64,000 bases of DNA from Nocardioides anomalus (GTDB lineage Bacteria > Actinomycetota > Actinomycetes > Propionibacteriales > Nocardioidaceae). Shown piece after piece: positions 1-64,000 of this stretch. A model generated the notes under the pieces. The model had not been told where the DNA came from, made no database searches, and saw only the letters and a program-made list of their open reading frames with translations. The position numbers and the translations under genes are program-made. How positions within the stretch are numbered: the first letter of the stretch is position 1; each line of letters starts with the position of its first letter. The stretch covers positions 2,294,001 through 2,358,000 of the forward strand of contig NZ_CP049257.1 in NCBI RefSeq assembly GCF_011046535.1, given 5' to 3'.

Positions 1-481
1 GCCACGGGTAGGGCCCCGGCTTGATCGTGGTGAACCGGTAGGTGCCGTCCGCGTCGGTCAGGCACCGGCCGGCCCCTGTGAAGTGCGGGTCCAGCGGCGC
101 CGGGTGTTGGTCGCGCTCGTGCCGGTAGCGCCCCGCGGCGTTCGCCTGCCACACCTCGACCAGCTGCTCGCGCACCGGCCGGCCGTCGCCGTCCAGCACC
201 CGCCCGGTCACCACCATCCGCTCCCCCACCGCCTCCCCGTCGTGCTGCACGGTCAGGTCGGCCTCGCTCGGGTCGAGCCCGCGCTCGCCGAACACCGGCG
301 CCCACAGCTCCAACCCCTCCGGGTCGACCTGCACCGGCGCCTTGGTCGGGTGGCGCAGCAGCGAGGAGCGGTATGGCGGGTAGTCCAGCCGCGGCTGCGT
401 CTCGCTCCCGGTGCGGCCCGCCGCGATCTCGGCGATCTCGGCGGTGACGTCGTCCTGGGTCAGCTCGGTCGGTCCGGTCAT
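1..481 (-). CDS. pcaH: Protocatechuate 3,4-dioxygenase beta subunit (partial, C-terminus cut by window edge)
   Basis: The beta subunit of the non-haem Fe(III) intradiol dioxygenase opens the ring of protocatechuate in the beta-ketoadipate pathway. About 160 N-terminal residues are visible. They include the family block EVWQANAAGRYRH and, near the edge, PGPYPW; the tyrosines in these two blocks correspond to iron ligands in known enzymes (family knowledge). The histidine ligands lie outside the window. The ATG at 481 overlaps the pobA stop as ATGA, so the two genes are translationally coupled and act in order: 4-hydroxybenzoate is hydroxylated by PobA and its product is cleaved here. A pcaG gene should follow beyond the edge. 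Confidence 0.92.
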   Translation of the reverse strand, partial: MTGPTELTQDDVTAEIAEIAAGRTGSETQPRLDYPPYRSSLLRHPTKAPVQVDPEGLELWAPVFGERGLDPSEADLTVQHDGEAVGERMVVTGRVLDGDGRPVREQLVEVWQANAAGRYRHERDQHPAPLDPHFTGAGRCLTDADGTYRFTTIKPGPYPW

Positions 482-1677
482 CGCGTGGGCCACCCCGTGT
501 AGGCCTCGGCCAGGTACGTCGACCCGGCCTCGGAGGAGACGAGGCCGGCCAGCTCGGCCCGCTGGCGACGCTCGTCGAAGTCGGTGCTGTCGGCGCCGAG
601 GTGCAGCATCGCGGTCATCCAGTAGGAGAAGTGCTGCACCCTCCAGACCCGCTCCAGCGCACGAGCGGTGTAGCCGTCGAGGACGTCGAGGTCGCCCTTG
701 GTCAGCGCCAGCTCGACGTGCTCGGCGAGCAGGCGGGCGTCGGCCAGGGCCAGGTTGAGCCCCTTGGCGCCGGTCGGCGGGACGGTGTGCGCGGCGTCGC
801 CGGCCAGCAGCAGCGGCCCCGAGCGCATCGGCGCCTGCACGAAGCTGCGGAACGGCAGCACCGTCCGCTCGAGGACCGGTCCCTCCTGCAGCGCGAACCC
901 GTCGGACCCGGCCACCCGCGCCTGCAGCTCGCTCCAGATCCGGTCGTCGGACCACGCATCGGGATCCTCGTCCGGGTCGCACTGGAAGTACATCCGCTGC
1001 ACCGACTCGGTGCGCTGGCTGATGAGCGCGAAGCCGCGCTCGGAGCGGGTGTAGACCAGTTCCGGGGCGCTCTTCGGCGCCTCGCAGAGGATCCCGAACC
1101 ACGCGAAGGGGTAGGTCCGCGACCACCGCTCCGGCGCGGCCACCAGGTCCCGGCTCGCACTGCGCGAGCCGTCCGCGCCCACCACCAGGTCGGCCACCAC
1201 CTCGTGCTCCGCGCCACCGGTGTCGCGGTAGGTCACCCGCGGGCGGCGGCCGCCCAGGTCGTGCACGGCCGTGTCGCTGACGCCGTAGCGCAGGTCCCCG
1301 CCGTCGCGGGTCCGCGCGGCGTGCAGGTCGACGAACACCTCGGTCTGCGGGTAGAGCCACACCGACGCCCCGACCAGCGCCTCGAAGTCCACCCGGTGGC
1401 TCTCCCCGCCGAAGCGCAGGAACACGCCCTCGTGCCGGTCGCCGTCGGTGAGCACCCGCTCCGCGCCCGCGGCGTACACCCCGGTCTCGGTCAGCAGCCG
1501 CACGCTGTCCTGCTCGAGGATCCCCGCCCGGTGCGTCGTGGCGATCTCCTCGACGTCGCGGGTGTCGAGGACCACCGACTCGATCCCCGCCGTGTGCAGC
1601 AGGTGCGAGACGACCAGCCCGGCCGGTCCCCCACCGACGACCGCCACCTGGGTGCGCGTGCTGGTCACGTCCTGCAC
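478..1677 (-). CDS. pobA: 4-hydroxybenzoate 3-monooxygenase
   Basis: FAD and NAD(P)H-dependent aromatic hydroxylase converting 4-hydroxybenzoate to protocatechuate in the cytoplasm. The N-terminal Rossmann motif is VAVVGGGPAGL, the middle DG motif is in VVGADGSR, and the second FAD motif is LLAGDAAHTVPPTGAKGLNLA. RAGILEQ and YPFAWFGIL also match the family. The length of about 396-399 aa agrees with the usual 394. The frame stays open upstream, but the extra residues are low-complexity arginine, so I start at GTG 1677; GTG 1668 is equally possible and neither has a strong ribosome site. The gene begins one base after the small membrane-protein gene and overlaps pcaH by 4 nt. Confidence 0.93.
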   Translation of the reverse strand: MQDVTSTRTQVAVVGGGPAGLVVSHLLHTAGIESVVLDTRDVEEIATTHRAGILEQDSVRLLTETGVYAAGAERVLTDGDRHEGVFLRFGGESHRVDFEALVGASVWLYPQTEVFVDLHAARTRDGGDLRYGVSDTAVHDLGGRRPRVTYRDTGGAEHEVVADLVVGADGSRSASRDLVAAPERWSRTYPFAWFGILCEAPKSAPELVYTRSERGFALISQRTESVQRMYFQCDPDEDPDAWSDDRIWSELQARVAGSDGFALQEGPVLERTVLPFRSFVQAPMRSGPLLLAGDAAHTVPPTGAKGLNLALADARLLAEHVELALTKGDLDVLDGYTARALERVWRVQHFSYWMTAMLHLGADSTDFDERRQRAELAGLVSSEAGSTYLAEAYTGWPTR

Positions 1678-1678
1678 G

Positions 1679-2077
1679 CTAGACCCGGCGACCACGGGCC
1701 GGCGGCCCGCCCCGCACCGGGGTCCGGGCCGCGGCGCGCGGGCAGCGCGCGTAGGTGACCCGGGTGACCGAGACCGAGTAGCCGGCGTCGTCGGGTGACG
1801 GTCCACCCCGACCGTGCGGCCGGGACCGGCCCGCCGGCGCCGCCGGCGGCGCCGGCGGCGCCGGCGGCGCCGCGACCCGGTCACGACTCACCGCGTGCAG
1901 GTCCTCGTGGACGTGCCGCAGGATCCCCTTCTGCCAGACCCACCCGATGGCGAAGGCCAGCGGCGTGGTCACCGCCTCGAGGGTCAGCTCGAAGAGCCAG
2001 TGCGGTCCGCTGCGCAACAGGTCGGTGTACGACTCGCTCTCGGCCAGCGGCACGAGCGCGGTCGCGAGGACGCTCAC
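1679..2077 (-). CDS. Small predicted membrane protein, unknown function
   Basis: A 132-aa protein with one clear hydrophobic helix near residues 30-50 (around LEAVTTPLAFAIGWVW), followed by a charged segment (KGILRHVHEDLH), a low-complexity APP-repeat stretch and an arginine-rich tail. No family is recognised. The GTG at 2077 is preceded by GAGGGA at good spacing. The gene ends one base before pobA, so it probably belongs to the same transcript. The repeat-encoded tail suggests that only the first 65 or so residues are constrained. It could be a small holin-like or transporter-accessory protein, but nothing in the sequence shows that. Confidence 0.55.
   Translation of the reverse strand: MSVLATALVPLAESESYTDLLRSGPHWLFELTLEAVTTPLAFAIGWVWQKGILRHVHEDLHAVSRDRVAAPPAPPAPPAAPAGRSRPHGRGGPSPDDAGYSVSVTRVTYARCPRAAARTPVRGGPPARGRRV
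1831..1873. repeat. GC-only 9-bp tandem repeat inside a small membrane-protein gene
   Basis: Four to five near-perfect units of GCCGGCGGC encode the APPAPPAPPAAP stretch of the 132-aa protein. This is a simple-sequence tract likely to vary in copy number. Confidence 0.7.
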
Positions 2078-2178
2078 CGGCGCTCCCTCGTCGTGGTGGC
2101 CATGGTGCCCCTCTCCGGTCGGCGCCCCGCGGTGCGCGGGCGGCACGACGCTACTGGGGGCCGTCCGGGGCGGGCGGC

Positions 2179-3330
2179 TCAGAGACGGTCGCCGTAGGTC
2201 TCCACCGCGTTCTCCGACTGCACCCGCGACCGGATCTCGGCCGGCAGCTGGGTCAGGGCGTGGCGGGGGTCGTCGAAGTCCCAGTGCGGGTAGTCCGAGC
2301 TGAACATCAGCGTGCGCTCGGCCTGGGCGATCTCGCACAGCACGTGCAGGTGGCTGCGGCGCTTGGGCTCGGGCAGCGGCTGGGTCGTGAAGCGGACGTG
2401 GTCGAAGACGTACTCGCTGGGCAGCCGCCGGATCCACGGCACCTCGTCCCGCAGGCCCTTGACGTTCTTGTCCAGGCGCCAGAGCACGTCGGGGATCCAG
2501 CCGAGACCGCCCTCGGTGAGCACGACCTTGAGCCCGGGGAACCGCTCGAAGACGCCCTGGCAGACCAGGCTGATGAGCGTGGCCTGGAAGACCTGGCTCA
2601 GCCCGGTGTGCCACTCCACGTAGTACGTCGGGGTGCCGGCGGCCATCGACGGCGAGGTCCGGAAGATGCCCTCGCCGGAGTTGGGGTGCAGCGTGATCGG
2701 GAGCCCGAGCTCGGCCGCGGCCTCGAAGATCGGGTAGTGGTGCCGCTCGCCGAGCAGCCGGTCGGTCAGCGGCAGCAGCACCGCCACGAAGCGCTCGTCG
2801 GCGCCGGCACGCCGCCGGATCTCCGCGGCCGCCTGCTGCGGGTCCTGGGCCCCGACGACCAGCGTGCCGCGGTAGCGCTCGTCGGCGGAGAGCCAGGTGT
2901 CGGCCAGCCACTGGTTGTACGCCGCGGCGATGATCGCGGCGGCGTCCGGGTCGGGCATGGCGCCCAGCCCCAGCACCTCGCCGCCGATGAGCACCGCGCG
3001 GTCGATGCCGTTGCCGTCCAGCAGCTGCCGGGCGGTGTGTGCCGGGTCCGCGCCGGGCGCCGAGCCGTCCTCGGCCCGGGCGTCGTCGCGCAGCACCCCG
3101 GCCTGGTTGACGTAGACGGTGTTGCGCGGGATCGACACCGCCTCGCGGTGACCGGTGGTGGTCAGGTTGCGCCGCTCGTCGAGGCCGAGCCGGCGCTGCT
3201 CGGCCCGGGAGAGGTACGGGCGGAGCTCGGCCAGCCCGCCCTTCATGATCGGGTGCACGTCGCAGTCGACGAGCCGGTAACGGGTGGGGACGGCGGCGGC
3301 CTCGGCGGGCCGGTCCGCGAGTTCGGTCAT
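2179..3330 (-). CDS. Amidohydrolase-superfamily (ACMSD-like) hydrolase or decarboxylase
   Basis: A 383-aa TIM-barrel metal-dependent hydrolase of the amidohydrolase-2 group. The N-terminal metal motif is DCDVHP (near residue 21), a barrel histidine lies in ITLHPNSG, and the terminal block FSSDYPHWDFDDP carries the catalytic Asp typical of ACMSD and resorcylate decarboxylase relatives. The start is ATG 3330 with AGGAG 8 nt upstream. It diverges from the Rieske/FucU pair, with a LacI-type operator (3392-3405) between them, so control by the island's LacI protein is likely. Lactone hydrolysis or decarboxylation of a sugar-derived or aromatic acid are both possible; the substrate is unknown. Confidence 0.85.
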   Translation of the reverse strand: MTELADRPAEAAAVPTRYRLVDCDVHPIMKGGLAELRPYLSRAEQRRLGLDERRNLTTTGHREAVSIPRNTVYVNQAGVLRDDARAEDGSAPGADPAHTARQLLDGNGIDRAVLIGGEVLGLGAMPDPDAAAIIAAAYNQWLADTWLSADERYRGTLVVGAQDPQQAAAEIRRRAGADERFVAVLLPLTDRLLGERHHYPIFEAAAELGLPITLHPNSGEGIFRTSPSMAAGTPTYYVEWHTGLSQVFQATLISLVCQGVFERFPGLKVVLTEGGLGWIPDVLWRLDKNVKGLRDEVPWIRRLPSEYVFDHVRFTTQPLPEPKRRSHLHVLCEIAQAERTLMFSSDYPHWDFDDPRHALTQLPAEIRSRVQSENAVETYGDRL

Positions 3331-3391
3331 GCCAGCACTCCTGCGCGCGGGTGGTTGCGAGACGGCCTCGGAGCCGCCAGGGTCATTCCTA

Positions 3392-3405
3392 GCAAATCGT
3401 TTGGC
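3392..3405. promoter_or_regulatory. LacI-family operator, site A
   Basis: GCAAATCGTTTGGC, identical to the sites at 12258 and (inverted) 29000. It lies in the 126-bp gap between the divergent amidohydrolase and Rieske genes and could control both. Confidence 0.75.
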
Positions 3406-3456
3406 ATCCCGACAGGGGTCAGGCGGAGGTCGGGCGCAGGAGTGACTGGAGGGCAC

Positions 3457-3807
3457 GTGGACGTACGGGTGGGGACGGTCGAGGAGGTCCGCGCCGAGGG
3501 CTGCCGGATCGTCGACGTGGGTGGTCGGCCGGTGGGGGTGATCAGCGTCGGCGAGGACTTCTACGCCGTCAGCGACCGCTGCCCGCACATGGGCGCCTCG
3601 ATGTGCACCGGGTCCCTCAGCGGCACCTTCGTCGCGGCCGCGCCGCACGAGCTGGTCTACGGCCGCGACGACCGGGTGCTGCGCTGTCCCTGGCACGGCT
3701 GGGAGTTCGACCTGGAGACCGGGCGCTCGCTGCTCGAGCCCCGGCGCTACGGGCTGCGCACCTTCGAGGTCTCCACGCGCGACGGCGACGTCGTGCTGCA
3801 CGCCTAG
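3457..3807 (+). CDS. Rieske [2Fe-2S] ferredoxin-like protein
   Basis: A 116-aa stand-alone Rieske domain. The cluster ligands are visible as CPH near residue 41 and CPWH near residue 76, giving the C-x-H / C-x2-H pattern. Between them lies an insert (TGSLSGTFVAAAPHELVYGRD) longer than in minimal Rieske ferredoxins. The start is GTG 3457 with GGAGGG just upstream. The frame is open far upstream, but that part is not protein-like. It is followed 10 bp later by fucU, which suggests one transcript. No oxygenase large subunit is next to it; the partner could be one of the dioxygenase-like proteins of the island (inference only). Confidence 0.85.
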   Translation: MDVRVGTVEEVRAEGCRIVDVGGRPVGVISVGEDFYAVSDRCPHMGASMCTGSLSGTFVAAAPHELVYGRDDRVLRCPWHGWEFDLETGRSLLEPRRYGLRTFEVSTRDGDVVLHA

Positions 3808-3817
3808 GAGGCGCGCG

Positions 3818-4243
3818 GTGCTCAAGGCGATCGACCCGCTGCTGAGCGCGGAGCTGCTCGGCCACCTGGCGGCCATGGGCCACGGCGACGCGCTGGCGCT
3901 GGTCGACCGCAACTTCCCGGCCGCCTCCACCGCGCAGCGGCTGGTGGTCCTGCCCGGGGTGGACGTCGCGACCGCGGCCCGGGCCGTGCTGACGCTCTTC
4001 CCGGTCGACACCTTCGAGGAGCCCGCCGTGCTGCGGATGGGCGCGGTCGGCGACGAGGACACCGTGCTGCCGGTGCACGCCGATCTGCAGGCCGAGGTGG
4101 ACGCCGCCGAGGGCCGGCCCGTCCCGTCGGCGGGCGTGGCGCGCTTCGCCTTCTACGAGCGCGCCCGCGCGGCGTACCTCACCGTGGCCACGACCGAGGA
4201 CCGGCCCTACGGCTGCTTCCTGCTGACCAAGGGCGTCGTCTGA
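3818..4243 (+). CDS. fucU: RbsD/FucU family sugar mutarotase
   Basis: A 141-aa cytoplasmic mutarotase interconverting alpha and beta anomers of a free sugar. The N-terminal block MLKAIDPLLSAELLGHLAAM and MGHGDALALVDRNFPA carry the conserved His and Asp of the family; the length is typical. The family uses L-fucose or ribose, and the substrate here is not decided by sequence. The GTG at 3818 has AGGAG 7 nt upstream. It follows the Rieske gene and lies just upstream of the GH10 gene, in line with a role in processing imported sugars of the island. Confidence 0.88.
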   Translation: MLKAIDPLLSAELLGHLAAMGHGDALALVDRNFPAASTAQRLVVLPGVDVATAARAVLTLFPVDTFEEPAVLRMGAVGDEDTVLPVHADLQAEVDAAEGRPVPSAGVARFAFYERARAAYLTVATTEDRPYGCFLLTKGVV

Positions 4244-4294
4244 GCCCAGATCCGCGGATCGAGGGTTGTCACGGCCGTTCCGGCCGCTTACGGT

Positions 4295-4308
4295 GTGAAT
4301 CGATTTGC
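4295..4308. promoter_or_regulatory. LacI-family operator, site B
   Basis: GTGAATCGATTTGC, with the palindromic core GAATCGATTT, lies 54 bp upstream of the GH10 start and matches the island consensus GCAAATCGWTTKGC in 12 of 14 positions. Confidence 0.65.
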
Positions 4309-4362
4309 GTGACCGCGGTCACACCCTCGTCAACCGCCACGTCCGACCCCGCTGGAGCCGCC

Positions 4363-5580
4363 ATGACCTCCGCCCCGCTCGCCCGCCGCAGCTTCCTGGC
4401 CGGCGCCACCGCCGCCGGCCTCACCGCCGGCCTCACCGCCGCACTGTCCGGCACCGCCGAGGCCGCGGTCCGCGGCTCGGCCCCGAGGCAGCGGCGCGGA
4501 CCGCACCACGAGCGCGACACCACGCCCCTGTGGCAGCAGGCCGCGGCCAAGGGCATCGTGTTCGGCTCCTCCATCGCCACCTGGCAGCTCGACGACGACT
4601 ACCAGGCGGTGCACGCCCGGGAGGCCGCGCTGCTGTGGCCCGAGGACGACCTGCTCTGGTACCAGCTCAAGCCGACGCCGAGGTCGAAGCTCGACTTCAA
4701 GACGGGCGATGAGATCTTCGCGCTCGCCGACGCGAACAAGCAGCTCAAGATCGGCGCCTTCCTGGTCTGGGACGAGGGCTTCGGCGACGGGTGGAGCGAC
4801 GACGACCTGTGGGGGCTGAACCGCAAGCAGGCCGAGAAGCTGCTCTACGGCGTGGTCACCGAGGAGGTCGCGCACTACCAGGGCCGGCTCGAGGCGTGGG
4901 TCGTGGCCAACGAGGTGACCGACCCCAACGACGCCGACCGGTTCGGCTTCCGCACCAACGTGCCGTGGTACGACACCATCGGCCGCGGGTACGTCGCGGA
5001 GTGCTTCCACCTCGCCGAGGCCGGCGACCCGGGCGCGCTGCGGGTCATCAACGAGTTCGGCTTCGAGACCGTCAACCAGTACGGCGACAAGCCCGAGCCC
5101 CGGCGCAAGGCGTTCCTCAAGGCCATCGACAAGCTGCTGGCCGACGGCGTCTCCGTGCAGGCCGCCGGCATCCAGGGCCACCTGCTGGCCGACCGCTTCG
5201 CGCAGCGCTTCCACCCCAAGGGCTACCGCGCCTTCCTGAAGGAGCTGGCCGACCGCGGCCTGCAGATCCTCATCACCGAGCTCGACGTGCTCGACGACGG
5301 GCTGCCCAAGAACATCAAGATCCGCGACCGCGGGGTGGCCGACGTCTACCGCCGCTACCTCGACGTCGTGCTCGACGAGCCGGCCGTCAAGGTGGTCAAC
5401 GCCTTCGGGCTCACCGACCGCTACACCTGGCTCGACGAGGACCAGCCGCGCGAGGACGGCGCGCACCGCCGCCCGTTGGCGTTCGACCAGAAGCTGCGGC
5501 CCAAGCGGGCCTTCGACGCGATCAGCCAGGCCTTCGCGGGCGCGCCGGTGCGCCCGCAGCTCTGGCCGCTCGCGCGCTGA
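4363..5580 (+). CDS. Secreted GH10-family glycoside hydrolase (endo-xylanase-like), Tat signal
   Basis: A 405-aa protein with a Tat leader (ARRSFLAGATAAGL, ending near AEA) and a GH10-like TIM barrel. The putative acid/base Glu184 lies in VVANEV and the nucleophile Glu306 in LITELDVLD. The usual WDVVNE reads WVVANE, and the substrate-binding KWExTEP block reads YQLKPT, so this is a divergent GH10 that may not be a plain xylanase. The start is ATG 4363 with GGAG 8 nt upstream, giving a clean signal peptide; the frame extends further up without one. Operator site B suggests LacI control. It probably releases oligosaccharides that the neighbouring ABC system imports. Confidence 0.85.
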   Translation: MTSAPLARRSFLAGATAAGLTAGLTAALSGTAEAAVRGSAPRQRRGPHHERDTTPLWQQAAAKGIVFGSSIATWQLDDDYQAVHAREAALLWPEDDLLWYQLKPTPRSKLDFKTGDEIFALADANKQLKIGAFLVWDEGFGDGWSDDDLWGLNRKQAEKLLYGVVTEEVAHYQGRLEAWVVANEVTDPNDADRFGFRTNVPWYDTIGRGYVAECFHLAEAGDPGALRVINEFGFETVNQYGDKPEPRRKAFLKAIDKLLADGVSVQAAGIQGHLLADRFAQRFHPKGYRAFLKELADRGLQILITELDVLDDGLPKNIKIRDRGVADVYRRYLDVVLDEPAVKVVNAFGLTDRYTWLDEDQPREDGAHRRPLAFDQKLRPKRAFDAISQAFAGAPVRPQLWPLAR

Positions 5581-5596
5581 CCTCCCCGGACCACCG

Positions 5597-5619
5597 GGCC
5601 CCCACCCGACCGGGGGGCC
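5597..5619. terminator. GC-rich hairpin between convergent genes
   Basis: A GGCCCCC / GGGGGCC stem with a 9-nt loop lies in the 41-bp gap between the GH10 stop and the end of the dehydrogenase operon. It has no T-tract, so the terminator call is tentative; it could serve both strands. Confidence 0.4.
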
Positions 5620-5621
5620 GG

Positions 5622-6635
5622 TCAGCGGAGGGCGACGACCTCGCCGCGCTCCGCTGACCGGTATCCCGCCAGGGCCACCTCGAGGGCACGCAGCCCGTCC
5701 GCACCGCTGGCGCACGGCTCCTGGAGCTCGCCGAGCCGCACCGAGGTCACGAAGGCCGTCAGCATGGCCAGGTCGGCGTCCTCGGCGAACGACGCCTGCC
5801 GCAGTCCGCGCGGACCGCCCTCGTGCGTGCTGACCAGGCGCAGCGACTCGGCGGTGTCGGTCACGTCGAGCGAGCCCTCGGTGCCGACCAGGCGCAGGTA
5901 GAAGTCGTAGTCCCACGGGTGGTCCGCGGGCACCGACCAGCTCGGGTCGACCGAGCCGACCGCACCGCCCGTGAAGCGCAGCGAGACCACGGCGACGTCG
6001 TCGACGCCGGCCCCCCAGAGCAGCTCGCCGGCCTCGGCGGAGACCTCGGCGACCTCGAGCCCGGTGACGTGCCGGATCGCGTCGGTGACGTGGACCGAGT
6101 GGTCGATGAGCGCGCCGCCGCCGGCGGCGACGGGGTCGGTGATCCACGGTGGGTACGACGGGGGCAGCGGCGGGCGGCCCCGGTTGCCACCGACCACGCC
6201 GACGAGGTCGCCGAGCCGCCCGGAGCGGACGGCCTCCCGGGCGCGCGCCACCACCGGCACGAAGCGCGACGGGAAGGCGGTGTGCAGCTGCACGCCGGCC
6301 CGCGCGCACGCCTCGACCATGGCCTCGGCGTCCTCGAGGGTGGTGGCGAGCGGCTTCTCGCAGAGCACCGACCGTCCGTGCGCGGCGGCCAGCTCGACGT
6401 GGCCGCGGTGGTCGGCGTTCGCGCTGCACACCAGCACGGCGTCGGCCCGGGCCAGGAGCGCCTCCGGGTCCTCGAGGAACGGCACGCCGAAGTCCTGCCG
6501 GATCCAGCGTGCGTGCTCCGGGTCGGCGTCGTGGACGCCGACGAGGTCCACGTCCGGCAGGGAGGTCAGGCCGCGGGTGTAGGCCCACGCGTGGCCGGTG
6601 TGCGCGACGCCGAGGATGCCGATCCTGGTGGTCAC
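5622..6635 (-). CDS. Gfo/Idh/MocA family dehydrogenase (1 of 4)
   Basis: A 337-aa NAD(P)-dependent sugar or inositol-type oxidoreductase. The Rossmann start is RIGILGVAHTGHAWAY, the cofactor-binding EKP block is LCEKPLATT (near residue 95), and a catalytic-type histidine lies in LIDHSVHVTDAIRH. GTG 6635 overlaps the next gene's stop as GTGA and has GGGAG 6 nt upstream. It is the last gene of the operon that begins with the sugar-binding lipoprotein at 12199. Oxidation or reduction of an imported sugar at C1 or C3 is the family role; the exact substrate is not known. Confidence 0.88.
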   Translation of the reverse strand: MTTRIGILGVAHTGHAWAYTRGLTSLPDVDLVGVHDADPEHARWIRQDFGVPFLEDPEALLARADAVLVCSANADHRGHVELAAAHGRSVLCEKPLATTLEDAEAMVEACARAGVQLHTAFPSRFVPVVARAREAVRSGRLGDLVGVVGGNRGRPPLPPSYPPWITDPVAAGGGALIDHSVHVTDAIRHVTGLEVAEVSAEAGELLWGAGVDDVAVVSLRFTGGAVGSVDPSWSVPADHPWDYDFYLRLVGTEGSLDVTDTAESLRLVSTHEGGPRGLRQASFAEDADLAMLTAFVTSVRLGELQEPCASGADGLRALEVALAGYRSAERGEVVALR

Positions 6636-7633
6636 GGCTGCTCCCAGGTCGTGAGGTCGACGGTCCGGCCGGTGCGGGCGGACTCGAGGGCGCCGAGGGC
6701 GACGCGCAGGGACTCGGTGGCCTCGGCGGCGGGGACCGGCGGCGGCCCGCCGGCGCGGCAGGCCGCGAAGAAGTCGCCCAGCTCGCGGGTGAACTCCCGG
6801 TCGCCGAGCGCGTCCCACCACTCGCTGGCGCCGTCCGCCCGGTGCAGGACCCCGCTCATGAGCTGGTCGGCGTCCCAGGCCAGCCGGCCGTGCGTGCCCA
6901 CCAGCTCCGCGGACAGCCTGAAGCCCCGCGAGGCCGGGTGCGCCCAGCTGCACTCGACGTGCGCGATCGCGCCGTTCTCGTAGCGCACCGTCGCCACGGC
7001 GTACGTCGACGGGCCGGCGGCGCTGTCGGCGGCCATGCAGTGCACCCGCACGGCCGGGCTGCCGATGACCCACCCGGCGTAGTCGAAGCTGTGCACGCCC
7101 TGGTCGAGCAGCGGGCCGCCTGAGGTGGCCGGGTCGGCCAGCCAGCCCGCCTCGCTCCAGCCCGGCAGGGCCGTGGTGGTGGAGTGCGTGAGCATCCGCA
7201 GCGTGCCGATCTCGCCGGCCTCGACCAGGTCGCGGGCCGCGCGGTGGTCGGGCGCGTAGCGGGCCACCTGGCCGATCGACAGCAGCCCGGGCGCGGCCTC
7301 CGCGGCCGCGAGCACCCGCCGTGCCTCGGCCAGGGTCCGGGTGACCGGCTTCTCGCACAGCACGTGCCGGCCGGCCTCGAGCGCGGCGACGGTGGCGTCG
7401 GCGTGCGAGGTCGGCGGCGTGCAGACGTCGACCACGTCGACGCCGAGCGCGAGCAGCTCCTCGAGCGTGGCCACCGCCTGCGCGCCGTGCTCGCCGGCCA
7501 GCCGCTCCGCCTTGCCCGGCACCGGGTCGGCCACCGCGACCAGCCGGACCCCGGGCGCGTCGCGGTAGGCGTGTGCGTGGACGCCGGCGATCATGCCGGC
7601 CCCGAGGAGGCCGACGGTCAGCTCGGGGCTCAC
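6632..7633 (-). CDS. Gfo/Idh/MocA family dehydrogenase (2 of 4)
   Basis: A 333-aa oxidoreductase with Rossmann motif VGLLGAGMIAGVHAHAY, EKP block LCEKPVTRT, and active-site-like LLDQGVHSFDYAGW (a DxGxH pattern). It overlaps the previous gene by GTGA at 6632-6635, and its own GTG (7633) overlaps the stop of the cupin gene. The pair of adjacent Gfo/Idh enzymes in one operon resembles two-step keto-sugar pathways, in which one enzyme oxidises a hydroxyl and another reduces the processed product (family knowledge; the assignment here is inference). Confidence 0.87.
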   Translation of the reverse strand: MSPELTVGLLGAGMIAGVHAHAYRDAPGVRLVAVADPVPGKAERLAGEHGAQAVATLEELLALGVDVVDVCTPPTSHADATVAALEAGRHVLCEKPVTRTLAEARRVLAAAEAAPGLLSIGQVARYAPDHRAARDLVEAGEIGTLRMLTHSTTTALPGWSEAGWLADPATSGGPLLDQGVHSFDYAGWVIGSPAVRVHCMAADSAAGPSTYAVATVRYENGAIAHVECSWAHPASRGFRLSAELVGTHGRLAWDADQLMSGVLHRADGASEWWDALGDREFTRELGDFFAACRAGGPPPVPAAEATESLRVALGALESARTGRTVDLTTWEQP

Positions 7634-8820
7634 CGGCGCTCGATGAGGGGGACGTCGGGGTGCAGGTCGGGGCCGAAGAACAGGAACGCCACGAGCTCCT
7701 CGGCGCCGGTGCTGCGCACCTCGTGCTCGGCCACGGCGGCGTCGTGGGTGACGACGAGCTCGTCGCGACCCGGCTCGCCGCCGGTGACCTCCGTGCCCGC
7801 CCAGGTCCCCGAGCCGGTCCACACGAAGACGCTGTAGACGCCGGGCTCGCGCAGCCGGTGCGTGCCTCCAGGGGGCAGGACCAGCCGCTTCCCGGCGTAC
7901 TTGTCGGTGTTGTAGAAGACCCAGCTCTCCTCGCCGTCGCCGGAGCTGCCGCTCACCGCGCGCGGGGCGAGGTGGCGGTGCTCGTAGAACCACGGGTCGC
8001 CGTTGGTCTCCCAGTCCACGAAGCGCAGCGGGAAGCGCTCGCCCTCGGCCGCGCGGTCCTCGGGGCGCACGTCCTTGAACAGCAGGTCCTTGGAGATGAT
8101 CCGGCCGGCGTTGAGGGCCTGGAACATGGCCAGCACGTCGGAGTCCTCCTGCAGCTCCAGGGTCAATGCGGTGCCGGGCGCGTGCAGCACCCCGGACGGC
8201 ACGTGGAACCCCTCGCCCACGACCTGCAGCTCGGCGCGGGCGTGGCGCAGGATGAGGTCGCTGTCCCAGTCGACCAGGTAGGGCAGCAGCACCTCGTGCG
8301 CCTGCTGCTCGGCGACCCACGGGTGCACGCCGAAGAACGTCTCCGGGTGCGCGCCGAGCTCGACCCCGGGCAGGAAGTGGTAGGACTCGTCCTTGGGCCG
8401 GCAGCCCACGAGCGCGGCGTACTCCGCCGGCGGGTGGATGTGGTAGGGCAGCCGGTGGCCGTAGTCGAAGATCTTGGCCAGCCGGCCCAACCCGGCCGGG
8501 TGGCCGGCGGCGTACTCCGCGCCGAGGACGGCCTCCGGGTCGGCCGCCACCGCGTCGCGCAGCAGCAGCCGCTCGCCGCTCTCGCCGACCACGTGGCTGA
8601 GCCCCTCGTCCTCGGGCCCGACCCGGTTGTCGGCCCGGGTCGTGGAGGCCAGCCAGCGCTCGCAGATCGCGCCGCGCTCCCCCACGTCGTAGGCGTCCTC
8701 GGGCAGGCCGAGCCGGCGACCGGGCGGCAGGAAGTCGCGCGCCACCCAGGCCGGGTCGCAGCGCAGCACCCCGTGGCCGTCCGCGAGCAGCCGACCCAGC
8801 GTCTCGCGGGCCGCGCTCAC
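7630..8820 (-). CDS. Class I phosphomannose-isomerase-like cupin protein
   Basis: A 396-aa protein with a cupin fold. HIHPPAEYAAL (near residue 128) and the downstream FHVPSGVLHAPGTALTLELQ block resemble the zinc-binding segments of class I mannose-6-phosphate isomerases. The family interconverts mannose-6-P and fructose-6-P, but the sequence is divergent and lies between ABC permeases and dehydrogenases, so another aldose/ketose isomerisation is possible. GTG 8820 is preceded by GAGGG; it starts 18 nt after the permease stop and overlaps the next gene by 4 nt. Confidence 0.75.
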   Translation of the reverse strand: MSAARETLGRLLADGHGVLRCDPAWVARDFLPPGRRLGLPEDAYDVGERGAICERWLASTTRADNRVGPEDEGLSHVVGESGERLLLRDAVAADPEAVLGAEYAAGHPAGLGRLAKIFDYGHRLPYHIHPPAEYAALVGCRPKDESYHFLPGVELGAHPETFFGVHPWVAEQQAHEVLLPYLVDWDSDLILRHARAELQVVGEGFHVPSGVLHAPGTALTLELQEDSDVLAMFQALNAGRIISKDLLFKDVRPEDRAAEGERFPLRFVDWETNGDPWFYEHRHLAPRAVSGSSGDGEESWVFYNTDKYAGKRLVLPPGGTHRLREPGVYSVFVWTGSGTWAGTEVTGGEPGRDELVVTHDAAVAEHEVRSTGAEELVAFLFFGPDLHPDVPLIERR

Positions 8821-8838
8821 CCCTCGCTCACCCCGCGC

Positions 8839-9822
8839 TCACCCCTTGACCCCGGTCACCGCGATGCCCTGCACGAACTGCCGCTGGAAGATGATGAACA
8901 CGATGATCATCGGCAAGGTGGCGATGACCGAGCCGGCGAACAGCAGGGTCCAGGACGTGCGGTTCTGCACCACGAACAGGGCCAAGCCGACCGGTGCGGT
9001 GATCTTCTCCGGACTCGACATGATGATGAGCGGCCAGAAGAAGTCCTCCCAGGCGCCCTGGAAGGTGAAGATCGCGTTGGCCGCCAGTGCCGGCACGCAC
9101 AGCGGGAGCACCACGCTCCAGAAGATCCGGAACTCGCTGGCACCGTCGATGCGCGCGGCCTCGAGCAGCTGGTCGGGGATCGACATCATGTACTGGCGCA
9201 GCAGGAAGATGCCGAAGGCCGAGACCACGCCGGGCATGATCAGCCCGAAGTAGGAGTCCAGCCAGCCGTGGCCGCCGTTGCCCAGCCAGTCGTTGCCGCC
9301 GAAGAACGGGATGTGCTGGATGATCAGGTAGTTCGGGATCAGCGTGACCTGGCCGGGCACCATCATCGTGCCGAGGAAGGCCACGAAGATGACGTTGCGG
9401 CCCGGGAAGTTGCGCTTGGCGAAGGTGTAGGCGCACAGGGCGTTGAAGAAGGTCTGCAGCACGGTGATCGAGATGGCCACGAACGCGCTGTTCACGAACC
9501 ACCGCCAGTCGCCGTGACCCTGGCCCTGCTGGGCCTTGGTCAGGGTGCCGACGTTGAGGAACCCCTTGAAGCCGGCCAGCGTCGGGTGCTCGGGGATCCA
9601 GTGCGGGGTCGAGGAGAAGATCTCCCCCATGGGCTGGAACGCCGCGCTCACCAGCCACGCGAACGGTGCGAGGAACAGGATGGCCATCGGGGCCAGGACG
9701 AGGTAGGTCAACAGCTTCTGGCGCAGCGAGAACTGGTTGTTGCCCTCGCGGGGCTTCTTGGCCGGCCGCGGGACGACCGCGACCGCGGGGACCCCGGGGG
9801 TCTCGTCGACGACGCCGCTCAC
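8839..9822 (-). CDS. Sugar ABC transporter permease (MalG type)
   Basis: A 327-aa inner-membrane permease of the carbohydrate uptake CUT1 family with six predicted helices. The EAA loop contacting the ATPase reads LLEAARIDGASEFRIFWSVV (near residue 220). GTG 9822 overlaps the stop of the upstream permease (GTGA), so the two are made together. The N-terminal 35 residues are a proline-rich cytoplasmic tail. It works with the partner permease (9819-10799) and the lipoprotein (10871-12199). No ATP-binding subunit is present in the window. Confidence 0.93.
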   Translation of the reverse strand: MSGVVDETPGVPAVAVVPRPAKKPREGNNQFSLRQKLLTYLVLAPMAILFLAPFAWLVSAAFQPMGEIFSSTPHWIPEHPTLAGFKGFLNVGTLTKAQQGQGHGDWRWFVNSAFVAISITVLQTFFNALCAYTFAKRNFPGRNVIFVAFLGTMMVPGQVTLIPNYLIIQHIPFFGGNDWLGNGGHGWLDSYFGLIMPGVVSAFGIFLLRQYMMSIPDQLLEAARIDGASEFRIFWSVVLPLCVPALAANAIFTFQGAWEDFFWPLIIMSSPEKITAPVGLALFVVQNRTSWTLLFAGSVIATLPMIIVFIIFQRQFVQGIAVTGVKG

Positions 9823-10799
9823 GACAGGTCCGCCCGTCGGGCCAGGCGCAGCTGGAACGCGGTGAAGAAGAGCAGGATCACGAAGAGCGCGAAGGCCAGG
9901 GTGCTGGCGTAGCCCATGTCGTAGTACTTGAAGGCCCAGAGGTACATGTAGTAGACCATCGTGGTCGTCTTGTTGACCGGCCCGCCGTTGGTCATCACGA
10001 AGATCTGGGTGAAGACCTGCAGCGAGCTGATGATGCCGAGCACCAGCAGGAACACCGTGGTCGGGCGCAGCATCGGGATCGTGATGTGCCACAGCCGCCG
10101 CAGCGGCCCGGCGCCGTCCATGCGCGCGGACTCGTAGAGGTCCTGCGGGATGGCCTGGAGCCCGGCGAGGTAGACCACCATCGAGAAGCCCACACCGCTC
10201 CACACCGACATCAAGATGACCGCCGGCATGGCGAGGTTCTTGTCCGAGAGCCACAGCAGTGGCTGGTCGATGATGTGGCCCTTGGTCAGGTAGTAGTTGA
10301 AGAGCCCGTAGTCACCGTTGTAGAGCCACTTCCAGAGGATGGCCGAGACCACGAACGGCGTGACCACCGGCAGGTAGAACGCGGTGCGGAAGACCGCCCG
10401 CATGCGGAACGGCAGGTTGAGCAGCAGCGCGAGGACCAGCCCGATGGCCATCGAGGCCGGCACCGAGACACCGCTGAAGTAGGCCGTGTTCAGCACCGAC
10501 TCGCGGAACCGCTCGTCGCCGACCATGTCGCGGTAGTTGTCGAGCCCGACGAACGGCTTCTCCGGCTCGATGATGCTCCACCGGTGGAAGGTCAGGTAGA
10601 TCGCGAAGATCACCGCGACCAGCGTGAAGACGGAGAAGACCAGCACACCCGGGAGGATGAACAGGTACGCCGAGCGCTCCCGCCAGAGTCGACCCCCCAG
10701 GCCGGGCCGGTTGTCGTGCGGGACCTCCGACTGGATGCGGCGCTGCGCCCGGGCGCGCGCCCACCTGGAGTCCCTGGCCTGGGCTTGCGCCGTCGCCAA
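9819..10799 (-). CDS. Sugar ABC transporter permease (MalF type)
   Basis: A 326-aa inner-membrane permease, CUT1 family, with an EAA loop (DLYESARMDGAGPLRRLWHI) and six helices starting at SAYLFILPGVLVFSVFTL. No ATG is available in frame. TTG 10799 is chosen because AGGGGAG lies 6 nt upstream. The gene is 71 bp downstream of the binding-protein gene and overlaps the second permease by 4 nt. Together they form the channel for the sugar delivered by the lipoprotein. Confidence 0.92.
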   Translation of the reverse strand: MATAQAQARDSRWARARAQRRIQSEVPHDNRPGLGGRLWRERSAYLFILPGVLVFSVFTLVAVIFAIYLTFHRWSIIEPEKPFVGLDNYRDMVGDERFRESVLNTAYFSGVSVPASMAIGLVLALLLNLPFRMRAVFRTAFYLPVVTPFVVSAILWKWLYNGDYGLFNYYLTKGHIIDQPLLWLSDKNLAMPAVILMSVWSGVGFSMVVYLAGLQAIPQDLYESARMDGAGPLRRLWHITIPMLRPTTVFLLVLGIISSLQVFTQIFVMTNGGPVNKTTTMVYYMYLWAFKYYDMGYASTLAFALFVILLFFTAFQLRLARRADLS

Positions 10800-10870
10800 T
10801 GCCTTCTCCCCTTCGCTCCGGCCGCCGCCCGGGCACGGGGCCTGGGCGGCGGCGGGTGTGTGTCGGTCGG

Positions 10871-12199
10871 TCAGCGAGCCAGGATGGCGCGCCCCTGCTG
10901 GGCGGTGTTGTCCAGCGCCTCCTCGGCGGTCTGGTCGCCGTAGATGGCCTTGCCCAGCTCGTCGTTCAGGATGGTCTCGATGCGGGGGTACTTCGGGTTG
11001 CTCACCGAGCTGGCCACGCCGCAGTCCATCAGGTCCGCGAACGGCTTGAGCACCGGCTTGGCCGCCTCGAGGTCCGGGCTCTCCAGCAGCGTCTTGGTGG
11101 GCGGCAGCAGTGTGCCCTCGGTCTTGTAGGTCCAGTCGGCGAGGTTCTCGGGCTGGGAGAGGAACTCCATCCAGAGCCACGCGGCGTCGGAGACCTTGCT
11201 CTGGTTGAACATCACCAGCGCGTCGCCGGCGATGGTGGTCTTGCAGCCCGCGGCGCCGTCGGGCAGCGGGGCCGCGGCCCACTTGCCCTTGATGTCGGGG
11301 AACTCGTCGTCCATGGTCCCGGCGAACCAGGCGCCGGCCATGTACATCGCCACGTCGCCCTGGGCGAAGGCCGTGCGGCCGTCGTAGCTGTTCGAGTTGA
11401 GGTAGTCCGGCGGGGAGTACTTGGCCAGGTTCACGTAGAAGTCGGCCGCCTCCTTGCCCTCGTCGCTGTCGAAGGCGATGTCGGTGCCGTCCTCGGAGAG
11501 CACGTCGCCGCCGGCCTGGTAGAGCCAGGGGTAGAAGTAGTACGCCGACTCCGAGGCGAACATCTCGTAGCCGTACTTGCCGTTGTCGGTGTCGGTGAGC
11601 TTCTCGGCGTCCTCCTGGAACTCGTCCCAGGTCTTCGGCGGCTCGGTGATGCCGGCCTCGGCGAAGCGGTCGAGGCGGTAGAACAGGCCGGTGGTCTCGC
11701 CGTCGAACGGCAGGCCCCACATCTTGTCGTCGTAGCTGACGAAGGTCTTGAAGCCGTCGACGTAGTCGTCGGGCTTCACCACGTCGCTGCGGCTCATGTA
11801 GTTGTCGAGGTCGACCAGCGCGCCGCGGGCGGCGTAGTCGGCGGTGTCGCTGGCGTTGACGTAGGCCACGTCGGGCGCGTTGTTGCCCGCGATGCGGGTG
11901 GTCAGCACCTCGCCGGCCTTCTCGGCCGGGGCGTTCTCGAACTTGATGGTGATGTTCGGGTGCTGGGAGTGGAACTCGTCGGCGAACTTCTTCATCTGCG
12001 GCTCGTTGCCGACCCAGGAGAAGAACGTGACCGTCGTCGGAGAGGTGGGGTCCTGGACCGGTCCCTCGCCCTTGCCGACGTCGGCCTTCGGCTTGCTGTC
12101 GCTGTCGCCGTCGTCGCCACCGCACGCGGCGAGGCTCATGGACGTGGCGAAGGCCAGGACGACGACCGTCGGGACCTTCCAGGACTTCTTGACCTTCAT
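10871..12199 (-). CDS. Sugar ABC transporter substrate-binding lipoprotein
   Basis: A 442-aa extracellular solute-binding protein of family 1. The lipoprotein signal ends in SLAAC, with the lipid-modified Cys at 26. The mature part has the usual two-lobe features, for example APDVAYVNASD and DVAMYMAGAWFAG. ATG 12199 is chosen because it gives a short, proper signal peptide; the frame extends upstream through the operator region. It is the first gene of a six-gene operon (12199 to 5622: binding protein, two permeases, isomerase-like cupin, two dehydrogenases). Operator site C, 59 bp upstream, points to LacI control. Confidence 0.94.
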   Translation of the reverse strand: MKVKKSWKVPTVVVLAFATSMSLAACGGDDGDSDSKPKADVGKGEGPVQDPTSPTTVTFFSWVGNEPQMKKFADEFHSQHPNITIKFENAPAEKAGEVLTTRIAGNNAPDVAYVNASDTADYAARGALVDLDNYMSRSDVVKPDDYVDGFKTFVSYDDKMWGLPFDGETTGLFYRLDRFAEAGITEPPKTWDEFQEDAEKLTDTDNGKYGYEMFASESAYYFYPWLYQAGGDVLSEDGTDIAFDSDEGKEAADFYVNLAKYSPPDYLNSNSYDGRTAFAQGDVAMYMAGAWFAGTMDDEFPDIKGKWAAAPLPDGAAGCKTTIAGDALVMFNQSKVSDAAWLWMEFLSQPENLADWTYKTEGTLLPPTKTLLESPDLEAAKPVLKPFADLMDCGVASSVSNPKYPRIETILNDELGKAIYGDQTAEEALDNTAQQGRAILAR

Positions 12200-12257
12200 C
12201 AACACCCTGCTCTCGGTCGGGATCGGCACCGGTTCGAGGGCCATCGCGCACGATCGT

Positions 12258-12271
12258 GCAAATCGTTTGGC
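12258..12271. promoter_or_regulatory. LacI-family operator, site C
   Basis: GCAAATCGTTTGGC, identical to site A, lies 59 bp upstream of the sugar-binding lipoprotein gene. A weaker partial match (ACAAATCGTGAT) lies at about 12336 and was not called. Confidence 0.75.
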
Positions 12272-12363
12272 GTCCTCGCGGAGAGCATCGGCTGGACCGC
12301 CACCCGTTGTCAATGACCAACCGTGAGCGTCGTCACAAATCGTGATCGGAGGCGCCCGGGGCG

Positions 12364-13215
12364 TCAGGCCCGACCTGCGGCGCGCCCCGGGCCGGCACCC
12401 GGGGCCGGCACCCGGGCCGACGGCGCGGTGCCGTAGCGGCGCCGGTACGCGCGGCCGAAGTGCGAGAGGTCGCCGAACCCGGCCGCGTGGCAGACCTCGG
12501 TCACGGTGAGCGACGTCGAGGCCAGCAGCGAGCGGGCGAAGCGCAGCCGGCGCTCCTGCAGGTAGCTCTGGAACGACGAGCCCGTGTGCGCCCGGAACCG
12601 CTCGCTGAACCAGTTGGGCGACAGGTGTGCCTGGGCCGCCGCCTCGGCCAGGGTGAGCTGCTCGCGGAAGTGGCGGTCGACGTACAGCACCGCGGCGCGC
12701 AGGTCGTCGTCGCCGCGCGGACGGTCGCGCGGCGGCTCGGCCACGCCGCTGCGCCGGGCCAGCTCGACCACGAGGAGGGCGACCAGTCCCGCCGTGACGC
12801 CGCGCGAGCCGAGCCGCGGCTCCTCGAACTCACGCTGCAGGCGCCGCAGGTCGGTCTCGGCGTCGGCGAAGTCGTCGGTCAGCCACGGGAAGGCGTCGCC
12901 CGCGACCGGGCCGAGCGCGTCGAGCTGGCGCTCGACCAGGCCGGGGTCGATGACGGTGTTGAAGCAGCGCAGCGTGCCGGAGCCGGGGTCGATCGCGTGG
13001 AAGTCGGCCGGCGACAGCAGGAAGGCGCTGCCCGGCCGCAGCCGGTGCGTGCGGCCGTTGACCACGTGGTCGGCCTCGCCGTCGAGGACCAGGCTCAGCT
13101 CGTAGTAGTCGTGCCAGTGCACGTCGACCTTGCGCAGCACCGGCTGCATCACGCGCGCGCCGGCGTCCGGGAGCAGCAGCGACTCCACGCTGTAGCGCTC
13201 CACCAGGTCGGTCAC
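12364..13215 (-). CDS. AraC-family transcriptional regulator with N-terminal cupin
   Basis: A 283-aa regulator. The N-terminal cupin-like sensor (WHDYYELSLVLDGEADHVVNG, residues 35-55) probably binds a sugar. The C-terminal double helix-turn-helix spans about residues 170-270, with LTLAEAAAQAHLSPNWFSERF and the AraC signature VTEVCHAAGFGDLSHFGRAY. GTG 13215 has AGGAG 6 nt upstream. It diverges from the lacI gene across 47 bp that hold operator site D, so the LacI protein probably controls it too. It may activate part of the island on substrate binding (inference). Confidence 0.9.
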   Translation of the reverse strand: MTDLVERYSVESLLLPDAGARVMQPVLRKVDVHWHDYYELSLVLDGEADHVVNGRTHRLRPGSAFLLSPADFHAIDPGSGTLRCFNTVIDPGLVERQLDALGPVAGDAFPWLTDDFADAETDLRRLQREFEEPRLGSRGVTAGLVALLVVELARRSGVAEPPRDRPRGDDDLRAAVLYVDRHFREQLTLAEAAAQAHLSPNWFSERFRAHTGSSFQSYLQERRLRFARSLLASTSLTVTEVCHAAGFGDLSHFGRAYRRRYGTAPSARVPAPGAGPGRAAGRA

Positions 13216-13230
13216 GACGCTCCTGCAGGG

Positions 13231-13244
13231 TCAAATCGTTTTGC
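13231..13244. promoter_or_regulatory. LacI-family operator, site D (autoregulatory)
   Basis: TCAAATCGTTTTGC lies in the 47-bp divergent gap between the AraC and LacI genes, 19 bp before the LacI ATG. Its position predicts autoregulation and joint control of the AraC gene. Confidence 0.7.
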
Positions 13245-13262
13245 GTGCAGTACCGTACCGCC

Positions 13263-14315
13263 ATGCCAGCCCGGGAGTCGACGCGCGAGTCGACGCGCGA
13301 GTCGACCCGCGCGCCGGCGCCGCCCGGGCGGGTCACGATCGCCGAGGTGGCCCTGCACGCCGGGGTCAGCCCCACCACCGTCTCGCACGTGCTGTCCGGC
13401 AAGCGCGTGGTCGGCGCCACCACCCGCGACACGGTGATGGACGCGATCCGCGAGCTCGGCTACCGGCCCAACGCGGTGGCCCGCAACCTGCGCACCCGGC
13501 GTTCGCACATGGTCGCGGTGATGGTCCCCGACCTCACCAACCCGTTCTACGCCGTGCTGACCCGCGGCCTGGCCGACGCCGTGGACGGCGCCGGCTACGG
13601 CACCTTCGTGTGCAACACCGACGGCATCCACGAGCGCGAGGCCAAGTTCTTCCAGGACGTCATGGACCGCGGCGTCGACGGCATCGTCTTCGCCTCCGGG
13701 GAGACCGCCTCGCAGGTCACCTTCTCCCCCGCCGACCACACCACCCCGATCATCTGCATCGGCGAGCAGCTCGACCACCCCCTGTGCGACGCCGTCGTCC
13801 CCGACGACGAGACCGGCTCCCGCGAGGCCGGCGCCTTCCTGGCCGACCGCGGCTACCAGCGCATCGCCATGATCCAGGGGCCCCCGCGCTACGGCGGCCC
13901 CCGCACGGCCGGCTTCCGCGCCGCCATGGTCGCCGCCAAGCGCAAGGTCCCGGCCGAGCTCATGGTCCGCGGCGACTGGACCCGCCGCGGCGGGTACGCC
14001 GCGATGCAGGGCCTCATGGCGCTCCCCCACCCGCCGGACGCCGTCTTCTGCGCCAACGACCTGATGGCCATCGGCGCCATGGACGTCGCCCACGAGCGCG
14101 GCCTCGACGTCCCCGGTGACCTGGCCATCGTCGGCTTCGACGACGTCGACGCCGCCACCATCGTCACGCCCACGCTGACCACCGTCCGCAACCCGGCCTA
14201 CGAGGCCGGCAGCACCGCCGGCGACCTGCTCATGAGCCGGCTCGCCCACCGCTACACGGGCCCCGGGCGCACGGTCGTGCTGCCGTGCGCGCTCGTCGAG
14301 CGCGGCACCGCCTGA
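13263..14315 (+). CDS. LacI-family transcriptional repressor, probable master regulator of the island
   Basis: A 350-aa repressor. After an unusual ESTR repeat tail of about 20 residues comes the LacI helix-turn-helix and hinge (VTIAEVALHAGVSPTTVSHV, then NAVARNLRTRRS), followed by a periplasmic-binding-protein-like effector domain (MVPDLTNPFYAVLTRGLADA; FCANDLMAIGAMDVAHERGL; VGFDDVDAA). I use ATG 13263; GTG 13245, six codons upstream, abuts the operator. No ribosome site is visible, so a leaderless transcript is possible. Seven near-palindromic sites of LacI type around the island, including one at its own promoter, make it the likely regulator. Confidence 0.93.
   Translation: MPARESTRESTRESTRAPAPPGRVTIAEVALHAGVSPTTVSHVLSGKRVVGATTRDTVMDAIRELGYRPNAVARNLRTRRSHMVAVMVPDLTNPFYAVLTRGLADAVDGAGYGTFVCNTDGIHEREAKFFQDVMDRGVDGIVFASGETASQVTFSPADHTTPIICIGEQLDHPLCDAVVPDDETGSREAGAFLADRGYQRIAMIQGPPRYGGPRTAGFRAAMVAAKRKVPAELMVRGDWTRRGGYAAMQGLMALPHPPDAVFCANDLMAIGAMDVAHERGLDVPGDLAIVGFDDVDAATIVTPTLTTVRNPAYEAGSTAGDLLMSRLAHRYTGPGRTVVLPCALVERGTA
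13275..13310 (+). repeat. Three 12-bp tandem repeats in the lacI 5' coding region
   Basis: Two exact copies of GAGTCGACGCGC and one with a single change encode ESTR-ESTR-ESTR ahead of the DNA-binding domain. Each unit contains a GTCGAC palindrome. Confidence 0.85.
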
Positions 14316-14328
14316 CCGCTCCGGCCCG

Positions 14329-14982
14329 TCAGCCGGCCAGGGCGTCGCGGATCGTGGTCTCGAGGACCGAGGACTCCTCCTCGGCCCGGTCCAGCCGCAC
14401 CGGCACCACCGGCGCCAGTCCCGGCTGACCCAGCAGCCGCGGCCGCCTCCCGTGGTGCGGCTGCGCCGCGTGCACCAGGAACGGGTGGCACACGAACACG
14501 TCCCCGAGCCGGCCGGTCGCCAGCACCACCGGCCGGTCCGCACTGGCCCGGTCCACGAGTGGCCCGAGCTCGTGCGGCGGCGCCCCGCGCTCGCCGTACG
14601 GCGCGAGGACCGCAGGCACGTCGACGTGGGACCCGACGCGGATGCGCGTCGGTGCGTCCTCGGCCGCGACGTCGCTGAACAGGAACAGCACGAGCAGCAG
14701 CCGCTCACGCGAGAACACGTTGGTCCACCACCCCGGCCCGTGCTCGCTGGCGTAGCTGCCCTCGACGTGCCAGCCCGCGTCGTCCGGCTCGACGGAGTGC
14801 GGGAACCGGATCGGGAACGACCCCAACGCCTCGCGCGGCACCCACCGACCGGCCCCGACCAGCTGGTCGAACGCCTCGGTCAGCACCGGCACGTTGGCGG
14901 CCGCCCGGAACGCCGGCCCACCCATGCCGCCCACCCACTCGACCGGCTGTCGCCAGGTGCTCGGGTCGTCCGTGCTGGCCAC
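14329..14982 (-). CDS. PhyH (phytanoyl-CoA dioxygenase)-like protein, short and with altered iron motif
   Basis: A 217-aa double-stranded beta-helix protein of the Fe(II)/2-oxoglutarate PhyH type. The expected H-x-D reads WHVEGSY (H-x-E). The distal histidine lies in FVCHPFLVHAAQPH and the 2-oxoglutarate-binding Arg may be in GRRPRLLGQ. Members are usually 250-300 aa, and the N-terminus here starts late at GTG 14982 with no good ribosome site, so it may be 5'-truncated by the adjacent repeat-rich region. It is convergent with lacI (13 bp apart). Either an active enzyme with a Glu ligand or a decayed copy is possible. Confidence 0.65.
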   Translation of the reverse strand: MASTDDPSTWRQPVEWVGGMGGPAFRAAANVPVLTEAFDQLVGAGRWVPREALGSFPIRFPHSVEPDDAGWHVEGSYASEHGPGWWTNVFSRERLLLVLFLFSDVAAEDAPTRIRVGSHVDVPAVLAPYGERGAPPHELGPLVDRASADRPVVLATGRLGDVFVCHPFLVHAAQPHHGRRPRLLGQPGLAPVVPVRLDRAEEESSVLETTIRDALAG

Positions 14983-15061
14983 TGGGTTTCCGCTGTGCCG
15001 ATGCGGCCTCTCCTCCTCGACGTGATCAATTGCGTAGCGGCCGCGCGCTCACCACCCCGAC

Positions 15062-15139
15062 TCCCGCTGTCAAGGACGCTACGCGCCACTTCGTGGCGAA
15101 CGGCGGCCTTTGGCGAGAGGTCCGTCCTTGACAGCGGGA
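15062..15139. repeat. Perfect 17-bp inverted repeat
   Basis: TCCCGCTGTCAAGGACG (15062-15078) is exactly inverted at 15123-15139, with a 44-bp spacer that holds a smaller hairpin (CGCCAC-TTC-GTGGCG, from about 15084). It is non-coding by all visible signs and is the first of several stacked inverted repeats between 14983 and 15628. Confidence 0.85.
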
Positions 15140-15199
15140 CCCGGTCTGGCTGGTGAGGGCGCGCTGAGGGCGAGGCTGCGCCCCGCCCCACACAAGCGC

Positions 15200-15216
15200 G
15201 GCCGCCTTCGGCGGCC
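15200..15216. terminator. Hairpin GGCCGCC-TTC-GGCGGCC
   Basis: A perfect 7-bp stem with a TTC loop lies in the non-coding region between two minus-strand genes. It could terminate transcription or be part of the repeat cluster; there is no T-tract. Confidence 0.4.
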
Positions 15217-15239
15217 ACGCTGCGGTCCGCCTCCACGCA

Positions 15240-15313
15240 CTTGTAACGCTCAGTTACGGGAACTGTCGACCCGTTGCAACGGGTCGGAAGATCCGATAAC
15301 TGCGCGTTACAAG
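15240..15313. repeat. Nested palindromic element
   Basis: CTTGTAACGCTCAGTTA (15240-15256) is inverted at 15297-15313 with one mismatch. At the centre lies the perfect 18-bp palindrome GACCCGTTGCAACGGGTC (15268-15285). This stretch is AT-richer than anything around it. It could be a cruciform, a protein-binding site or a small mobile palindrome; no gene is visible in it. Confidence 0.85.
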
Positions 15314-15401
15314 TTCTCGGCGGCGCCGGCCGCGGCAACCCGCACCACACCCCCACCCACCCGTGAAGACGGAGACGAGACGGTGCCGCCGCCAGACCAG
15401 G

Positions 15402-15580
15402 CCGCCTGTGGGCTGACCCGGCCATCGCCGGGCCGGGGTTCGCCGTCGAAGGCTGAATCCGCGGCGTGGGGCACGCACACCCAACGCAAGAGGGCTGGAA
15501 GCAGCCGCGTGCAACACGGCGTCGGTTGCCTTCGACGGTGAACACCGGATCCGGCGGAGGCCGGGTCAGTCCACAGGCGG
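15402..15580. repeat. 179-bp foldback (large imperfect hairpin)
   Basis: The outer arms at 15402-15423 and 15559-15580 match as inverted repeats at 21 of 22 bases. The next pair at 15439-15453 and 15528-15542 matches at 14 of 15, and the DNA between them is also partly complementary. The whole can fold into one long hairpin. It lies 49 bp downstream of the dehydrogenase gene ending at 15629 and upstream of nothing obvious. MITE-like element, structured RNA or elaborate terminator are the options. Confidence 0.8.
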
Positions 15581-15628
15581 ACGGGCCCGAGAGCCCGCAC
15601 CACGAGACGCAGCACCCAGACCACAACC

Positions 15629-16573
15629 TCAGAAGACGATGACCGCCTTGGCGAACCCTTCCGGCTTGTCCCGCAACGTCGCGAACGCCTCGTTGATGTC
15701 GGACAGCGCGAACCGGTGCGTCACGAGCCGCTCCATGGGCAGCCGGCCGGTCGAGTGCAGCCGCATGCCGACATCCATGCCGCGCATGATGGTGGCGACG
15801 TCGCGGAAGTGGCCGTTGAGGATGCTGAACGCCATCCAGTTCCAGTAGCCGAGCGGGATGGTCCGCCCGTCGCCCTGGTGGAAGCCGACGATCGCGATCT
15901 TGCCGCTCATCCGCGTGGTGTCGCCGCAGGTGACCAGGGCGCGCTCGGTGCCGGTGCACTCGAAGGTGACGTCGGCGCCGCGACCGTCGGTGACCTCGCG
16001 GACGACGGCGGGGAGGTCGTCGCGGGTGACGTCGACGGTGCGGGTGGCGCCGAGGGCGTCGGCGCGCTCCAGGGCGTCCGGCCGGGCGTCGGCCACCGTC
16101 AGCGACCGGGGGCCGCGGAGGGCGACGAGGGCCTGGACCAGGTTCCCCATGAAGCCGGCGCCGATGACCACGACATCGTCGCCGAGGCGGGGGTCGGCGA
16201 GCTCGACGGCGTTGACGGCGCAGGCGATGGGCTCGGCCAGGGCGAGGTCGAGGGGGCCGTCGCCGGCGCGGAAGCAGTACGCCGCGCGGACGGCGACGTG
16301 CTCGGCGAAGCCGCGCTCGGTGACCCAGACGCCGACGCGGTCGCCGACGACGAGGTCCTCGACCTCGACGCCGACCTCCTCGACCACCCCGCTGACCTCG
16401 TGGCCGAGGTGGCGCTCCTCGCCGTCGCCGGGGCCGTCCAGCCAGGGCTCGAGCTCGGAGGCGCAGACGCCGGAGGCGGCCACCCGGACGAGCACCTCGT
16501 CCGGTCGCAGGTCGGGCACGGGTGCGTCGACGACCTCGAAGCGCTGCGGTCCGCGGAGGACCGCGACCTTCAC
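15629..16573 (-). CDS. Medium-chain (zinc-type) alcohol/polyol dehydrogenase
   Basis: A 314-aa MDR-family oxidoreductase. The GroES-like N-terminal half has the catalytic-site stretch SGVCASELEPWL and GHEVSGVVEEVG. The Rossmann half has VVVIGAGFMGNLVQALVA and ends in a standard MDR tail. The structural-zinc loop with four cysteines is absent, which explains the short length. GTG 16573 overlaps the stop of the glycosidase-like gene by GTGA. It is the last gene of the run starting at 22754, so it probably oxidises or reduces a sugar or polyol product of that pathway. Confidence 0.85.
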   Translation of the reverse strand: MKVAVLRGPQRFEVVDAPVPDLRPDEVLVRVAASGVCASELEPWLDGPGDGEERHLGHEVSGVVEEVGVEVEDLVVGDRVGVWVTERGFAEHVAVRAAYCFRAGDGPLDLALAEPIACAVNAVELADPRLGDDVVVIGAGFMGNLVQALVALRGPRSLTVADARPDALERADALGATRTVDVTRDDLPAVVREVTDGRGADVTFECTGTERALVTCGDTTRMSGKIAIVGFHQGDGRTIPLGYWNWMAFSILNGHFRDVATIMRGMDVGMRLHSTGRLPMERLVTHRFALSDINEAFATLRDKPEGFAKAVIVF

Positions 16574-18633
16574 GGCAGGTCCCCGTCGTGGAGGACCACG
16601 ATCGAGTACAGCCCCAGCTCGGGCAGGGTCACCCGGTGCAGTCCGTCCTCGGCGTCCAGCTCGAGTGGGGCCCGGGCGCCGTCGGTGGTGACCAGCGTGG
16701 CGTGCTGGGCGTCCTTGGGCAGCCGCACGGTGAGCGGTACGTCGGGCACGGGGCGCACGGCGTCGGCCGCGCGGTCGTAGTCGTAGTTGACCAGGTGCAG
16801 CGCGACCGCGCCGTCGGCCAGCTGCTGCAGGTTGGCCGCGGCCGGGACCGAGGACGTCACCTGCGGTCCGTGCGGCAGCAGCTCGGCCAGGGAGTCGTGG
16901 GCGGCGGTGCGGACGCCCGCGGGCAGGTCGGGTGCGGCCCGGTCGGTGACGACGACGGTGCCGCCACCGGCGACGTACTCCTCCACGGCGAGCCGCTGGG
17001 CGGGGGTGAGCGTGTAGACGTCGGGCAGCACCACCGTGGCGTAGCGCGCCAGCTCGGCGGCGCTGGCCCGGTCGGGCGCGGTGACGCCGTCGGCCCAGAT
17101 GACCACGTCGAACGGCACGGTCGCACCGGCGAGGGTCGAGGTGACCACGCGGTAGGGCACGACCACGGACTCGTCGCGAGCGTTGGTGGTGTTGTCGCTG
17201 GCGTCGGCCTTGCCGATGAGCTCACGGGTGGTCTCCACGCCGAAGACCACGGCCACCTCGTTGGCCGTGCGCCGGGCGAAGAGCGCCTCGTGGTCGGCCA
17301 GGAAGGCCTGGATCCCGGTGGCCAGCCCGTGCGGGGCGTAGAAGGAGTCTTCGATGACGCTGCCCATCCACGAGCCGTAGGGCACCGACATGTTCGCGCC
17401 CATGGCGGCGGCCTCGAACAGCGAGAGCCGGAACAGGTCGTAGCCCCGCCCCTGGCCCAGCAGCTCGATCAGCTCGGGCACCACGCCGCCGTAGGGGTTC
17501 TCGACGACGACCACGTCCTTGTCGCCGGCGAAGGCCGCGACGTAGCGGTACCACTCGGGCTGGCGGTAGGTCGTGTTGCGCATCTCGGTGATGACCAGGT
17601 CGACGTCCTCGGCCAGCGCGAGGTACATCGGCTCGAGGTTGAAGAAGTTGCCGGACACGATGATCTCGCGGCCGACCGAGCGGGCGTACTCCCGCGCGTA
17701 CGCCGCGAGCTCGCCGAAGTAGGTCGTGATGGCCCGGCACTGGAAGGCGTAGTAGTCGCCGAACAGCGGCGTGGTCTCGCGGCCCTCCTTGAAGTCGTAG
17801 CCGCGCTCGAGCAGCCACTCGCCGTAGTGGAACGTCGCCAGGTCCACACCCTCCAGCGCGGACGGGAGCGCGGGCAGCCCGGAGAGGTACGCGCGGAAGC
17901 CGGCCAGGCAGTCCTTGCAGAAGCACGCGCCGTACTGGAACGCCCCCATCGGGAGCTCGGCCTCGTCGAGCTGGATGCCGTCGACGCCGGCGTCGATCTG
18001 GATGCGGATGACCGCCTGGAGGTACTCGCGCCAGACCGGGTTGTTGCGGTCCATGTAGTAGCACTGGTGCTCGCGGTCGGGGCACTCCACCCAGTGCGCG
18101 TGGCACGGCTGCTGGTGGATGTCGCGGACCACGCACTCCTCGATGAGGTCGGTGACCGGCTCGCCGAGGCTGTTGACCAGACCGTCGGGGAAGTAGTGCT
18201 CGACCGGCTTCCACAGCTTCGGGTAGCGGTTGGAGCTGAACTCGCGCAGCCCCATCCAGTCCCGCTTGCCGACGCCGCGCAGCTCGTTGAGCGCGAGCAC
18301 CTCGTCCTCGTCCTTGCTCAGCTCGACGGGGAACTCCCAGCCCTGCGCCTCGAACACGATGCCGAGCACCTTGATCCCCTGCTCGTGGCAGGCGGCGATG
18401 AACTCGCTGTCGTTGACGAAGCCGTAGAAGCGCGAGCGCGCGTCGACCGGCCCGAAGGCCTCCTGCTCGAGGTAGGGCAGGGCCAGCGAGCCGCCGCCCA
18501 TCGACGCCCAGACCAGGACGGTGGCGCGGAAGTCGACGAGGTCGTCGACCATCCGCAGCCGCCGCGGCGGCAGGCTCGGGTGGTAGCAGTGCTGGCGCGG
18601 GAACCAGGCGTCGAAGTAGACACCGCGGTGCAT
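16570..18633 (-). CDS. Large TIM-barrel glycosidase-like protein, family not recognised
   Basis: A 687-aa protein without signal peptide, so cytoplasmic. The N-terminal half (1-430) looks like a clan-A glycosidase barrel: GVDGIQLDEAELP (candidate acid), a Cys pair CFCKDC, and ITEMRNTTYRQPEW (second acidic candidate). The C-terminal half has a beta-galactosidase-trimerisation-like segment (VVLPDVYTLTPAQRLAVEEYVAGG) and a beta-rich end. I do not recognise a characterised family. ATG 18633 has AAAGG about 8 nt upstream. It lies between a sugar isomerase and a dehydrogenase in the island's second operon, which suggests cleavage of an imported glycoside. Confidence 0.8.
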   Translation of the reverse strand: MHRGVYFDAWFPRQHCYHPSLPPRRLRMVDDLVDFRATVLVWASMGGGSLALPYLEQEAFGPVDARSRFYGFVNDSEFIAACHEQGIKVLGIVFEAQGWEFPVELSKDEDEVLALNELRGVGKRDWMGLREFSSNRYPKLWKPVEHYFPDGLVNSLGEPVTDLIEECVVRDIHQQPCHAHWVECPDREHQCYYMDRNNPVWREYLQAVIRIQIDAGVDGIQLDEAELPMGAFQYGACFCKDCLAGFRAYLSGLPALPSALEGVDLATFHYGEWLLERGYDFKEGRETTPLFGDYYAFQCRAITTYFGELAAYAREYARSVGREIIVSGNFFNLEPMYLALAEDVDLVITEMRNTTYRQPEWYRYVAAFAGDKDVVVVENPYGGVVPELIELLGQGRGYDLFRLSLFEAAAMGANMSVPYGSWMGSVIEDSFYAPHGLATGIQAFLADHEALFARRTANEVAVVFGVETTRELIGKADASDNTTNARDESVVVPYRVVTSTLAGATVPFDVVIWADGVTAPDRASAAELARYATVVLPDVYTLTPAQRLAVEEYVAGGGTVVVTDRAAPDLPAGVRTAAHDSLAELLPHGPQVTSSVPAAANLQQLADGAVALHLVNYDYDRAADAVRPVPDVPLTVRLPKDAQHATLVTTDGARAPLELDAEDGLHRVTLPELGLYSIVVLHDGDLP

Positions 18634-18661
18634 GGGTGGCCTTTCGCAGGAGGAGGAAGGG

Positions 18662-19579
18662 TCAGATCTGGACGTACGGCGACAGGGTGCGCTGGGCGAT
18701 GGTGAGCCCCTGCTGGACCCGCTCGAGCGAGCCGCTCCACACGGGGTCCTCGTGCTCGACCGACACCACGCCGTCGTACCCGGCCTGGTGGAGGGTGTCG
18801 ACCACGCGGCGCCAGTCGACCTCGCCGAGGCCGGGGATGCGGTAGCGCCACCAGCCGGAGACCCACTCCTGCTTGTCGATGACCCGGCCGAACACGCCGT
18901 AGCGGTTGCGGGCCCACGGGTCGAGCTCGACGTCCTTGGCCTGCACGTGCAGCACCCGGTCCACGTGGTCGTCCAGGGCGGCGACCGGGTCGATGCCCTG
19001 CCACACCAGGTGCGAGGGGTCGTAGTTGAGCCACAGCCCGAGGTCGGCCAGCCAGCCCCACAGCTCCGGGGAGTAGGCCAGGTTGGCCGGGTAGCCGTCG
19101 GGGTGCCAGCCCTCCATCGGGCAGTTCTCGATGACCAGGCGCACGCCGCGCTCGGCGGCGTACGACACCAGCGGCGGCAGCACCTTCTCGGCCAGCCGCA
19201 TGTTCTCGGCCACGGTGAGCGAGACGTCGCGGCCGACGAAGGTGCCGACCAGGCCGACGCCGAGCAGGGCGGCGGCGTCGATGCACCGGCGCAGGTGGTC
19301 GTGGGTGGCCTCGCGGACCGCGGGGTCCTGGTGCAGGTTGTTCTCGTAGTAGGCGATGGCCGACAGCCCGAGCCCCAGGCCGTCGAAGAGGGCCCGGACC
19401 CGTGCGGCCTCGGCGTGGTCGAAGTGTTCGACGTCGAGGTGGCTGGCCTCCCAGTCACGACCGGGGCGGTCCGGCCACGCCGCGACCTCCAGCGCGTCGT
19501 ACCCGTGCCCGCTCGCCCACCCGGCGATGTCGTCGAGGGACTCGCCGGGCAGGCAAGCGGTGAGCAGCCCCAGCCTCAC
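18662..19579 (-). CDS. Xylose-isomerase-like TIM-barrel sugar (phosphate) isomerase/epimerase
   Basis: A 305-aa member of the AP-endonuclease-2 / sugar isomerase fold. Metal-ligand positions are recognisable in RLVIENCPMEG (Glu), LGLWLNYDPSHLVWQ (Asp/His), LHVQAKD (His/Lys) and VVSVEHEDP (Glu/His). GTG 19579 overlaps the PhyH stop by GTGA. In characterised keto-sugar pathways this fold includes isomerases, epimerases and 3-keto-glycoside lyases, so a lyase or isomerase step on an oxidised sugar is a reasonable inference given four Gfo/Idh neighbours. Confidence 0.88.
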   Translation of the reverse strand: MRLGLLTACLPGESLDDIAGWASGHGYDALEVAAWPDRPGRDWEASHLDVEHFDHAEAARVRALFDGLGLGLSAIAYYENNLHQDPAVREATHDHLRRCIDAAALLGVGLVGTFVGRDVSLTVAENMRLAEKVLPPLVSYAAERGVRLVIENCPMEGWHPDGYPANLAYSPELWGWLADLGLWLNYDPSHLVWQGIDPVAALDDHVDRVLHVQAKDVELDPWARNRYGVFGRVIDKQEWVSGWWRYRIPGLGEVDWRRVVDTLHQAGYDGVVSVEHEDPVWSGSLERVQQGLTIAQRTLSPYVQI

Positions 19580-20325
19580 GCCGGGGCCGGGACGTTGGCG
19601 TAGTCGTTGCCGGCCAGGTCCTCGCCCCGGGCCAGCCAGATCTTCCAACCCTCGTTCTGCGGCACGTCCTGCATCTTCACCGACGAGGGGAAGTAGCGCA
19701 TCGTGTAGCCGGTGCGCCGGGTCGGGCTGGTGTTGGCCCGGGCCCCGTGCACGATCCGGCCGTCGTGCATCGAGAACTCACCCCGCTTCAGCTCGAAGTA
19801 GACCGCCTGGTCCTCGTCGACCCCGCCGAGCTCGGCGTGGAAGGTCTGGGTGGTGATGTCGGCCGGCTCGTAGCCTTCCGAGAAGCCGCCGCCCAGGTGC
19901 GAGCCCGGGATGACGCGCATGCAGCCGTTCTCGCGGAACGAGCCCTCCTCCAGGGCCAGCCAGATGGTCACGATGTGGTCGTAGCTGTCGAACCGGCCCT
20001 CCCAGAACGCGCTGTCCTCGTGCCACGGCGTGGCCCGGCCGGTGAACGGGTCCTTGGAGATGAAGTGGCTCGACCACAGCGCGATGTCCGGCCCGACCAG
20101 CGGCTCGACGGTGTCGAGGACCTCGTCGGAGAGCAGGAAGTCCAGCAGTCGCGCGTCGCGGTAGTGCGGCGTGTCCAGCTCGTCGGACAGCTTGTCGCCC
20201 TTGTCGGACAGGTGCTCGTTGAAGATCTGCTCCAGCCGGGCCAGCTTGTCCTCCGAGAACAGCTGGCGCCCGGGCAGCAGGTAGCCCTGGGTGCGGAACG
20301 ACTCGACGTCTTGCTCGGTCAGCAC
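19576..20325 (-). CDS. PhyH-family Fe(II)/2-oxoglutarate dioxygenase
   Basis: A 249-aa protein with an intact facial triad: WHEDSAF (H-x-D), VHGARANTS (distal His), and RTGYTMRYFP (2-oxoglutarate Arg). GCMRVIPGSHLGG is the usual conserved core. It probably hydroxylates a small organic substrate in the cytoplasm. GTG 20325 follows a purine-rich stretch. It is coupled to the isomerase gene downstream and separated from the Gfo/Idh gene upstream by 118 bp. It differs from the shorter PhyH-like gene at 14329 in having the normal iron motif. Confidence 0.88.
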   Translation of the reverse strand: MLTEQDVESFRTQGYLLPGRQLFSEDKLARLEQIFNEHLSDKGDKLSDELDTPHYRDARLLDFLLSDEVLDTVEPLVGPDIALWSSHFISKDPFTGRATPWHEDSAFWEGRFDSYDHIVTIWLALEEGSFRENGCMRVIPGSHLGGGFSEGYEPADITTQTFHAELGGVDEDQAVYFELKRGEFSMHDGRIVHGARANTSPTRRTGYTMRYFPSSVKMQDVPQNEGWKIWLARGEDLAGNDYANVPAPA

Positions 20326-20443
20326 GGTGCTCGCCTCTCGGTGGTCTCAGCGGATCTGAGGTGGTGGCCCCGACGCTACGGACGGGTGCGGCTCCCCCGC
20401 GCTGCCTCTGCACGGCGGCGTTCGACTCATCTTCGGGTGGTGC

Positions 20444-21520
20444 TCAGGAGGACCGCTCGATGGCCCGGATGATCTCGACGAACAGCTCCATGTCGGCGAC
20501 GTAGTCCTCGGGCGTCGTCTTGGGCGTGCCGCCCTGGGTGACCACGTCGTGGAAGTACTCGATCTCGTAGGTGTAGGGGTCCTTGAGGTGCGGGCGGCGA
20601 ACCGAGCGCGTGTAGCTGTCGCCGTCGGTCAGCTCGAGCTGCAGCGTGGTCGGGAAGTGCCGGACGTACGGCGTGTCGTACTGCACCTTCATGGTCCCGC
20701 GCGCGCCGTAGACCTCGATGTAGGTGTCGTAGCGCAATTGGTCGTCGACGCCGGTCTCGTAGGTGACCACGAAGTCGCCGTAGTCGAGCAGTGCGACGAC
20801 GTACCCGCCGCTGCGCCACATCTTGGCCGCCGACACCGCCTTGGGGGAGCCGAGCAGCTCGCGCATGGCCGACAGGTCGTGGCTGCCCAGGCCGCAGAGC
20901 AGGCCGTAGGTCCACTCCAGCTCCTGCGGCACGTCGCCGAGGGCCTCCTCGACCAGCGCCGAGCGGCGCGCCCACTTCTCGTCGACGGCCTCCTGGGGGA
21001 TGTCGTCGGGGCGGTCGACGTACGACGTCTGGTCGACGATCAGCCGGTTCTCGCCGATCACGTCGTGGACGCGGACGTAGCGCACCTCGCCGAGCTCGGG
21101 CAGCCTCTCGACGGCCTCGGTGAACGCCGGGGCGAAGCGGCGCATGTAGGCCACCATCACGGTCTTCCCGGAGCGGTCGCGGGCGGCGATGATCTCCTGC
21201 GCCTCACGCGGGCTGAGGCACATCGGCTTCTCGACCAGCACGTCGAGGCCGTGGTCGAGCGCGGTGATGGTGCACTCGGCGTGGTACTCGTCGCTGTTGA
21301 GGACGAACACGCAGTCCAGCCCGCCGTCGGCGATCATCTCGCCGGCGTCGAGGTACTGCCGGTCCACGCGGTAGCGCTCGCCGATCCGCTTGAGGACGCC
21401 GGGCGAGATGTCGCAGACCGCGGCCAGCTCGAAGCGGTCCGGCAGCGACTCGATGATCGGCAGGTGGATGACCTGGGCGACCTCGCCCAGGCCGATGACG
21501 CCGACGCGCAGCTTGCTCAA
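20444..21520 (-). CDS. Gfo/Idh/MocA family dehydrogenase (3 of 4)
   Basis: A 358-aa oxidoreductase. The Rossmann motif is VGVIGLGEVAQVIHLP, the cofactor block is VEKPMCLSPREA, and GLGSHDLSAMRELLG is the active-site helix (His/Asp). TTG 21520 is the first usable start, with AGAGGT upstream at a rather long spacing. It lies 46 bp downstream of the fourth family member. It differs from the others in a long insert around residues 145-200 (RLIVDQTSYVDRPDD), so the four enzymes probably act on different intermediates. Confidence 0.86.
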   Translation of the reverse strand: MSKLRVGVIGLGEVAQVIHLPIIESLPDRFELAAVCDISPGVLKRIGERYRVDRQYLDAGEMIADGGLDCVFVLNSDEYHAECTITALDHGLDVLVEKPMCLSPREAQEIIAARDRSGKTVMVAYMRRFAPAFTEAVERLPELGEVRYVRVHDVIGENRLIVDQTSYVDRPDDIPQEAVDEKWARRSALVEEALGDVPQELEWTYGLLCGLGSHDLSAMRELLGSPKAVSAAKMWRSGGYVVALLDYGDFVVTYETGVDDQLRYDTYIEVYGARGTMKVQYDTPYVRHFPTTLQLELTDGDSYTRSVRRPHLKDPYTYEIEYFHDVVTQGGTPKTTPEDYVADMELFVEIIRAIERSS

Positions 21521-21566
21521 CTCAGGTACGACCTCTCCGGGGGTGTGCGGGTGCAGGGGTGGCTGT

Positions 21567-22754
21567 TCAGACCTTGGTCCACGCGGCGCCGGCGTCCGAG
21601 GAGCGCTCGACGGCGTCCAGGACGCGCTGGACCTGCAGGCCGTCGGCGAACGACGGGGTGGGCGCCGTGCCGGCCGCGACGTCGCGGACGAAGTCGGCGA
21701 TCTCGTGGACGAAGGTGTGCTCGTAGCCGAGCCCGTGACCCGGTGGCCACCACGCGGCGGCGTACGGGTGCTCGGCCTCGGTGACCAGGATCCGGCGGAA
21801 GCCGGCGTCGGCGGCCGGGGCGGTGGCGTCGTGCACGTGGAGCTCGTTCATCGCCTCGAAGTCGAAGGCGATGCTGCCGGCCGAGCCGTTGAGCTCGATG
21901 CGCATGGCGTTCTTGCGTCCCGTGGCGAAGCGGGTGGCCTCGTACGTCGCCAGCGCGCCGCCGTCGGTGCGACCGGAGAACACCGCGGCGTCGTCGACGC
22001 TCACCTCGCCCAGCTCGGTCCCGCCGCTCGCGCTCAGCCCGGAGGCCGCCTCGGGCAGCGGGCGGCGCTCGACGAAGCGGGTCAGGTGCCCGGCCACCTC
22101 GGTGAGACGCTGGCCGGTGAGGAACTGCGACAGGTCGACGATGTGGGCGCCGATGTCGCCGAGCGCGCCGGAGCCGGCCTTGTCCTTCTGCAGCCGCCAG
22201 ACCAGCGGGAACTCCGGGTCCACGATCCAGTCCTGGAGGTACTGCGCGCGGACGTGGCGCAGCTCGCCGACGACGCCCCGCTCGACGAGCTGCCGGGCGT
22301 AGGCCAGGGCGGGGGTGCGCCGGTAGTTGAAGCCGACCATCGACAGCACGCCGCGGCCCTCGGCCTCCTCGGCGACCTGGGTCATCTGCTCGGCCTCGGC
22401 CACGGTGTTGGCCAGCGGCTTCTCGCAGAGCACGTGCTTGCCGGCCTCGAGGGCGGCGACGGCGATCTCGGCGTGGGAGTCCCCGGGCGTGCAGATGTCG
22501 ACGACCTGGACGTCGTCGCGCTCGAGCACGTCGCGCCAGTCCGTGGTCCACCCGGCCCAGCCGAGCTTCTCGGCCGCGTCCCGGGTGGCCGACTCGGCGC
22601 GGCCGCACACGACGTTCATCGCCGGGCGCAGCGGGAGGTCGAAGAACCGGTGGGCGTTGCGCCAGGCCTGGGAGTGGGCGGCACCCATGAACGCGTAGCC
22701 GATCATGGCCACGCCGAGGGGCCGGGCGTCGTCGCCGGTGCTGGTCACGCCCAT
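21567..22754 (-). CDS. Gfo/Idh/MocA family dehydrogenase (4 of 4)
   Basis: A 395-aa oxidoreductase with AMIGYAFMGAAHSQAWRN at the nucleotide site, LCEKPLANT as EKP block and GALGDIGAHIVDLSQF as the catalytic DxGxH helix. ATG 22754 has GAGGAGG 5 nt upstream, and operator site E lies 17 bp further up. It opens the operon running down to 15629 (two dehydrogenases, PhyH, isomerase, glycosidase-like protein, MDR dehydrogenase). This length and the GHGLGYEH segment occur in sugar dehydrogenases annotated as inositol- or levoglucosan-type, but I cannot fix the substrate. Confidence 0.89.
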   Translation of the reverse strand: MGVTSTGDDARPLGVAMIGYAFMGAAHSQAWRNAHRFFDLPLRPAMNVVCGRAESATRDAAEKLGWAGWTTDWRDVLERDDVQVVDICTPGDSHAEIAVAALEAGKHVLCEKPLANTVAEAEQMTQVAEEAEGRGVLSMVGFNYRRTPALAYARQLVERGVVGELRHVRAQYLQDWIVDPEFPLVWRLQKDKAGSGALGDIGAHIVDLSQFLTGQRLTEVAGHLTRFVERRPLPEAASGLSASGGTELGEVSVDDAAVFSGRTDGGALATYEATRFATGRKNAMRIELNGSAGSIAFDFEAMNELHVHDATAPAADAGFRRILVTEAEHPYAAAWWPPGHGLGYEHTFVHEIADFVRDVAAGTAPTPSFADGLQVQRVLDAVERSSDAGAAWTKV

Positions 22755-22770
22755 CGGGCCTCCTCGTCGT

Positions 22771-22784
22771 GCAAATCGGTTTGC
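22771..22784. promoter_or_regulatory. LacI-family operator, site E
   Basis: GCAAATCGGTTTGC lies 17 bp upstream of the ATG of the Gfo/Idh gene at 22754. Its outer GCAAA/TTTGC arms are perfectly symmetric. Confidence 0.75.
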
Positions 22785-22826
22785 CAGCGCACCGTACGGT
22801 CTGGCGGAGTGTGGGGTCAACCACAC

Positions 22827-23765
22827 TCAGTCGCGGTGGTGCAGCGGCTGGACCCCGAGCTGGGCGGCCCGGGCGAACGACGCCTGGGCGCCGGGCCGGG
22901 CGACGGCGTACGTCCCCGCGCGCACGCCGATCCGCACCGCCTCCACGAGGTCGGTGCCGGCGCTGAGGGCGGCGGCCAGCGCGCCGGTGAACGCGTCGCC
23001 GGCGCCGGTGGTGTCGACCACCTCGGTGGCCTCGGCGGGCACGTGCTCCACGCTGCCGCCGTCGCCGCCGCTGCCGAGCACCGCGCCGTCGGCGCCGACG
23101 GTGACCACCGCCGAGCGGCAGCGACCGGCGAGCTCGGTGACCGCGGCGCGGGCGTCGACGACGCCGCGCACCTCGCGCCCGAGCAGCTGCCCGGCCTCGG
23201 TCTCGTTGACCACGAGCGGGTCGCAGAGGGCGAGCACGTCCTCGGGCAGCGGCCGGTACGGCGCGAGGTTGACCACCGCGCGCGTGCCGGCCTCCCCCGC
23301 GGCCCGGACGGCCGCCTCGAGCGCGTCCTGGGGGATCTCGGCCTGGGTGACGACGACACCGGTCGGGGCCAGGAGCTCGCGCACCGCCCGGGAGGTCGTG
23401 GCCGGCTCGAGGCGCTCGTTGGCGCCCGGCGCCACCACGATGGCGTTCTCGCCGGCCGCGTCGAGCAGGACGAAGGCCATGCCGGTGCGGGTGCTGGTGG
23501 CCACCAGCTCGGTGGTGTCCACCCACGCCTCGGCCAGGTCCTTGGCCAGCGCCCGGCCGTCGTCGTCGCGACCGACCCGGGCCACGATCGCGGTCCGCGC
23601 GCCGAGCAGGCTGGCCGCCACCGCCTGGTTGCCGCCCTTGCCGCCCGAGCCGACGCTGGCCTCGCCGCCGAGCACGGTCTCGCCGGGCGCGGGCAGGGTG
23701 TCGACCCGGCACACGTAGTCGCGGTTGACCGAGCCGACGACGACCACGTCGACCTGCCTGCTCAC
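22827..23765 (-). CDS. rbsK: Ribokinase (PfkB family)
   Basis: A 312-aa carbohydrate kinase that phosphorylates ribose (or a close sugar) with ATP. N-terminal VVVVGSVNRDYVCRVDTLP and SGGKGGNQAVAASLLGA are ribokinase signature 1. The catalytic base and anion hole are in VVDTTGAGDAFTGALAAAL (PfkB signature 2). GTG 23765 overlaps the nucleoside-hydrolase stop by GTGA. With that hydrolase upstream, the logical route is nucleoside to free ribose to ribose-5-phosphate. It is the last gene of the transcript beginning at the ThuA-like gene under operator F. Confidence 0.93.
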   Translation of the reverse strand: MSRQVDVVVVGSVNRDYVCRVDTLPAPGETVLGGEASVGSGGKGGNQAVAASLLGARTAIVARVGRDDDGRALAKDLAEAWVDTTELVATSTRTGMAFVLLDAAGENAIVVAPGANERLEPATTSRAVRELLAPTGVVVTQAEIPQDALEAAVRAAGEAGTRAVVNLAPYRPLPEDVLALCDPLVVNETEAGQLLGREVRGVVDARAAVTELAGRCRSAVVTVGADGAVLGSGGDGGSVEHVPAEATEVVDTTGAGDAFTGALAAALSAGTDLVEAVRIGVRAGTYAVARPGAQASFARAAQLGVQPLHHRD

Positions 23766-24673
23766 GGGAGCCCGGCCAGCCTCTCCACGAACAGCTGCTG
23801 GAACGTCTCCGCGTCGACCTCGGTGGCGATCCGGCAGTTCGGTGCGGGCGGGTCCTGCCACATGAGCAGGTCGGCCACCGCCACGCCGCGGGTGAAGCGG
23901 CCCTCGGTCTCCACGTCCACGTGCGCCGCGCGCCAGGTGCACAGCTCGGGGCGGGTCACCACCGCGACGGCGAGCGGGTCGTGCAGCGCGCAGCTGCCCT
24001 GCTCGATCTCCTCGTGCGGCTTCACCCGCTCCTGGAAGGCGATCCAACCGAGCGTGTGCTCGGCGGCGAGCCGGCCGAAGGCGCCGCTGTCGGCCATCCG
24101 CTCGGCGTCCGCCCGGGTCAGCCGGACCCGGCGGGTCACGTCGAGCCCGACCAGCCGCAGCGGCAGGCCGCTCTGCAGCACCGCCTGCGCGGCCTCGGGG
24201 TCACACCAGAAGTTGTACTCCCCCGGCATCGCCGCCACGTTGGTCTGCTCGAGGTAGACCCCGCCCATCACCACGACCTCGCGCACCGCGGTGGCCACCC
24301 GCGGCTCGAGCTCGAGGGCCCGCGCGATGTTGCTGAGCGGCCCGATGGTGACGAGCGTGAGCTCGCCCGGCTCGGCCAGGACCCGGCGCACGATCTCGTG
24401 CGCGGCGTCGTCGTCGGCCGGGAGGCCCTGGACGACGGGTACGTCGGTGCGCCCGAGCACCTCGAGCAGCGCGTGGGTGAGCCGGGTCGAGGTCTGCACG
24501 TCACTGTTGCCGCCGACGGTGGTGACCACCTCGACCCGCAGGTCCGGGTCGGCCAGCGCGAGGGCGAGGGCGAAGCCGTCGTCGATGTCCGAGCCCGGCG
24601 CCCCCATGGCCAGGTCGGTGTCGAGGACGATCCTCGTGGGCCCGGCCGTCGCCTCGGTCAGCGGCTGGCCCAC
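23762..24673 (-). CDS. Inosine-uridine-type nucleoside N-ribohydrolase
   Basis: About 303 aa, nucleoside hydrolase family: cleaves ribonucleosides to base and ribose using a bound calcium. The N-terminal calcium motif is DTDLAMGAPGSDIDDGFAL, longer than the minimal DTDxDDxxA. VTIGPLSNIA, VVMGGVYLEQTN, EYNFWCDPEAAQAVL and LHDPLAVA are the other conserved blocks. GTG 24673 overlaps the ThuA-like gene by 16 nt; a CTG at 24661 is a less likely start. It is coupled to ribokinase downstream, which supports a ribose-salvage step inside the LacI-controlled island. Confidence 0.92.
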   Translation of the reverse strand: MGQPLTEATAGPTRIVLDTDLAMGAPGSDIDDGFALALALADPDLRVEVVTTVGGNSDVQTSTRLTHALLEVLGRTDVPVVQGLPADDDAAHEIVRRVLAEPGELTLVTIGPLSNIARALELEPRVATAVREVVVMGGVYLEQTNVAAMPGEYNFWCDPEAAQAVLQSGLPLRLVGLDVTRRVRLTRADAERMADSGAFGRLAAEHTLGWIAFQERVKPHEEIEQGSCALHDPLAVAVVTRPELCTWRAAHVDVETEGRFTRGVAVADLLMWQDPPAPNCRIATEVDAETFQQLFVERLAGLP

Positions 24674-25329
24674 AGCAGCCCGCGCTCGGTGAGCGTGCGC
24701 ACGTCGGGGTGGTCGAGGTCCTCGAGCTTGTGGCCGAGGGTCGAGACGAAGACCCGGCCCTGGCCCCAGCGCCGCGTCCACACGGCCGGGCAGGTGACGC
24801 TCTCGTGCCAGGGCGTGCCCTCGGCGGGCTCGAAGGTCGTGGTGGCCAGCACCTCGTTGAGCTCGTCGGTGAGCACCCAGTACTGCTCGGTGTTGAGCGA
24901 CCAGGTCGGGTTCAGCCCGGCCACGAGCTCGTGGTCGGCCTGCTCCGGGAGCACCTGCACGTCGTACTCCACGAAGCCGCCGGGGTGCGCGGCCCACTGG
25001 CCGCCGGTCAGGTGCAGGTAGTCCGGGGAGCCGCGGAAGGAGTCGCAGACCCCGCCGTGCCAGCCGGCCAGTCCGGTGCCGTTGGCCACCGCCGCGGACA
25101 GACCCAGGACCGCCGCGTCGCTGGCCTCGCCCTGGGTGAAGCACTGCACGACCAGGTCCGTGGCGCTCAGCTTGTCGGCGTCGGCGTAGACCTCGGGGTC
25201 GTCGTGCACCTCGACCTGGAACCCCTGCTCCTCGAGGAACGGGATGAACCGGTCGGTGGCCTCGACCGGGCTGTGGCCCTCCCAGCCGCCCCGGACGATC
25301 AGGGCCTGACGGGTGCGGGTGGTGTCCAT
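24658..25329 (-). CDS. ThuA-like domain protein
   Basis: A 223-aa protein of the trehalose-utilisation ThuA group (class I glutamine-amidotransferase-like fold). ALIVRGGWEGHSPVEATDRF opens the fold. GLAGWHGGVCDSFRGSPDY is the conserved GWHGG core, and TPWHESVTCPAVWTRRWGQGRV closes it. In characterised cases ThuA acts with a Gfo/Idh dehydrogenase (ThuB) on 3-keto disaccharides. ATG 25329 has GAGGAGG just upstream, and operator F lies 37 bp away. It heads the ThuA, nucleoside hydrolase, ribokinase transcript and diverges from the S9 peptidase. Confidence 0.88.
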   Translation of the reverse strand: MDTTRTRQALIVRGGWEGHSPVEATDRFIPFLEEQGFQVEVHDDPEVYADADKLSATDLVVQCFTQGEASDAAVLGLSAAVANGTGLAGWHGGVCDSFRGSPDYLHLTGGQWAAHPGGFVEYDVQVLPEQADHELVAGLNPTWSLNTEQYWVLTDELNEVLATTTFEPAEGTPWHESVTCPAVWTRRWGQGRVFVSTLGHKLEDLDHPDVRTLTERGLLWASR

Positions 25330-25365
25330 GGTCCTCCTCGGACGCGGGCTGGGCGGGCGGTGGTG

Positions 25366-25379
25366 CGAAATCGATTTGC
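25366..25379. promoter_or_regulatory. LacI-family operator, site F
   Basis: CGAAATCGATTTGC, with the perfect palindrome AAATCGATTT, lies in the 97-bp divergent gap between the ThuA-like and S9 peptidase genes and can control both. Confidence 0.72.
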
Positions 25380-25426
25380 AAGCGGCATCCTGGGTCACAC
25401 CTCGCCCCGGACGCAAGGAGACCCGC

Positions 25427-27382
25427 ATGACCCCCACCGGCCTGGCCGACCCGCCCGCGGAGACGCTGGCCTGGGTGGCCGCGCACCAGCGTCGGAGCCG
25501 GGAGACCGGCCCCGGCGGGCTGGCCGACGTCTCGCAGGTCGCCCCGCACCCCGCCCGGGACGTCGTCGCCTGCACCCTGGGGCTGCGGTCCTGCGCCGAC
25601 GAGGACGTGCGGCGCCAGGTCGCGCTCGTCGCCGACGGCGCACCGCCACGCCCCCTGCTGCCCGACGCCGCCTCGTCGAGCTGGCCGGTGTGGTCCCCGG
25701 ACGGCACCCGGCTCTGCGTGGTGGCGGCGTACGGCGACGAGCCGGCCACCGCGGTCGTCGTCGACCCCGACGCCGGGGAGGTGGCCCGGGCCGCCGGGCT
25801 CGACGGGACGGTCGAGGCCGCGCGCTTCTCGCCGGACGGCGCGTCCCTGGCCCTCGTGGTGGCCCAGCCGGGCGCGGAGGTCTCCGACACCTGGGGCTCG
25901 GGCTCGGTGGGCGACGCGCGCACCGAGTCCTGGCAGCCCGCGGTGCTGCCGTTCACCGGCGGTCGCCGCCAGCTCGTGGTGTGGGACGTCGCGTCCGGCG
26001 CCACCACCACGCTGAGCGACCTCAACGTCTGGGAGGCCGACTGGTACGACGACGGCCTGGTCGCGCTGGTGACCGAGGGCGCGGGCGAGGGCGCCTGGTA
26101 CACCGCCCGGCTGGTCACCGTCTCCCGCGACGGCGAGGTCGCCGAGCTGCACCGCGGCCCGGACCAGCTGGCCCACCCGCACACCTCGCCGTCCGGGCGC
26201 GCGTGGTCGGTGCTGAGCGGCTTCGCCAGCGACCGCGACCTGCTCGCGGGGGAGCTCGTGGTCGGCCGTCCGGGCTCGGACGGCGTCGCGGTCGACACCC
26301 TCGACGTGCACGTGACCGACCAGCGCTGGCTCGACGAGGCCCGCATCCTGTTCATCGGCCACCGCCGCCTGGACACCGTCGTCGGGACCGTCGACGTCGA
26401 GACCGGCGCGGCCTCCGAGCTGTGGTGCGGACGGGAGACGACCGGGCTCTACCAGCCCGACCTGGGTGGCCTCGACCACGAGGGCCGGCCGGTGCTGGCC
26501 CTCGAGCGCAGCGACGTGCCGCCCCGGCTCGTCCGGCTGGGCGCCTCGGGCCCGGAGGTGCTGCTGGACACCGCCGGCCCGGGCACCGCGCACGTCGTGG
26601 CCACCACCGGTCGCACCACCGAGTTGCGCTGGACCTCCCGTGACGGGCTCGAGGTCGAGGGCCTGGTCACGGTGCCGGACGCCGACGGCCCGCACCCGCT
26701 CGTGCTGCACGTGCACGGCGGCCCGGTCGGCGCCTACCAGGACGGCTGGATCGGCCGGGACGCGCACACCTCGCTGCTCGTCGCTCGCGGCTACGCCGTG
26801 TTCCGGCCCAACCCGCGCGGCAGCGCCGGCCGCGGCGCGGCGTACGCCGAGGCGGTGCGCCACGACATGGGCGGGCTCGACGTGGACGACGTGCTGACCG
26901 GCGTCGAGCGGCTGGTCGCCGACGGCGTGGCGGACCCCGACCGGCTGGCCATCACCGGGCAGAGCTACGGCGGGTTCATGGCCGCGTGGGTGCCGTGCCT
27001 GACCGACGTGTTCCGGGCGTCGGTGGCCCGCTCACCGGTGACGGACTGGCGCTCGCAACACCTGACCAGCAACATCGCGGAGTTCGACGCGATCTTCCTC
27101 GACGGCGAGCCCTTCGACCCGGACTCGCAGTACCAGACCCGCAACCCGCTCACCCACCACGCCCGCTGCCGCACGCCGACGCTGCTCACCGCCGGCGCCC
27201 GCGACCTGGCCACCCCGGCCAGCCAGGCCGAGCAGTTCCACCACGCGCTGGTCGAGCAGGGCGTGGACTCGGCGCTCGCGATCTACCCCGAGGAGGGCCA
27301 CGGCGTGCAGGCGCTGCCGGCGCTGGCCGACCAGTGCGCGCGGATGGTCGCGTGGTTCGACCGCTACCTGCTCACCCCATGA
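25427..27382 (+). CDS. S9-family (prolyl-oligopeptidase-like) serine peptidase/esterase
   Basis: A 651-aa cytoplasmic alpha/beta-hydrolase with an N-terminal beta-propeller (about 1-400) and a catalytic domain (about 410-651). The nucleophile Ser513 lies in GQSYGGFM, the Asp in AGARDLATP and the His in PEEGHGV. HVHGGPVGAYQDGW is the oxyanion-loop region. ATG 25427 has AAGGAG 7 nt upstream. It shares operator F with the ThuA-like gene. A peptidase is unexpected in a sugar island. The same fold includes acyl-peptide hydrolases and carbohydrate esterases, so deacylation of a decorated sugar is an alternative. Its stop overlaps the FAD oxidoreductase gene tail-to-tail by 11 bp. Confidence 0.9.
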   Translation: MTPTGLADPPAETLAWVAAHQRRSRETGPGGLADVSQVAPHPARDVVACTLGLRSCADEDVRRQVALVADGAPPRPLLPDAASSSWPVWSPDGTRLCVVAAYGDEPATAVVVDPDAGEVARAAGLDGTVEAARFSPDGASLALVVAQPGAEVSDTWGSGSVGDARTESWQPAVLPFTGGRRQLVVWDVASGATTTLSDLNVWEADWYDDGLVALVTEGAGEGAWYTARLVTVSRDGEVAELHRGPDQLAHPHTSPSGRAWSVLSGFASDRDLLAGELVVGRPGSDGVAVDTLDVHVTDQRWLDEARILFIGHRRLDTVVGTVDVETGAASELWCGRETTGLYQPDLGGLDHEGRPVLALERSDVPPRLVRLGASGPEVLLDTAGPGTAHVVATTGRTTELRWTSRDGLEVEGLVTVPDADGPHPLVLHVHGGPVGAYQDGWIGRDAHTSLLVARGYAVFRPNPRGSAGRGAAYAEAVRHDMGGLDVDDVLTGVERLVADGVADPDRLAITGQSYGGFMAAWVPCLTDVFRASVARSPVTDWRSQHLTSNIAEFDAIFLDGEPFDPDSQYQTRNPLTHHARCRTPTLLTAGARDLATPASQAEQFHHALVEQGVDSALAIYPEEGHGVQALPALADQCARMVAWFDRYLLTP

Positions 27383-28649
27383 CGCTGGTCGGCGCGTCCG
27401 GGTCGACCGTGCGCAGCCGGGAGTACGTCGCCAGCTCGATCGGCTGACCGGTCCGCGGCGCCGTCCACACCAGCGGGTCGCGGTCGTGGTCGTGGCCGGC
27501 CTCGACCGCCTCCACGAGCGCGGCCACCAGCTGGCCGACGACCGGGGCGTTCTTGAACTGGTTGCCGCTCGTGCCCATGGCCACGTAGAAGCCCGGCCGG
27601 CCGGTGCGGTCGTAGACCGGCGTCCAGTCGCTCGCCGCGTCGTACACCCCGACCACGCCGCTCGGCCGCCCTGGCACGCTGAGCCCCGGGATCCGCCGGG
27701 CCGCGCGCAGGCTCTGCGCCTCGTAGGTCGCCGCGCTCACCCGCGGGTCCGCCTCGTCGGGGTCGGCCAACCACTCCAGCGGATCGCACTCCGGCTCCAT
27801 CCCCCCGACCAGCAGCCCGCCCGCGGCCGGGCGCAGGTAGGTGCCGAGGTCGGGGTCGGCCAGCGCCAACGGGAGTCCCTCTGCGGTCGGCAGCCAGTGC
27901 ACCTCCTGGCGCAGCGGCCGCGAGGTGACCGTGAACTCCGCGCCCACCCCGGCCAGCGCGTTGACCGCGCTCGACCACGGGCCGGCCGCGTTGATGACCA
28001 CGTCGGCCTCGATCGCCTGCCCCTGGGCCACCACCCACCACCGCCGGCTCCCGCCCTCCTCGACGGCGCTGACCTCGTGCCGCAGGAGGTACGTCGCCCC
28101 CCGGGCGCGCGCCGCCTCGGCCAGGTCGTGCGCGGCGAGCGCCGCGTCGTCGACGTACCCCGCGTCCGGCGTCCACGTCCCGCCCAGCTCACCGTGCGCG
28201 TCGGCGAAGAACGCCTCACTGTCCACCGGCGCCGGCGGCCCGAACGCGCCGGCGTCGAGGCGCCGGGCCCCGACCTGCGCGGGCGTCCACCGCTCCCACG
28301 GCACGCCCACCGCGTCGAAGTCCCCCGTGATCGCCGCCGACTCCCCCGGCTCCGCCTCCAGGACCAGCATCCCCGTCCGCACGAACCGCGCCAGCCCCTC
28401 GGCGTCGTCCCGCCCCAGGTGCGCCGCCCAGTCGGCCCACACCTGCCGCGCCTCCCACGCCAGCGCCACCGCCGTGCGCGTCGAGTAGTGGAACCGCACG
28501 ATCGCGCTCGACGCGCTCGTCGACCCGTGCCCCACCCCACCGGCCTTGTCGACGACCACGACCTCACGCCCGGCCCGCGCCAGCTCCAGCGAGATCGCCG
28601 CCCCGATCACGCCGGCCCCGACCACCACGACGTCCGCGGTCCTCGTCAC
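27372..28649 (-). CDS. FAD-dependent oxidoreductase (DAO family)
   Basis: A 425-aa flavoprotein of the glycine/D-amino-acid oxidase type. The FAD motif is DVVVVGAGVIGAAISLELA, followed by VVVVDKAGGVGHGSTSASSA. The substrate-site histidine may be in FHYSTRTA, and VAMGTSGNQFKNAPVVG is the C-terminal flavin-binding segment. Start GTG 28649 has AGGGTG 8 nt upstream; GTG 28658 is possible and would overlap an upstream frameshifted reading frame. It probably oxidises an N-methyl amino acid, amine or sugar-amine; the substrate is not determined. Confidence 0.86.
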   Translation of the reverse strand: MTRTADVVVVGAGVIGAAISLELARAGREVVVVDKAGGVGHGSTSASSAIVRFHYSTRTAVALAWEARQVWADWAAHLGRDDAEGLARFVRTGMLVLEAEPGESAAITGDFDAVGVPWERWTPAQVGARRLDAGAFGPPAPVDSEAFFADAHGELGGTWTPDAGYVDDAALAAHDLAEAARARGATYLLRHEVSAVEEGGSRRWWVVAQGQAIEADVVINAAGPWSSAVNALAGVGAEFTVTSRPLRQEVHWLPTAEGLPLALADPDLGTYLRPAAGGLLVGGMEPECDPLEWLADPDEADPRVSAATYEAQSLRAARRIPGLSVPGRPSGVVGVYDAASDWTPVYDRTGRPGFYVAMGTSGNQFKNAPVVGQLVAALVEAVEAGHDHDRDPLVWTAPRTGQPIELATYSRLRTVDPDAPTSVMG

Positions 28650-28654
28650 GGCGG

Positions 28655-28881
28655 TCACCCTAGAACGACGTCCATGAGCGGCCCGGCGTGCTCGAGGTCG
28701 CACGCCACCTGCGAGTCCTCCCAGCGGACGTCGGCGGAGGCCGCCCCGACCAGCAGGGCCGGACCACCAGCGCCCAGCCGTGCTCCGGGTCGCGCTCCGC
28801 CGCCGAGTGCACGGACGTGTCCCTCAGCAGACCGCGGGTGGCGGTGGCGCCTCGCTCGACGCGATCCGGTCGCCACGACAT
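28655..28881 (-). pseudogene. Possible frameshifted small gene upstream of the FAD oxidoreductase
   Basis: Two minus-strand frames join into one plausible protein. From ATG 28881 one reads MSWRPDRVERGATATRG and then SAAERDPEHGWALVV. After a shift near 28755 the other frame reads SADVRWEDSQVACDLEHAG and ends at a TGA overlapping GTG 28658. The end-to-start overlap copies the habit of real genes here. I do not recognise the family. It may be a decayed gene, a sequencing indel or chance. Confidence 0.25.
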
Positions 28882-28999
28882 GGCGCGTCGGTCCGCTCGA
28901 GCCGGTCCGACGACCTCGACCGCCGCCGGCACACTCGCGCCGAGCAGCCCCGGCGCATCCGGGTGCGAGGACAGCGAGTGGCGCACCGACCGGGGTGAT

Positions 29000-29013
29000 G
29001 CCAAACGATTTGC
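29000..29013. promoter_or_regulatory. LacI-family operator, site G
   Basis: GCCAAACGATTTGC is the exact inverse of sites A and C. It lies 66 bp upstream of the aldo/keto reductase gene. Confidence 0.75.
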
Positions 29014-29079
29014 CGCGCTCGACGCGGTGGGCGAGGATCCAGGGACGCGCCCCGTCGTACCGACGCACCTGGAGACACC

Positions 29080-30066
29080 GTGGAGTACACCCACCTCGGC
29101 CGGACCGGCCTCACGGTCAGCCGGTTCGCCGTCGGCACCATGAACTTCGGCTGGCAGACCGACGAGGCCGCGAGCGTCGAGATCCTGGACGACGCGCTCG
29201 AGCACGGGGTGAACTTCTTCGACACCGCCGACATCTACGCCGGCGGCGAGTCCGAGCGGATCCTCGGGCGCTGGCTCGCGCAGGACCCCGACCGCCGGGA
29301 CCGGGTGGTGGTGGCCACCAAGGCCTACAACCCGACCGGCTCGTGGCCCAACAGCGGTGGGCTGTCCGCCAAGCACCTGCGCAAGGCGGCCGAGGACAGC
29401 CTGCGCCGCATGCAGACCGACCACATCGACCTGTTCCAGTTCCACCACGTCGACCGCACCGCGCCGTGGGACGAGATCTGGGAGGCGTGTGAGCGGCTGG
29501 TCCGCGACGGCAAGGTGCTGTACGTCGGGAGCAGCAACTTCGCGGGCTGGCACCTCGCCGCCGCGCAGGAGAGCGCGCGGGCGCGCCACTTCCTCGGGCT
29601 CGCCTCCGAGCAGTCGCTCTACAACCTGCTCGAGCGCACCGTCGAGCTCGAGGTGCTCCCGGCCGCGCAGCACTACGGCATCGGGCTGCTGCCCTGGAGC
29701 CCGCTGGCCGGCGGGCTGCTGGCCGGTGCGGCGGCCAAGGCCGGCGAGGGCCGCCGCGGCGACTCCTCCACGCTGCTCGAGCACGACGCGCGCACCGCGC
29801 GCATCCAGGACAACCTGACCCGGCTCCAGGACTACGAGGCCTTGGCCGCCGAGCTCGACACGACGCCGACGGTGCTGGCCCTCGCGTGGCTGCTGCACCA
29901 GCCGGCGGTGACCGCCCCGGTGCTCGGCCCCCGCACCCTCGAGCAGCTCACGTCCTCCTACCCGGCGCTCGAGCTGAGCCTGGAGGACAAGACCCTCCAG
30001 CGCCTCGACGAGCTGTTCCCCGGGCCGGGCGGACCGGCGCCCGAGGCGTACACGTGGTCGACCTGA
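29080..30066 (+). CDS. Aldo/keto reductase
   Basis: A 328-aa NADPH-dependent TIM-barrel reductase. Catalytic residues are visible as Asp and Tyr in DTADIYAGG, Lys in VVATKAYNPTG and His in LFQFHHVDR. The cofactor site is LLPWSPLAGGLLAG. It resembles the general-stress / L-glyceraldehyde-reductase-like branch (MEYTHLGRTGLTVSRFAVGTM). GTG 29080 has GGAG upstream. Operator G precedes it, and it overlaps the dehydrogenase gene downstream by 13 bp, so both are probably induced together for reduction and oxidation of sugar carbonyls. Confidence 0.92.
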   Translation: MEYTHLGRTGLTVSRFAVGTMNFGWQTDEAASVEILDDALEHGVNFFDTADIYAGGESERILGRWLAQDPDRRDRVVVATKAYNPTGSWPNSGGLSAKHLRKAAEDSLRRMQTDHIDLFQFHHVDRTAPWDEIWEACERLVRDGKVLYVGSSNFAGWHLAAAQESARARHFLGLASEQSLYNLLERTVELEVLPAAQHYGIGLLPWSPLAGGLLAGAAAKAGEGRRGDSSTLLEHDARTARIQDNLTRLQDYEALAAELDTTPTVLALAWLLHQPAVTAPVLGPRTLEQLTSSYPALELSLEDKTLQRLDELFPGPGGPAPEAYTWST

Positions 30067-31079
30067 GCCAGCGCGTCGCCCGGCTGCACGCCGTCCGCGA
30101 CCTGCGCATCGAGGACGCGCCGGCACCGGGTGAGCCGCCGGATGGCTGGTCGACGGTGGCGGTCACCTCGGTGGGGATCTGCGGCTCCGACCTGCACTGG
30201 TACGCCGACGGCGGGACCGGCGAGGTCTCGATCGAGGACCCGGTCATGCCGGGCCACGAGTTCGCCGGCGTCGCCCTCGACGGGCCGCACGTCGGCCGGC
30301 GGGTCGCGGTCGACCCGGCCATCCCGTGCGGCGCGTGCGAGCAGTGCCGCGCCGGGCACGGCAACCTGTGCCCGAACATCCTGTTCGCCGGGCACCAGAG
30401 CCTGGACGGCGGGCTCCAGGAGCGGCTGCTCTGGCCCGACCACCTGCTCGTCCCGCTCCCCGACGACCTCAGCGACGACGCCGGCGCGCTCCTCGAGCCG
30501 CTGGGCGTCGCGATCCACGCCGTCAGGCACGCCCACGTCCGCTCCGGCCACGACGTCCTCGTGGTCGGCGCCGGCCCGATCGGAGTCCTGGTCGGCGCGG
30601 TCGCGCGGCGGGCCGGCGCGGCCCGGGTGTTCGTGTCCGAGCCGCTCGGCCACCGGCGCGCCACCGCGCTGGCCTTCGGGGCCGACGCGGCCTGGGCGCC
30701 GGAGGGCGCCGTCGAGGAGCTGATGAGCATCACCGGTGGGCGCGGCGCCGACGTGGTGGTCGAGATGGCCGGCTCCGACGAGGGCATCGCCACCGCCGTG
30801 GCCGGCGCCGGTCTCGGCGCCCGGATCGCCCTCGGCGGGATCCCGTCCGGGCCGACCTCGGCGTTCCCGGCCGCCGCCGCCCGCCGCAAGGGCCTCACCT
30901 TCGCGATGGTCCGGCGCATGCACGAGACCTACCCGAGGGCCGTGGAGCTGGCCACGACGGGCGTCGACCTCGACGCCCTGGTCAGCGACCACTTCCCCCT
31001 CGAGCGCTCCGCCGACGCCTTCGCCCACGCCGTCGGCCGCACCGGGGACAAGACCGTCATCCGGGTGTCGGGCTCCTGA
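30054..31079 (+). CDS. Zinc-dependent polyol/threonine-type dehydrogenase (MDR)
   Basis: A 341-aa full-length zinc MDR enzyme. The catalytic zinc site is in GICGSDLHWYADGG and GHEFAGVA. The structural zinc has four cysteines, CGACEQCRAGHGNLC. The NAD-binding motif is VLVVGAGPIGVLVGAVA, and EPLGVAIHAV matches sorbitol and L-idonate dehydrogenases. GTG 30054 lies inside the end of the aldo/keto reductase gene, with GAGG 8 nt upstream. Sorbitol-, xylitol- or idonate-type oxidation fits the context. Its end overlaps the ribulokinase gene tail-to-tail by 23 bp. Confidence 0.9.
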   Translation: MVDLSQRVARLHAVRDLRIEDAPAPGEPPDGWSTVAVTSVGICGSDLHWYADGGTGEVSIEDPVMPGHEFAGVALDGPHVGRRVAVDPAIPCGACEQCRAGHGNLCPNILFAGHQSLDGGLQERLLWPDHLLVPLPDDLSDDAGALLEPLGVAIHAVRHAHVRSGHDVLVVGAGPIGVLVGAVARRAGAARVFVSEPLGHRRATALAFGADAAWAPEGAVEELMSITGGRGADVVVEMAGSDEGIATAVAGAGLGARIALGGIPSGPTSAFPAAAARRKGLTFAMVRRMHETYPRAVELATTGVDLDALVSDHFPLERSADAFAHAVGRTGDKTVIRVSGS

Positions 31080-32751
31080 GGGCCGCACGCCGCACGGCCG
31101 CGAGCCGGCGCATCACGTCGCTCTCGCGGCCGAAGCCGTCGTAGAGCTCGGTGTACACCGCGAACAGCGCGTCGTACGCCTGCGCCCGTGCTTCGTCCGG
31201 CACGAGGACGTCGACCCGGTCCGCGGCCATCGACCGCGCCGCGGTCGGCACGTCGGCGTAGGCGCCGGCCGCGACCGCGGCGTGGACGGCCGAGCCGAGC
31301 GCGCCGGCGTGCTCCACCCGCACCACCGACAGCGGCCGGCGCAGCACGTCGGCCAGGATCTGCAGGAGCAGCGGGTTGCCGGTCAGCCCGCCGGCCACGA
31401 ACACCTCGCGCACCGGGACGCCGCCGCCCTCCAGCGCCTCCACCACCACACGGGTGCCGAACGCCGTCGCCTCGAGCAGCGCCCGGTAGACCTCCTCGGG
31501 CCGGGTGGCCAGGGTCAGGCCCACCACCAGGCCGCTCAGCTCGTGGTCCATCAGCACCGAGCGGTTGCCGCTGTGCCAGTCCAGCGCGACCAGGCCCGTC
31601 GCCCCCACCTCGAGCCCGCCGGCCAGCCGCGTCAGGTGCTCGTGCACCGACTCCCCCGCCGCCGCGGCCGCCTCGACGTACGCCGCGGGCACCCCGGTCC
31701 GGGCGAACCAGGCCAGGATGTCGCCCGACCCGCTCTGACCGGCCTCGTAGCCGAAGCGCCCCGCGACCACGCCGCCCTCGACCACCCCGCAGACGCCGGG
31801 GATCTCGCGCCGCACGTCGGCGCTGGTGATGTGGCAGGTCGACGTGCCGGTGATGAGCGCCAGCCGACCCGGCTCGACCGCCCCGACGCCCGCCGCCGTG
31901 ACGTGCGCGTCCACGTTGCCCGTCGCCACCGCGATGCCCTCGGGCAGCCCGGTCCAGGCCGCCGCCTGGGCGGTGAGCCGACCGGCGCGCGTCCCCAGCT
32001 GGGCGACGGGGTGGGCCAGCTTGTCGGGCACGAAGGACGCGAAGCCCGGCGCCAGCGCCTCGAGGAACTCAGCCGACGGCGAGACCCCCTCCGGCCCGAT
32101 GCCCTTGTAGCCGGCCGCCGACGCGTTGCGCACGTAGGCCCCACCCAGCTGCCACACCACCCAGTCCGACACCTCGACCCAGTGCCTCATCGTGTCGTAG
32201 AGCGGCCGGTCCTCCTCGAAGAGCTCCAGCGCCTTGGCGTACTGGCCCTCGGCCGAGATCCGCCCGCCGTACGCCGCCAGCCAGGTCTCGCCGCGCGCCT
32301 CGGCGAGCGCGGTGATCCGGTCCGCCCGGCCCTGCGCGGCGTGGTGCTTCCACAGCTTCGCGTAGGCGTGCGGCCGGTCGGCGTACTCCGGCAGCGCGCA
32401 CAGCGGGGTGCCCGTCGCGTCGGTCGGCAGCACCGTGCACGACGTCGCGTCGCACCCGATCCCGACCACCGCCTCGGGCCGCACCCCGGCGACCCGCAGG
32501 GCCGCCGGCACCGCCGTCCGCAGCACCTCCAGGTAGTCCTCCGGCACCTGCAGCGCCCACCCCGGAGCCAGCCGCCGGCCCCGCCACTCGCCCTCGACCA
32601 CCCCGTGCGCGTACTCGTGCACCGCCGAGCCCAGCACCGCGCCGTCCGCGACCCGGACCACCACGACCCGACCGGACAGCGTCCCGAGGTCGACCCCGAC
32701 GACGCACCGCTCGTCCGACCCCGCCGATCCTGCGCGCCCCACGCCGCTCAC
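31057..32751 (-). CDS. araB: Ribulokinase (FGGY kinase)
   Basis: A 564-aa FGGY-family sugar kinase. Hallmarks of AraB are present: VVGVDLGTLSGRVVVV (ATP site), RNASAAGYKGI, VATGNVDAHV, LITGTSTCHI and ATAFGTRVVVEA with the C-terminal GGLTGNPLLLQI. It phosphorylates L-ribulose or a related ketopentose. GTG 32751 overlaps the upstream 95-aa gene by GTGA; GTG 32742 is an alternative. No araA or araD is nearby, and no operator of the island consensus is seen. It is transcribed with the acyl-CoA dehydrogenase / PIG-L operon rather than with the island, which is odd for a pentose kinase. Confidence 0.87.
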   Translation of the reverse strand: MSGVGRAGSAGSDERCVVGVDLGTLSGRVVVVRVADGAVLGSAVHEYAHGVVEGEWRGRRLAPGWALQVPEDYLEVLRTAVPAALRVAGVRPEAVVGIGCDATSCTVLPTDATGTPLCALPEYADRPHAYAKLWKHHAAQGRADRITALAEARGETWLAAYGGRISAEGQYAKALELFEEDRPLYDTMRHWVEVSDWVVWQLGGAYVRNASAAGYKGIGPEGVSPSAEFLEALAPGFASFVPDKLAHPVAQLGTRAGRLTAQAAAWTGLPEGIAVATGNVDAHVTAAGVGAVEPGRLALITGTSTCHITSADVRREIPGVCGVVEGGVVAGRFGYEAGQSGSGDILAWFARTGVPAAYVEAAAAAGESVHEHLTRLAGGLEVGATGLVALDWHSGNRSVLMDHELSGLVVGLTLATRPEEVYRALLEATAFGTRVVVEALEGGGVPVREVFVAGGLTGNPLLLQILADVLRRPLSVVRVEHAGALGSAVHAAVAAGAYADVPTAARSMAADRVDVLVPDEARAQAYDALFAVYTELYDGFGRESDVMRRLAAVRRAALRSPTPG

Positions 32752-33035
32752 CCTAGGTCGGGCGCCGCCCCGTCCGCGGGGAGTCCGAGCTTGCGGCGCA
32801 TGGTGGCGGTGTCGTCGTCCCAGACCGCGGCATCGAGGCGCACCACGACCACGGTGTCGTCGATCCGCGCGGTGCGGATCCGGACGCCGGACCCCGCGGC
32901 CAGAGCGCGGACCCGGGCCCGCACGTCGCGCGCCACGTCGTCGTCCGGGACCCGGCGGACGGCCTGCTCGTGGTCGCGGGCCTGCTCCCACAGCGCGACC
33001 GCGAGGGGCTCGGCACCGGTGTCCGCCGCGCTCAC
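32748..33035 (-). CDS. Small conserved-looking hypothetical protein (95 aa)
   Basis: A 95-aa acidic/basic mixed protein without membrane segments, with an N-terminal helix-rich part (LAVALWEQARDHEQAVRRV) and a beta-rich middle (VRIRTARIDDTVVVVRLD). No family recognised. GTG 33035 overlaps the glycosyltransferase stop and its own stop overlaps the ribulokinase start, both as GTGA. Such tight coupling on both sides argues for a real gene. Confidence 0.7.
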   Translation of the reverse strand: MSAADTGAEPLAVALWEQARDHEQAVRRVPDDDVARDVRARVRALAAGSGVRIRTARIDDTVVVVRLDAAVWDDDTATMRRKLGLPADGAAPDLG

Positions 33036-33751
33036 CCCACCACGTCGGTCGTGCCGTCGAGCTCGGTCACCAGGTCGCGCAGGTAGCCGGCGTACCCACC
33101 CGGCGACCGGCCGGCCAGGCGCGCCGAGGTGACGACGTCCAGCCCGGGGGCGTACGGCGTGCCCAGGCCGAGGAGCACGTCGACGAGCTGGCGGTCCTCG
33201 TGCTCGGGCAGCCGGGGCCAGCCGCCCGCGGCACGGTAGGCGTCGAGGCGCACGCCGAGGTTGGCGCCGTGGACCGGGAGCTCGGCGGGGGTCCGGTGGC
33301 GCTGGTGCCAGCGCGCCCCGGTGGCGGCGTCGATCTCGTCGGGGTCGGGCACGGCGCGACCGAGGACCAGATCGACGCCGTCGTCGGCCAGGGCGAGCTG
33401 GTGGGTGAGCCACCGCGGCGGCACGCGGGTGTCCGCGTCCGTGCTGGCCACCCAGACCCGGTCCGCGGCGACGCGCGGCAGGCGGCTCAGGCCGGCCTCC
33501 ACCCCGCGTCGGCGGGCCGCGCCGACGCAGCCCTCGTCCGCGGCGACCACCCAGGCCCCGGCGTCGACGGCCAGGGCGGCCGTGCGGTCGGCGCAGCGGT
33601 CGGCCACGACGACGAGCTCCGCCGCGACGTCGCGCACGCCGTGCAGGTGCTCGAGCGCAGCGCTCAGCGCGGCGAGGCAGCCGGGGAGCAGCGCCTCCTC
33701 GTCCCGGGCGGGCACGACGACCAGCACGGCCGCGATCGGCGCGTCACCCAT
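33032..33751 (-). CDS. Family 2 glycosyltransferase
   Basis: A 239-aa GT-A fold transferase. It opens VLVVVPARDEEALLPGCL; the metal-binding Asp motif is STDADTRVPP near residue 95, and the acceptor-side block is LPEHEDRQLVDVLL. It has no membrane anchor and is short for the family, as in small-molecule glycosyltransferases. ATG 33751 overlaps the methyltransferase fusion gene by 8 nt. With the deacetylase/methyltransferase fusion and an acyl-CoA dehydrogenase upstream, it probably builds a small glycosylated metabolite (inference). Confidence 0.88.
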   Translation of the reverse strand: MGDAPIAAVLVVVPARDEEALLPGCLAALSAALEHLHGVRDVAAELVVVADRCADRTAALAVDAGAWVVAADEGCVGAARRRGVEAGLSRLPRVAADRVWVASTDADTRVPPRWLTHQLALADDGVDLVLGRAVPDPDEIDAATGARWHQRHRTPAELPVHGANLGVRLDAYRAAGGWPRLPEHEDRQLVDVLLGLGTPYAPGLDVVTSARLAGRSPGGYAGYLRDLVTELDGTTDVVG

Positions 33752-35099
33752 CGTGGGACCCGTCGTCGGCCTGGGGCTCCGGGAGCACCTCGGGGTGCGC
33801 CAGGACGAGCAGCTCGACGTCGCGGTCGGCGTACGTCGCCACGACGGGCCGGATCCCGGCCGCCCGGACGACCCGGTGCACGGCGACCCCGTCCAGCGGC
33901 CAGCCCTGGACCTCGTGCTGCCAGTCGCAGAGCACGAGGACGCCGTCCTCGGCGAGGGACTCCCCGATGCGGGCCAGCAGCTCGTCGAGGTCGCGCGGGC
34001 TGAGGAAGTAGCCGACCTCCGAGAGCACGACCAGGTCGAACCCGCCGGCCGGCGCCTGCGGCCACGCGGCCGGCACCCGCCGCTGCTCCACGCGTACGCC
34101 GGGCAGGCCGGCGCACCGGCGCTGCGCCGCCGCCACCGCGTGGGCCGAGGCGTCGACCACGAGCAGGGCGTCGCAGCGGGCGGCCAGGTCCGCGGCCAGC
34201 GCACCGGTCGAGGAGCCCACCTCCAGCCCGTGGCGGAACCGCTCGCGGGGCAGGGCCGCCAGCAGCAGGCCACGCTTGCGCTCCTCGTAGAAGTCCACGT
34301 CGACCCCCCACGGATCGTCGGCCTCGGCGTGCAGGTCGTCGAGGGCGCTGTCCTCGGCCGGCTGCAGGACGAAGAGCTCCCGGTCGCCCTCGAAGTGCGC
34401 CCGGAACTCCGCGCTCAGCAGCACCTCGTCGCCCGGTCGGTCCGACAGCGGGTGCACCTGGCTGGCGTGCGCGTCGCCGGCCGCCGCCTTGGCCGCCACC
34501 TCGGCCGCGTCCAGGGCCAGCACGGCCAGGTCGGACCACGGCGCGTCCTCCGGCGTGGCCCAGTGCCACCACCAGACGGGGTACTCCCACAGCCGCGCCG
34601 CCGTCCGCACCGCCGCGGCGGCCGCGGCCCGGCCGGCGGCCTCGTGGTCGGGGTGCCCGTCGCGCCGCCACGGCGCGACGACCAGGCTGCGCCGGCCGTC
34701 GCCGATCAGCTCGACCAGGGTGGTCGTGAGGGCGCTCTGGTGGTCGGCCAGCCGCCCGTCCGGGAGCGCGAGCGCCACGAGGCGCGCACCGGCGTGGAGG
34801 CGCGCGAGCGCCCTCTCGACCTCCGCGCGGCGGAGCTCGGCCAGCCTGCTCGCGGTGTGGGTGGTCGAGTCCGGGTGGCTCGCCTCCCCGTCGGTGGCCA
34901 CGACCACGACGCTCTCGAGCCCGCGCGCGCTCGCCCGGGCCAGCAGCCCGCCGGCGCCGAGCGACTCGTCGTCGGGGTGGGCGGCCACGACCACCACCCG
35001 GTCGACGTCCCCGAGATCGAGCGCCGGCAGCGTCGCCGCGTCCAGGCGCGCGGCCCAGGTCGACGCCGCGGTGCCCGGTCCGTCGTGCGTGAAGCTCAC
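33744..35099 (-). CDS. PIG-L deacetylase / SAM-dependent methyltransferase fusion
   Basis: A 451-aa two-domain protein. The N-terminal PIG-L (LmbE) domain has the zinc motif AAHPDDESLGAGG near residue 37 and WRRDGHPDHEAAG. It is a metal-dependent N-deacetylase of amino-sugar derivatives. From about residue 255 comes a class I methyltransferase with SAM site LEVGSSTGALAADLA and LVVLSEVGYFLSPRDL. GTG 35099 overlaps the acyl-CoA dehydrogenase stop by GTGA. Domain fusion implies successive steps on one substrate. Mycothiol deacetylase MshB is a distant relative, but the fusion is not part of mycothiol synthesis as known. Confidence 0.9.
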   Translation of the reverse strand: MSFTHDGPGTAASTWAARLDAATLPALDLGDVDRVVVVAAHPDDESLGAGGLLARASARGLESVVVVATDGEASHPDSTTHTASRLAELRRAEVERALARLHAGARLVALALPDGRLADHQSALTTTLVELIGDGRRSLVVAPWRRDGHPDHEAAGRAAAAAAVRTAARLWEYPVWWWHWATPEDAPWSDLAVLALDAAEVAAKAAAGDAHASQVHPLSDRPGDEVLLSAEFRAHFEGDRELFVLQPAEDSALDDLHAEADDPWGVDVDFYEERKRGLLLAALPRERFRHGLEVGSSTGALAADLAARCDALLVVDASAHAVAAAQRRCAGLPGVRVEQRRVPAAWPQAPAGGFDLVVLSEVGYFLSPRDLDELLARIGESLAEDGVLVLCDWQHEVQGWPLDGVAVHRVVRAAGIRPVVATYADRDVELLVLAHPEVLPEPQADDGSHDG

Positions 35100-36124
35100 C
35101 ACGCGACGTCGCCCTCCAGGACGAGGCGGCCCAGGGCGGCGGCGTCGCGCTCGGCGTGGTGCTGGCGGACGTAGAGGCCGAGGTCGGCCACCCGCGCCGC
35201 GTGGTCGGCGTCGGCGCTGAGCGGACCCGGCCCCAGCGCGTGCCCGACGCGCTCCAGGACGTCCTCGGCGACCCCTGCCACCACGTGCCGGACCCGCGCC
35301 GCCAGCAGCGCGCCGCCCCGCCCGGTGGCCGCGCCGGCGTCGATCGCGCGGGCGGCCTCGAGGAGAACGGTCCGCGCGACGTGCAGGGCGGCGTCCACCT
35401 CGCCGACGTGCAGCAGCCCGATCTGGTCCGGGTCCCGCTCGCGCGTGCGCCGCTCCAGCGTCCGCGCCAGGCCGACCGCCCCGCCGTACCAGATCGCCGC
35501 GACCCCGGTCCCGCCCCACCAGAACCCTGGCCGCTGGAGGTACCACCCCTCGGCCCCCACCGGTACGGCGCGCGCGTGGTCGAAGCGCACCGCGGTGGTC
35601 ACGACCCGGCGCAGCCCCGTGGGGACCCAGGCCGGCTCCTCGACGTGGACATCCGGCGCGGCCAGCTCGACGCGGAACAGCCGCCGCTCGGCCGGGCCGA
35701 CCCAGGCGGTGACCAGCGCGTGGCTGACCGACCCCGCCAGGGAGCACCACGGCTTGCGTCCCGTCAGCGTCCAGCCGCCGCCCGCACGGGCGCCCGCCGC
35801 CTCGAGCCGGTCCCCCGGCCCCTCCGCCGCCCACACGCCCCACGTCGCGCCGGCCGGCGGCGTCTGGCCCGCCTCGGCCAGGATCGCCAGCGCGTCGAGG
35901 TGGGGCTCGGCGATCCGCGCGACCGTCAGGCTCTCGGCCGCGACGCCCGCGAGCAGGTCGCCGCGCGCGAGCGTCTCCCCCGCGCCCGGCACCGGCACGT
36001 CCGCGCCCGCCGCGCCGACCCACGCCAGCACCCGCTCGACCGGCGCCTCGCGGAGCTCCCGCGCGTGGCGCACCCACTCCTCGGTCCGCCCGGAGGCCGG
36101 GCCGTCCGTCAGCACCGAGGGCAC
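35096..36124 (-). CDS. Acyl-CoA-dehydrogenase-like flavoprotein
   Basis: A 342-aa protein of the acyl-CoA dehydrogenase fold. [17 protein letters not shown] and [21 protein letters not shown] match the middle beta domain that holds FAD, and the C-terminal helical domain carries [20 protein letters not shown]. It is shorter than catabolic acyl-CoA dehydrogenases (about 380-390 aa), and no clear catalytic Glu block is seen, so a role in tailoring chemistry is likely. GTG 36124 has AGGTG upstream. It is the first gene of the five-gene coupled operon ending with ribulokinase and diverges from catalase. Confidence 0.85.
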
Positions 36125-36240
36125 AGCACACCTGTCGTCGTGGAGGTCGAGCGTGCGCGGTGCACGCGGAGCCCCGAGAAGTCTCGGCTGCCCGGTACCC
36201 CGCGCGGTTCACCCCAACGGACGGGGGGTACCGGACGCCC

Positions 36241-37836
36241 ATGTCCGACACGCTCCCCGAAGCCGCCGACGGCGAGTCCGTCGCCACCGCCCCCTCGGCC
36301 GAGGCCCGCCTCGGCTCGACCACCGACACCGGTGCCCCCGCCCCGAGCGACCGCAACAGCCTGACCATCGGCGCGGACGGCCCGATCCTGCTGCACGACG
36401 TGCACTTCCTGAACCAGATGGCCCACTTCAACCGCGAGCGGGTCCCGGAGCGCAACGTGCACGCCAAGGGCAGCGGCGCGTTCGGCCGCTTCGAGACCAC
36501 GCACGACGTGTCGGCATACACCAAGGCCGCGCTGTTCCAGCCCGGCGTGACCACCGAGATGCTGGCCCGCTTCTCCACCGTGGCCGGCGAGCAGGGCTCG
36601 CCCGACACCTGGCGCGACCCGCGCGGCTTCGCGCTGAAGTTCTACACCTCCGAGGGCAACTACGACCTCGTCGGCAACAACACCCCGGTCTTCTTCATCC
36701 GCGACACCATGAAGTTCCCCCACTTCATCCGCTCGCAGAAGCGCCGCGGCGGCTCGGGGCTGCGCGACAACCACATGCAGTGGGACTTCTGGACCCTCAA
36801 CCCGGAGTCGGCCCACCAGGTCACCTACCTCATGGGCGACCGCGGCATCCCGCGGTCCTACCGCACCATGAACGGCTACGGCTCCCACACCTACCTGTGG
36901 ATCAACGCCGCCGGCGAGAAGCACTGGGTGAAGTACCACTTCCACAGCGACCAGGGCGTGGAGAGCCTCACCGACGACGACGCCACCCAGATCGCGGGCA
37001 AGGACGCCGACTTCCACCGCCGAGACCTCCACCAGGCGATCGAGGAGGGGAACTTCCCGTCGTGGACGCTGTCGGTCCAGCTGATGCCGTACGACGACGC
37101 GAAGACCTACCGCCTCAACCCCTTCGACCTCACCAAGGTCTGGCCGCACGCCGACTACCCGCTGGTCCCGGTCGGGACGATGACGCTGGACCGCAACCCC
37201 GAGAACTTCTTCGCCCAGATCGAGCAGGCGGCGTTCGAGCCCTCCGCCCTGGTCCCGGGCATCGGGTTCAGCCCCGACAAGATGCTGCTCGGCCGGGCCT
37301 TCGCCTACGCCGACACCCACCGGCACCGCATCGGTCCCAACTACCTGCAGCTCCCGGTCAACCGTCCGCACGTGGAGGTCAACACCTACACCCAGGACGG
37401 GCCGATGACCTACGAGCACCGCGGCGACGACCCGGTCTACGCGCCCAACAGCGCCGGTCGCGGGTACGCCGACCAGGTCGGCGAGGCCGAGGAGTCGTGG
37501 GAGGCCGACGGCGCGATGGTGCGCCAGGCCTACACGCTGCGTCCGGACGACGACGACTTCAGCCAGGCCGGCGCGCTGGTCCGTGAGGTCTGGGACGACG
37601 ACCAGCGCGCGGCGTTCGTGCAGACCGTCGCGGGCCACCTGCTCGGCGGGGTGCACGGCGACGTGCTGGAGCGGGCCTTCGACTACTGGAAGCACGTCGA
37701 CGCCGACTGCGGCAAGCAGATCGAGGAGCTGGTCCGCGTCGACGCCGACCTGGGCGGCCCCGGCGGCCAGGACGACGCGGCCCGGGCCGACGCCTCGGAC
37801 CCGGTCACGGAGTCGGACACGCACGCCTCCTCCTGA
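36241..37836 (+). CDS. katA: Monofunctional haem catalase (clade with short subunits)
   Basis: A 531-aa haem catalase that disproportionates hydrogen peroxide in the cytoplasm. The distal His is in [19 protein letters not shown], the Asn in [14 protein letters not shown], and the proximal Tyr in [38 protein letters not shown] is also typical. ATG 36241 is used; the open frame extends 27 codons upstream without features. The symbol is generic. It is followed by a strong hairpin at 37839-37856, so it is monocistronic. Confidence 0.95.
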
Positions 37837-37838
37837 CA

Positions 37839-37856
37839 CCGGCCCGGCGGGGCCGG
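37839..37856. terminator. Terminator hairpin after catalase
   Basis: A CCGGCCC-GGCG-GGGCCGG stem-loop begins 3 bp after the catalase stop and is followed by a short GTTG. It is GC-rich without a real T-tract, as usual in actinobacteria. Confidence 0.55.
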
Positions 37857-37989
37857 GTTGAGGAGGGCTCTCAGGCGTGTGCGCGCCGCGCCGGTCGGGA
37901 ACCTCCCTCAGGACGCGCCGCCTGCCGGCGCGTCGACGCCGGCCCCGTCACAGGCTTCTCGGGGGGCTGGAGCGATGGGGGTCGCTCCG

Positions 37990-38009
37990 GGGCCGGCGTT
38001 CGCCGGCCC
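37990..38009. terminator. Terminator hairpin after mycothione reductase
   Basis: A 9-bp stem with TT loop (GGGCCGGCG-TT-CGCCGGCCC) lies 11 bp beyond the stop of the minus-strand reductase gene, in the convergent gap with catalase. Confidence 0.55.
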
Positions 38010-38020
38010 TCCCGGTCCCG

Positions 38021-39430
38021 CTAGTCCTCGTCGAGCCGGTCGACCAGGTCGTTCAGGGCGCCCTCGACGACCTCGGTGAGGGCCGGGTGGATCCAGTACT
38101 GGCCCCGGGCCACCTCACGCGCCGGGGTGCCGGCGGCGACGGCCTGGATGAGCGGCTGCACGAGCGTCGACGCCTGGACGCCGAGGAGGTGCGCTCCGAC
38201 CAGCCGTCCGGTGGCGCGGTCCGCGATCACCTTGACCAGTCCGCCCGCATCGGGGCCCTGGTCGTCCGGGCCGGCCTGGAGGGCCCAGCCGTACGCCGTG
38301 CCGGCGTACTCCGCGCGCCCGACCGCGACCTCCACGCCCTCCTCCCGCGCCTGCTCCTCGGTCAGGCCGACCGCGGCCAGGGGCGGGTGGCTGAAGACGG
38401 CGTTCGGGATCGTGCGGTGGTCGCTGCGCCGCAGGCCCTCGGGGTGCAGCAGGTTGTGCTGCACCACCCGCGCCTCGTGGTTGGCCACGTGCTTGAGCGG
38501 CGCGCCCTGGCAGACGTCGCCCAGGGCCCAGACCCCCGCCGCCGTCGTGCGCTGCTCGGCGTCCACCACGACGAGCCCGTCGTCGTCGACCTCGATCCCG
38601 GCGCGCTCCAGGTCGAGGAGGTCGCCGTTGGGCACCCGCCCGGTGGCGACCAGGATCAGGTCGGTCTCCACCGCGCTGCCGTCGGACAGCTCCATGCGGA
38701 CCCCGCCCGCCTCGGTGACGACCCGCTCGGCCTCGACGCCGAGCCGCACCGTCCACTGCTCGCCCGCCGCGGTCGTGAACCGCTCGGCCAGCTCCTCGTC
38801 CTGGCCGTTGAGCAGCCGCGGGCCGGACTCGATCTGGGTGACCTCGACCCCGAACGCCGAGAAGACGTGCGCGAACTCGCACCCGACGTAGCCACCGCCG
38901 AGGATCGCCATCCGCCGCGGCAGGGCCGCCAGGTGCATCACCGTGTCGCTGGTGTGGTGCGGGCTCTGCTCGAGGCCCTCGACCGGCGGCAGCTGCGGGC
39001 GGCTCCCCGTCGCGACCACGACCTGGTCCGCGCTGATCTCCCGCTCACCGTCGGCGCCGGTCACCACCAGGCGCCGCTCGCCCACGAACCGGGCGATCCC
39101 GCGGATCCGGTCGACGTACTCGTCCTCGTCGCGGCCCTGCTCGCCCTCGTCGCGCTCGGACCCGATCCGCGCCAGCACCCGGTCCCGGACCGCCGGCCAG
39201 TCCACGCCGGCCGCGCTGGTCCGGGCCCCGAGGGCCGGCCCGCGCTGCGCGGCTCGCACCAGGTCGGCGGTGTGCACGAGCATCTTGGACGGGATGCAGC
39301 CCCGGTTGAGGCAGGTGCCCCCGAAGTCCCCCGACTCCACGATGGCCACCCGCTGGGTGGCGAACCGCTCGTCGATGACCATGTTGCCGGATCCGGCTCC
39401 CAGCACCACGACGTCGTAGTGGTCGCTCAC
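38021..39430 (-). CDS. mtr: Mycothione reductase
   Basis: A 469-aa flavoprotein disulfide reductase that keeps mycothiol reduced with NADPH. The FAD motif is VVVLGAGSGNMVIDERF and the redox disulfide is GGTCLNRGCIPSKML. The NADPH motif is AILGGGYVGCEFAHVFSAFG, ALGDVCQG is the second FAD motif, and HPALTEVVEGAL holds the catalytic His of the partner subunit. The GSGNM segment and length fit Mtr rather than lipoamide dehydrogenase. GTG 39430 has GGGGGAG upstream. It supports assignment to a mycothiol-making actinobacterium; catalase next door suggests an oxidative-stress pair. Confidence 0.92.
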   Translation of the reverse strand: MSDHYDVVVLGAGSGNMVIDERFATQRVAIVESGDFGGTCLNRGCIPSKMLVHTADLVRAAQRGPALGARTSAAGVDWPAVRDRVLARIGSERDEGEQGRDEDEYVDRIRGIARFVGERRLVVTGADGEREISADQVVVATGSRPQLPPVEGLEQSPHHTSDTVMHLAALPRRMAILGGGYVGCEFAHVFSAFGVEVTQIESGPRLLNGQDEELAERFTTAAGEQWTVRLGVEAERVVTEAGGVRMELSDGSAVETDLILVATGRVPNGDLLDLERAGIEVDDDGLVVVDAEQRTTAAGVWALGDVCQGAPLKHVANHEARVVQHNLLHPEGLRRSDHRTIPNAVFSHPPLAAVGLTEEQAREEGVEVAVGRAEYAGTAYGWALQAGPDDQGPDAGGLVKVIADRATGRLVGAHLLGVQASTLVQPLIQAVAAGTPAREVARGQYWIHPALTEVVEGALNDLVDRLDED

Positions 39431-39545
39431 GTCTCCCCCGTCCGTGCGCCCGCGCGTCGGTGCGACGGGCGCCTCCCCGCGGTACCCGCGACTGCCGCAC
39501 GACGACCGACCGTCCCAGGCCCGAGGGTGCGGAAGGAGTGGGATG

Positions 39546-40244
39546 ATGGCTCGTCCCGACGACGTGAGGCTCACCATCGGACGCAGTGCGAGGACCACCG
39601 GTCCGCGGCGGGTCGTGCCGCGGCTCGTCGGCGTGCTCCTGGTGCTGGCGGGACTCGCGCTCGGCGCTTTCGTGGCCTGGGAGTACTGGGGCACGACCTG
39701 GGTGGCCCAGCGCCACCAGGCCGAGGCCACCCGACAGCTCGAGGACGGCTGGGCCGACGGGCGGGCGACGGCCCGGGTCGGGGCCGGCGAGGTCACGGCG
39801 ATCGTCCGCATCCCGGCGTTCGGGCCGTCGTACGCCGTGCCGCTGCTGGAGGGCGACAGCGAGGACGTGCTGGCCACCGGGTTCGGCCACGTCCCGGGGA
39901 CCGCGCCACCCGGCGAGGAGGGCAACGCCGTGCTGGCCGGGCACCGGGTCACCCACGGTGAGCCCCTGCGCGACATGCCGTCCCTCGAGCCCGGGGACAC
40001 GGTGGTGGTCGACACCCACGACCGTCGACTCGTCTACGAGCTGGACACCCCGGGCGACGGGCTCGAGGTGGACGCCGGCGCCTCGTGGGTGCTCGACGCC
40101 GCGCCCCGCAACCCCGACGGCGGACCCGACCCGGCGAGCGCCCCGCGACTGCTGACCCTCGTCACGTGCGCGGACCTGTTCCACAGCGACGAGCGGCTGG
40201 TCGCGTTCGCCCACCTGGTGTCCGACGGACCCCGCCCGTCCTGA
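39546..40244 (+). CDS. Class E sortase
   Basis: A 232-aa membrane-anchored transpeptidase that attaches surface proteins to the wall. One N-terminal helix (VGVLLVLAGLALGAFVAWEY, about residues 32-51) is followed by the sortase barrel. The catalytic His is in NAVLAGHRVTHG, the Cys in LLTLVTCADLFHSDER and the Arg in the same block. Start: ATG 39546 is 7 nt from AAGGAG; ATG 39543 is 4 nt from it. The next gene encodes an LPDTG protein, its likely substrate. Confidence 0.93.
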   Translation: MARPDDVRLTIGRSARTTGPRRVVPRLVGVLLVLAGLALGAFVAWEYWGTTWVAQRHQAEATRQLEDGWADGRATARVGAGEVTAIVRIPAFGPSYAVPLLEGDSEDVLATGFGHVPGTAPPGEEGNAVLAGHRVTHGEPLRDMPSLEPGDTVVVDTHDRRLVYELDTPGDGLEVDAGASWVLDAAPRNPDGGPDPASAPRLLTLVTCADLFHSDERLVAFAHLVSDGPRPS

Positions 40245-40321
40245 CCGGTGGCGCCGGGCGAACGGGGGTCTTAGGCTGACCACCGCCCGGGCCTCCCCCA
40301 TCCGGGCGAAGGACGTCCCTG

Positions 40322-42409
40322 ATGACTCGGCTCCGGCACCTCCTCGGCGCGACCGCACTGGCCGCGCTGACCACCGCACTGCTCGCCCTGCCTCCCGCGC
40401 TTCCCGCGCAGGCCTTGAGCAACCTCTGGGCCACGTGGACCCCGATCACGGGCACGGCGAACGACTACGCGCTGCGCATGCAGCAGGCCTCGCCCGGCTT
40501 CCCCGGTGCCTCCGTGGCCAGCGACTCGCGGGCCGGTGCCCAGCTGGTCTCGGGCGCCAGCACGTTCCTCGGACCAGGGACGCCTCCGGGAGCCACGTAC
40601 GGCACGAGCCGCAACTCGCCGTACCTCAACCTGCGGCCCCTGGCCGACCGGCCCACGTCGCCGTCCACCACGACCTACACCTTCGACCACCCGACGCCGG
40701 ACACCGGCTGGGCCTTCGTCCTGGGCGACGTCGACGCCGACCAGGTGGAGGTCCGGGCCGTCGACGCGACCGGGGCCCGCGTCTCCGCTGCCGAGGTCGA
40801 CAGCTGGTTCCGGGGGCCCTTCAACTACGCCGGCGGCGCCGACCAGCCCACGTGGGACGCCGCGTCCTCGACCCTGGTCGGCAACCCGACCCGGACCGAC
40901 ACCGACGGCGCGAGCGGCTGGTTCGAGCCCGACGTCCGCCTCAGCGCGCTCACCTTCGTCTTCACCCAACGCGCCGGCTTCCCGGTCTACCAGACCTGGT
41001 TCGTCAGCCGCGCCCGACCGCTGGGCGGCACGGTCGACGACGTCTCGACGGTCGGCGCCTGCCCCGTGCAGAGCCTGGTCCTCACCCTGGTCTCGCCCTG
41101 GGGCGAGACGTTGGCCACGACCAGCCCCGACGCGACCGGCGCCTACTCCTTCGGGGAGTGGGCCACCCAGGCTGGCTACACGGTCCGGCTCACCGCCCCG
41201 GCCTCCTGCGCGGTGGTGGGCCCCTCGGCGGCCCCCCTCGACAACCGCGGCAGCGACGGCTCCCCCGCCTCGCGCGGTGACTTCGAGGTGCGCCAGGTCA
41301 TCCCGCAGCCCATCAGCGGCACCGTCACCGACACCGGCGGCCACCCCGTCCCCGGCGTGACCGTCACGCTCACCCGGCCCGGTGGGGGCACCGTCACCCA
41401 GACCACGGGGCCGGACGGCACCTACCTCTTCGACGACAACGCCATGGGAGCCGGCTACAGCGTGGCCGTCACGGTCCCACCGGGGTACGCCGCCGGACCG
41501 GGCGGCACCACGATCACCGGGCTCACCGTCGCCAGCGTCCCGCTCGTCGACCGGGACTTCGTCCTGCAGTCGCTGCCGTCGGTCTCCGGCCAGGTGACCG
41601 GGGGCGGCGACGGCCTCGGCGGCATCACCGTCACCCTGACCCCGGCCGGCGGCGGTCCGAGCCTCACCACCGTCACCGCCGGTGACGGGACCTACTCCTT
41701 CCCCCACGTGCCGCCCGGCACCGTGACCCTCACCATCACCGCACCGCCCGGCTACGGCGGCGCCACGACCCGCACCACGCCGGTCGGGGCCGTCGACGTC
41801 ACCCAACAGGACTTCGCCCTGACCAGGCCCGGGACCGTGACCGGCACGGTCACGGACGCCGGCGGACCCGTCGGTGGGGTGAGCGTGGTCGTCGACGGCC
41901 CGGGTGGGCCCCAGTCCCTCACGACCGACGCGGGCGGCGGGTACCTCGCCGACGGCCTCGCCCCGGGTGCCTACACCGTCACCGTCACCCCGCCCGCCGG
42001 CTCCACCGTGGCCGGCGCCGGTGTGCTCACCACCACCATCACCGCGGCGGGCGAGGTCAGGGGCGGACTCGACTTCGTCCTGGCTGCCCCCGCCTCGCCC
42101 AGCGCCACGCCGAGCGCCACGACGTCCGCCTCGCCGAGCGCCTCCCCGACCGCGGCGCCGACCACCAGGACACCCCATCCCCAGCCCTCCGGGACGGGGA
42201 CGCCAGGCTCGGGGGGCCCCGGCGGGACCGGGAACACCGGCGACCAGGACGGCGGTGCGAGCGCCCTGCCCGACACCGGCGGCCCCTCGTGGTTCCTCGC
42301 GCCGGTGGCCGCCGGTCTCCTCCTCGCCGGCGCCGCCCTCCTGCTCCGGGAGCGACACCGCCGCTCGACCCGGCCGCGTCAGGGCGAGCCGGGCGCTGCT
42401 TCCCGTTAG
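40322..42409 (+). CDS. LPXTG-anchored surface protein with repeated carboxypeptidase-regulatory/SdrD-like B domains
   Basis: A 695-aa cell-wall protein. It has a signal peptide (to about AQA, residue 31), a unique N-terminal domain (35-230), then four to five Ig-like CarboxypepD-reg/CnaB-type repeats (about 235-580) with periodic SGTVTDTGGHPVPGVTVTL-like starts. A Ser/Pro/Thr/Gly-rich stalk (585-640) precedes the sorting signal ALPDTGGPS, a hydrophobic helix and the RERHRRSTRPR tail. ATG 40322 has AAGGA 9 nt upstream. It directly follows the class E sortase. Class E enzymes are known to prefer LAXTG, so the LPDTG motif here is of interest. Confidence 0.9.
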   Translation: MTRLRHLLGATALAALTTALLALPPALPAQALSNLWATWTPITGTANDYALRMQQASPGFPGASVASDSRAGAQLVSGASTFLGPGTPPGATYGTSRNSPYLNLRPLADRPTSPSTTTYTFDHPTPDTGWAFVLGDVDADQVEVRAVDATGARVSAAEVDSWFRGPFNYAGGADQPTWDAASSTLVGNPTRTDTDGASGWFEPDVRLSALTFVFTQRAGFPVYQTWFVSRARPLGGTVDDVSTVGACPVQSLVLTLVSPWGETLATTSPDATGAYSFGEWATQAGYTVRLTAPASCAVVGPSAAPLDNRGSDGSPASRGDFEVRQVIPQPISGTVTDTGGHPVPGVTVTLTRPGGGTVTQTTGPDGTYLFDDNAMGAGYSVAVTVPPGYAAGPGGTTITGLTVASVPLVDRDFVLQSLPSVSGQVTGGGDGLGGITVTLTPAGGGPSLTTVTAGDGTYSFPHVPPGTVTLTITAPPGYGGATTRTTPVGAVDVTQQDFALTRPGTVTGTVTDAGGPVGGVSVVVDGPGGPQSLTTDAGGGYLADGLAPGAYTVTVTPPAGSTVAGAGVLTTTITAAGEVRGGLDFVLAAPASPSATPSATTSASPSASPTAAPTTRTPHPQPSGTGTPGSGGPGGTGNTGDQDGGASALPDTGGPSWFLAPVAAGLLLAGAALLLRERHRRSTRPRQGEPGAASR

Positions 42410-42419
42410 GGTCGTGCGC

Positions 42420-42959
42420 GTGAGCACTTCCCCTCGTGTCACCGTCCCCGTGCTGCTGCTCGTCGCGCTGGTGCTCGTGCTGACGGGCGCCCGGCTGGCC
42501 ACCTCGTCGGCGGCGCCCGCACCCGAGCACCACCGCGACGGCACGCTGCTCGACTTCGACCGCAAGGACGGCAGGGCGGTGCTGCCCTTCACCTCCGAGG
42601 ACGTGCCCAAGGCGCCGGCGTCGTTCCGCAGGTTCGTCCGGAGCGAGCTCACCCGCACCTGGAAGCAGGAGCTGGGTGGCCTCCCGGCGTGCCGGACCTC
42701 GCCGCGGATCACCGTGGACACGCTGCGCACCGACGGCTTCGCGCTCGGCGACGTGTTCAGCAAGCCGCTGAAGAGCTGCCCGAACTCCGGTGGCGGCTAC
42801 ATCGCGATCTGGGCGATCCGCAAGGGCGCCTGGAAGCAGGTCATCGGCACCCAGGAGGTCGTGGACTGCTCGCGACTCGAGCGGTTCGACATCCCGGCCG
42901 AGCTCGGCATCGACCAGTGCTACGAGGGGAACGAGGTCGTCCCCTACACCCACCCGTGA
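42420..42959 (+). CDS. Secreted or membrane-anchored protein, unknown function
   Basis: A 179-aa protein with an N-terminal hydrophobic segment (VPVLLLVALVLVLTGARLA) that is a signal peptide or anchor. The mature domain has four cysteines (PACRT, KSCPN, VDCSR, DQCYE), suggesting two disulfides outside the cell. GTG 42420 is chosen for AGGG 8 nt upstream. It begins 10 bp after the LPXTG gene and overlaps the next gene by GTGA. No family recognised. Confidence 0.78.
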   Translation: MSTSPRVTVPVLLLVALVLVLTGARLATSSAAPAPEHHRDGTLLDFDRKDGRAVLPFTSEDVPKAPASFRRFVRSELTRTWKQELGGLPACRTSPRITVDTLRTDGFALGDVFSKPLKSCPNSGGGYIAIWAIRKGAWKQVIGTQEVVDCSRLERFDIPAELGIDQCYEGNEVVPYTHP

Positions 42960-43927
42960 GGCGCTGGGCCGGGCTCGGCGGCGTCGCGCTGGCCGCGGCG
43001 CTGGCGCTCCCCGGGAGCGCGCAGGCCCGGCCCGCGCCGGACCCGGCCAGGCCGGTGGCCGGCACCCGCTGCGCGGTCTTCCCGGCCGACAACTGGTGGC
43101 ACGCCGACGTCTCCCACCTGCCCGTGCACCCGCGCTCGGCGGCCTGGCTCTCCCACATGTCGACCGACGTCGCCCTGCACCCGGACTTCGGGCCGTCGTA
43201 CGGCGACGGACCCGACTACGGCATCCCCGTCACCGTGGTGGGCCCCAGGCACCCGAAGGTCCGCGTCGGCTTCGACTACGCCTCCGAGAGCGACCGGGTC
43301 CGCTACCCGCTCGGCCGCGACACCCGCATCGAGGGCGGCGCCGGCTCCGACGGCGACCGCCACGCGGTCGTCGTCGACCGGGACCGCTGCCGCCTCTACG
43401 AGCTCTACGCCGCCCAGCGGTCCGGCGGTCGCTGGCACGCCGGCTCCGGCGCGGTCTGGAGCCTGCGCCGGAACCACCTGCGCCCGGACGGCTGGACCTC
43501 CGCCGACGCCGCCGGCCTGCCGATCCTGCCCGGCCTGCTGCGCTGGAACGAGGTCAAGAAGGACCGCATCGACCACGCCCTCCGCTTCACCGTCCCCGAG
43601 ACCGCCCGCGCCCACCTCTGGCCCGCCCGCCACGACGCCGGCTCCACCGACGACCCGGACTACCCGCCCATGGGCGCCCGCTTCCGCCTCGCCGCGTCGT
43701 ACGACGCCACCGGCCTCTCGCCGTACGCCCAGCACGTCGTGGCGGCCATGAAGACCTACGGGCTCGTGCTCGCCGACAACGGCTCCGCGTGGTACTTCCA
43801 GGGCGAGCAGGACCCCCACTGGCCCGACCGCCTCGTCGAGGACCTCAAGACCATCCCCGCCTCGGCCTTCGTCGCCGTCGACACCGCCCCGCTCCAGGTG
43901 AGCCCGGACTCCGCCCAGGTCCGCTGA
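42956..43927 (+). CDS. Secreted protein, unknown function
   Basis: A 323-aa protein with a clear Sec signal (WAGLGGVALAAALALPGSAQA). The mature domain starts with a Trp-rich block (CAVFPADNWWHADVSHLPVH) and contains GDRHAVVVDRDRCRLYELYAAQ and YGLVLADNGSAWYFQGEQD. The pattern of His, Asp and Trp in short conserved-looking blocks suggests an enzyme or carbohydrate-binding barrel, but I recognise no family. GTG 42956 overlaps the previous stop. It ends the sortase-linked gene set and is followed by a terminator hairpin. Confidence 0.8.
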   Translation: MRRWAGLGGVALAAALALPGSAQARPAPDPARPVAGTRCAVFPADNWWHADVSHLPVHPRSAAWLSHMSTDVALHPDFGPSYGDGPDYGIPVTVVGPRHPKVRVGFDYASESDRVRYPLGRDTRIEGGAGSDGDRHAVVVDRDRCRLYELYAAQRSGGRWHAGSGAVWSLRRNHLRPDGWTSADAAGLPILPGLLRWNEVKKDRIDHALRFTVPETARAHLWPARHDAGSTDDPDYPPMGARFRLAASYDATGLSPYAQHVVAAMKTYGLVLADNGSAWYFQGEQDPHWPDRLVEDLKTIPASAFVAVDTAPLQVSPDSAQVR

Positions 43928-43944
43928 TCGACGACCTCGATGCG

Positions 43945-43963
43945 GGACCGGCCACCCCGGTCC
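43945..43963. terminator. Terminator hairpin after the sortase gene set
   Basis: A GGACCGG-CCACC-CCGGTCC perfect 7-bp stem lies 18 bp after the stop at 43927 and before tRNA-Pro. Confidence 0.55.
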
Positions 43964-43999
43964 GGTAGCCTGCTCGTCGGTCGTCCACGCGGCGGCCAT

Positions 44000-44073
<74 letters not shown>

Positions 44074-44455
44074 CCGAGTTCTTCGTAGGCACGGCGGGTG
44101 TTGTCCTCTGGAGACCGCCCCTCATGCGATCAAAATCCGAGCCTTGGTCTCCATCTGGTGTTCATCGGGCCCATCTCGGATCTGTCAGATGTGATCAGAC
44201 GCCGTCTGAGAGCGTCCATGACGACCACCTGTACGGACTCGCCCGAGGTGTCGACGCCGTCGTCCTGAGGCACCGCTGAGACCTCCTGCGTGTCCACGGG
44301 TGCCGGGGTTTGGCGGCGCCGTCCTGCCCCGGTGACGGGAGGCTTGTCTTCGCCAGGCAGAGCATCCGAGGCGGTCCCAGCCGACTCCCTGGGATCCGGC
44401 GCGCCCCACGCTCCGGCTGTGGAGTCCGCGGCGGGCGGAGCAGTCGTGCCGTCCT
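44074..44455. other. Non-coding remnant DNA beside tRNA-Pro
   Basis: No intact gene is visible. Minus-strand frames read on from the recombinase relic (for example GEDKPPVTGAGRRRQTPAP) without recognisable motifs. This looks like the eroded end of an integrated element. Confidence 0.5.
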
Positions 44456-44855
44456 TCACGTCGTCGGACCCACCCCGTTGGCGAGCGTCGCGGTGGCCGC
44501 CGAGTGGCACAACGTGTGCAGGCCGATCTCGCCTGGCCCCGGCCCGCCCGATCCGGCGCCTTGGCGGCCGCCTTGAGAGGGCGCAGCGCGTTCCGGGGGT
44601 CGCTGGGCTCGCCCGACTCAGTGGTGAACACGAACCCCGTGTCGAGCCACGACCCGCCGGCGACCTCTTGCTCGGCCGCGGTCCGAACCTGCACCTCCTC
44701 GAGCACCCGTACCGCCGCGTCCGAGAGCGGCACGTGACGTCGCGAACGGCGCGACTGCGGCGGCTGGATCTGAGCACGCCAGCCAGCCGCACCAGGGTTC
44801 CGTTCACACAGAGAACGCGGCTCGGGAGGTCCACGCTGCTCCAGGTGAGCGCCAA
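44456..44855 (-). pseudogene. Decayed tyrosine recombinase (phage-type integrase)
   Basis: Three minus-strand frames together read as the catalytic half of an integrase: LALTWSSVDLPSRVLCVNGT in the first, then RRSRRHVPLSDAAVRVLEEV and LDTGFVFTTESGEPSDPRNA in the second, then EIGLHTLCHSAATATLANGV in the third, ending at a TGA. The HxLRH motif has become HTLCH, so the catalytic Arg is lost, and the segment with the nucleophilic Tyr is not found. At least two frameshifts, a stop and a deletion are therefore present. It points towards tRNA-Pro 380 bp away, the usual layout of an integrase at its attachment site. Confidence 0.8.
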
Positions 44856-44891
44856 CGCCTCACCACGTCGCGTGGGTGTTGCACGGCTCGC

Positions 44892-46124
44892 TCACACCGA
44901 TGACGCCCAGCGGAGCGCGGCGGCACGGAGCACCCTGCTGAGCGGGTCGTGGGCGCCGAGGAGCACCGCGTAGCCGTCTGTGTTCGCCCGGTTGAGCTGC
45001 CAGACCAGGTAGCCGGAGGCGCCGGCCTCGAACGCCGCGTCCACCTTCGCGCCGAGCTGGCGGGCGCGCAGGGCGCGACCCGGACCGTCGTACGCCGCGA
45101 TGCCGGCCTCCGCCACGATGATCGGCTTGCCGAGCTGCTTGACGAGCGCGAAGGAGCACGCGAGGGGCGCGGCGGTCGCCTGGCAGGACGCCGGCGACGG
45201 CAGCTGGCCCGGGGAGGGCGCACCAGGCATGGCCGCGCTGTCCGAGCCGCGGTTGGCCCAGTCGTGCACCTCGGCGAGGTCGAGGCCGGGGACGCCGTAG
45301 ACGGCGCTGAAGTCGGCCCCGCTCGCGCCCGGAGCCCCGTTGGACTGGGTGCCGAGGGTGAGGAGGTGGTGCGGGTCCGCCGCGTGGACGACGCTCGCCA
45401 TGTCGCTGGCGAAGTTGACCAGCACGCTGCGGCCGGCGGGGTCGAGCTGGTGTGTCTCGGCCTCGTTCATGAGTGACCAGGCGAAGACGACTGGCTCGTC
45501 GCGGTAGTGCGCGGTGATCCGGCTCGCGTACTCCCGGAACGACAATCTCTCGGGTGCGAGCGGTGATCGGTAGCCGTCGCTGAACCACGTGCCGCCCTGG
45601 ACTGCGGACAGCGGCGCGGTCCCGGGCCGGGAGCAGTTGCCCCACTGGTTCTCGAGGACCGGCAGCACCTTGAGGCCCTGCTCCCGGGCGGCTGAGATGA
45701 CGCGGTCGACCCCGGAGTAGTCGGTGCCGGCGCGCGTGTAGGACTGGAAGGCCCAGAACCGCACCACGGTGCCGCCGGCGGCCCGGACCTGCAGCATCGC
45801 CGCGGCCAGCTGCGCGTCGTCGAGCCGCTGGGCCGGCGCGCAGGAGTACAGGTCGGACGCTGCGGCGTCGTACAGGTTGAAGCCGACGAATCGGAACGGC
45901 GCCCCGTCGAGGGTCAGGCTCGCGCCGGACCGGGCGACGAACCCGTCTGGAGCGGCGGCTGTGGCGTCCTGGGCGAAGGCGGCCTCGGGCCCCGGCGCCG
46001 CCTCCGTGGTGAGGCCGAGCAACGACGGCGCCAGCGTGGCCGCGGCGAAAGCCGCTGCCGCCACCACCTTCAGGGCGCGCCACTTGCTGGGTGGTGCGGA
46101 GTCGCCGCGAAGGCGCGTGCCCAT
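44892..46124 (-). CDS. Secreted GH5-type (mannanase/cellulase-like) glycosidase
   Basis: A 410-aa exported clan-A hydrolase. The signal segment is ALKVVAAAAFAAATLAPSLLG. Core blocks are FRFVGFNLYDAAASDLYSC, VVRFWAFQSY (conserved Arg), WSLMNEAET (acid/base Glu), VHDWANRG and IIVAEAGIAAYDG (nucleophile Glu). ATG 46124 has GGAG 5 nt upstream and gives a normal leader; other in-frame ATGs lie further up. It is a close paralogue of the gene at 48564. It probably trims or processes the surface polysaccharide of the locus, or a mannan. It diverges from the cupin gene. Confidence 0.85.
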   Translation of the reverse strand: MGTRLRGDSAPPSKWRALKVVAAAAFAAATLAPSLLGLTTEAAPGPEAAFAQDATAAAPDGFVARSGASLTLDGAPFRFVGFNLYDAAASDLYSCAPAQRLDDAQLAAAMLQVRAAGGTVVRFWAFQSYTRAGTDYSGVDRVISAAREQGLKVLPVLENQWGNCSRPGTAPLSAVQGGTWFSDGYRSPLAPERLSFREYASRITAHYRDEPVVFAWSLMNEAETHQLDPAGRSVLVNFASDMASVVHAADPHHLLTLGTQSNGAPGASGADFSAVYGVPGLDLAEVHDWANRGSDSAAMPGAPSPGQLPSPASCQATAAPLACSFALVKQLGKPIIVAEAGIAAYDGPGRALRARQLGAKVDAAFEAGASGYLVWQLNRANTDGYAVLLGAHDPLSRVLRAAALRWASSV

Positions 46125-46133
46125 GGTGCTCCA

Positions 46134-46160
46134 GACGTTCCGGTCCCCGTCGGGAACGTC
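46134..46160. promoter_or_regulatory. Inverted repeat in the leader of the GH5-like gene
   Basis: GACGTTCC at 46134 and GGAACGTC at 46153, separated by 11 nt, lie just upstream of the GH5 ribosome site (about 46129-46132). It may be an operator or a leader hairpin affecting translation. Confidence 0.4.
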
Positions 46161-46279
46161 CCGTCCGGTAACCCGTTGCGTGGACATCACAGTGCGGGGC
46201 TCGCTTTTCATCCTCCAGGGTGGCTCAGCCGGGGTCTCCACCGGTTACCTGTGTGCTCACACGACACGGGGAGTACGCA

Positions 46280-46675
46280 GTGACAGGTAGGGATGAGCAG
46301 GAGCGCCCGGCAGCGCCGCAGTCGGGAGACCGGCCGTGGGGGTCGTGGCACGTCCTTGACGAGGGCGACGGCTACAAGGTCAAGCGGATCCAGGTCGATC
46401 CGGACCGGCGGTTGAGCTACCAGACCCACCAGTTCCGGGCCGAGCACTGGTTCGTGGTGTCCGGTACGGCGACGTGCGTGATCAGCGACGAGGTCGTGGT
46501 GTTGGAGGCGGGCCAGAGCATCGACGTCGCGGTCGGCGAGGCGCACCGGATCACCAACGTGGGCACGGCCCCGCTCGTGCTGGTCGAGGTGCAGAGCGGG
46601 TCGTACACCGGCGAGGACGACATCGTCCGGCTCGAGGACGACTACGGCCGGGTGGACCCGGTCCTGGCCGGCTGA
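46280..46675 (+). CDS. Type II phosphomannose-isomerase-like cupin
   Basis: A 131-aa single cupin equal to the C-terminal isomerase domain of bifunctional mannose-1-P guanylyltransferase/isomerases. Key blocks are GSWHVLDEGDGYKVKRIQVD, LSYQTHQFRAEHWFVVSGTA (metal-binding His and Glu) and VAVGEAHRITNVG. GTG 46280 has GGGGAG 6 nt upstream. It would supply mannose-6-P for GDP-mannose, which fits the adjacent glycosyltransferase locus and the mannanase-like hydrolases. The pyrophosphorylase part is absent. Its 3' end overlaps the DUF4326 gene by 34 bp, tail-to-tail. Confidence 0.88.
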   Translation: MTGRDEQERPAAPQSGDRPWGSWHVLDEGDGYKVKRIQVDPDRRLSYQTHQFRAEHWFVVSGTATCVISDEVVVLEAGQSIDVAVGEAHRITNVGTAPLVLVEVQSGSYTGEDDIVRLEDDYGRVDPVLAG

Positions 46676-47088
46676 GTGCCGGCCGGTGCGGTGTTGGCCG
46701 CGGCGAGCAGGAAGTCGGCGTGGCACGACTGGTCGGTCGGGCACCAGCACACCAGGTCGTGTCCGGCCAGTTCGGTGCGGATCGCCTCGAGGCTCGGCGC
46801 CCCGCCCTGCTGCTCCAGCACCTGCCGGGCGTAGAGCTCGACCGCCTTCTTGCGGGCCGAGGCCTGCGTGTCCTCGTCCGGGTGTGCGGTCGTGCCGTCG
46901 GGACGACGCACGAACCACGAGCCGGGCAGTCCGTGGAAGTCGCTGCTCCGGCTGACGGCGAACGGGTTCCCCCAGACCGTCGGACGACCGACGTAGACGG
47001 CACCGCTGGGCATCCGCCAGCCGCGGCGCCGACGGCGCTGGACGCGCTGCGGAGCACGCTCCTCAGGCCGTGGGCGGTCGGGCACCAT
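46642..47088 (-). CDS. DUF4326 domain protein
   Basis: A 148-aa protein. The family core WRMPSGAVYVGRPTVWGNPF is followed by the C-terminal block GHDLVCWCPTDQSCHADFLL with Cys and His residues that may bind metal. The family is widespread in phages and actinobacteria and has no assigned function. ATG 47088 is chosen because family members begin with a short basic stretch (here RVQRRRRRGWRMP). It is convergent with the cupin gene. Confidence 0.85.
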   Translation of the reverse strand: MVPDRPRPEERAPQRVQRRRRRGWRMPSGAVYVGRPTVWGNPFAVSRSSDFHGLPGSWFVRRPDGTTAHPDEDTQASARKKAVELYARQVLEQQGGAPSLEAIRTELAGHDLVCWCPTDQSCHADFLLAAANTAPAGTQPARTGSTRP

Positions 47089-47153
47089 CACTCGTCTCGT
47101 CACCGGGGATCGGTGGGCAGGTGGCTCCACCCTACGTCCGAGTCGTGGTCGGC

Positions 47154-48425
47154 TCATGCACCGCGGGCCAGCTTGCGGTGGTGCCGGGTCACGCGCGCGA
47201 CCGCGGCGCGCTGTACGTCGTCCTTGCCGGGCACGTAGAAGGCCACGTCGTCCGAACCGTACGGCGCGCCCTGGTTGTGCAGGTCGGCGTCGTTCTGCAG
47301 CGACCACAGGGCCGAGGTGAAGACGTTGCGCGACCTCCGGACGGCCGCCTCGACGTCGGGCGCGCCGGCCGTGGACCAGGCGTACTCCCCCACGGCGAAC
47401 GCCTTGCCGTGGGTCTTGGCGAAGTCGGCCATCCGGCGCACGTCGCCGGCGCCGAAGCTGGAGTAGACGTGGGTCTCCAGGATGTCGACGTGGGGCGAGG
47501 CCCAGGCCATGTCCTCCACCTGGAGGCCGTCGGCGCCGGAGTCCATGACCAGGGTGTCCGGCGCGACGCTCTTGATGACCGCGGCCTTGTCGGCCACCCA
47601 ACCGCGCGCGTCCTGGGCGGCCGTCCAGAGCTCGTTCCCGACCTGCACGACCGAGAGGGTGGGGTCGTCCTTGAACGCGATCCCGGTGCGGCTGTTCACG
47701 TGGTTGAGCCAGTCCCGGATGAACTGCTCGAAGTCCCAGACGATCTGCTGGTCCTGGTAGAAGGCGTTCTCGGCGGCGCGCTGGGTCGGGGAGTTCGCGG
47801 CCTTGACGTTGCTGTCCATCGAGACCGAGCCGGGCCGGCGGAAGTTCACCCAGTGGCGCTTGCCCCCGTGGTAGTAGCCGAGCTCGTCGACGAAGGGCGC
47901 GACGAGGTAGATCCCGAGCTTGCCCGCCTGGGTCACGGCGTAGTCGATGGTCGCCCACACTTCTGGGTCGTAGCCGATCGTGGGGTGGGGACCGGTCCCG
48001 GAGACGCCCGTGACCAGGGTGTGTGGGCTGCCCACCGAAGCGGCCAAGGTGTGGGCACGCAGCACCCCGACGTCGAGCGCCTGGCACCGGGCGAGGAGCG
48101 CGTCGATCTCCTCGGGCGCCATCAGTCGAGGGCTCGGGTAGTCGTTGGTGATCAGCTGGAACGCGTTCGCGCCACCGACTCGGAAGTCGGACCCGTGGCG
48201 CTGGACCCTGCCGGAGGAGGTCACGGTCAGCCGCGGCGAGCGGGCCGGGTGCCGCACCCCCCGAGACGGTGTGTGCGGCGCCCAGCGGCTGCCCTGGTGC
48301 CTGCGACCAGCGGCGCCGGCAGGGGCGGCGAGACCGGCCACGGCGAGACCGCTGCCCAGCGCGAGGCCCCGGCGACTGAGCGCGACGGCTGGTCGGGGGG
48401 TCGGGGCGACGGGGAGGTCGGGCAC
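47154..48425 (-). CDS. Tat-exported GH5-like (endo-beta-mannosidase-type) glycosidase
   Basis: A 423-aa hydrolase with a twin-arginine leader (ALSRRGLALGSGLAVAGLAA). The barrel shows FRVGGANAFQL at strand 1, RAHTLAASVG, VVQVGNELW (acid/base Glu), ETHVYSSFG and AFAVGEYAW (nucleophile Glu), a pattern seen in mannan endo-1,4-beta-mannosidases. It is unlike the two sister GH5 proteins at 44892 and 48564. GTG 48425 has no clear ribosome site. It lies just downstream of the polysaccharide operon, separated by a terminator-like hairpin. Confidence 0.83.
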   Translation of the reverse strand: MPDLPVAPTPRPAVALSRRGLALGSGLAVAGLAAPAGAAGRRHQGSRWAPHTPSRGVRHPARSPRLTVTSSGRVQRHGSDFRVGGANAFQLITNDYPSPRLMAPEEIDALLARCQALDVGVLRAHTLAASVGSPHTLVTGVSGTGPHPTIGYDPEVWATIDYAVTQAGKLGIYLVAPFVDELGYYHGGKRHWVNFRRPGSVSMDSNVKAANSPTQRAAENAFYQDQQIVWDFEQFIRDWLNHVNSRTGIAFKDDPTLSVVQVGNELWTAAQDARGWVADKAAVIKSVAPDTLVMDSGADGLQVEDMAWASPHVDILETHVYSSFGAGDVRRMADFAKTHGKAFAVGEYAWSTAGAPDVEAAVRRSRNVFTSALWSLQNDADLHNQGAPYGSDDVAFYVPGKDDVQRAAVARVTRHHRKLARGA

Positions 48426-48520
48426 GCGTTCGACCAGAACACGCGGCCGCGACCGGTGTACTCGGTTCGCCGGGACTCGACCCGACCGTCCGGGCCGTGG
48501 TCTAGACCCTCACCCGGGTC

Positions 48521-48542
48521 ACCACCCCCGTCGGGGTGTGGT
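48521..48542. terminator. Hairpin at the end of the polysaccharide operon
   Basis: ACCACCCCC pairs with GGGGTGTGGT (one mismatch) 22 bp beyond the stop at 48564 on the minus strand, so it may end the nine-gene transcript. Confidence 0.45.
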
Positions 48543-48563
48543 CGCGCCGTTTCCGAGGACGGA

Positions 48564-49727
48564 TCAGGAGCCGGAAGCCCACTCCTCGGCGGCAGTTCGG
48601 AGCACCCGGAGGAGCGGGTCGTCACCGGCCACGAGCACGCCGTAGCCGTCGGTGTTGGCCGTGTTGAGCTGCCACACCAGGTAGCCCGCGGCGCCCGCCT
48701 CGAAGGCGGCGTCGACCTTGGCCTCGAACAGGGTGGCGCGGGTGGCTCGCTCGCTGTCGTCCTCGGCGGCGATCCCGGCCTCGCCGACCACGATCGGCTT
48801 GCCGAGGCTGCGCGCCAGCGCGAAGGAGCAGGCGATGCTCGCGTCGGTCGCCTGGCACTCGGCTGGGTTCGGAAGCGCACCGTCGCGGGTCGCGCCCGGC
48901 ATCGCCTCCTCGTCCGACCCGTGGTCGCCCCAGTCGTGCACCTCGGTGAGGTCCAGGCCGGGCAGGGCGTAGACCTCGCGGAAGTCGGACCCGCTCGCTC
49001 CCGGGGCGCCGTTGGCCTGGGTGCCGAGGGTGACCAGGTGGTGGGGGTCCACGCGGTGCACGACGGCGGAGACGTCGCGAGCGAAGTCGACCAGGACGCT
49101 GGCGCCGCCCGCGTCGCGCATCGCGGTCTCGGCCTCGTTGACCAGCGACCACGCCACGATGGCGGGCTCGTCGCGGTAGTGGCGGGCGATGGTGGCGACG
49201 TACTCCCGGTAGGAGACCGCGGCGCTGCCCAACGGCTCGCGGTAGCCGTCGACGTACCAGGTGCCGTCGTTGACGCTGGACAGCGGCTCGCCGCTCTTCC
49301 CGGTCGAGCAGTCGCCCGGCCCGTCCTCGAGGACGGGCAAGACCCGCAGGCCGTGCGACCGGGCCGCGGCGATGACCCGGTCGGTCCCGGAGAAGTCGAG
49401 GCCCCCGTCGGTGTAGGTCTGGTAGGCCCAGAACCGCACCACCGTGCCGCCGGCGTCGCGGACGGTGTCCATCGCCTCGTCCAGCCCGTCGTCGTCGAGG
49501 CGGGTCGCCGGGGAGCACGAGTAGGAGTCCGACGCCGCGGCGTCGTAGAGGTTGAAGCCGACGAAGCGGAACGCGTCGTCGCCCACGCGCAACGAGGTGC
49601 CCGAGCGGGTCACGTACTCGTCGGCCGATGACTCGGCGGTGGCTGACCACGCGACGAGGCCGGCCCCGACCACCGCGACCACTGCGGCGCCGACGAGGAC
49701 CAGCCGCGCTCGCCCGGTCTCAGCCAC
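48564..49727 (-). CDS. Secreted/anchored GH5-type glycosidase, paralogue of 44892
   Basis: A 387-aa protein with one N-terminal hydrophobic segment (LVLVGAAVVAVVGAGLVAW) as signal or anchor. Its motifs closely match the protein at 44892: FRFVGFNLYDAAASDSYSC, VVRFWAYQTY, WSLVNEAET, VHDWGDHG, IVVGEAGIAAED. The two acidic catalytic residues are kept. GTG 49727 overlaps the GT4 stop by 8 nt. As the last gene of the nine-gene operon it probably cuts or remodels the exported polysaccharide. Confidence 0.85.
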   Translation of the reverse strand: MAETGRARLVLVGAAVVAVVGAGLVAWSATAESSADEYVTRSGTSLRVGDDAFRFVGFNLYDAAASDSYSCSPATRLDDDGLDEAMDTVRDAGGTVVRFWAYQTYTDGGLDFSGTDRVIAAARSHGLRVLPVLEDGPGDCSTGKSGEPLSSVNDGTWYVDGYREPLGSAAVSYREYVATIARHYRDEPAIVAWSLVNEAETAMRDAGGASVLVDFARDVSAVVHRVDPHHLVTLGTQANGAPGASGSDFREVYALPGLDLTEVHDWGDHGSDEEAMPGATRDGALPNPAECQATDASIACSFALARSLGKPIVVGEAGIAAEDDSERATRATLFEAKVDAAFEAGAAGYLVWQLNTANTDGYGVLVAGDDPLLRVLRTAAEEWASGS

Positions 49728-50895
49728 GGTGCCGCGCGGGTAGGCGGTCGTAGACCGCGTCGACCCGGTCCGCCGCGGCCTGTGCACCGTAGGCCTCGAG
49801 CAGTACGGCGGGCGCGGGCCACCGGCGCTGTCCGAACGCAGCCGAGGACGCCGCCAGTGCGTCGCCGAGGCGCTCGGCGTCGACCGTCGCGTCGCCCGAT
49901 GGGCGCACGTGGCTCACCTGCGGCAGCTCGGGCAGCTCCTCGAGAGCCGGGCAGGCGGCGTGCACCACGGGCAGGCCGCTGCCGACCGCCTCCACGACGG
50001 CCATGCCGAACGACTCGTCGGCCGAGGCGCTCAGCAGCACGTCCATGGCGCCGTAGACCTCGCCCATCCGGGGCCGGGAGCCGAGCCAGTGCACCTGGTC
50101 CGCGACGCCGAGCTCACCCGCGAGGGATCGCAGCTCGGCCAGGAGCGGACCAGCGCCGGCGACGACGAGGACGGCCCCGTCGCGGAGCAGCGGGGCGCAG
50201 GCACGCAGAGCGATGTCGATGCGCTTCTGGCCCTCGAGCCGACCCACGGCGCCCACCACCAGGGTGTCGGGGCCGATCGCCAGCTCTCGACGCACCCGCT
50301 GGCGGCCCACCGCGTCGTAGGCCACCGCCTCGAAGTCGATGCCGAGGTCGACCACGGAGATGCGGTCGAGGTGCACGCCCCACTGGCGGAGGTGGTGCGC
50401 AGTGACGGCCGAGACCGCGACGGTGTGCGTCGTCAGCCGTTCGAGGACCTGGTAGAGCAGGCGCAGCCACCAGGTGTGCGGCCGCCCCTCCAGGGTGTCC
50501 TCCATGAGCGAGTGCTCGGTGGACACGACCACCGGGACACGGGCCAGCCGCGCCGCCGGGAGGGCCATGACCTGGGCGGAGAGCAGGTGGACGTGCACGA
50601 CGTCCGGGCGCAGCCGACGCAGCCGCCGGGCCAGCGTCAACGGGAGCAGGGCCTTGCGCCACCCCGACGACTGCAGCTCCTCGACCGGCTCGCCGGCGGC
50701 GCGCATGCTCTCCGCGATGCCACCCGACTCGTACAGCACGATCACCCGCGTGCGGTGCCGGCTGCGGGCGGTGAGCATCTCCAGCTGCCGCTCCGCTCCC
50801 CCGGGCGTGAGGGTCGCGATCACGTGGACGACGTCGAGCCGGGACCCGGCCGCGGCCGGACGCGACGGGTGGCGGGCGTGCTCGGTGAGACTCAT
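49720..50895 (-). CDS. GT4-family glycosyltransferase (1)
   Basis: A 391-aa GT-B transferase. It opens VVHVIATLTPGGAERQLEML (donor-side glycine loop). The C-terminal half has VGAVGRLEGQKRIDIALRA, VHWLGSRPRMGEVYGAMD and SADESFGMAVVEAVGSGLP (the E-x7-E motif). It is cytoplasmic and would add one sugar of the repeat unit to a lipid carrier. ATG 50895 overlaps the next transferase's stop as ATGA. Confidence 0.92.
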   Translation of the reverse strand: MSLTEHARHPSRPAAAGSRLDVVHVIATLTPGGAERQLEMLTARSRHRTRVIVLYESGGIAESMRAAGEPVEELQSSGWRKALLPLTLARRLRRLRPDVVHVHLLSAQVMALPAARLARVPVVVSTEHSLMEDTLEGRPHTWWLRLLYQVLERLTTHTVAVSAVTAHHLRQWGVHLDRISVVDLGIDFEAVAYDAVGRQRVRRELAIGPDTLVVGAVGRLEGQKRIDIALRACAPLLRDGAVLVVAGAGPLLAELRSLAGELGVADQVHWLGSRPRMGEVYGAMDVLLSASADESFGMAVVEAVGSGLPVVHAACPALEELPELPQVSHVRPSGDATVDAERLGDALAASSAAFGQRRWPAPAVLLEAYGAQAAADRVDAVYDRLPARHRG

Positions 50896-52034
50896 GGTCG
50901 ACCCCGCTGCGCGAGCACGCGGCGGTACACCTCGGCCACGCCGTCGGTCGTGGTCTCCCACGTCGGGAGCTCGAGAGCCTGCGGCTGCCGCGGCTCGAGG
51001 CCGCGGTCCGCGTCCTCCAGCGCCGCGCTGAGGACGTCGGCCACGACGACGTTGGGGGCGTCCTCGGGGATCCCGGTCACGAGCCCGTCGGCGACGAGGT
51101 CGCCGGTGCCGGCGACGTCGAACCCGACGACGGGCAGACCCAGGGTGAGCGCCTCCATGATGCCGACCGGGTGCGCCTCGTACGTCGACAGCGCGGCCAT
51201 CACGCTGGCCCTGCCGAGCTCGCGCGCCATGGCGCTGCGGTCGGTCGGCGGGAGGCTGCGGATCTCGACCGCGTGGCCGACGCCCATCCGGTCGGCCAGG
51301 GAGCGCAGCTGCTCCTCGTAGCCACCGCTGCCCAGGATCACCAGGTCCGCGCCGGGCACGCGCTGCCGGATCAGAGGCAGCGCCTCGATGGCTCGGTGGT
51401 GGCCCTTGTAACGCTCGAGGCGACCGCTCGACACGAGACGGCCAGGTCGGCGTACGACGTCCTGCGGCACCGGCGGCAGCGCGCCGCCGTTCGGCACCAC
51501 GGTGAAGTGGGACTGGTCGATCCCGGTCGCGGCCGAGAAGTGGGCGCGCTCGAAGCGGCTCACCGCGATGAGGTGGTCGGCCCGGCGCAGCAGAGGTGCC
51601 AGGACCCTCCACTGCGTGCTGCGGACGTTGCGCCGCGCCTCCGAGGAGTGCCCACCGCTGTGGAAGGTCAGCACGTACGGCGTGCGCGCCGCTCGCGCGG
51701 CGGCCATCGCCAGCGGTGGGACGAGGGTGTGGACGCCCTGCACGTGGACCAGGTCCCAGGGGCCGCGGGCGACCACCCTGCCGACGCCCGGAGCGAAGTA
51801 GAAGTCCTTCTCGGCGGGCCACGACCGGCGACGCAGCACACGCACGCCGTCGCGCACCTCGTCGCGGGGCAGCCGACCGCTGCGGTCGGTGGCCAGGACG
51901 GTGACGTCGAACTCGCCGCGCTCGACCAGGCGCCGCGCGACCTCGGCGACGTGGGTCTCGATGCCGCCCATCTCAGGGAAGAACCGTTGGACGACCATGA
52001 GGACGTGCGGGCGTGAGGGTGTGGGAACGAGCAC
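50892..52034 (-). CDS. GT4-family glycosyltransferase (2)
   Basis: A 380-aa GT-B transferase. It has VLMVVQRFFPEMGGIETHVA at the N-terminus, LTFHSGGHSSE, LVSSGRLERYKGHHRAIEAL and TYEAHPVGIMEALTLGLPV (E-x7-E). GTG 52034 has AGGTGA upstream and lies 4 bp after the membrane protein gene. Its sequence is clearly different from the other two GT4 enzymes, so each probably makes a different linkage. Confidence 0.92.
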   Translation of the reverse strand: MLVPTPSRPHVLMVVQRFFPEMGGIETHVAEVARRLVERGEFDVTVLATDRSGRLPRDEVRDGVRVLRRRSWPAEKDFYFAPGVGRVVARGPWDLVHVQGVHTLVPPLAMAAARAARTPYVLTFHSGGHSSEARRNVRSTQWRVLAPLLRRADHLIAVSRFERAHFSAATGIDQSHFTVVPNGGALPPVPQDVVRRPGRLVSSGRLERYKGHHRAIEALPLIRQRVPGADLVILGSGGYEEQLRSLADRMGVGHAVEIRSLPPTDRSAMARELGRASVMAALSTYEAHPVGIMEALTLGLPVVGFDVAGTGDLVADGLVTGIPEDAPNVVVADVLSAALEDADRGLEPRQPQALELPTWETTTDGVAEVYRRVLAQRGRP

Positions 52035-52038
52035 TGGG

Positions 52039-52737
52039 TCACCTGTCCAGGACGAGGGTGCGGAGCGGTTCGGTCTGGTCGGGGTAGCCGAGGGTGATGA
52101 CGACCCGGCCGGAGCGCGGCATCGGGACCGTCACCGTGCGTGAGCCGTCCTCCGGCACGTCGAGGAGCGGGTAGCTCACCTCGGAGCCCTCAGAGGTCGT
52201 GCGCAGCTCGAGCGGGCCGACCGCGTCACTGGAGCTGACCACGACCTGGGCCGCGCTCGCGGAGACCTTGCCGAGGGACAGCTGCAGCGGCTGCGCATCG
52301 GCCGCGGACAGCGACGTCGCGGACAGGTGGACGGCCAGCACCGTGACGCCGATGCTCGCGGCCACCCACGGGAGCAGGTGCAGCCCGGTCCGGACCTCGC
52401 GCGTCGGTTGCGCGTCCCCACGCCGGTTGAGTCGAGCGGCCAGGCCGAGACCGGCCAGCGCCAGCAGGGCCAGCGCGACGGTCCACGAGGCCGGGCGCAG
52501 CCCGACACCGGTGACGTCGAGCACGACTCCGGTCAGGACGAGCGTGACCAGCGTCCCGCCCAGCCCGACCAGCACCCGGTCGGTGGTGGCGGTACCGCGG
52601 CGCTCGGCCAGCCGCTCGGCGGCGAGCCCGAGGCCGACGACCACCAGGGCACCGGTCAGCGGTCGGGGAGCGCGGGCGATCTCGGCCACGACGGCCGCGA
52701 CCGGCACGCTCGCGCGCCAGACGAGGTCAGTCCGCAT
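52039..52737 (-). CDS. Polytopic membrane protein with C-terminal extracytoplasmic domain
   Basis: A 232-aa protein with about four hydrophobic helices (around residues 28-45, 58-78, 84-104 and 122-140), then a beta-rich domain of about 90 residues (VVVSSSDAVGPLELRTTSEG; TVTVPMPRSGRVVITLGYP) probably outside the membrane. No family recognised. ATG 52737 overlaps the flippase fusion gene by 11 bp. It is a polysaccharide assembly or co-polymerase-like part by context only. Confidence 0.75.
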   Translation of the reverse strand: MRTDLVWRASVPVAAVVAEIARAPRPLTGALVVVGLGLAAERLAERRGTATTDRVLVGLGGTLVTLVLTGVVLDVTGVGLRPASWTVALALLALAGLGLAARLNRRGDAQPTREVRTGLHLLPWVAASIGVTVLAVHLSATSLSAADAQPLQLSLGKVSASAAQVVVSSSDAVGPLELRTTSEGSEVSYPLLDVPEDGSRTVTVPMPRSGRVVITLGYPDQTEPLRTLVLDR

Positions 52738-55700
52738 CGAGGGCCTCCAGGTCGTAGATGACGATCGAGCCGTTGTCGTAGAGGACGTCCACCCCGGGCA
52801 CGGACGAGAACTTGCGCAGCGCCGCGAGCGGCACCGGCGTGGTCCGACCGTCCTCGCCGAACTCGCCGGACTCGATGTAGACGCCCTGGTTGGGCAAGCC
52901 GTTGGCGTCGCGGCGGTCCGCGATCAGGTAGCGGATGTGGGCCTGCCGGATCAGTGCGAGGTCGTCGTCGGTGAAAGCCGGGTCCAGCAGCAGCCGCGAG
53001 GCGTCCACCCTCGTCGCGGCATGGGTGATCGAGAACTGGTCGCCGTAGGCGCCGGCGAGCAGGCCGCCGACGCGGTCGCCGTACACGACGCTGTCCGCCG
53101 GCAGGTTGGCCGCCATCCACGCGGTGGCCGCGAGGCTGTCGGCGTCCACGCTGCGGGCGTCGTCAGAGACGCGGTAGGGGCCGGGGAGCTGGTTGCTGAT
53201 GCTGCCCGCGCCGAGCACGACGCCGCCGATGAACACCACCGACGCCAAGGCCGCGACCAGCACCGATCGCAAGGTGGTCAACGGCCTTCGCCACAGCCAC
53301 CAGGCCACGACGAACGCGACGCCGACGTACACGAAGCCGGCCGACCGGTCCCCCACCTCCGCGGTCGCGGACGTCAGGTGGCCGAGCGGGATGATCGGGA
53401 AGAGGGTGGCGACGAGGAGCAGGAGTACGACGATCGCACGGCGGGCCCGGAGGTGGGTCCAGGCGCTCCAGAGCGACACCAGCAGCACGACCGACGTGAT
53501 CCCGAGTGACGCGACGATGGCGTACCGCTCCCACGGCGGCGACTGGACGCCGGCGGAGTTCTGGAACAGCTTGCGGGAGCCACCGCCGCCGACGAGCTGC
53601 TCGCCGGCGGCGATCGAGCTCTCCGCGATCTCGCCGAGGTAGCCGAGCAGCGGGTTGCCAGGGTTGAGCAGCGTCACGCCCAGTCCCATCAGGCCGGCGC
53701 CCAGGACGATGAGCGGAGCCCAGGCGCCGCGCGCCCGACGACGGTGCAGCACGACCTCGAGCACTGCCCACGCACCCAGGCCGGCGAGGAGGAGCACCTG
53801 GGTCAGGTGGTGGGTGGCGACGACCGCCAAGGTGGCCAAGATCGCCGGCGCCAGGGCCAGCCAGCTGCCGCGACGACGGCTGAGCACCAGGTAGACCGCG
53901 AAGATCGCCAGCGGGAGCGCCAGCGTCTGGTAGCTGAAGCTGGCGTTGAAGACCAGCATCTGCGGGTTGCAGGCGTAGACGACGACGGCGACGGCACCGA
54001 TGCGCGACGAGCTCGTCACCCACGCGACCAACAGCATCACCGCGAGGGCCAGGACGACCCGGGCCGCCACGAGGACCACGACGACGCTGCTGCGGTCGTC
54101 GAGGCCTGTCACGTCGTGCACCGCGTCGGCGGCCACCTGGATGCCCGGGTAGTACGAGGTCACGGGCAGCAGCGGGTTCTCGCCGAAGAGCCGTCCGGTC
54201 TGCTCGATCGTGCGCAGGCCGGTGAGGTGGACGAGCTCGTCGTGCTGCAGGAAGCGCGTCGGCTGCACGACCAGCCGGGTCAGCTGCAGCAGCACCATGA
54301 GGGCCACCGCCAGCACGGCGCGGCTCGCGTCGGTCACCCGCGGGAGCAGGATCCCCACCGCCGCCGGTACGAAGATGAGGGCGAGGCCGGCGACGTAGAG
54401 CGCCTGGGCCGAGCCCGCGGCGCCGCTCCCGGAGTCGCGCGCCGAGATGACGGCCCGGCTGATGAGCAGCAGCCCCGCGGTCATGACCAGGATCAACGGA
54501 CCGGCGCCGACGCGAGCCACGGCCCGTCGGCGCCGCTCGCGGACCGCGCTGGCGGGCTGGGGCACGGTCGGCGCGTGGTGCGACGTCGTCACCGCGGGCG
54601 CGACCGCCGTGGCCGGCAGCTCCGCCGTCGTGGTGCTGGGCGAGCGCAACGCGTGGCCCAGCGGCCAGGCCAGCACCACTGCTTCCAGCACGAGCGCGCA
54701 CAGCCACCACAGGCACATGCCGACCAGGCCGTTGGTCACCACGCCCACGCCGGCCGCGAGCAGCTCGAAGGCGGCCAGCGCGAGCAGCACGAACGTGGCC
54801 TGGGTGGTCCGGCCCTGGACCCGCCGCAACGCGACGTAGTGGTCCTTGACCACGATCGGCAGGCCGGCCAGGGCGAGCAGCCGGAGCACCTCGGCCCCTT
54901 GGTCGGAGTACTGGGCACCGAAGAGCAGCAGCACGAACCCCGCGAGGGGGAAGAGCACGATGTTGGCGAGCGCGCTGATGCCGAGGCTGAGCGGGAGCGT
55001 GAGCCGCATCCGGTCGACGGTGTTCCGCTCACTTCCGCGGGCCGAGGCGAAGAGCGCGATCGAGATCGCGTACGGCAACGCGAAGATGGCCCCGGTGACC
55101 TGGAGGGCAGTCGAGAAGACGCCGTTGCTCGCGGCGGAGACCCCGATCAGGACCACCAGGGGGAACAGCTGCAGCGGGACCTGCAGCGCGATGTTCAGCG
55201 AGTGGTGCGACAGCGCCTGGCCCCCGAGCCCTCGGACCATGGACAGGTCGACGAGCTTGTCGCTGGTGTCGTGCTCCAGGCCGTTCCTGGTCCGCCACGC
55301 GACGAGCGGCAGGGTCACTCCGGTTCCGATGGTCCAGGCCAGGAAGATGGCCATGCCACCGGACTCGCCGAGGGCGACCAGCCCGAGCAGCGCGATCAGC
55401 TTGACGACGCTGGCGGCAGTGTTGCGCTCGAGCTGGAGGTTGCCGTTGCCGATCACGAGCACCGCCTGGTCGACGACCATGGAGACGGCCATCAGGCCGG
55501 TTCCGACAGCGAAGAGCGTCATGGTGCCGGGGGTGCCGGCGACAGCACGCAGCTGGGAGACCCCGAAGACCTCGATGGCGACCAGTGGGACGACCGCACC
55601 CAGCGCGGCACCACCGACGCCGGCGACGGCGAGCGCGGTGCGGACGAACGCGCGCCGGTGGCCCCGCTCCGTCTGCGGCAGCCGCGCGATCAGCAGGGTG

Positions 55701-55930
55701 CCCAGACCGAGGGTCCCGAGCACCGCGAGCAGCATCATCGTGGCCACCGCTGCGCCCGCGACCCCCACGGCACCGATCGGGAACTGCCGGGCCGCGAGCA
55801 GCCAGAAGAGCATCCCGAGGACGCTGGTGACTGCATAGGTGCCCACGAGGGACGCGCTGATCGCCGCGACCTTGCGCAGGCCTGAGGGCTCAGGTGGTGC
55901 CCCGACGCGGGGGGCGAGCGTGTCCGTCAT
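52727..55930 (-). CDS. Fusion of a Wzx-type flippase and a GT-C membrane glycosyltransferase
   Basis: A 1067-aa integral membrane protein. Residues 1-430 form a polysaccharide-flippase module with about 12 helices (AAISASLVGTYAVTSVLGML; ALFAVGTGL-type segments). A Thr/Ala/Pro linker (430-480) is followed by a second polytopic module (480-900) with the GT-C acidic loop FLQHDELVHLTGL. A soluble extracytoplasmic tail (900-1067) includes WMAANLPADSVVYGDRVGG. The first half would move lipid-linked oligosaccharide across the membrane; the second would transfer sugars from a lipid-phosphate donor on the outside. ATG 55930 overlaps the GT4 stop as ATGA. I see no frame break, so the fusion looks real. 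Confidence 0.87.
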   Translation of the reverse strand: MTDTLAPRVGAPPEPSGLRKVAAISASLVGTYAVTSVLGMLFWLLAARQFPIGAVGVAGAAVATMMLLAVLGTLGLGTLLIARLPQTERGHRRAFVRTALAVAGVGGAALGAVVPLVAIEVFGVSQLRAVAGTPGTMTLFAVGTGLMAVSMVVDQAVLVIGNGNLQLERNTAASVVKLIALLGLVALGESGGMAIFLAWTIGTGVTLPLVAWRTRNGLEHDTSDKLVDLSMVRGLGGQALSHHSLNIALQVPLQLFPLVVLIGVSAASNGVFSTALQVTGAIFALPYAISIALFASARGSERNTVDRMRLTLPLSLGISALANIVLFPLAGFVLLLFGAQYSDQGAEVLRLLALAGLPIVVKDHYVALRRVQGRTTQATFVLLALAAFELLAAGVGVVTNGLVGMCLWWLCALVLEAVVLAWPLGHALRSPSTTTAELPATAVAPAVTTSHHAPTVPQPASAVRERRRRAVARVGAGPLILVMTAGLLLISRAVISARDSGSGAAGSAQALYVAGLALIFVPAAVGILLPRVTDASRAVLAVALMVLLQLTRLVVQPTRFLQHDELVHLTGLRTIEQTGRLFGENPLLPVTSYYPGIQVAADAVHDVTGLDDRSSVVVVLVAARVVLALAVMLLVAWVTSSSRIGAVAVVVYACNPQMLVFNASFSYQTLALPLAIFAVYLVLSRRRGSWLALAPAILATLAVVATHHLTQVLLLAGLGAWAVLEVVLHRRRARGAWAPLIVLGAGLMGLGVTLLNPGNPLLGYLGEIAESSIAAGEQLVGGGGSRKLFQNSAGVQSPPWERYAIVASLGITSVVLLVSLWSAWTHLRARRAIVVLLLLVATLFPIIPLGHLTSATAEVGDRSAGFVYVGVAFVVAWWLWRRPLTTLRSVLVAALASVVFIGGVVLGAGSISNQLPGPYRVSDDARSVDADSLAATAWMAANLPADSVVYGDRVGGLLAGAYGDQFSITHAATRVDASRLLLDPAFTDDDLALIRQAHIRYLIADRRDANGLPNQGVYIESGEFGEDGRTTPVPLAALRKFSSVPGVDVLYDNGSIVIYDLEALDAD

Positions 55931-57057
55931 CGCGACACCTGCGTCGCGACCGGGGCGGCGAGCCGCTCGATGGCAGGAGCCATCCGGTCGACGACGTGGG
56001 ACCAGAGGAACCGCTCCTCCACGCGGCGCCGAGCGGCGGCGCCCATCCGGGACCGTTCGTCCGCGTCCAGCAGCAGCCGCACGAGGGCGCCGGTCAGCTC
56101 GGAGATCATGGTGTCCCCGCGGCCGACGGTGGTGGCGGTGGTCCCCTCGACGACCATCTCCGGCACGCCGCAGGTCGCGGTGACCACGGACGGGAGTCCC
56201 GAGGCCATCGCCTCGAGGAGCGCCCCGGGGAAGGGGTCGAAGAGCGACGGGAGGCAGAACACGTCCGCCCGCGCGTAGAGCCGGGACAGCTCCTCACGGC
56301 TCCCGATCCGGCCCAGCTGCGTGACTCCGGGCTCGGCCGGCAGCCGGTGCGGCGTGCCCACGACCCACAGCCGGGCGGTCGGGATGCGGTGTCGTACGTC
56401 GGCGAAGGCGGCGAGCAGCTGGGGGCCGCCCTTGCGCTTGAAGTCGTTGCCGACGAAGAGCACGGTCGGCGCTGTGTCGCCACGGCCGTCGCGGTCGGTG
56501 TCCGGCTCGGGGAGGGTCTCGAAGTTGAGGCCGGCGCCGACCACGGTGATCCGGTCGGCAGGCACGCCGTAGTCCGTGGCGAGCGAGGTCGCGGTCTCGG
56601 TGCAGAAGGCGAAGAGGTGGGCGGCGGCGTGGTACTGCCGGCGCTCGCGGGCCAGCCAGCGCTCCAGGGACCGGCCGCGCAGCGGGTTCCAGGCCGGCCA
56701 CTGCGCCATGGACTGCTGGTGCGTGCAGTCGACGTACATCACGGTGCGGGCGTCGGAGGTCTCGAACAGCGCATGGGTCTGGAAGACCACGTCGGCGGCG
56801 TCGGCGGTCGCGAGGCCGGCCCGTGCGTGGCGGCTGCGGAGCTCGACTCCACGGTTGCTCTTGTAGAAGCGCTCGGTCCAGCGAGCTCGCGAGGGGCGGT
56901 ACGTGGCGGCCGCGACCTGGAGCCTCTCAGCGGCCGACAGCTCGGTGTCGAGGCGGCCGACGACGTCGAAGCGCTCGCGCATGGCGGCCGAAAAGGCGTG
57001 CACCAGCGGATCCCCGCGATCGGCGAGCAGGACCCGAGGCGTGCGGGGCCTGGTCAC
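55927..57057 (-). CDS. GT4-family glycosyltransferase (3)
   Basis: A 376-aa GT-B transferase. The N-terminal half is unusual: no glycine-rich donor loop, but YVDCTHQQSMAQWPAWNPL and HLFAFCTETATSLATDYGVP. The C-terminal half is normal, with VLFVGNDFKRKGGPQLLAAF, PSLFDPFPGALLEAMASGLP (E-x7-E) and CGVPEMVVEG. GTG 57057 overlaps the sortase stop by GTGA. Confidence 0.9.
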   Translation of the reverse strand: MTRPRTPRVLLADRGDPLVHAFSAAMRERFDVVGRLDTELSAAERLQVAAATYRPSRARWTERFYKSNRGVELRSRHARAGLATADAADVVFQTHALFETSDARTVMYVDCTHQQSMAQWPAWNPLRGRSLERWLARERRQYHAAAHLFAFCTETATSLATDYGVPADRITVVGAGLNFETLPEPDTDRDGRGDTAPTVLFVGNDFKRKGGPQLLAAFADVRHRIPTARLWVVGTPHRLPAEPGVTQLGRIGSREELSRLYARADVFCLPSLFDPFPGALLEAMASGLPSVVTATCGVPEMVVEGTTATTVGRGDTMISELTGALVRLLLDADERSRMGAAARRRVEERFLWSHVVDRMAPAIERLAAPVATQVSR

Positions 57058-57707
57058 GACGCGTACACCACGACGTTGGACTGGTAACCGCCGTGGGCGC
57101 GCTCATAGGCACCACCGCAGGTGATGAGCCGGAGCACTGGACCCGGCACGGGGCCGTAGACCTGCTCGGTCGGGAACTGGTCCTGGGGATAGGTGCGGAC
57201 GCCGTCTACGGCGAAGCGGACCGTCGTCCCGTCGCGGCGGGTGATCAGGACCTCGTCCCCCTCGCTCAGGCTGCCGAGCAGGGCGAAGACCGCGGGACCG
57301 GACGTGGAGTCGACGTGGCCGGCCACGACCGACGGGCCCTGCGCACCGGGTGTCGGCGTGGTGTCCAGCCACCCAGCCTGGTCGGGGTCGCCCGGCACCT
57401 CGATCGCGCCGCCGCTGGCGATGGACAGCTCGGTCATCGAGGCGTCGACGCCGATGGCCGGGATCCGGATGCGGGCGGGCCGCTCGCCCTTCGGGGTCGA
57501 CGACACCGCTGCGCCGGCCGGGCCGCGCACCGGCGGAGCCGCACCTGAGACAGCGGCACTCGCGGTGGGCTCGGACTCCACGGCTCGCGGCGCGGGCGAT
57601 GCACGGGACGACGTACACGCAGCGGTCGCCAGCAGGACGAGCGCCGCGATGGGTGCTCGTCGCACGGCGAGAATGGCCCAGGACAGCGCCACGGCTACCG
57701 GTTCCAC
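57054..57707 (-). CDS. Class F sortase
   Basis: A 217-aa exported transpeptidase. The leader looks like a lipoprotein signal (APIAALVLLATAAC, Cys31 from GTG 57707). The catalytic His is in PSVVAGHVDSTSGPAVF and the Cys in VLRLITCGGAYERAHGGYQS, with Arg and the class F ending NVVVYA. GTG 57707 and GTG 57692 are both possible starts; neither has a strong ribosome site. It is placed between a DUF4397 wall protein and glycosyltransferases in one coupled operon, which suggests anchoring of that protein, or of a glycoconjugate, to the envelope. Confidence 0.9.
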   Translation of the reverse strand: MEPVAVALSWAILAVRRAPIAALVLLATAACTSSRASPAPRAVESEPTASAAVSGAAPPVRGPAGAAVSSTPKGERPARIRIPAIGVDASMTELSIASGGAIEVPGDPDQAGWLDTTPTPGAQGPSVVAGHVDSTSGPAVFALLGSLSEGDEVLITRRDGTTVRFAVDGVRTYPQDQFPTEQVYGPVPGPVLRLITCGGAYERAHGGYQSNVVVYAS

Positions 57708-58588
57708 GTGGAGCGCCGCTGGCGACGCAGCCGCCCCCAGAGGCCGAACAGCGCAACGCCCAGGATGAGCGCGACGACCGTGACCCACAGCAGCGGCGAC
57801 GGGGTGGCCGTGGTCGCGACGGCTGACGCGGTGCCGCCGAGGCCGGTCTTGGCGCCGCCCACGGGAGCCACGACCGCCCCCGCCGCGTCGGTCACGAGGT
57901 CGAGCCGGACCTTCTCGTCGCCGGCGTCGAGCACGACGACGGTGTAGATGCTGCCGCTCACCACAGGCACGTTCTGCTGCCGCGCCTCGGCGGTGGCTGC
58001 CTTCAGCTGCAGGGTCCACGAGCCGGCCGGCACCGTGGCGTAGCCGGTCGCCTGGCCCAGCACGGCGTCCTCGGCGATCGTGGGCCCACCGACGGCCGTG
58101 ACCGTCACGGCGTCAGCCGCAGAGGCCGCCGAGAGCAACCGGATCCGCGCAGTGCCCGACTGCGGGGGCGTGAGGTCGTCGGTCAGCACGACCAGGCGCG
58201 GCGCCGCAGCGGCGCCGACCACGGCGACGGTCCGGGCGTCGTTGGCCGCGACGTCGAGCGACCGCGACAGCAGCGGAGCCGAGCCCTCCGCCGCACCGGA
58301 GTCGTAGACCGTGGCGGTGTAGCGGCCAGGAGTGAGCTTCTCGTAGGCCGAGACGTCGCCGTACGTCGCGTCGGCGGCGAGCGTCACGGGTGCCGCACCG
58401 GCGTCGTCGAGAGACTGGAACTCGATGCTGGTCGCGCCCATGCCAGGGACGAAGTGGCCGACCCGGACCCACGACTGGCCCGGCGGGACGGCAGTAGTGA
58501 TCTCCTCGGCCCGGGCCGTGCCCGGAGCCGAGGCCAGGAGCGCGATCGGCACGAGGAGCGAGACGACGACTCGACGCAGGGCGCTCAC
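57695..58588 (-). CDS. DUF4397 surface protein with C-terminal membrane anchor
   Basis: A 297-aa exported protein. It has a signal peptide (to TARA, about 27), DUF4397 beta-domains (SWVRVGHFVPGMGATSIEFQ; ARIRLLSAASAADAV), and a C-terminal tail with a possible non-standard sorting box (AKTGLGGTA), a hydrophobic helix (LLWVTVVALILGVALFGLWG) and a basic end (RLRRQRRSTW). No LPXTG is present. GTG 58588 overlaps the GT2-GT4 gene by GTGA, and its end overlaps the class F sortase. It is the likely client of that sortase. Confidence 0.85.
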   Translation of the reverse strand: MSALRRVVVSLLVPIALLASAPGTARAEEITTAVPPGQSWVRVGHFVPGMGATSIEFQSLDDAGAAPVTLAADATYGDVSAYEKLTPGRYTATVYDSGAAEGSAPLLSRSLDVAANDARTVAVVGAAAAPRLVVLTDDLTPPQSGTARIRLLSAASAADAVTVTAVGGPTIAEDAVLGQATGYATVPAGSWTLQLKAATAEARQQNVPVVSGSIYTVVVLDAGDEKVRLDLVTDAAGAVVAPVGGAKTGLGGTASAVATTATPSPLLWVTVVALILGVALFGLWGRLRRQRRSTWNR

Positions 58589-60657
58589 GAGACGGCGCTC
58601 AGCGAGTCGTCGGTCGACAGCGTGGCGGCGGCATCGACGTGGACGTCGAGATCGATGCCGAGCTGGTCGAAGACCGTGCGGTAGGAAGAGACGGTGTCTT
58701 TCCAGCTGCGGACGTCGCGGAAGCGCCGCGCGCCCTGGGAAGGCAGGAGCGCGATCGCCTCCGCGAGGGCCGGGACGTCGGCCACCGGCACGAAGCGCAC
58801 GCCCTCGTAGCCGGCGGCAGCCTCCACCAACCCACCCACCGACGACACGACGACGGGGAGCCCGGCACTCATCGCCATGTGCAGCGGGCCGGACGACGAG
58901 GAACGCCGGTAGGGCAACACGACCGCGTCAGCCTGCGCGAAGTGCTGCTGCGCCTCCGCGTCGGTGACGTAGCGGTTGACCACGGTGATCTGGTCGCGAG
59001 CCGGGCTGGTGGCGACCGCCGACAGCGGCTCGTCCCAGCCCTCCCACGTCTCCCCCACGATGGTCAGGTGCAGCCCGTCCCGGGTCTCGCGCGGAAGGGT
59101 GCCAAACGCCTCGACGAGATCCTCGAGCCCCTTGTACGGACGGATGACGCCGAAGAACAGCAGGTTGTACGGGTCGCTGCCAGTGCCGACCTTCTCGCTC
59201 GGCTCCTGCAGGTCCTGGGCGTCGCCGCGGACGTGCTCGTAAGGACCGTGCGGGATGACGGTGACCGGCGCGCCGGACGCCGTGATGCCGTAGACCTCGG
59301 TGAGCAGGTCCAAGTCGTAGTGCGAGTGCACGACGTGCGCATCGACCCGGCTCAGCAAGCGCTGCATCAGCTTCTGGACGTAGCGCCTCACGCCAGGGAT
59401 GCGGGCTTCGCCGGTGTCCTGGACCTCGTGCCACTCCATGACGACCTTGGCACCCTGGCGCTTGGCCTGTCGCGCCAGGCGGAGGTAGCTGTGCAGCACC
59501 GCACCGGTCCACCACTGCAGGACCACGACCCGCGGCTTGTGCTCCTCGAGGAAGCGGGTACCGCCGGCCATCGAGGAGCCCCAATACCAGTCGACGCCGT
59601 CGTAGACGTTGACGTCCTCGGCGTACTCGACTGCGTTCACCTTCCGGCCCACCCGGTTCTTGCCCGGGTAGAGGCTGGTGGGGATCAGCTGTCGCATCAA
59701 CAGGGCGTCGGTCGGCAGGGAACCAGCCAGCGCGTTGGTCAGCGCGCAGGTGTAGTAGCTGATGCCGGAGGTGAACCGCCACCCCGGGCCGACCACGAGG
59801 GCGCGGGGCGCTGCGTCCGCCGCTGGGATCGGCGCGAGCGTGCGCGAGCTGGCTGCGCCGTGCGCCTCGAGGTGCAGGCGCTTCGCGTCGTCGGTGTGCC
59901 GGATGGTGCCGGCCGCCGGTGCCGCGAACGCCGTCGCCGGGCCGCTCACCCGCTCGCTGAGGATGGTCCGCAGCACACGTGTCCCGTCCCTGAACGTGTT
60001 GAGGTTGCTCTCGCCGTGGATGCGGGCCAGCTCGACGCTGGCGACCTCGTGGATCTGCAGGTTGGCCGTGGCGATCCTGATGTTGATCAACGTCTCGATC
60101 TCGAAGCCATCACCCCAGCGCGGTCCGTGCGCGTCGGCGGCCGGCACCGCCAGCGCCGGGAGGACGTCGCGCCAGAAGGCGTTGTAGCCGTAGCAGAGAT
60201 CGGTGTACTGGGTGCGGAACAGCACGTTGGTCACGGCGGTCAGCGCGCGGTTCCCGAAGTCCCGGAGGCGGGTGATGTCCTCGCTGCCGCCGTCGCCGAG
60301 GACCCGGCTGCCCTTCGCGAAGTCGGCTCCTGCGACCAGCGTGGAGACGAACGCAGAGATCTCGGCCGGGTCGGCCGAACCGTCAGCGTCGAACATCACG
60401 ATGATGTCGCCGGTGGCGGCCTCGAACCCACAGGCCAGGGCGTTGCCCTTGCCCTTGCGGGTCTGCTGGACGAAGCGGGCCGACGGCAACACGCGTCGTA
60501 CGACGTCCTCGGTGTCGTCGTGGGAGTGCCCGTCCACGACGATGACCTCGTGCACCTCGGGCAGGGTCGGCAGGACCAGCTCGAGGTTGCGGGCCTCGTT
60601 GCGAGCCGGTACCACGATCGTGATCAAGGGGTCCGCAGGGCGGCGGGCAAGGGTCAT
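58585..60657 (-). CDS. GT2-GT4 bifunctional glycosyltransferase fusion
   Basis: A 690-aa protein. Residues 1-235 are a dolichyl-phosphate-mannose-synthase-like GT2 domain (TIVVPARNEARNLELVLPTL, IVMFDADGSADP with the Asp triad, TDLCYGYNAFWR). After a linker, residues 290-680 form a GT4 domain (VGPGWRFTSGISYYTCAL, NLLFFGVIRPYKGLEDLVEA, VLPYRRSSSSGPLHMAMSAG). The GT2 half could make a polyprenyl-phosphate sugar used by the GT-C module of the flippase fusion. ATG 60657 has TGGAG 6 nt upstream. It is the first gene of the nine-gene operon. Confidence 0.9.
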   Translation of the reverse strand: MTLARRPADPLITIVVPARNEARNLELVLPTLPEVHEVIVVDGHSHDDTEDVVRRVLPSARFVQQTRKGKGNALACGFEAATGDIIVMFDADGSADPAEISAFVSTLVAGADFAKGSRVLGDGGSEDITRLRDFGNRALTAVTNVLFRTQYTDLCYGYNAFWRDVLPALAVPAADAHGPRWGDGFEIETLINIRIATANLQIHEVASVELARIHGESNLNTFRDGTRVLRTILSERVSGPATAFAAPAAGTIRHTDDAKRLHLEAHGAASSRTLAPIPAADAAPRALVVGPGWRFTSGISYYTCALTNALAGSLPTDALLMRQLIPTSLYPGKNRVGRKVNAVEYAEDVNVYDGVDWYWGSSMAGGTRFLEEHKPRVVVLQWWTGAVLHSYLRLARQAKRQGAKVVMEWHEVQDTGEARIPGVRRYVQKLMQRLLSRVDAHVVHSHYDLDLLTEVYGITASGAPVTVIPHGPYEHVRGDAQDLQEPSEKVGTGSDPYNLLFFGVIRPYKGLEDLVEAFGTLPRETRDGLHLTIVGETWEGWDEPLSAVATSPARDQITVVNRYVTDAEAQQHFAQADAVVLPYRRSSSSGPLHMAMSAGLPVVVSSVGGLVEAAAGYEGVRFVPVADVPALAEAIALLPSQGARRFRDVRSWKDTVSSYRTVFDQLGIDLDVHVDAAATLSTDDSLSAVS

Positions 60658-60943
60658 CTGTGCTCCAGCAAGGGGGAAGCGCAGCCCAGAGCGTCATTCC
60701 CCCCCGTTGGAGAACGCCCCCGCTCCGTGACACCACGGAGAGCACGCGACCAGATGGTGCGTGGGAGATGGGCGACTGACCCCCCGGTCGGCCGCGCTCG
60801 TCATGCATGAAGACACGCTCGTCTTGCGTGTACCTCGACTGTGCAGGGCGTGCAGGACGAAACCAAGAAGAAGTTGAACTTTCATCCCAGGGGATGAGGC
60901 GCGGCATGACCGGCGCCACAGGTCATGTCGCCGCCACCCCGTT
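60658..60943. promoter_or_regulatory. 286-bp regulatory gap upstream of the polysaccharide operon
   Basis: No gene is seen. It contains three inverted repeats: CTCCGTG-ACAC-CACGGAG (60723-60740), TCATCCC-AG-GGGATGA (60882-60897) and CATGACC-N9-GGTCATG (60905-60927). It must hold the operon promoter on the minus strand and the end of the luxR-type gene. I could not pick convincing -35/-10 boxes. Confidence 0.5.
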
Positions 60944-61549
60944 TCAACTGCGCTCGGGGCCTCCTGCAAGCCCGTGCTCGAGCGCCCAGAGCATCGCCTG
61001 GGCGCGGTCGGGCACGTCGAGCTTGCGGTAGGCCGTGCGCACGTAGGTCTTCACGGTGTTGACGCTGAGGTAGAGCTCCTTGGCGATCGCCTCGTTCGTG
61101 AGCCCGGCGCCGATCAGCTCCAGCACCCGGAACTCCCGCTCGGTGAGCTCACCCGGCAACCGCCGGTTGCGCCGGTCGGCGTGCCGCCCCCTCGCCATCA
61201 CCGCGGCGAGCAGCGCCAGCAGCTGCGCCGGGGTCACGGCCAGACTGATGAGCGGGATCGTCGCCTCTCCGATCGACAGTTCGCCCCCGTGCCGCGCCTC
61301 GTCGTACACCAGGCCCACCACCTGCGTGTGGCCGGCCACCATGCCGCGCACGTCGCGCCGCGAGGCCAAGTCGTGATCGGCCGGCTCGAGGTCGTAGATG
61401 GCGACGTCGTAGTCGGCCAGGAACCCGTCCAGGGACACCGCCTCGGTCACCACCGCGCGCGCCTGAAGCTGCGCGATGAGGCTCACCAAGCCCGCTCGCA
61501 CCACGTGGCTGCGACTGACGACGGCGACGCGCACAGGGAACTCAGCCAC
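60944..61549 (-). CDS. LuxR/NarL-type transcriptional regulator with degenerate receiver
   Basis: A 201-aa regulator. The N-terminal receiver-like domain begins VRVAVVSRSHVVRAGLVSLI, where the acidic pair of true receivers is replaced (SRSH); an Asp remains in VAIYDLEP. The C-terminal LuxR helix-turn-helix is ELTEREFRVLELIGAGLTNE and AKELYLSVNTVKTYVRTAYRKL. GTG 61549 is the start. It reads towards the polysaccharide operon and is the nearest regulator, so control of that operon is plausible. The sequence suggests regulation without phosphorylation. Confidence 0.9.
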   Translation of the reverse strand: MAEFPVRVAVVSRSHVVRAGLVSLIAQLQARAVVTEAVSLDGFLADYDVAIYDLEPADHDLASRRDVRGMVAGHTQVVGLVYDEARHGGELSIGEATIPLISLAVTPAQLLALLAAVMARGRHADRRNRRLPGELTEREFRVLELIGAGLTNEAIAKELYLSVNTVKTYVRTAYRKLDVPDRAQAMLWALEHGLAGGPERS

Positions 61550-61684
61550 ACTCAGGAACCGCCTTCGGACACGGGAGTCTCACAGGCCGCGCTCTGACCG
61601 CGCCCCAGCGTACGTCAAGGGACGTGTTGCCCCGGAGATGTTGTCGGAGGCCATCAGTCAGCCAGCCTCAGAATGTCTGTGACT

Positions 61685-61717
61685 GCCCGCTCGGCCCGCT
61701 CGGCCCGCTCGGCCCGC
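61685..61717. repeat. 9-bp tandem repeat CTCGGCCCG
   Basis: Three to four head-to-tail copies lie directly before the first cluster of the GACCATGCCG repeat. Confidence 0.75.
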
Positions 61718-61722
61718 CATCC

Positions 61723-61769
61723 GACCATGCCGCCGACTGGGCTCTGCCCGACCACGCCGCTGTCGGCTC
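61723..61769. repeat. GACCATGCCG repeat, cluster 1 (two units)
   Basis: Units start at 61723 (GACCATGCCGCCGACTGGG) and 61750 (GACCACGCCGCTGTCGGCTC), 27 bp apart. The same unit recurs four times at 63439-63535. Confidence 0.7.
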
Positions 61770-62233
61770 AGGCACCTCCACGTAGGCCTCGGCAACCCGG
61801 ACCGGGAGGCACGGCCACACCTCGGATGAACCGTGAACTGCTTGGCACTCCAGGCACGACCTGTTCGCTGGTACGCGGGGAACCATGACGTGAGTGGCCT
61901 AGGCACGGATGTCGACCGGTCGACGACGACGCTGACGTCCGCCGATGATCATGATGCGCCCGGCGACACGAGGCGCGCCTCGAGGCCTGGCTCGGTGACG
62001 CTCGTGAGCCGCCTCGCCTGGCTGCTCACCGCCTGTCGGGGCTCTGCAGCACAGACCAGCGCAGCGAGATCGCTCACGGACACGGAGAGCTGCTCGGCGA
62101 GCTGCAGCGAGGCGCCAGCCGGGTTGCGGCGGGCCGCGCGTGCCGGAGCGGGACCGGCCGATCCTCTACCTGCGGGACTGGGCAGCTCCCTCCCACGACG
62201 AGTACATCGCAGGGATCGAGCTGACGGCTCATC

Positions 62234-62260
62234 CGCCGACGGAGGTTTGCTCCGTCGGCG
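62234..62260. terminator. Strong 11-bp hairpin
   Basis: CGCCGACGGAG-GTTTG-CTCCGTCGGCG is a perfect stem with a 5-nt loop in non-coding DNA 200 bp before the ANTAR gene. It may be an intrinsic terminator of an unseen transcript or a leader structure. Confidence 0.5.
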
Positions 62261-62461
62261 AGCCGCGCGCTCAACCGGCGGCCCGAGCGGTGCCGGCCGC
62301 GCCCTCGACCATGAAACTTCGCGCTGATCTGAGGTCCGACGGACGGCGCCGCACGATCGGCACAGCCGCGACCTCGCGTGTGTCCGCGTGTACTCTGCGA
62401 GTGCTCAGGACGTCCCAGACCCCGACGTCGCCTCCATCAGCGACGACTAGGGGCCCGCGCG

Positions 62462-62794
62462 ATGTCCACACGCTTCAACCGGTCGGGACCGTCCGCTGCG
62501 CCCACTCGTGCCAGCGTCGATGAACTCGAGAACGAGATCCGTCATCTCAAGAGTGCCCTCACCGGCCGCGCCGTCATCGACCAGGCCAAGGGCGTGCTGA
62601 TGCGCCATTTCGGGGTCGACGCCGAGACGGCGTTCCAGGTGCTCGTCCGCTGGTCCTCCCACACCAATCACAGGGTCTCCGCCCTGGCGTTGGAGGTCAA
62701 CGGCGCCGCGTCTCAGGGCGCCGACGCGGTCGCCGTCCTGGTCCGCGACGTGCACCGCCGCAGAGGAGAGGACCACCAGGTGTCCGGCCCCTGA
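62462..62794 (+). CDS. ANTAR-domain protein (RNA-binding antiterminator type)
   Basis: A 110-aa protein that is almost only an ANTAR domain. A leading helix ELENEIRHLKSALTGRAVID is followed by QAKGVLMRHFGVDAETAFQVLVRWSSHTNHRV, which carries the conserved Ala-Lys-Gly and the three-helix bundle that binds paired RNA hairpins. Usual actinobacterial relatives have an N-terminal GAF sensor; here it is missing. ATG 62462 is used. A strong hairpin lies 200 bp upstream (62234-62260). Confidence 0.85.
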   Translation: MSTRFNRSGPSAAPTRASVDELENEIRHLKSALTGRAVIDQAKGVLMRHFGVDAETAFQVLVRWSSHTNHRVSALALEVNGAASQGADAVAVLVRDVHRRRGEDHQVSGP

Positions 62795-63136
62795 GAGACG
62801 GGACAGGTGCGCCGCGTGGACCGGCTCGCGAGGGGCAAGCCGGCACCCGTGGTCGACATGGTGGTCGAGGACGGTTGTTCGGTGTTCAGGTGCTCGCTGT
62901 CTGCGCAGTGCCCGCTGCTCACACGTCGGGTATGGCGCTCGTCATGCCGCGGGGCCGGATGATGGCCGCCCTTGGTGCCGGTAGCTCCTACTGCGGGCTG
63001 TTCCCGCTCGGCCTGCTCGTCGCCTTCGCGACCCTCAACACGTTCGGACAGACCGCTGGCCGGCGCTCGGCCGTTCGGACCCGCACGATCGTGCCGATGA
63101 GCGTGCGCTCAGGTGTGTGAGTGGCAGCATCTGTCC
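62795..63136. other. Intergenic stretch, no supported gene
   Basis: A plus-strand frame (about 62875-63120) contains a short hydrophobic segment (GLFPLGLLVAFATLNTFG), but it has no ribosome site and poor coding character. I see nothing else. Confidence 0.4.
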
Positions 63137-63406
63137 ATGCCCTCATTCGCGCTCTCCCTGCGGGATTCCCAGGGATCGCTCGACGGTGAGCCGGAGGCGA
63201 CCTGGCTCATCGGTGTACCGATCGAGGAAGACAGCTTCGCTGTGGGTGCGCACCTGTCGGTCCCCCTGAAAGACGGGGCCAGGAGGCTGGCCACTGTCGT
63301 CGGATTCCCACTTGTTCGATTCGTCGACTCGTCCTGGCGCGTCGTGGCTGTCAGCGGGGTTCGGCCTGAAGAAGTCGACGTAGCCTCGGCGGTCACCCTC
63401 GACTGA
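63137..63406 (+). CDS. Small hypothetical protein (89 aa)
   Basis: An 89-aa soluble protein with a beta-rich look (WLIGVPIEEDSFAVGAHLSV; LATVVGFPLVRFVDSSWRVV) and an acidic end. Family not recognised. ATG 63137 is used; a GTG 24 nt upstream is possible. Its GC content is lower than that of its neighbours. A run of GACCATGCCG repeats begins 33 bp after its stop. Confidence 0.6.
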   Translation: MPSFALSLRDSQGSLDGEPEATWLIGVPIEEDSFAVGAHLSVPLKDGARRLATVVGFPLVRFVDSSWRVVAVSGVRPEEVDVASAVTLD

Positions 63407-63438
63407 CCATCCGAAGAGCCGCCGTGCGGGCGAGCCCC

Positions 63439-63535
63439 GACCATGCCGCTGTCGGCTCCGCCAGACCATGCCGCTGTCGGGGCGGAGCCCGACCATGCCG
63501 CAGATGGGACTCCGCTTGACCATGCCGTTGACGGG
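63439..63535. repeat. GACCATGCCG repeat, cluster 2 (four units)
   Basis: The core GACCATGCCG starts at 63439, 63464, 63491 and 63518 (spacing 25, 27, 27), usually followed by CTGTCGG. Spacers differ, so this is a degenerate short tandem repeat, not a CRISPR array. Confidence 0.8.
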
Positions 63536-63932
63536 TTGAGGACGAGGCGTCGGACCAGTTCTGCAGTTCTCTCCGCCGCGGAGACCCCTTGACCCCGTCG
63601 ACGGGCATGCTGACGCGCGAACTCGCTCGCAGGGGCCATCCTGGGGCGGTCGGACCCACCGTCACGGTCTCGGTGGTCGAGAGGCAGGCGATCGTCGGCT
63701 CGCGCGTGGCCGCGCTGGGCACGGCTGCGGGCAGCCTCGCGGGCGCGATCTCCACCAGCGACTGGTCGACCGGCCGCGTCGAGATGGTCCAGGCTGCCGC
63801 CTCCGGGGACTGCGGCACCCCCATCGGCGCACCTGCTCCGCGCTGGAGCAGCGAGGTCGGGCGCGCGACGTGTCGTCAAGATCACCGCCGGTCCGGGATT
63901 GATCACGCTCGGGAGCGGTGACCGGCCGAGCC
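63536..63932. other. Intergenic stretch, possible gene remnant
   Basis: A plus-strand frame from 63607 reads VTVSVVERQAIVGSRVAALG and AAGSLAGAISTSDWSTGRVE, protein-like for about 70 residues and then degenerate. It has no good start or family match. It could be a decayed small gene. Confidence 0.35.
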
Positions 63933-64000
63933 GTGCGCACACTCGTGACCGGGGCGACCGGCTACATCGGATCCAGGCTGATCCCGGAGCTGCTGGCGGA
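63933..64000 (+). CDS. NAD(P)-dependent epimerase/dehydratase-like protein (start only)
   Basis: The first 22 residues, RTLVTGATGYIGSRLIPELL after the start Val, show the TGxxGxxG nucleotide-binding motif of extended or atypical short-chain dehydrogenases (NmrA and epimerase types). GTG 63933 is used; GTG 63918 is an alternative. The rest lies outside the window, so the function cannot be narrowed. Confidence 0.8.
   Translation, partial: MRTLVTGATGYIGSRLIPELLA

Follow-up and report, generated by a model that had tools for sequence, protein, structure and literature searches.

The question raised by this locus is whether a set of closely similar palindromes, spread over about 26 kb of the 64 kb window (the whole stretch of DNA analysed here), marks one LacI regulon, and whether such a regulon ties functionally odd genes (S9 peptidase, amidohydrolase and Rieske protein) to a sugar system, as an initial annotation of the sequence had claimed. 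The palindrome GCAAATCGWTTKGC occurs at seven sites in the window, each with 0 to 2 mismatches and each at the position reported in that annotation; the sites at 3392, 12258 and 29000 have the same letters, with the last in inverted orientation, which bears out the report of three identical sites, one of them inverted. When up to 3 mismatches are allowed, the window holds 15 strand-matches against 3.4 expected, a number reached in none of 100 shuffles, and the lone match beyond the seven sites (at 47735) has 3 mismatches. All seven sites are intergenic, and intergenic DNA makes up 8% of the region from 2 to 30 kb by the gene bounds used. The close spacing between sites and start codons also stands, although we read its range as 15-66 bp rather than 17-66 bp.

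A motif scan of the whole genome, which the initial annotation had proposed as a check, was run over one contig of 5,120,341 bases. At 0-1 mismatch, GCAAATCGNTTNGC matched six of the seven sites, all of them in the cluster, and had no match elsewhere in the genome; nor was an exact operator match found outside the cluster. The absence of further sites outside 3-29 kb thus holds in the window and, at 0-1 mismatch, in the genome. The seventh site, 25366, differs from GCAAATCGNTTNGC at two positions, the level at which the genome background starts (25 and 27 strand-matches with up to 2 mismatches, against 26 and 30 for a reversed control). Since the genome total at this level does not exceed that of the control, loose matching has no power here, and the evidence for the operators consists of the exact and near-exact matches and of their clustering.

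A matrix trained on lacI upstream regions from orthologous loci, with the window sequence left out, gives the same picture. It was built from 15 training sites, one of which (L049) is wrong but was kept in, and the rule for choosing them (CG centre, palindromic, A+T rich) was set with the motif of the initial annotation already known. Over the 64 kb, the seven sites take the top seven places, with scores from 26.8 to 13.1, and the next match scores 11.3. Among 60 order-1 Markov control sequences of 64 kb each, five held one site at or above 13.1 (maximum 16.9), so that the weakest of the seven, 4295, could not stand alone. A chance motif is nevertheless rejected, given that the shuffles, the genome-wide confinement and the ranking by the ortholog matrix all argue against it.

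Conservation of the sites was followed in 16 close ortholog loci, in which LacI is 79-82% identical, and in a more distant group of 11 (60-63%). Operator 3 (12258..12271), at the ABC operon, and operator 4 (13231..13244), in the divergent gap between the AraC and LacI genes, are both present in 16/16 close loci, the latter being weak in one of them (L051, 14.0 bits) and suggesting autoregulation. Operator 5 (22771..22784), at the head of the Gfo/PhyH/GH42-like operon, is found in all 14 close loci that reach it, operator 2 (4295..4308), upstream of the GH10 gene, in all nine that hold this upstream DNA, and operator 6 (25366..25379), between the divergent ThuA and S9 genes, in all 11 that have ThuA together with its upstream DNA. 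Operator 1 (3392..3405) lies in the divergent gap between the amidohydrolase and Rieske genes and is kept in all 12 ortholog loci with that gap; operator 7 (29000..29013), an exact match upstream of an aldo/keto reductase (AKR) gene, is seen in this genome only. A site of at least 20 bits is present in 24 of the 25 loci L042-L066, the exception being a 5.5 kb piece (L059) with a best site of 19.5, and in none of 49 loci (L067-L115) that carry other LacI relatives. One further genome (G049) has a 62% identical LacI adjoining a GfoB relative, yet no operator within 20 kb. Recovery of all seven sites by the ortholog matrix, retention of operators in equivalent gaps and their absence from the loci of other LacI relatives strongly support the claim of one LacI regulon. 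The cluster is very probably a local, autoregulated LacI regulon of an ordinary kind, in which binding and repression are predicted.

The presumed binder of all seven operators is the LacI-family regulator encoded on the forward strand at 13263..14315 (PF00356 and Peripla_BP_3). Its recognition helix, TTVSHV(L/M)SGKR, is kept in 25/25 ortholog loci (L042-L066), 23 of which are fully alike in PTTVSHVLSGKR. We consider it very improbable that binding at these sites is the work of a different LacI paralog, or chiefly of the AraC-type regulator (12364..13215, reverse strand), even though the genome holds five matches to LacI, itself counted, and the AraC gene shares the gap with lacI and is retained in 15/16 close loci. 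The palindrome is CG-centred, as is usual for LacI sites (PMC4052901), locus L054 keeps its sites though it has no AraC relative, and the site tracks the clade of this LacI rather than the 49 loci of other LacI relatives. The best match to LacI in 36 genomes of the same genus is 35% identical (E 7.5e-51), and a LacI at 61-62% identity occurs in two of 57 relatives, a patchy distribution that hints at horizontal transfer.

Repression by LacI is also consistent with the layout of the putative ABC operon promoter on the reverse strand. A -35 candidate, TTGACA (12308..12313), is present in 25/25 loci, window included, and a -10 candidate, GATGCT (12284-12289), in 14/25. Operator 3 starts 36 bases past TTGACA in the window, and the operator lies 31-39 bases downstream of it across the 25 loci, except in L046, where it is 17 bases from the nearer of two such elements.

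The genes behind these operators are largely of sugar transport and catabolic types. The ABC operon (reverse strand) encodes an extracellular solute-binding protein (10871..12200), permeases 1 (9819..10800) and 2 (8839..9800), a conserved 396-aa protein (7630..8820) that has a cupin-like C-terminal part and no Pfam match, and Gfo/Idh/MocA oxidoreductases B (6632..7600) and A (5622..6634), the starts of both permeases and both oxidoreductases being approximate. The second reverse-strand operon comprises oxidoreductase D (21567..22754; 8/16 close loci), oxidoreductase C or GfoB (20444..21520), a PhyH-type Fe/2-oxoglutarate dioxygenase (19576..20325), an AP_endonuc_2-type sugar isomerase family protein (18662..19648), a GH42-like protein with a barrel and a trimerisation domain (16570..18630) and a zinc-type alcohol/polyol dehydrogenase (15629..16573). 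The best solved relatives of GfoB are DgpA structures, over residues 1-154 only (E 2e-18). The AP_endonuc_2-type protein, the one such protein found at the locus, is related to 2-hydroxy-3-keto-glucal hydratase, although its match to the hydratase 8ro4 is weak (E 4.5e-9) and 2zds ranks higher (E 5e-11). The GH42-like assignment combines a Pfam match of 26.2 bits (cut-off 25.8) with a Foldseek search on a low-confidence model; mean pLDDT is 51.6 for the cupin-like protein and 58.3 for the GH42-like protein, and because these structure predictions are weak, the Foldseek results serve as leads only.

The GH10-family protein (4363..5580, forward strand) has a twin-arginine-like N-terminus, and its catalytic pair, E184 and E306, aligns with the NE and TE of XynB and is kept in 13/13 alignment rows. 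However, the Lys before W and the His of LVWH, which we take to be subsite residues of GH10 xylanases, are absent and replaced by Leu and Asp in 13/13 rows. Consequently, we do not class the protein as a xylanase, and reject xylan as the obvious substrate. Together with the DgpA-like oxidoreductase, the ketoglucal-hydratase-like protein, ThuA, PhyH and the GH42-like protein, this altered GH10 protein points to oxidative glycoside catabolism, a pathway assignment that we regard as plausible, if a little short of an even chance.

Three further families might instead suggest nucleoside use, with ribose freed and phosphorylated by a nucleoside hydrolase (23762..24661, reverse strand), an RbsD/FucU family protein of the sugar mutarotase type (3818..4243, forward strand) and a PfkB/ribokinase-like kinase (22827..23765, reverse strand). 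Some LacI groups do control nucleoside use (PMC4052901), and the hydrolase, like the ThuA-like protein encoded beside it (24658..25329, reverse strand), is present in 13/16 close loci. Yet the kinase occurs in 6/16 and RbsD in 5/16, the hydrolase persists in one of the 11 more distant loci (L060-L062 and L066 hold only a 30-33% relative), and the GH, ThuA, Gfo and PhyH genes would be left unexplained. A nucleoside-utilisation regulon is therefore rather improbable, and in its pure form is rejected on these gene presence counts. Across the close loci, RbsD, the kinase and oxidoreductase D are all patchy in occurrence.

The gene that had been annotated as an amidohydrolase (2179..3330, reverse strand; PF04909) is better described as an amidohydrolase-related dinuclear oxygenase (ARO). 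Its best PDB matches are ARO structures (8sm7, E 1.5e-90; AibH2 chain, E 1.5e-56). The six metal ligands described for AibH2 (D25, H27, H211, E265, D337 and H340) are all kept, as D24, H26, H215, E273, D346 and H349, and D351 is the counterpart of the second-sphere Asp, D342; all seven positions are conserved in 12/12 rows of an alignment of ARO relatives (row L116 left out). The divergent neighbour (3457..3807, forward strand; PF00355, CxH...CxxH) is a Rieske ferredoxin and the predicted electron donor of ARO, and the pair is predicted to be an ARO system. That the protein is a non-oxidative decarboxylase or hydrolase, with the Rieske protein serving something else, is quite improbable: biochemically characterised PF04909 enzymes are more often one-zinc and non-redox (PMC10401708), and decarboxylases of the family also match, though more weakly, but the best PDB matches, the seven retained residues and a divergent Rieske gene with an operator in common all speak against this reading.

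Membership of ARO-Rieske in the regulon is a separate matter. The pair is absent from each of the 11 more distant loci (60-63% identity), and a search of seven whole genomes from that set gave a best ARO match of 46% identity, so the pair is not part of the pathway core. It could be argued that the regulon comprises the conserved core only, with ARO-Rieske, S9 and AKR as mere neighbours whose sites are chance matches or relics. We think this unlikely, given that every ARO/Rieske gap retains operator 1, and that genome G064 carries the ARO-Rieske-RbsD-GH10 block on a different contig, 160 kb or more away from both contig ends, and has the operator in both gaps. The AKR site, furthermore, is exact in a genome with no exact match outside the cluster. 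Nonetheless, the S9 peptidase/esterase-like gene (25427..27382) and the AKR gene (29080..30066), both accessory and on the forward strand, are missing from all 27 ortholog loci: neither these nor ADH2 had a match there (48% identity over at least 30% of length), many of the loci ending soon past ThuA. AKR relatives at 54-61% identity in 21 genomes searched occupy, among the matches listed, at least 10 places unlinked to the lacI cluster, on other contigs or, in two single-contig genomes, megabases away. The tie to S9 is weak, because ThuA is the conserved partner of operator 6, and the links of S9 and AKR to the regulon are seen in this genome only. The oddness of these genes is thus explained in part: the tie of the amidohydrolase and Rieske protein to the sugar system is supported, and the two are recognisable as an oxygenase system.

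We tentatively propose that ARO is a carbohydrate-pathway monooxygenase which, with PhyH, may oxidatively strip or hydroxylate a modified pentoside or glycoside, and that inducible sugar catabolism may be a setting in which dinuclear (perhaps Mn/Fe) amidohydrolase-fold oxygenases recurrently serve in nature; this is possible, but distinctly short of even. Seven distant ARO neighbourhoods were fetched, without a control set, and two are sugar loci: one ARO (L166) has a sugar ABC operon and the gene for a GHL6 protein as neighbours, and another (L167) sits in a GH127-AraA-aldolase-FGGY arabinoside locus, which supports the proposal. It is opposed by the closest relative fetched (65% identical, genome G108, locus L163), whose surroundings are unlike sugar catabolism.

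Under the regulon model, LacI without inducer would bind GCAAAWCGWTTTGC-type palindromes and keep transcription from starting at up to ten units. These are the ABC-cupin-Gfo and the Gfo-Gfo-PhyH-isomerase-GH42-like-dehydrogenase operons, the ARO, Rieske-RbsD, GH10 and ThuA-nucleoside hydrolase-kinase units, the two regulator genes, AraC and lacI itself, and, for this species, S9 and AKR as well. A glycoside or oligosaccharide would enter via the ABC transporter, perhaps partly freed by the secreted GH10 protein, and a derivative of it would be the inducer. Within the cell, the Gfo/Idh dehydrogenases, the AP_endonuc-type isomerase/hydratase, ThuA and the dehydrogenase may carry out sugar chemistry of an oxidation-elimination-hydration-reduction type, and the two O2-dependent enzymes, ARO with its Rieske ferredoxin and PhyH, would hydroxylate or dealkylate the modified sugar or aglycone.

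Literature searches on combinations of the gene types of this locus found no paper; the comparisons below are with systems that share parts of it. The regulon itself is textbook; its unusual part is an enzyme that uses oxygen and whose family has few natural substrates known. AibH2-like proteins numbered 555 in one count, in which they were uncharacterised (PMC10401708), and the natural substrates of four candidate AROs are described as not readily inferable from genomic data (PMC10811679). Through a conserved LacI regulon, one ARO clade would be placed in a defined pathway and gain an importer as well as an inducible promoter, and inducer and substrate should therefore be directly screenable.

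Nearly 90% of the LacI regulators studied in PMC4052901 are local sugar regulators, more than three-fourths of the local ones are autoregulated, and most of the sites are even palindromes centred on CG. The present cluster resembles such regulons, as described there, in its CG-centred even palindrome, autoregulation, ABC transporter with catabolic genes and sites near start codons, but differs in its up to ten transcription units and two O2-dependent enzymes. With AibH1H2, SfbO and PtmU3, as described in PMC10401708, PMC10811679 and PMC7782822, ARO shares the six metal ligands, the second-sphere Asp and an adjacent small Rieske protein; unlike them, it has no second ARO-like gene in its genome (at E 1e-60 or better), is divergent from its ferredoxin gene and lies in a sugar-type regulon under predicted LacI control. 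Finally, the locus is like the 3-keto-glycoside operons described in PMC10628242 (among them those of A. tumefaciens GlycDH/OGE and of the PUE strain) in combining Gfo/Idh dehydrogenases with an AP_endonuc-type sugar isomerase family protein, whereas it differs from them in the single AP_endonuc-type protein found, and in its additional PhyH, ARO, GH42-like, cupin-like and nucleoside hydrolase proteins.

The seven LacI-type operators proposed in the initial annotation (at 3392, 4295, 12258, 13231, 22771, 25366 and 29000) are all present, and a whole-genome scan of the kind it suggested returned no match with one mismatch or fewer beyond this cluster. Matches with two mismatches are as frequent as those to a reversed-motif control, and weaker sites elsewhere in the genome therefore cannot be judged. 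With a scoring matrix trained on palindromes preceding lacI in 15 orthologous loci, the window sequence being excluded, the top scorers in the window are exactly these seven sites. All seven are intergenic, compared with approximately 8% of the region, and although the lowest scorer (4295) would not stand alone, taken together they are not due to chance. Four other genomic positions (639243, 3425484, 3865979 and 5090226) carry a near-palindrome, GCGAAGCGCTTGGC or GCGAACCGCTTGGC, which may be an operator recognised by another LacI regulator.

Relatives of the LacI protein (13263-14315) were collected from public genomes as 16 loci at 79-82% identity (L042-L057, from Nocardioides and other Nocardioidaceae, Nonomuraea, Microbispora, Actinomadura and Jiangella), nine at 60-63% (L058-L066), and 49 at 25-55%, many of them partial (L067-L115). 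A site of at least 20 bits is present in 24 of the 25 loci of the two closer groups, versus none of the 49 others, and the recognition helix TTVSHV(L/M)SGKR is found in all 25. Within the closest group, the operator precedes the ABC operon and lacI in 16/16 loci (the lacI copy in L051 being weak), the head of the Gfo operon in all 14 loci extending that far, ThuA (24658-25329) in all 11 that include it plus upstream DNA, and the GH10 gene (4363-5580) in the nine that include its upstream DNA. In three Micromonospora loci the operator centre is shifted from ATCG towards AACG. A counter-example is genome G049 (62% LacI identity), in which GfoB alone of the set adjoins lacI and no operator was found within 20 kb.

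All 25 loci retain TTGACA at the ABC operon, and 14 of the 25 also a candidate -10 element, GATGCT. Counted from TTGACA, the operator starts 31-39 bases further on (17 from the nearer of the two copies in L046), and thus would lie at or just past the expected transcription start, fitting a predicted repressor that blocks initiation.

The initial annotation had drawn functionally unexpected genes into this regulon, and here its members fare differently. The amidohydrolase (2179-3330) and its divergent Rieske ferredoxin gene (3457-3807) hold their place, with an operator in all 12 closest-group loci having that gap. No match was found in the 27 ortholog loci (16 + 11) for S9 (25427-27382), DAO, AKR (29080-30066), ADH2, the FGGY kinase or the FAD monooxygenase, but many of these loci end soon past ThuA; S9 was not seen in the 2-12 kb past ThuA in L043, L047, L048, L056 and L143. 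AKR relatives (54-61% identity), among the matches listed, are located elsewhere in their genomes. Consequently, S9 and AKR are tied to the regulon solely by the sites of this genome.

In 19 genomes searched, exact operator matches, among those listed, lie on the lacI-cluster contig save in two genomes. In G064 an ARO-Rieske-RbsD-GH10 block with an operator in both gaps sits in the middle of a separate 353 kb contig, flanked by at least 160 kb on each side, giving linkage-independent support, provided that the assembly is right. A third G064 contig carries an exact match outside known regulon genes (C12:31412-31425). Two sites on a second contig of G060 may reflect a contig break.

The amidohydrolase is closest to 8sm7 (E 1.5e-90), 8sm6 (1.2e-67) and 8sm9 (6.5e-58), structures of amidohydrolase-related dinuclear oxygenases (AROs; PMC10811679), and matches the AibH2 chain at 1.5e-56. 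It has all six metal ligands enumerated in PMC10401708 plus the second-sphere Asp, and the Rieske protein likewise has its motif. Orthologs at 79-85% identity occur in 13 of 14 closest-group genomes searched, while the best match in seven genomes of the 60-63% group is 46%. In the fourteenth closest-group genome, G067 (L053), only a 32-residue remnant at 69% identity (C30:110856-110951) is left on the lacI-cluster contig, which suggests that the gene was lost. Tandem ARO-like pairs resembling AibH1H2 were also observed (G042:C1:2479217-2481174, G271:C1:368803-370802, G412:C239:261-2297).

Across an even draw of 396 genomes from the phylum, 14, including this one, yield a match with an E-value of 1e-60 or lower. 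Two of seven ARO neighbourhoods fetched are sugar loci: in L166 a sugar ABC operon is accompanied by a GHL6 protein sharing 23% identity over 396 aa with the window's GH42-like protein, while L167 carries a GH127 beta-L-arabinofuranosidase, sugar ABC genes, an AraA-type isomerase, a class II aldolase and an FGGY kinase. Adjoining the L167 arabinose locus, at 6005-10762, a molybdopterin-type oxidoreductase and a sulfatase come after an ARO-Rieske pair. In G064 the ARO is adjoined by an alpha-L-arabinofuranosidase, which hints at pentosides, although the sample is small and lacks a control set. L163, L165, L168 and L169 do not look like sugar loci; these and L164, a 5 kb piece, were assessed by eye from sequence beginnings. 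L163, whose neighbours resemble CoA-transferase and branched-chain-type ABC genes, carries the most weight, given that the closest ARO relative (65%) sits there. No papers connecting AROs with sugar pathways were found in the open-access literature searched.

A LacI regulon, ordinary in kind, is very well supported as a prediction from sites and conservation; its interest lies in the place given to an ARO. The cluster further encodes ThuA, a zinc dehydrogenase, PhyH, a GH42-like protein and a cupin-like protein that matches no Pfam family, and its GH10 protein keeps both catalytic glutamates, with Leu and Asp replacing the Lys and His of aligned xylanases. Between lacI and the dehydrogenase gene lie 1.3 kb (14329-15628) containing a partial extra PhyH-like ORF (217 aa); of 15 close ortholog loci, 12 have less than 0.1 kb there. 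Positions 40322-42409 of the window encode a 695-aa protein whose repeats are SdrD B-like and carboxypeptidase-regulatory-like. The best solved relatives of the Gfo/Idh protein GfoB (20444-21520) are DgpA, and the AP_endonuc_2 protein matches a 2-hydroxy-3-keto-glucal hydratase; operons of such enzymes are described as carrying out oxidation, elimination, hydration and reduction (PMC10628242).
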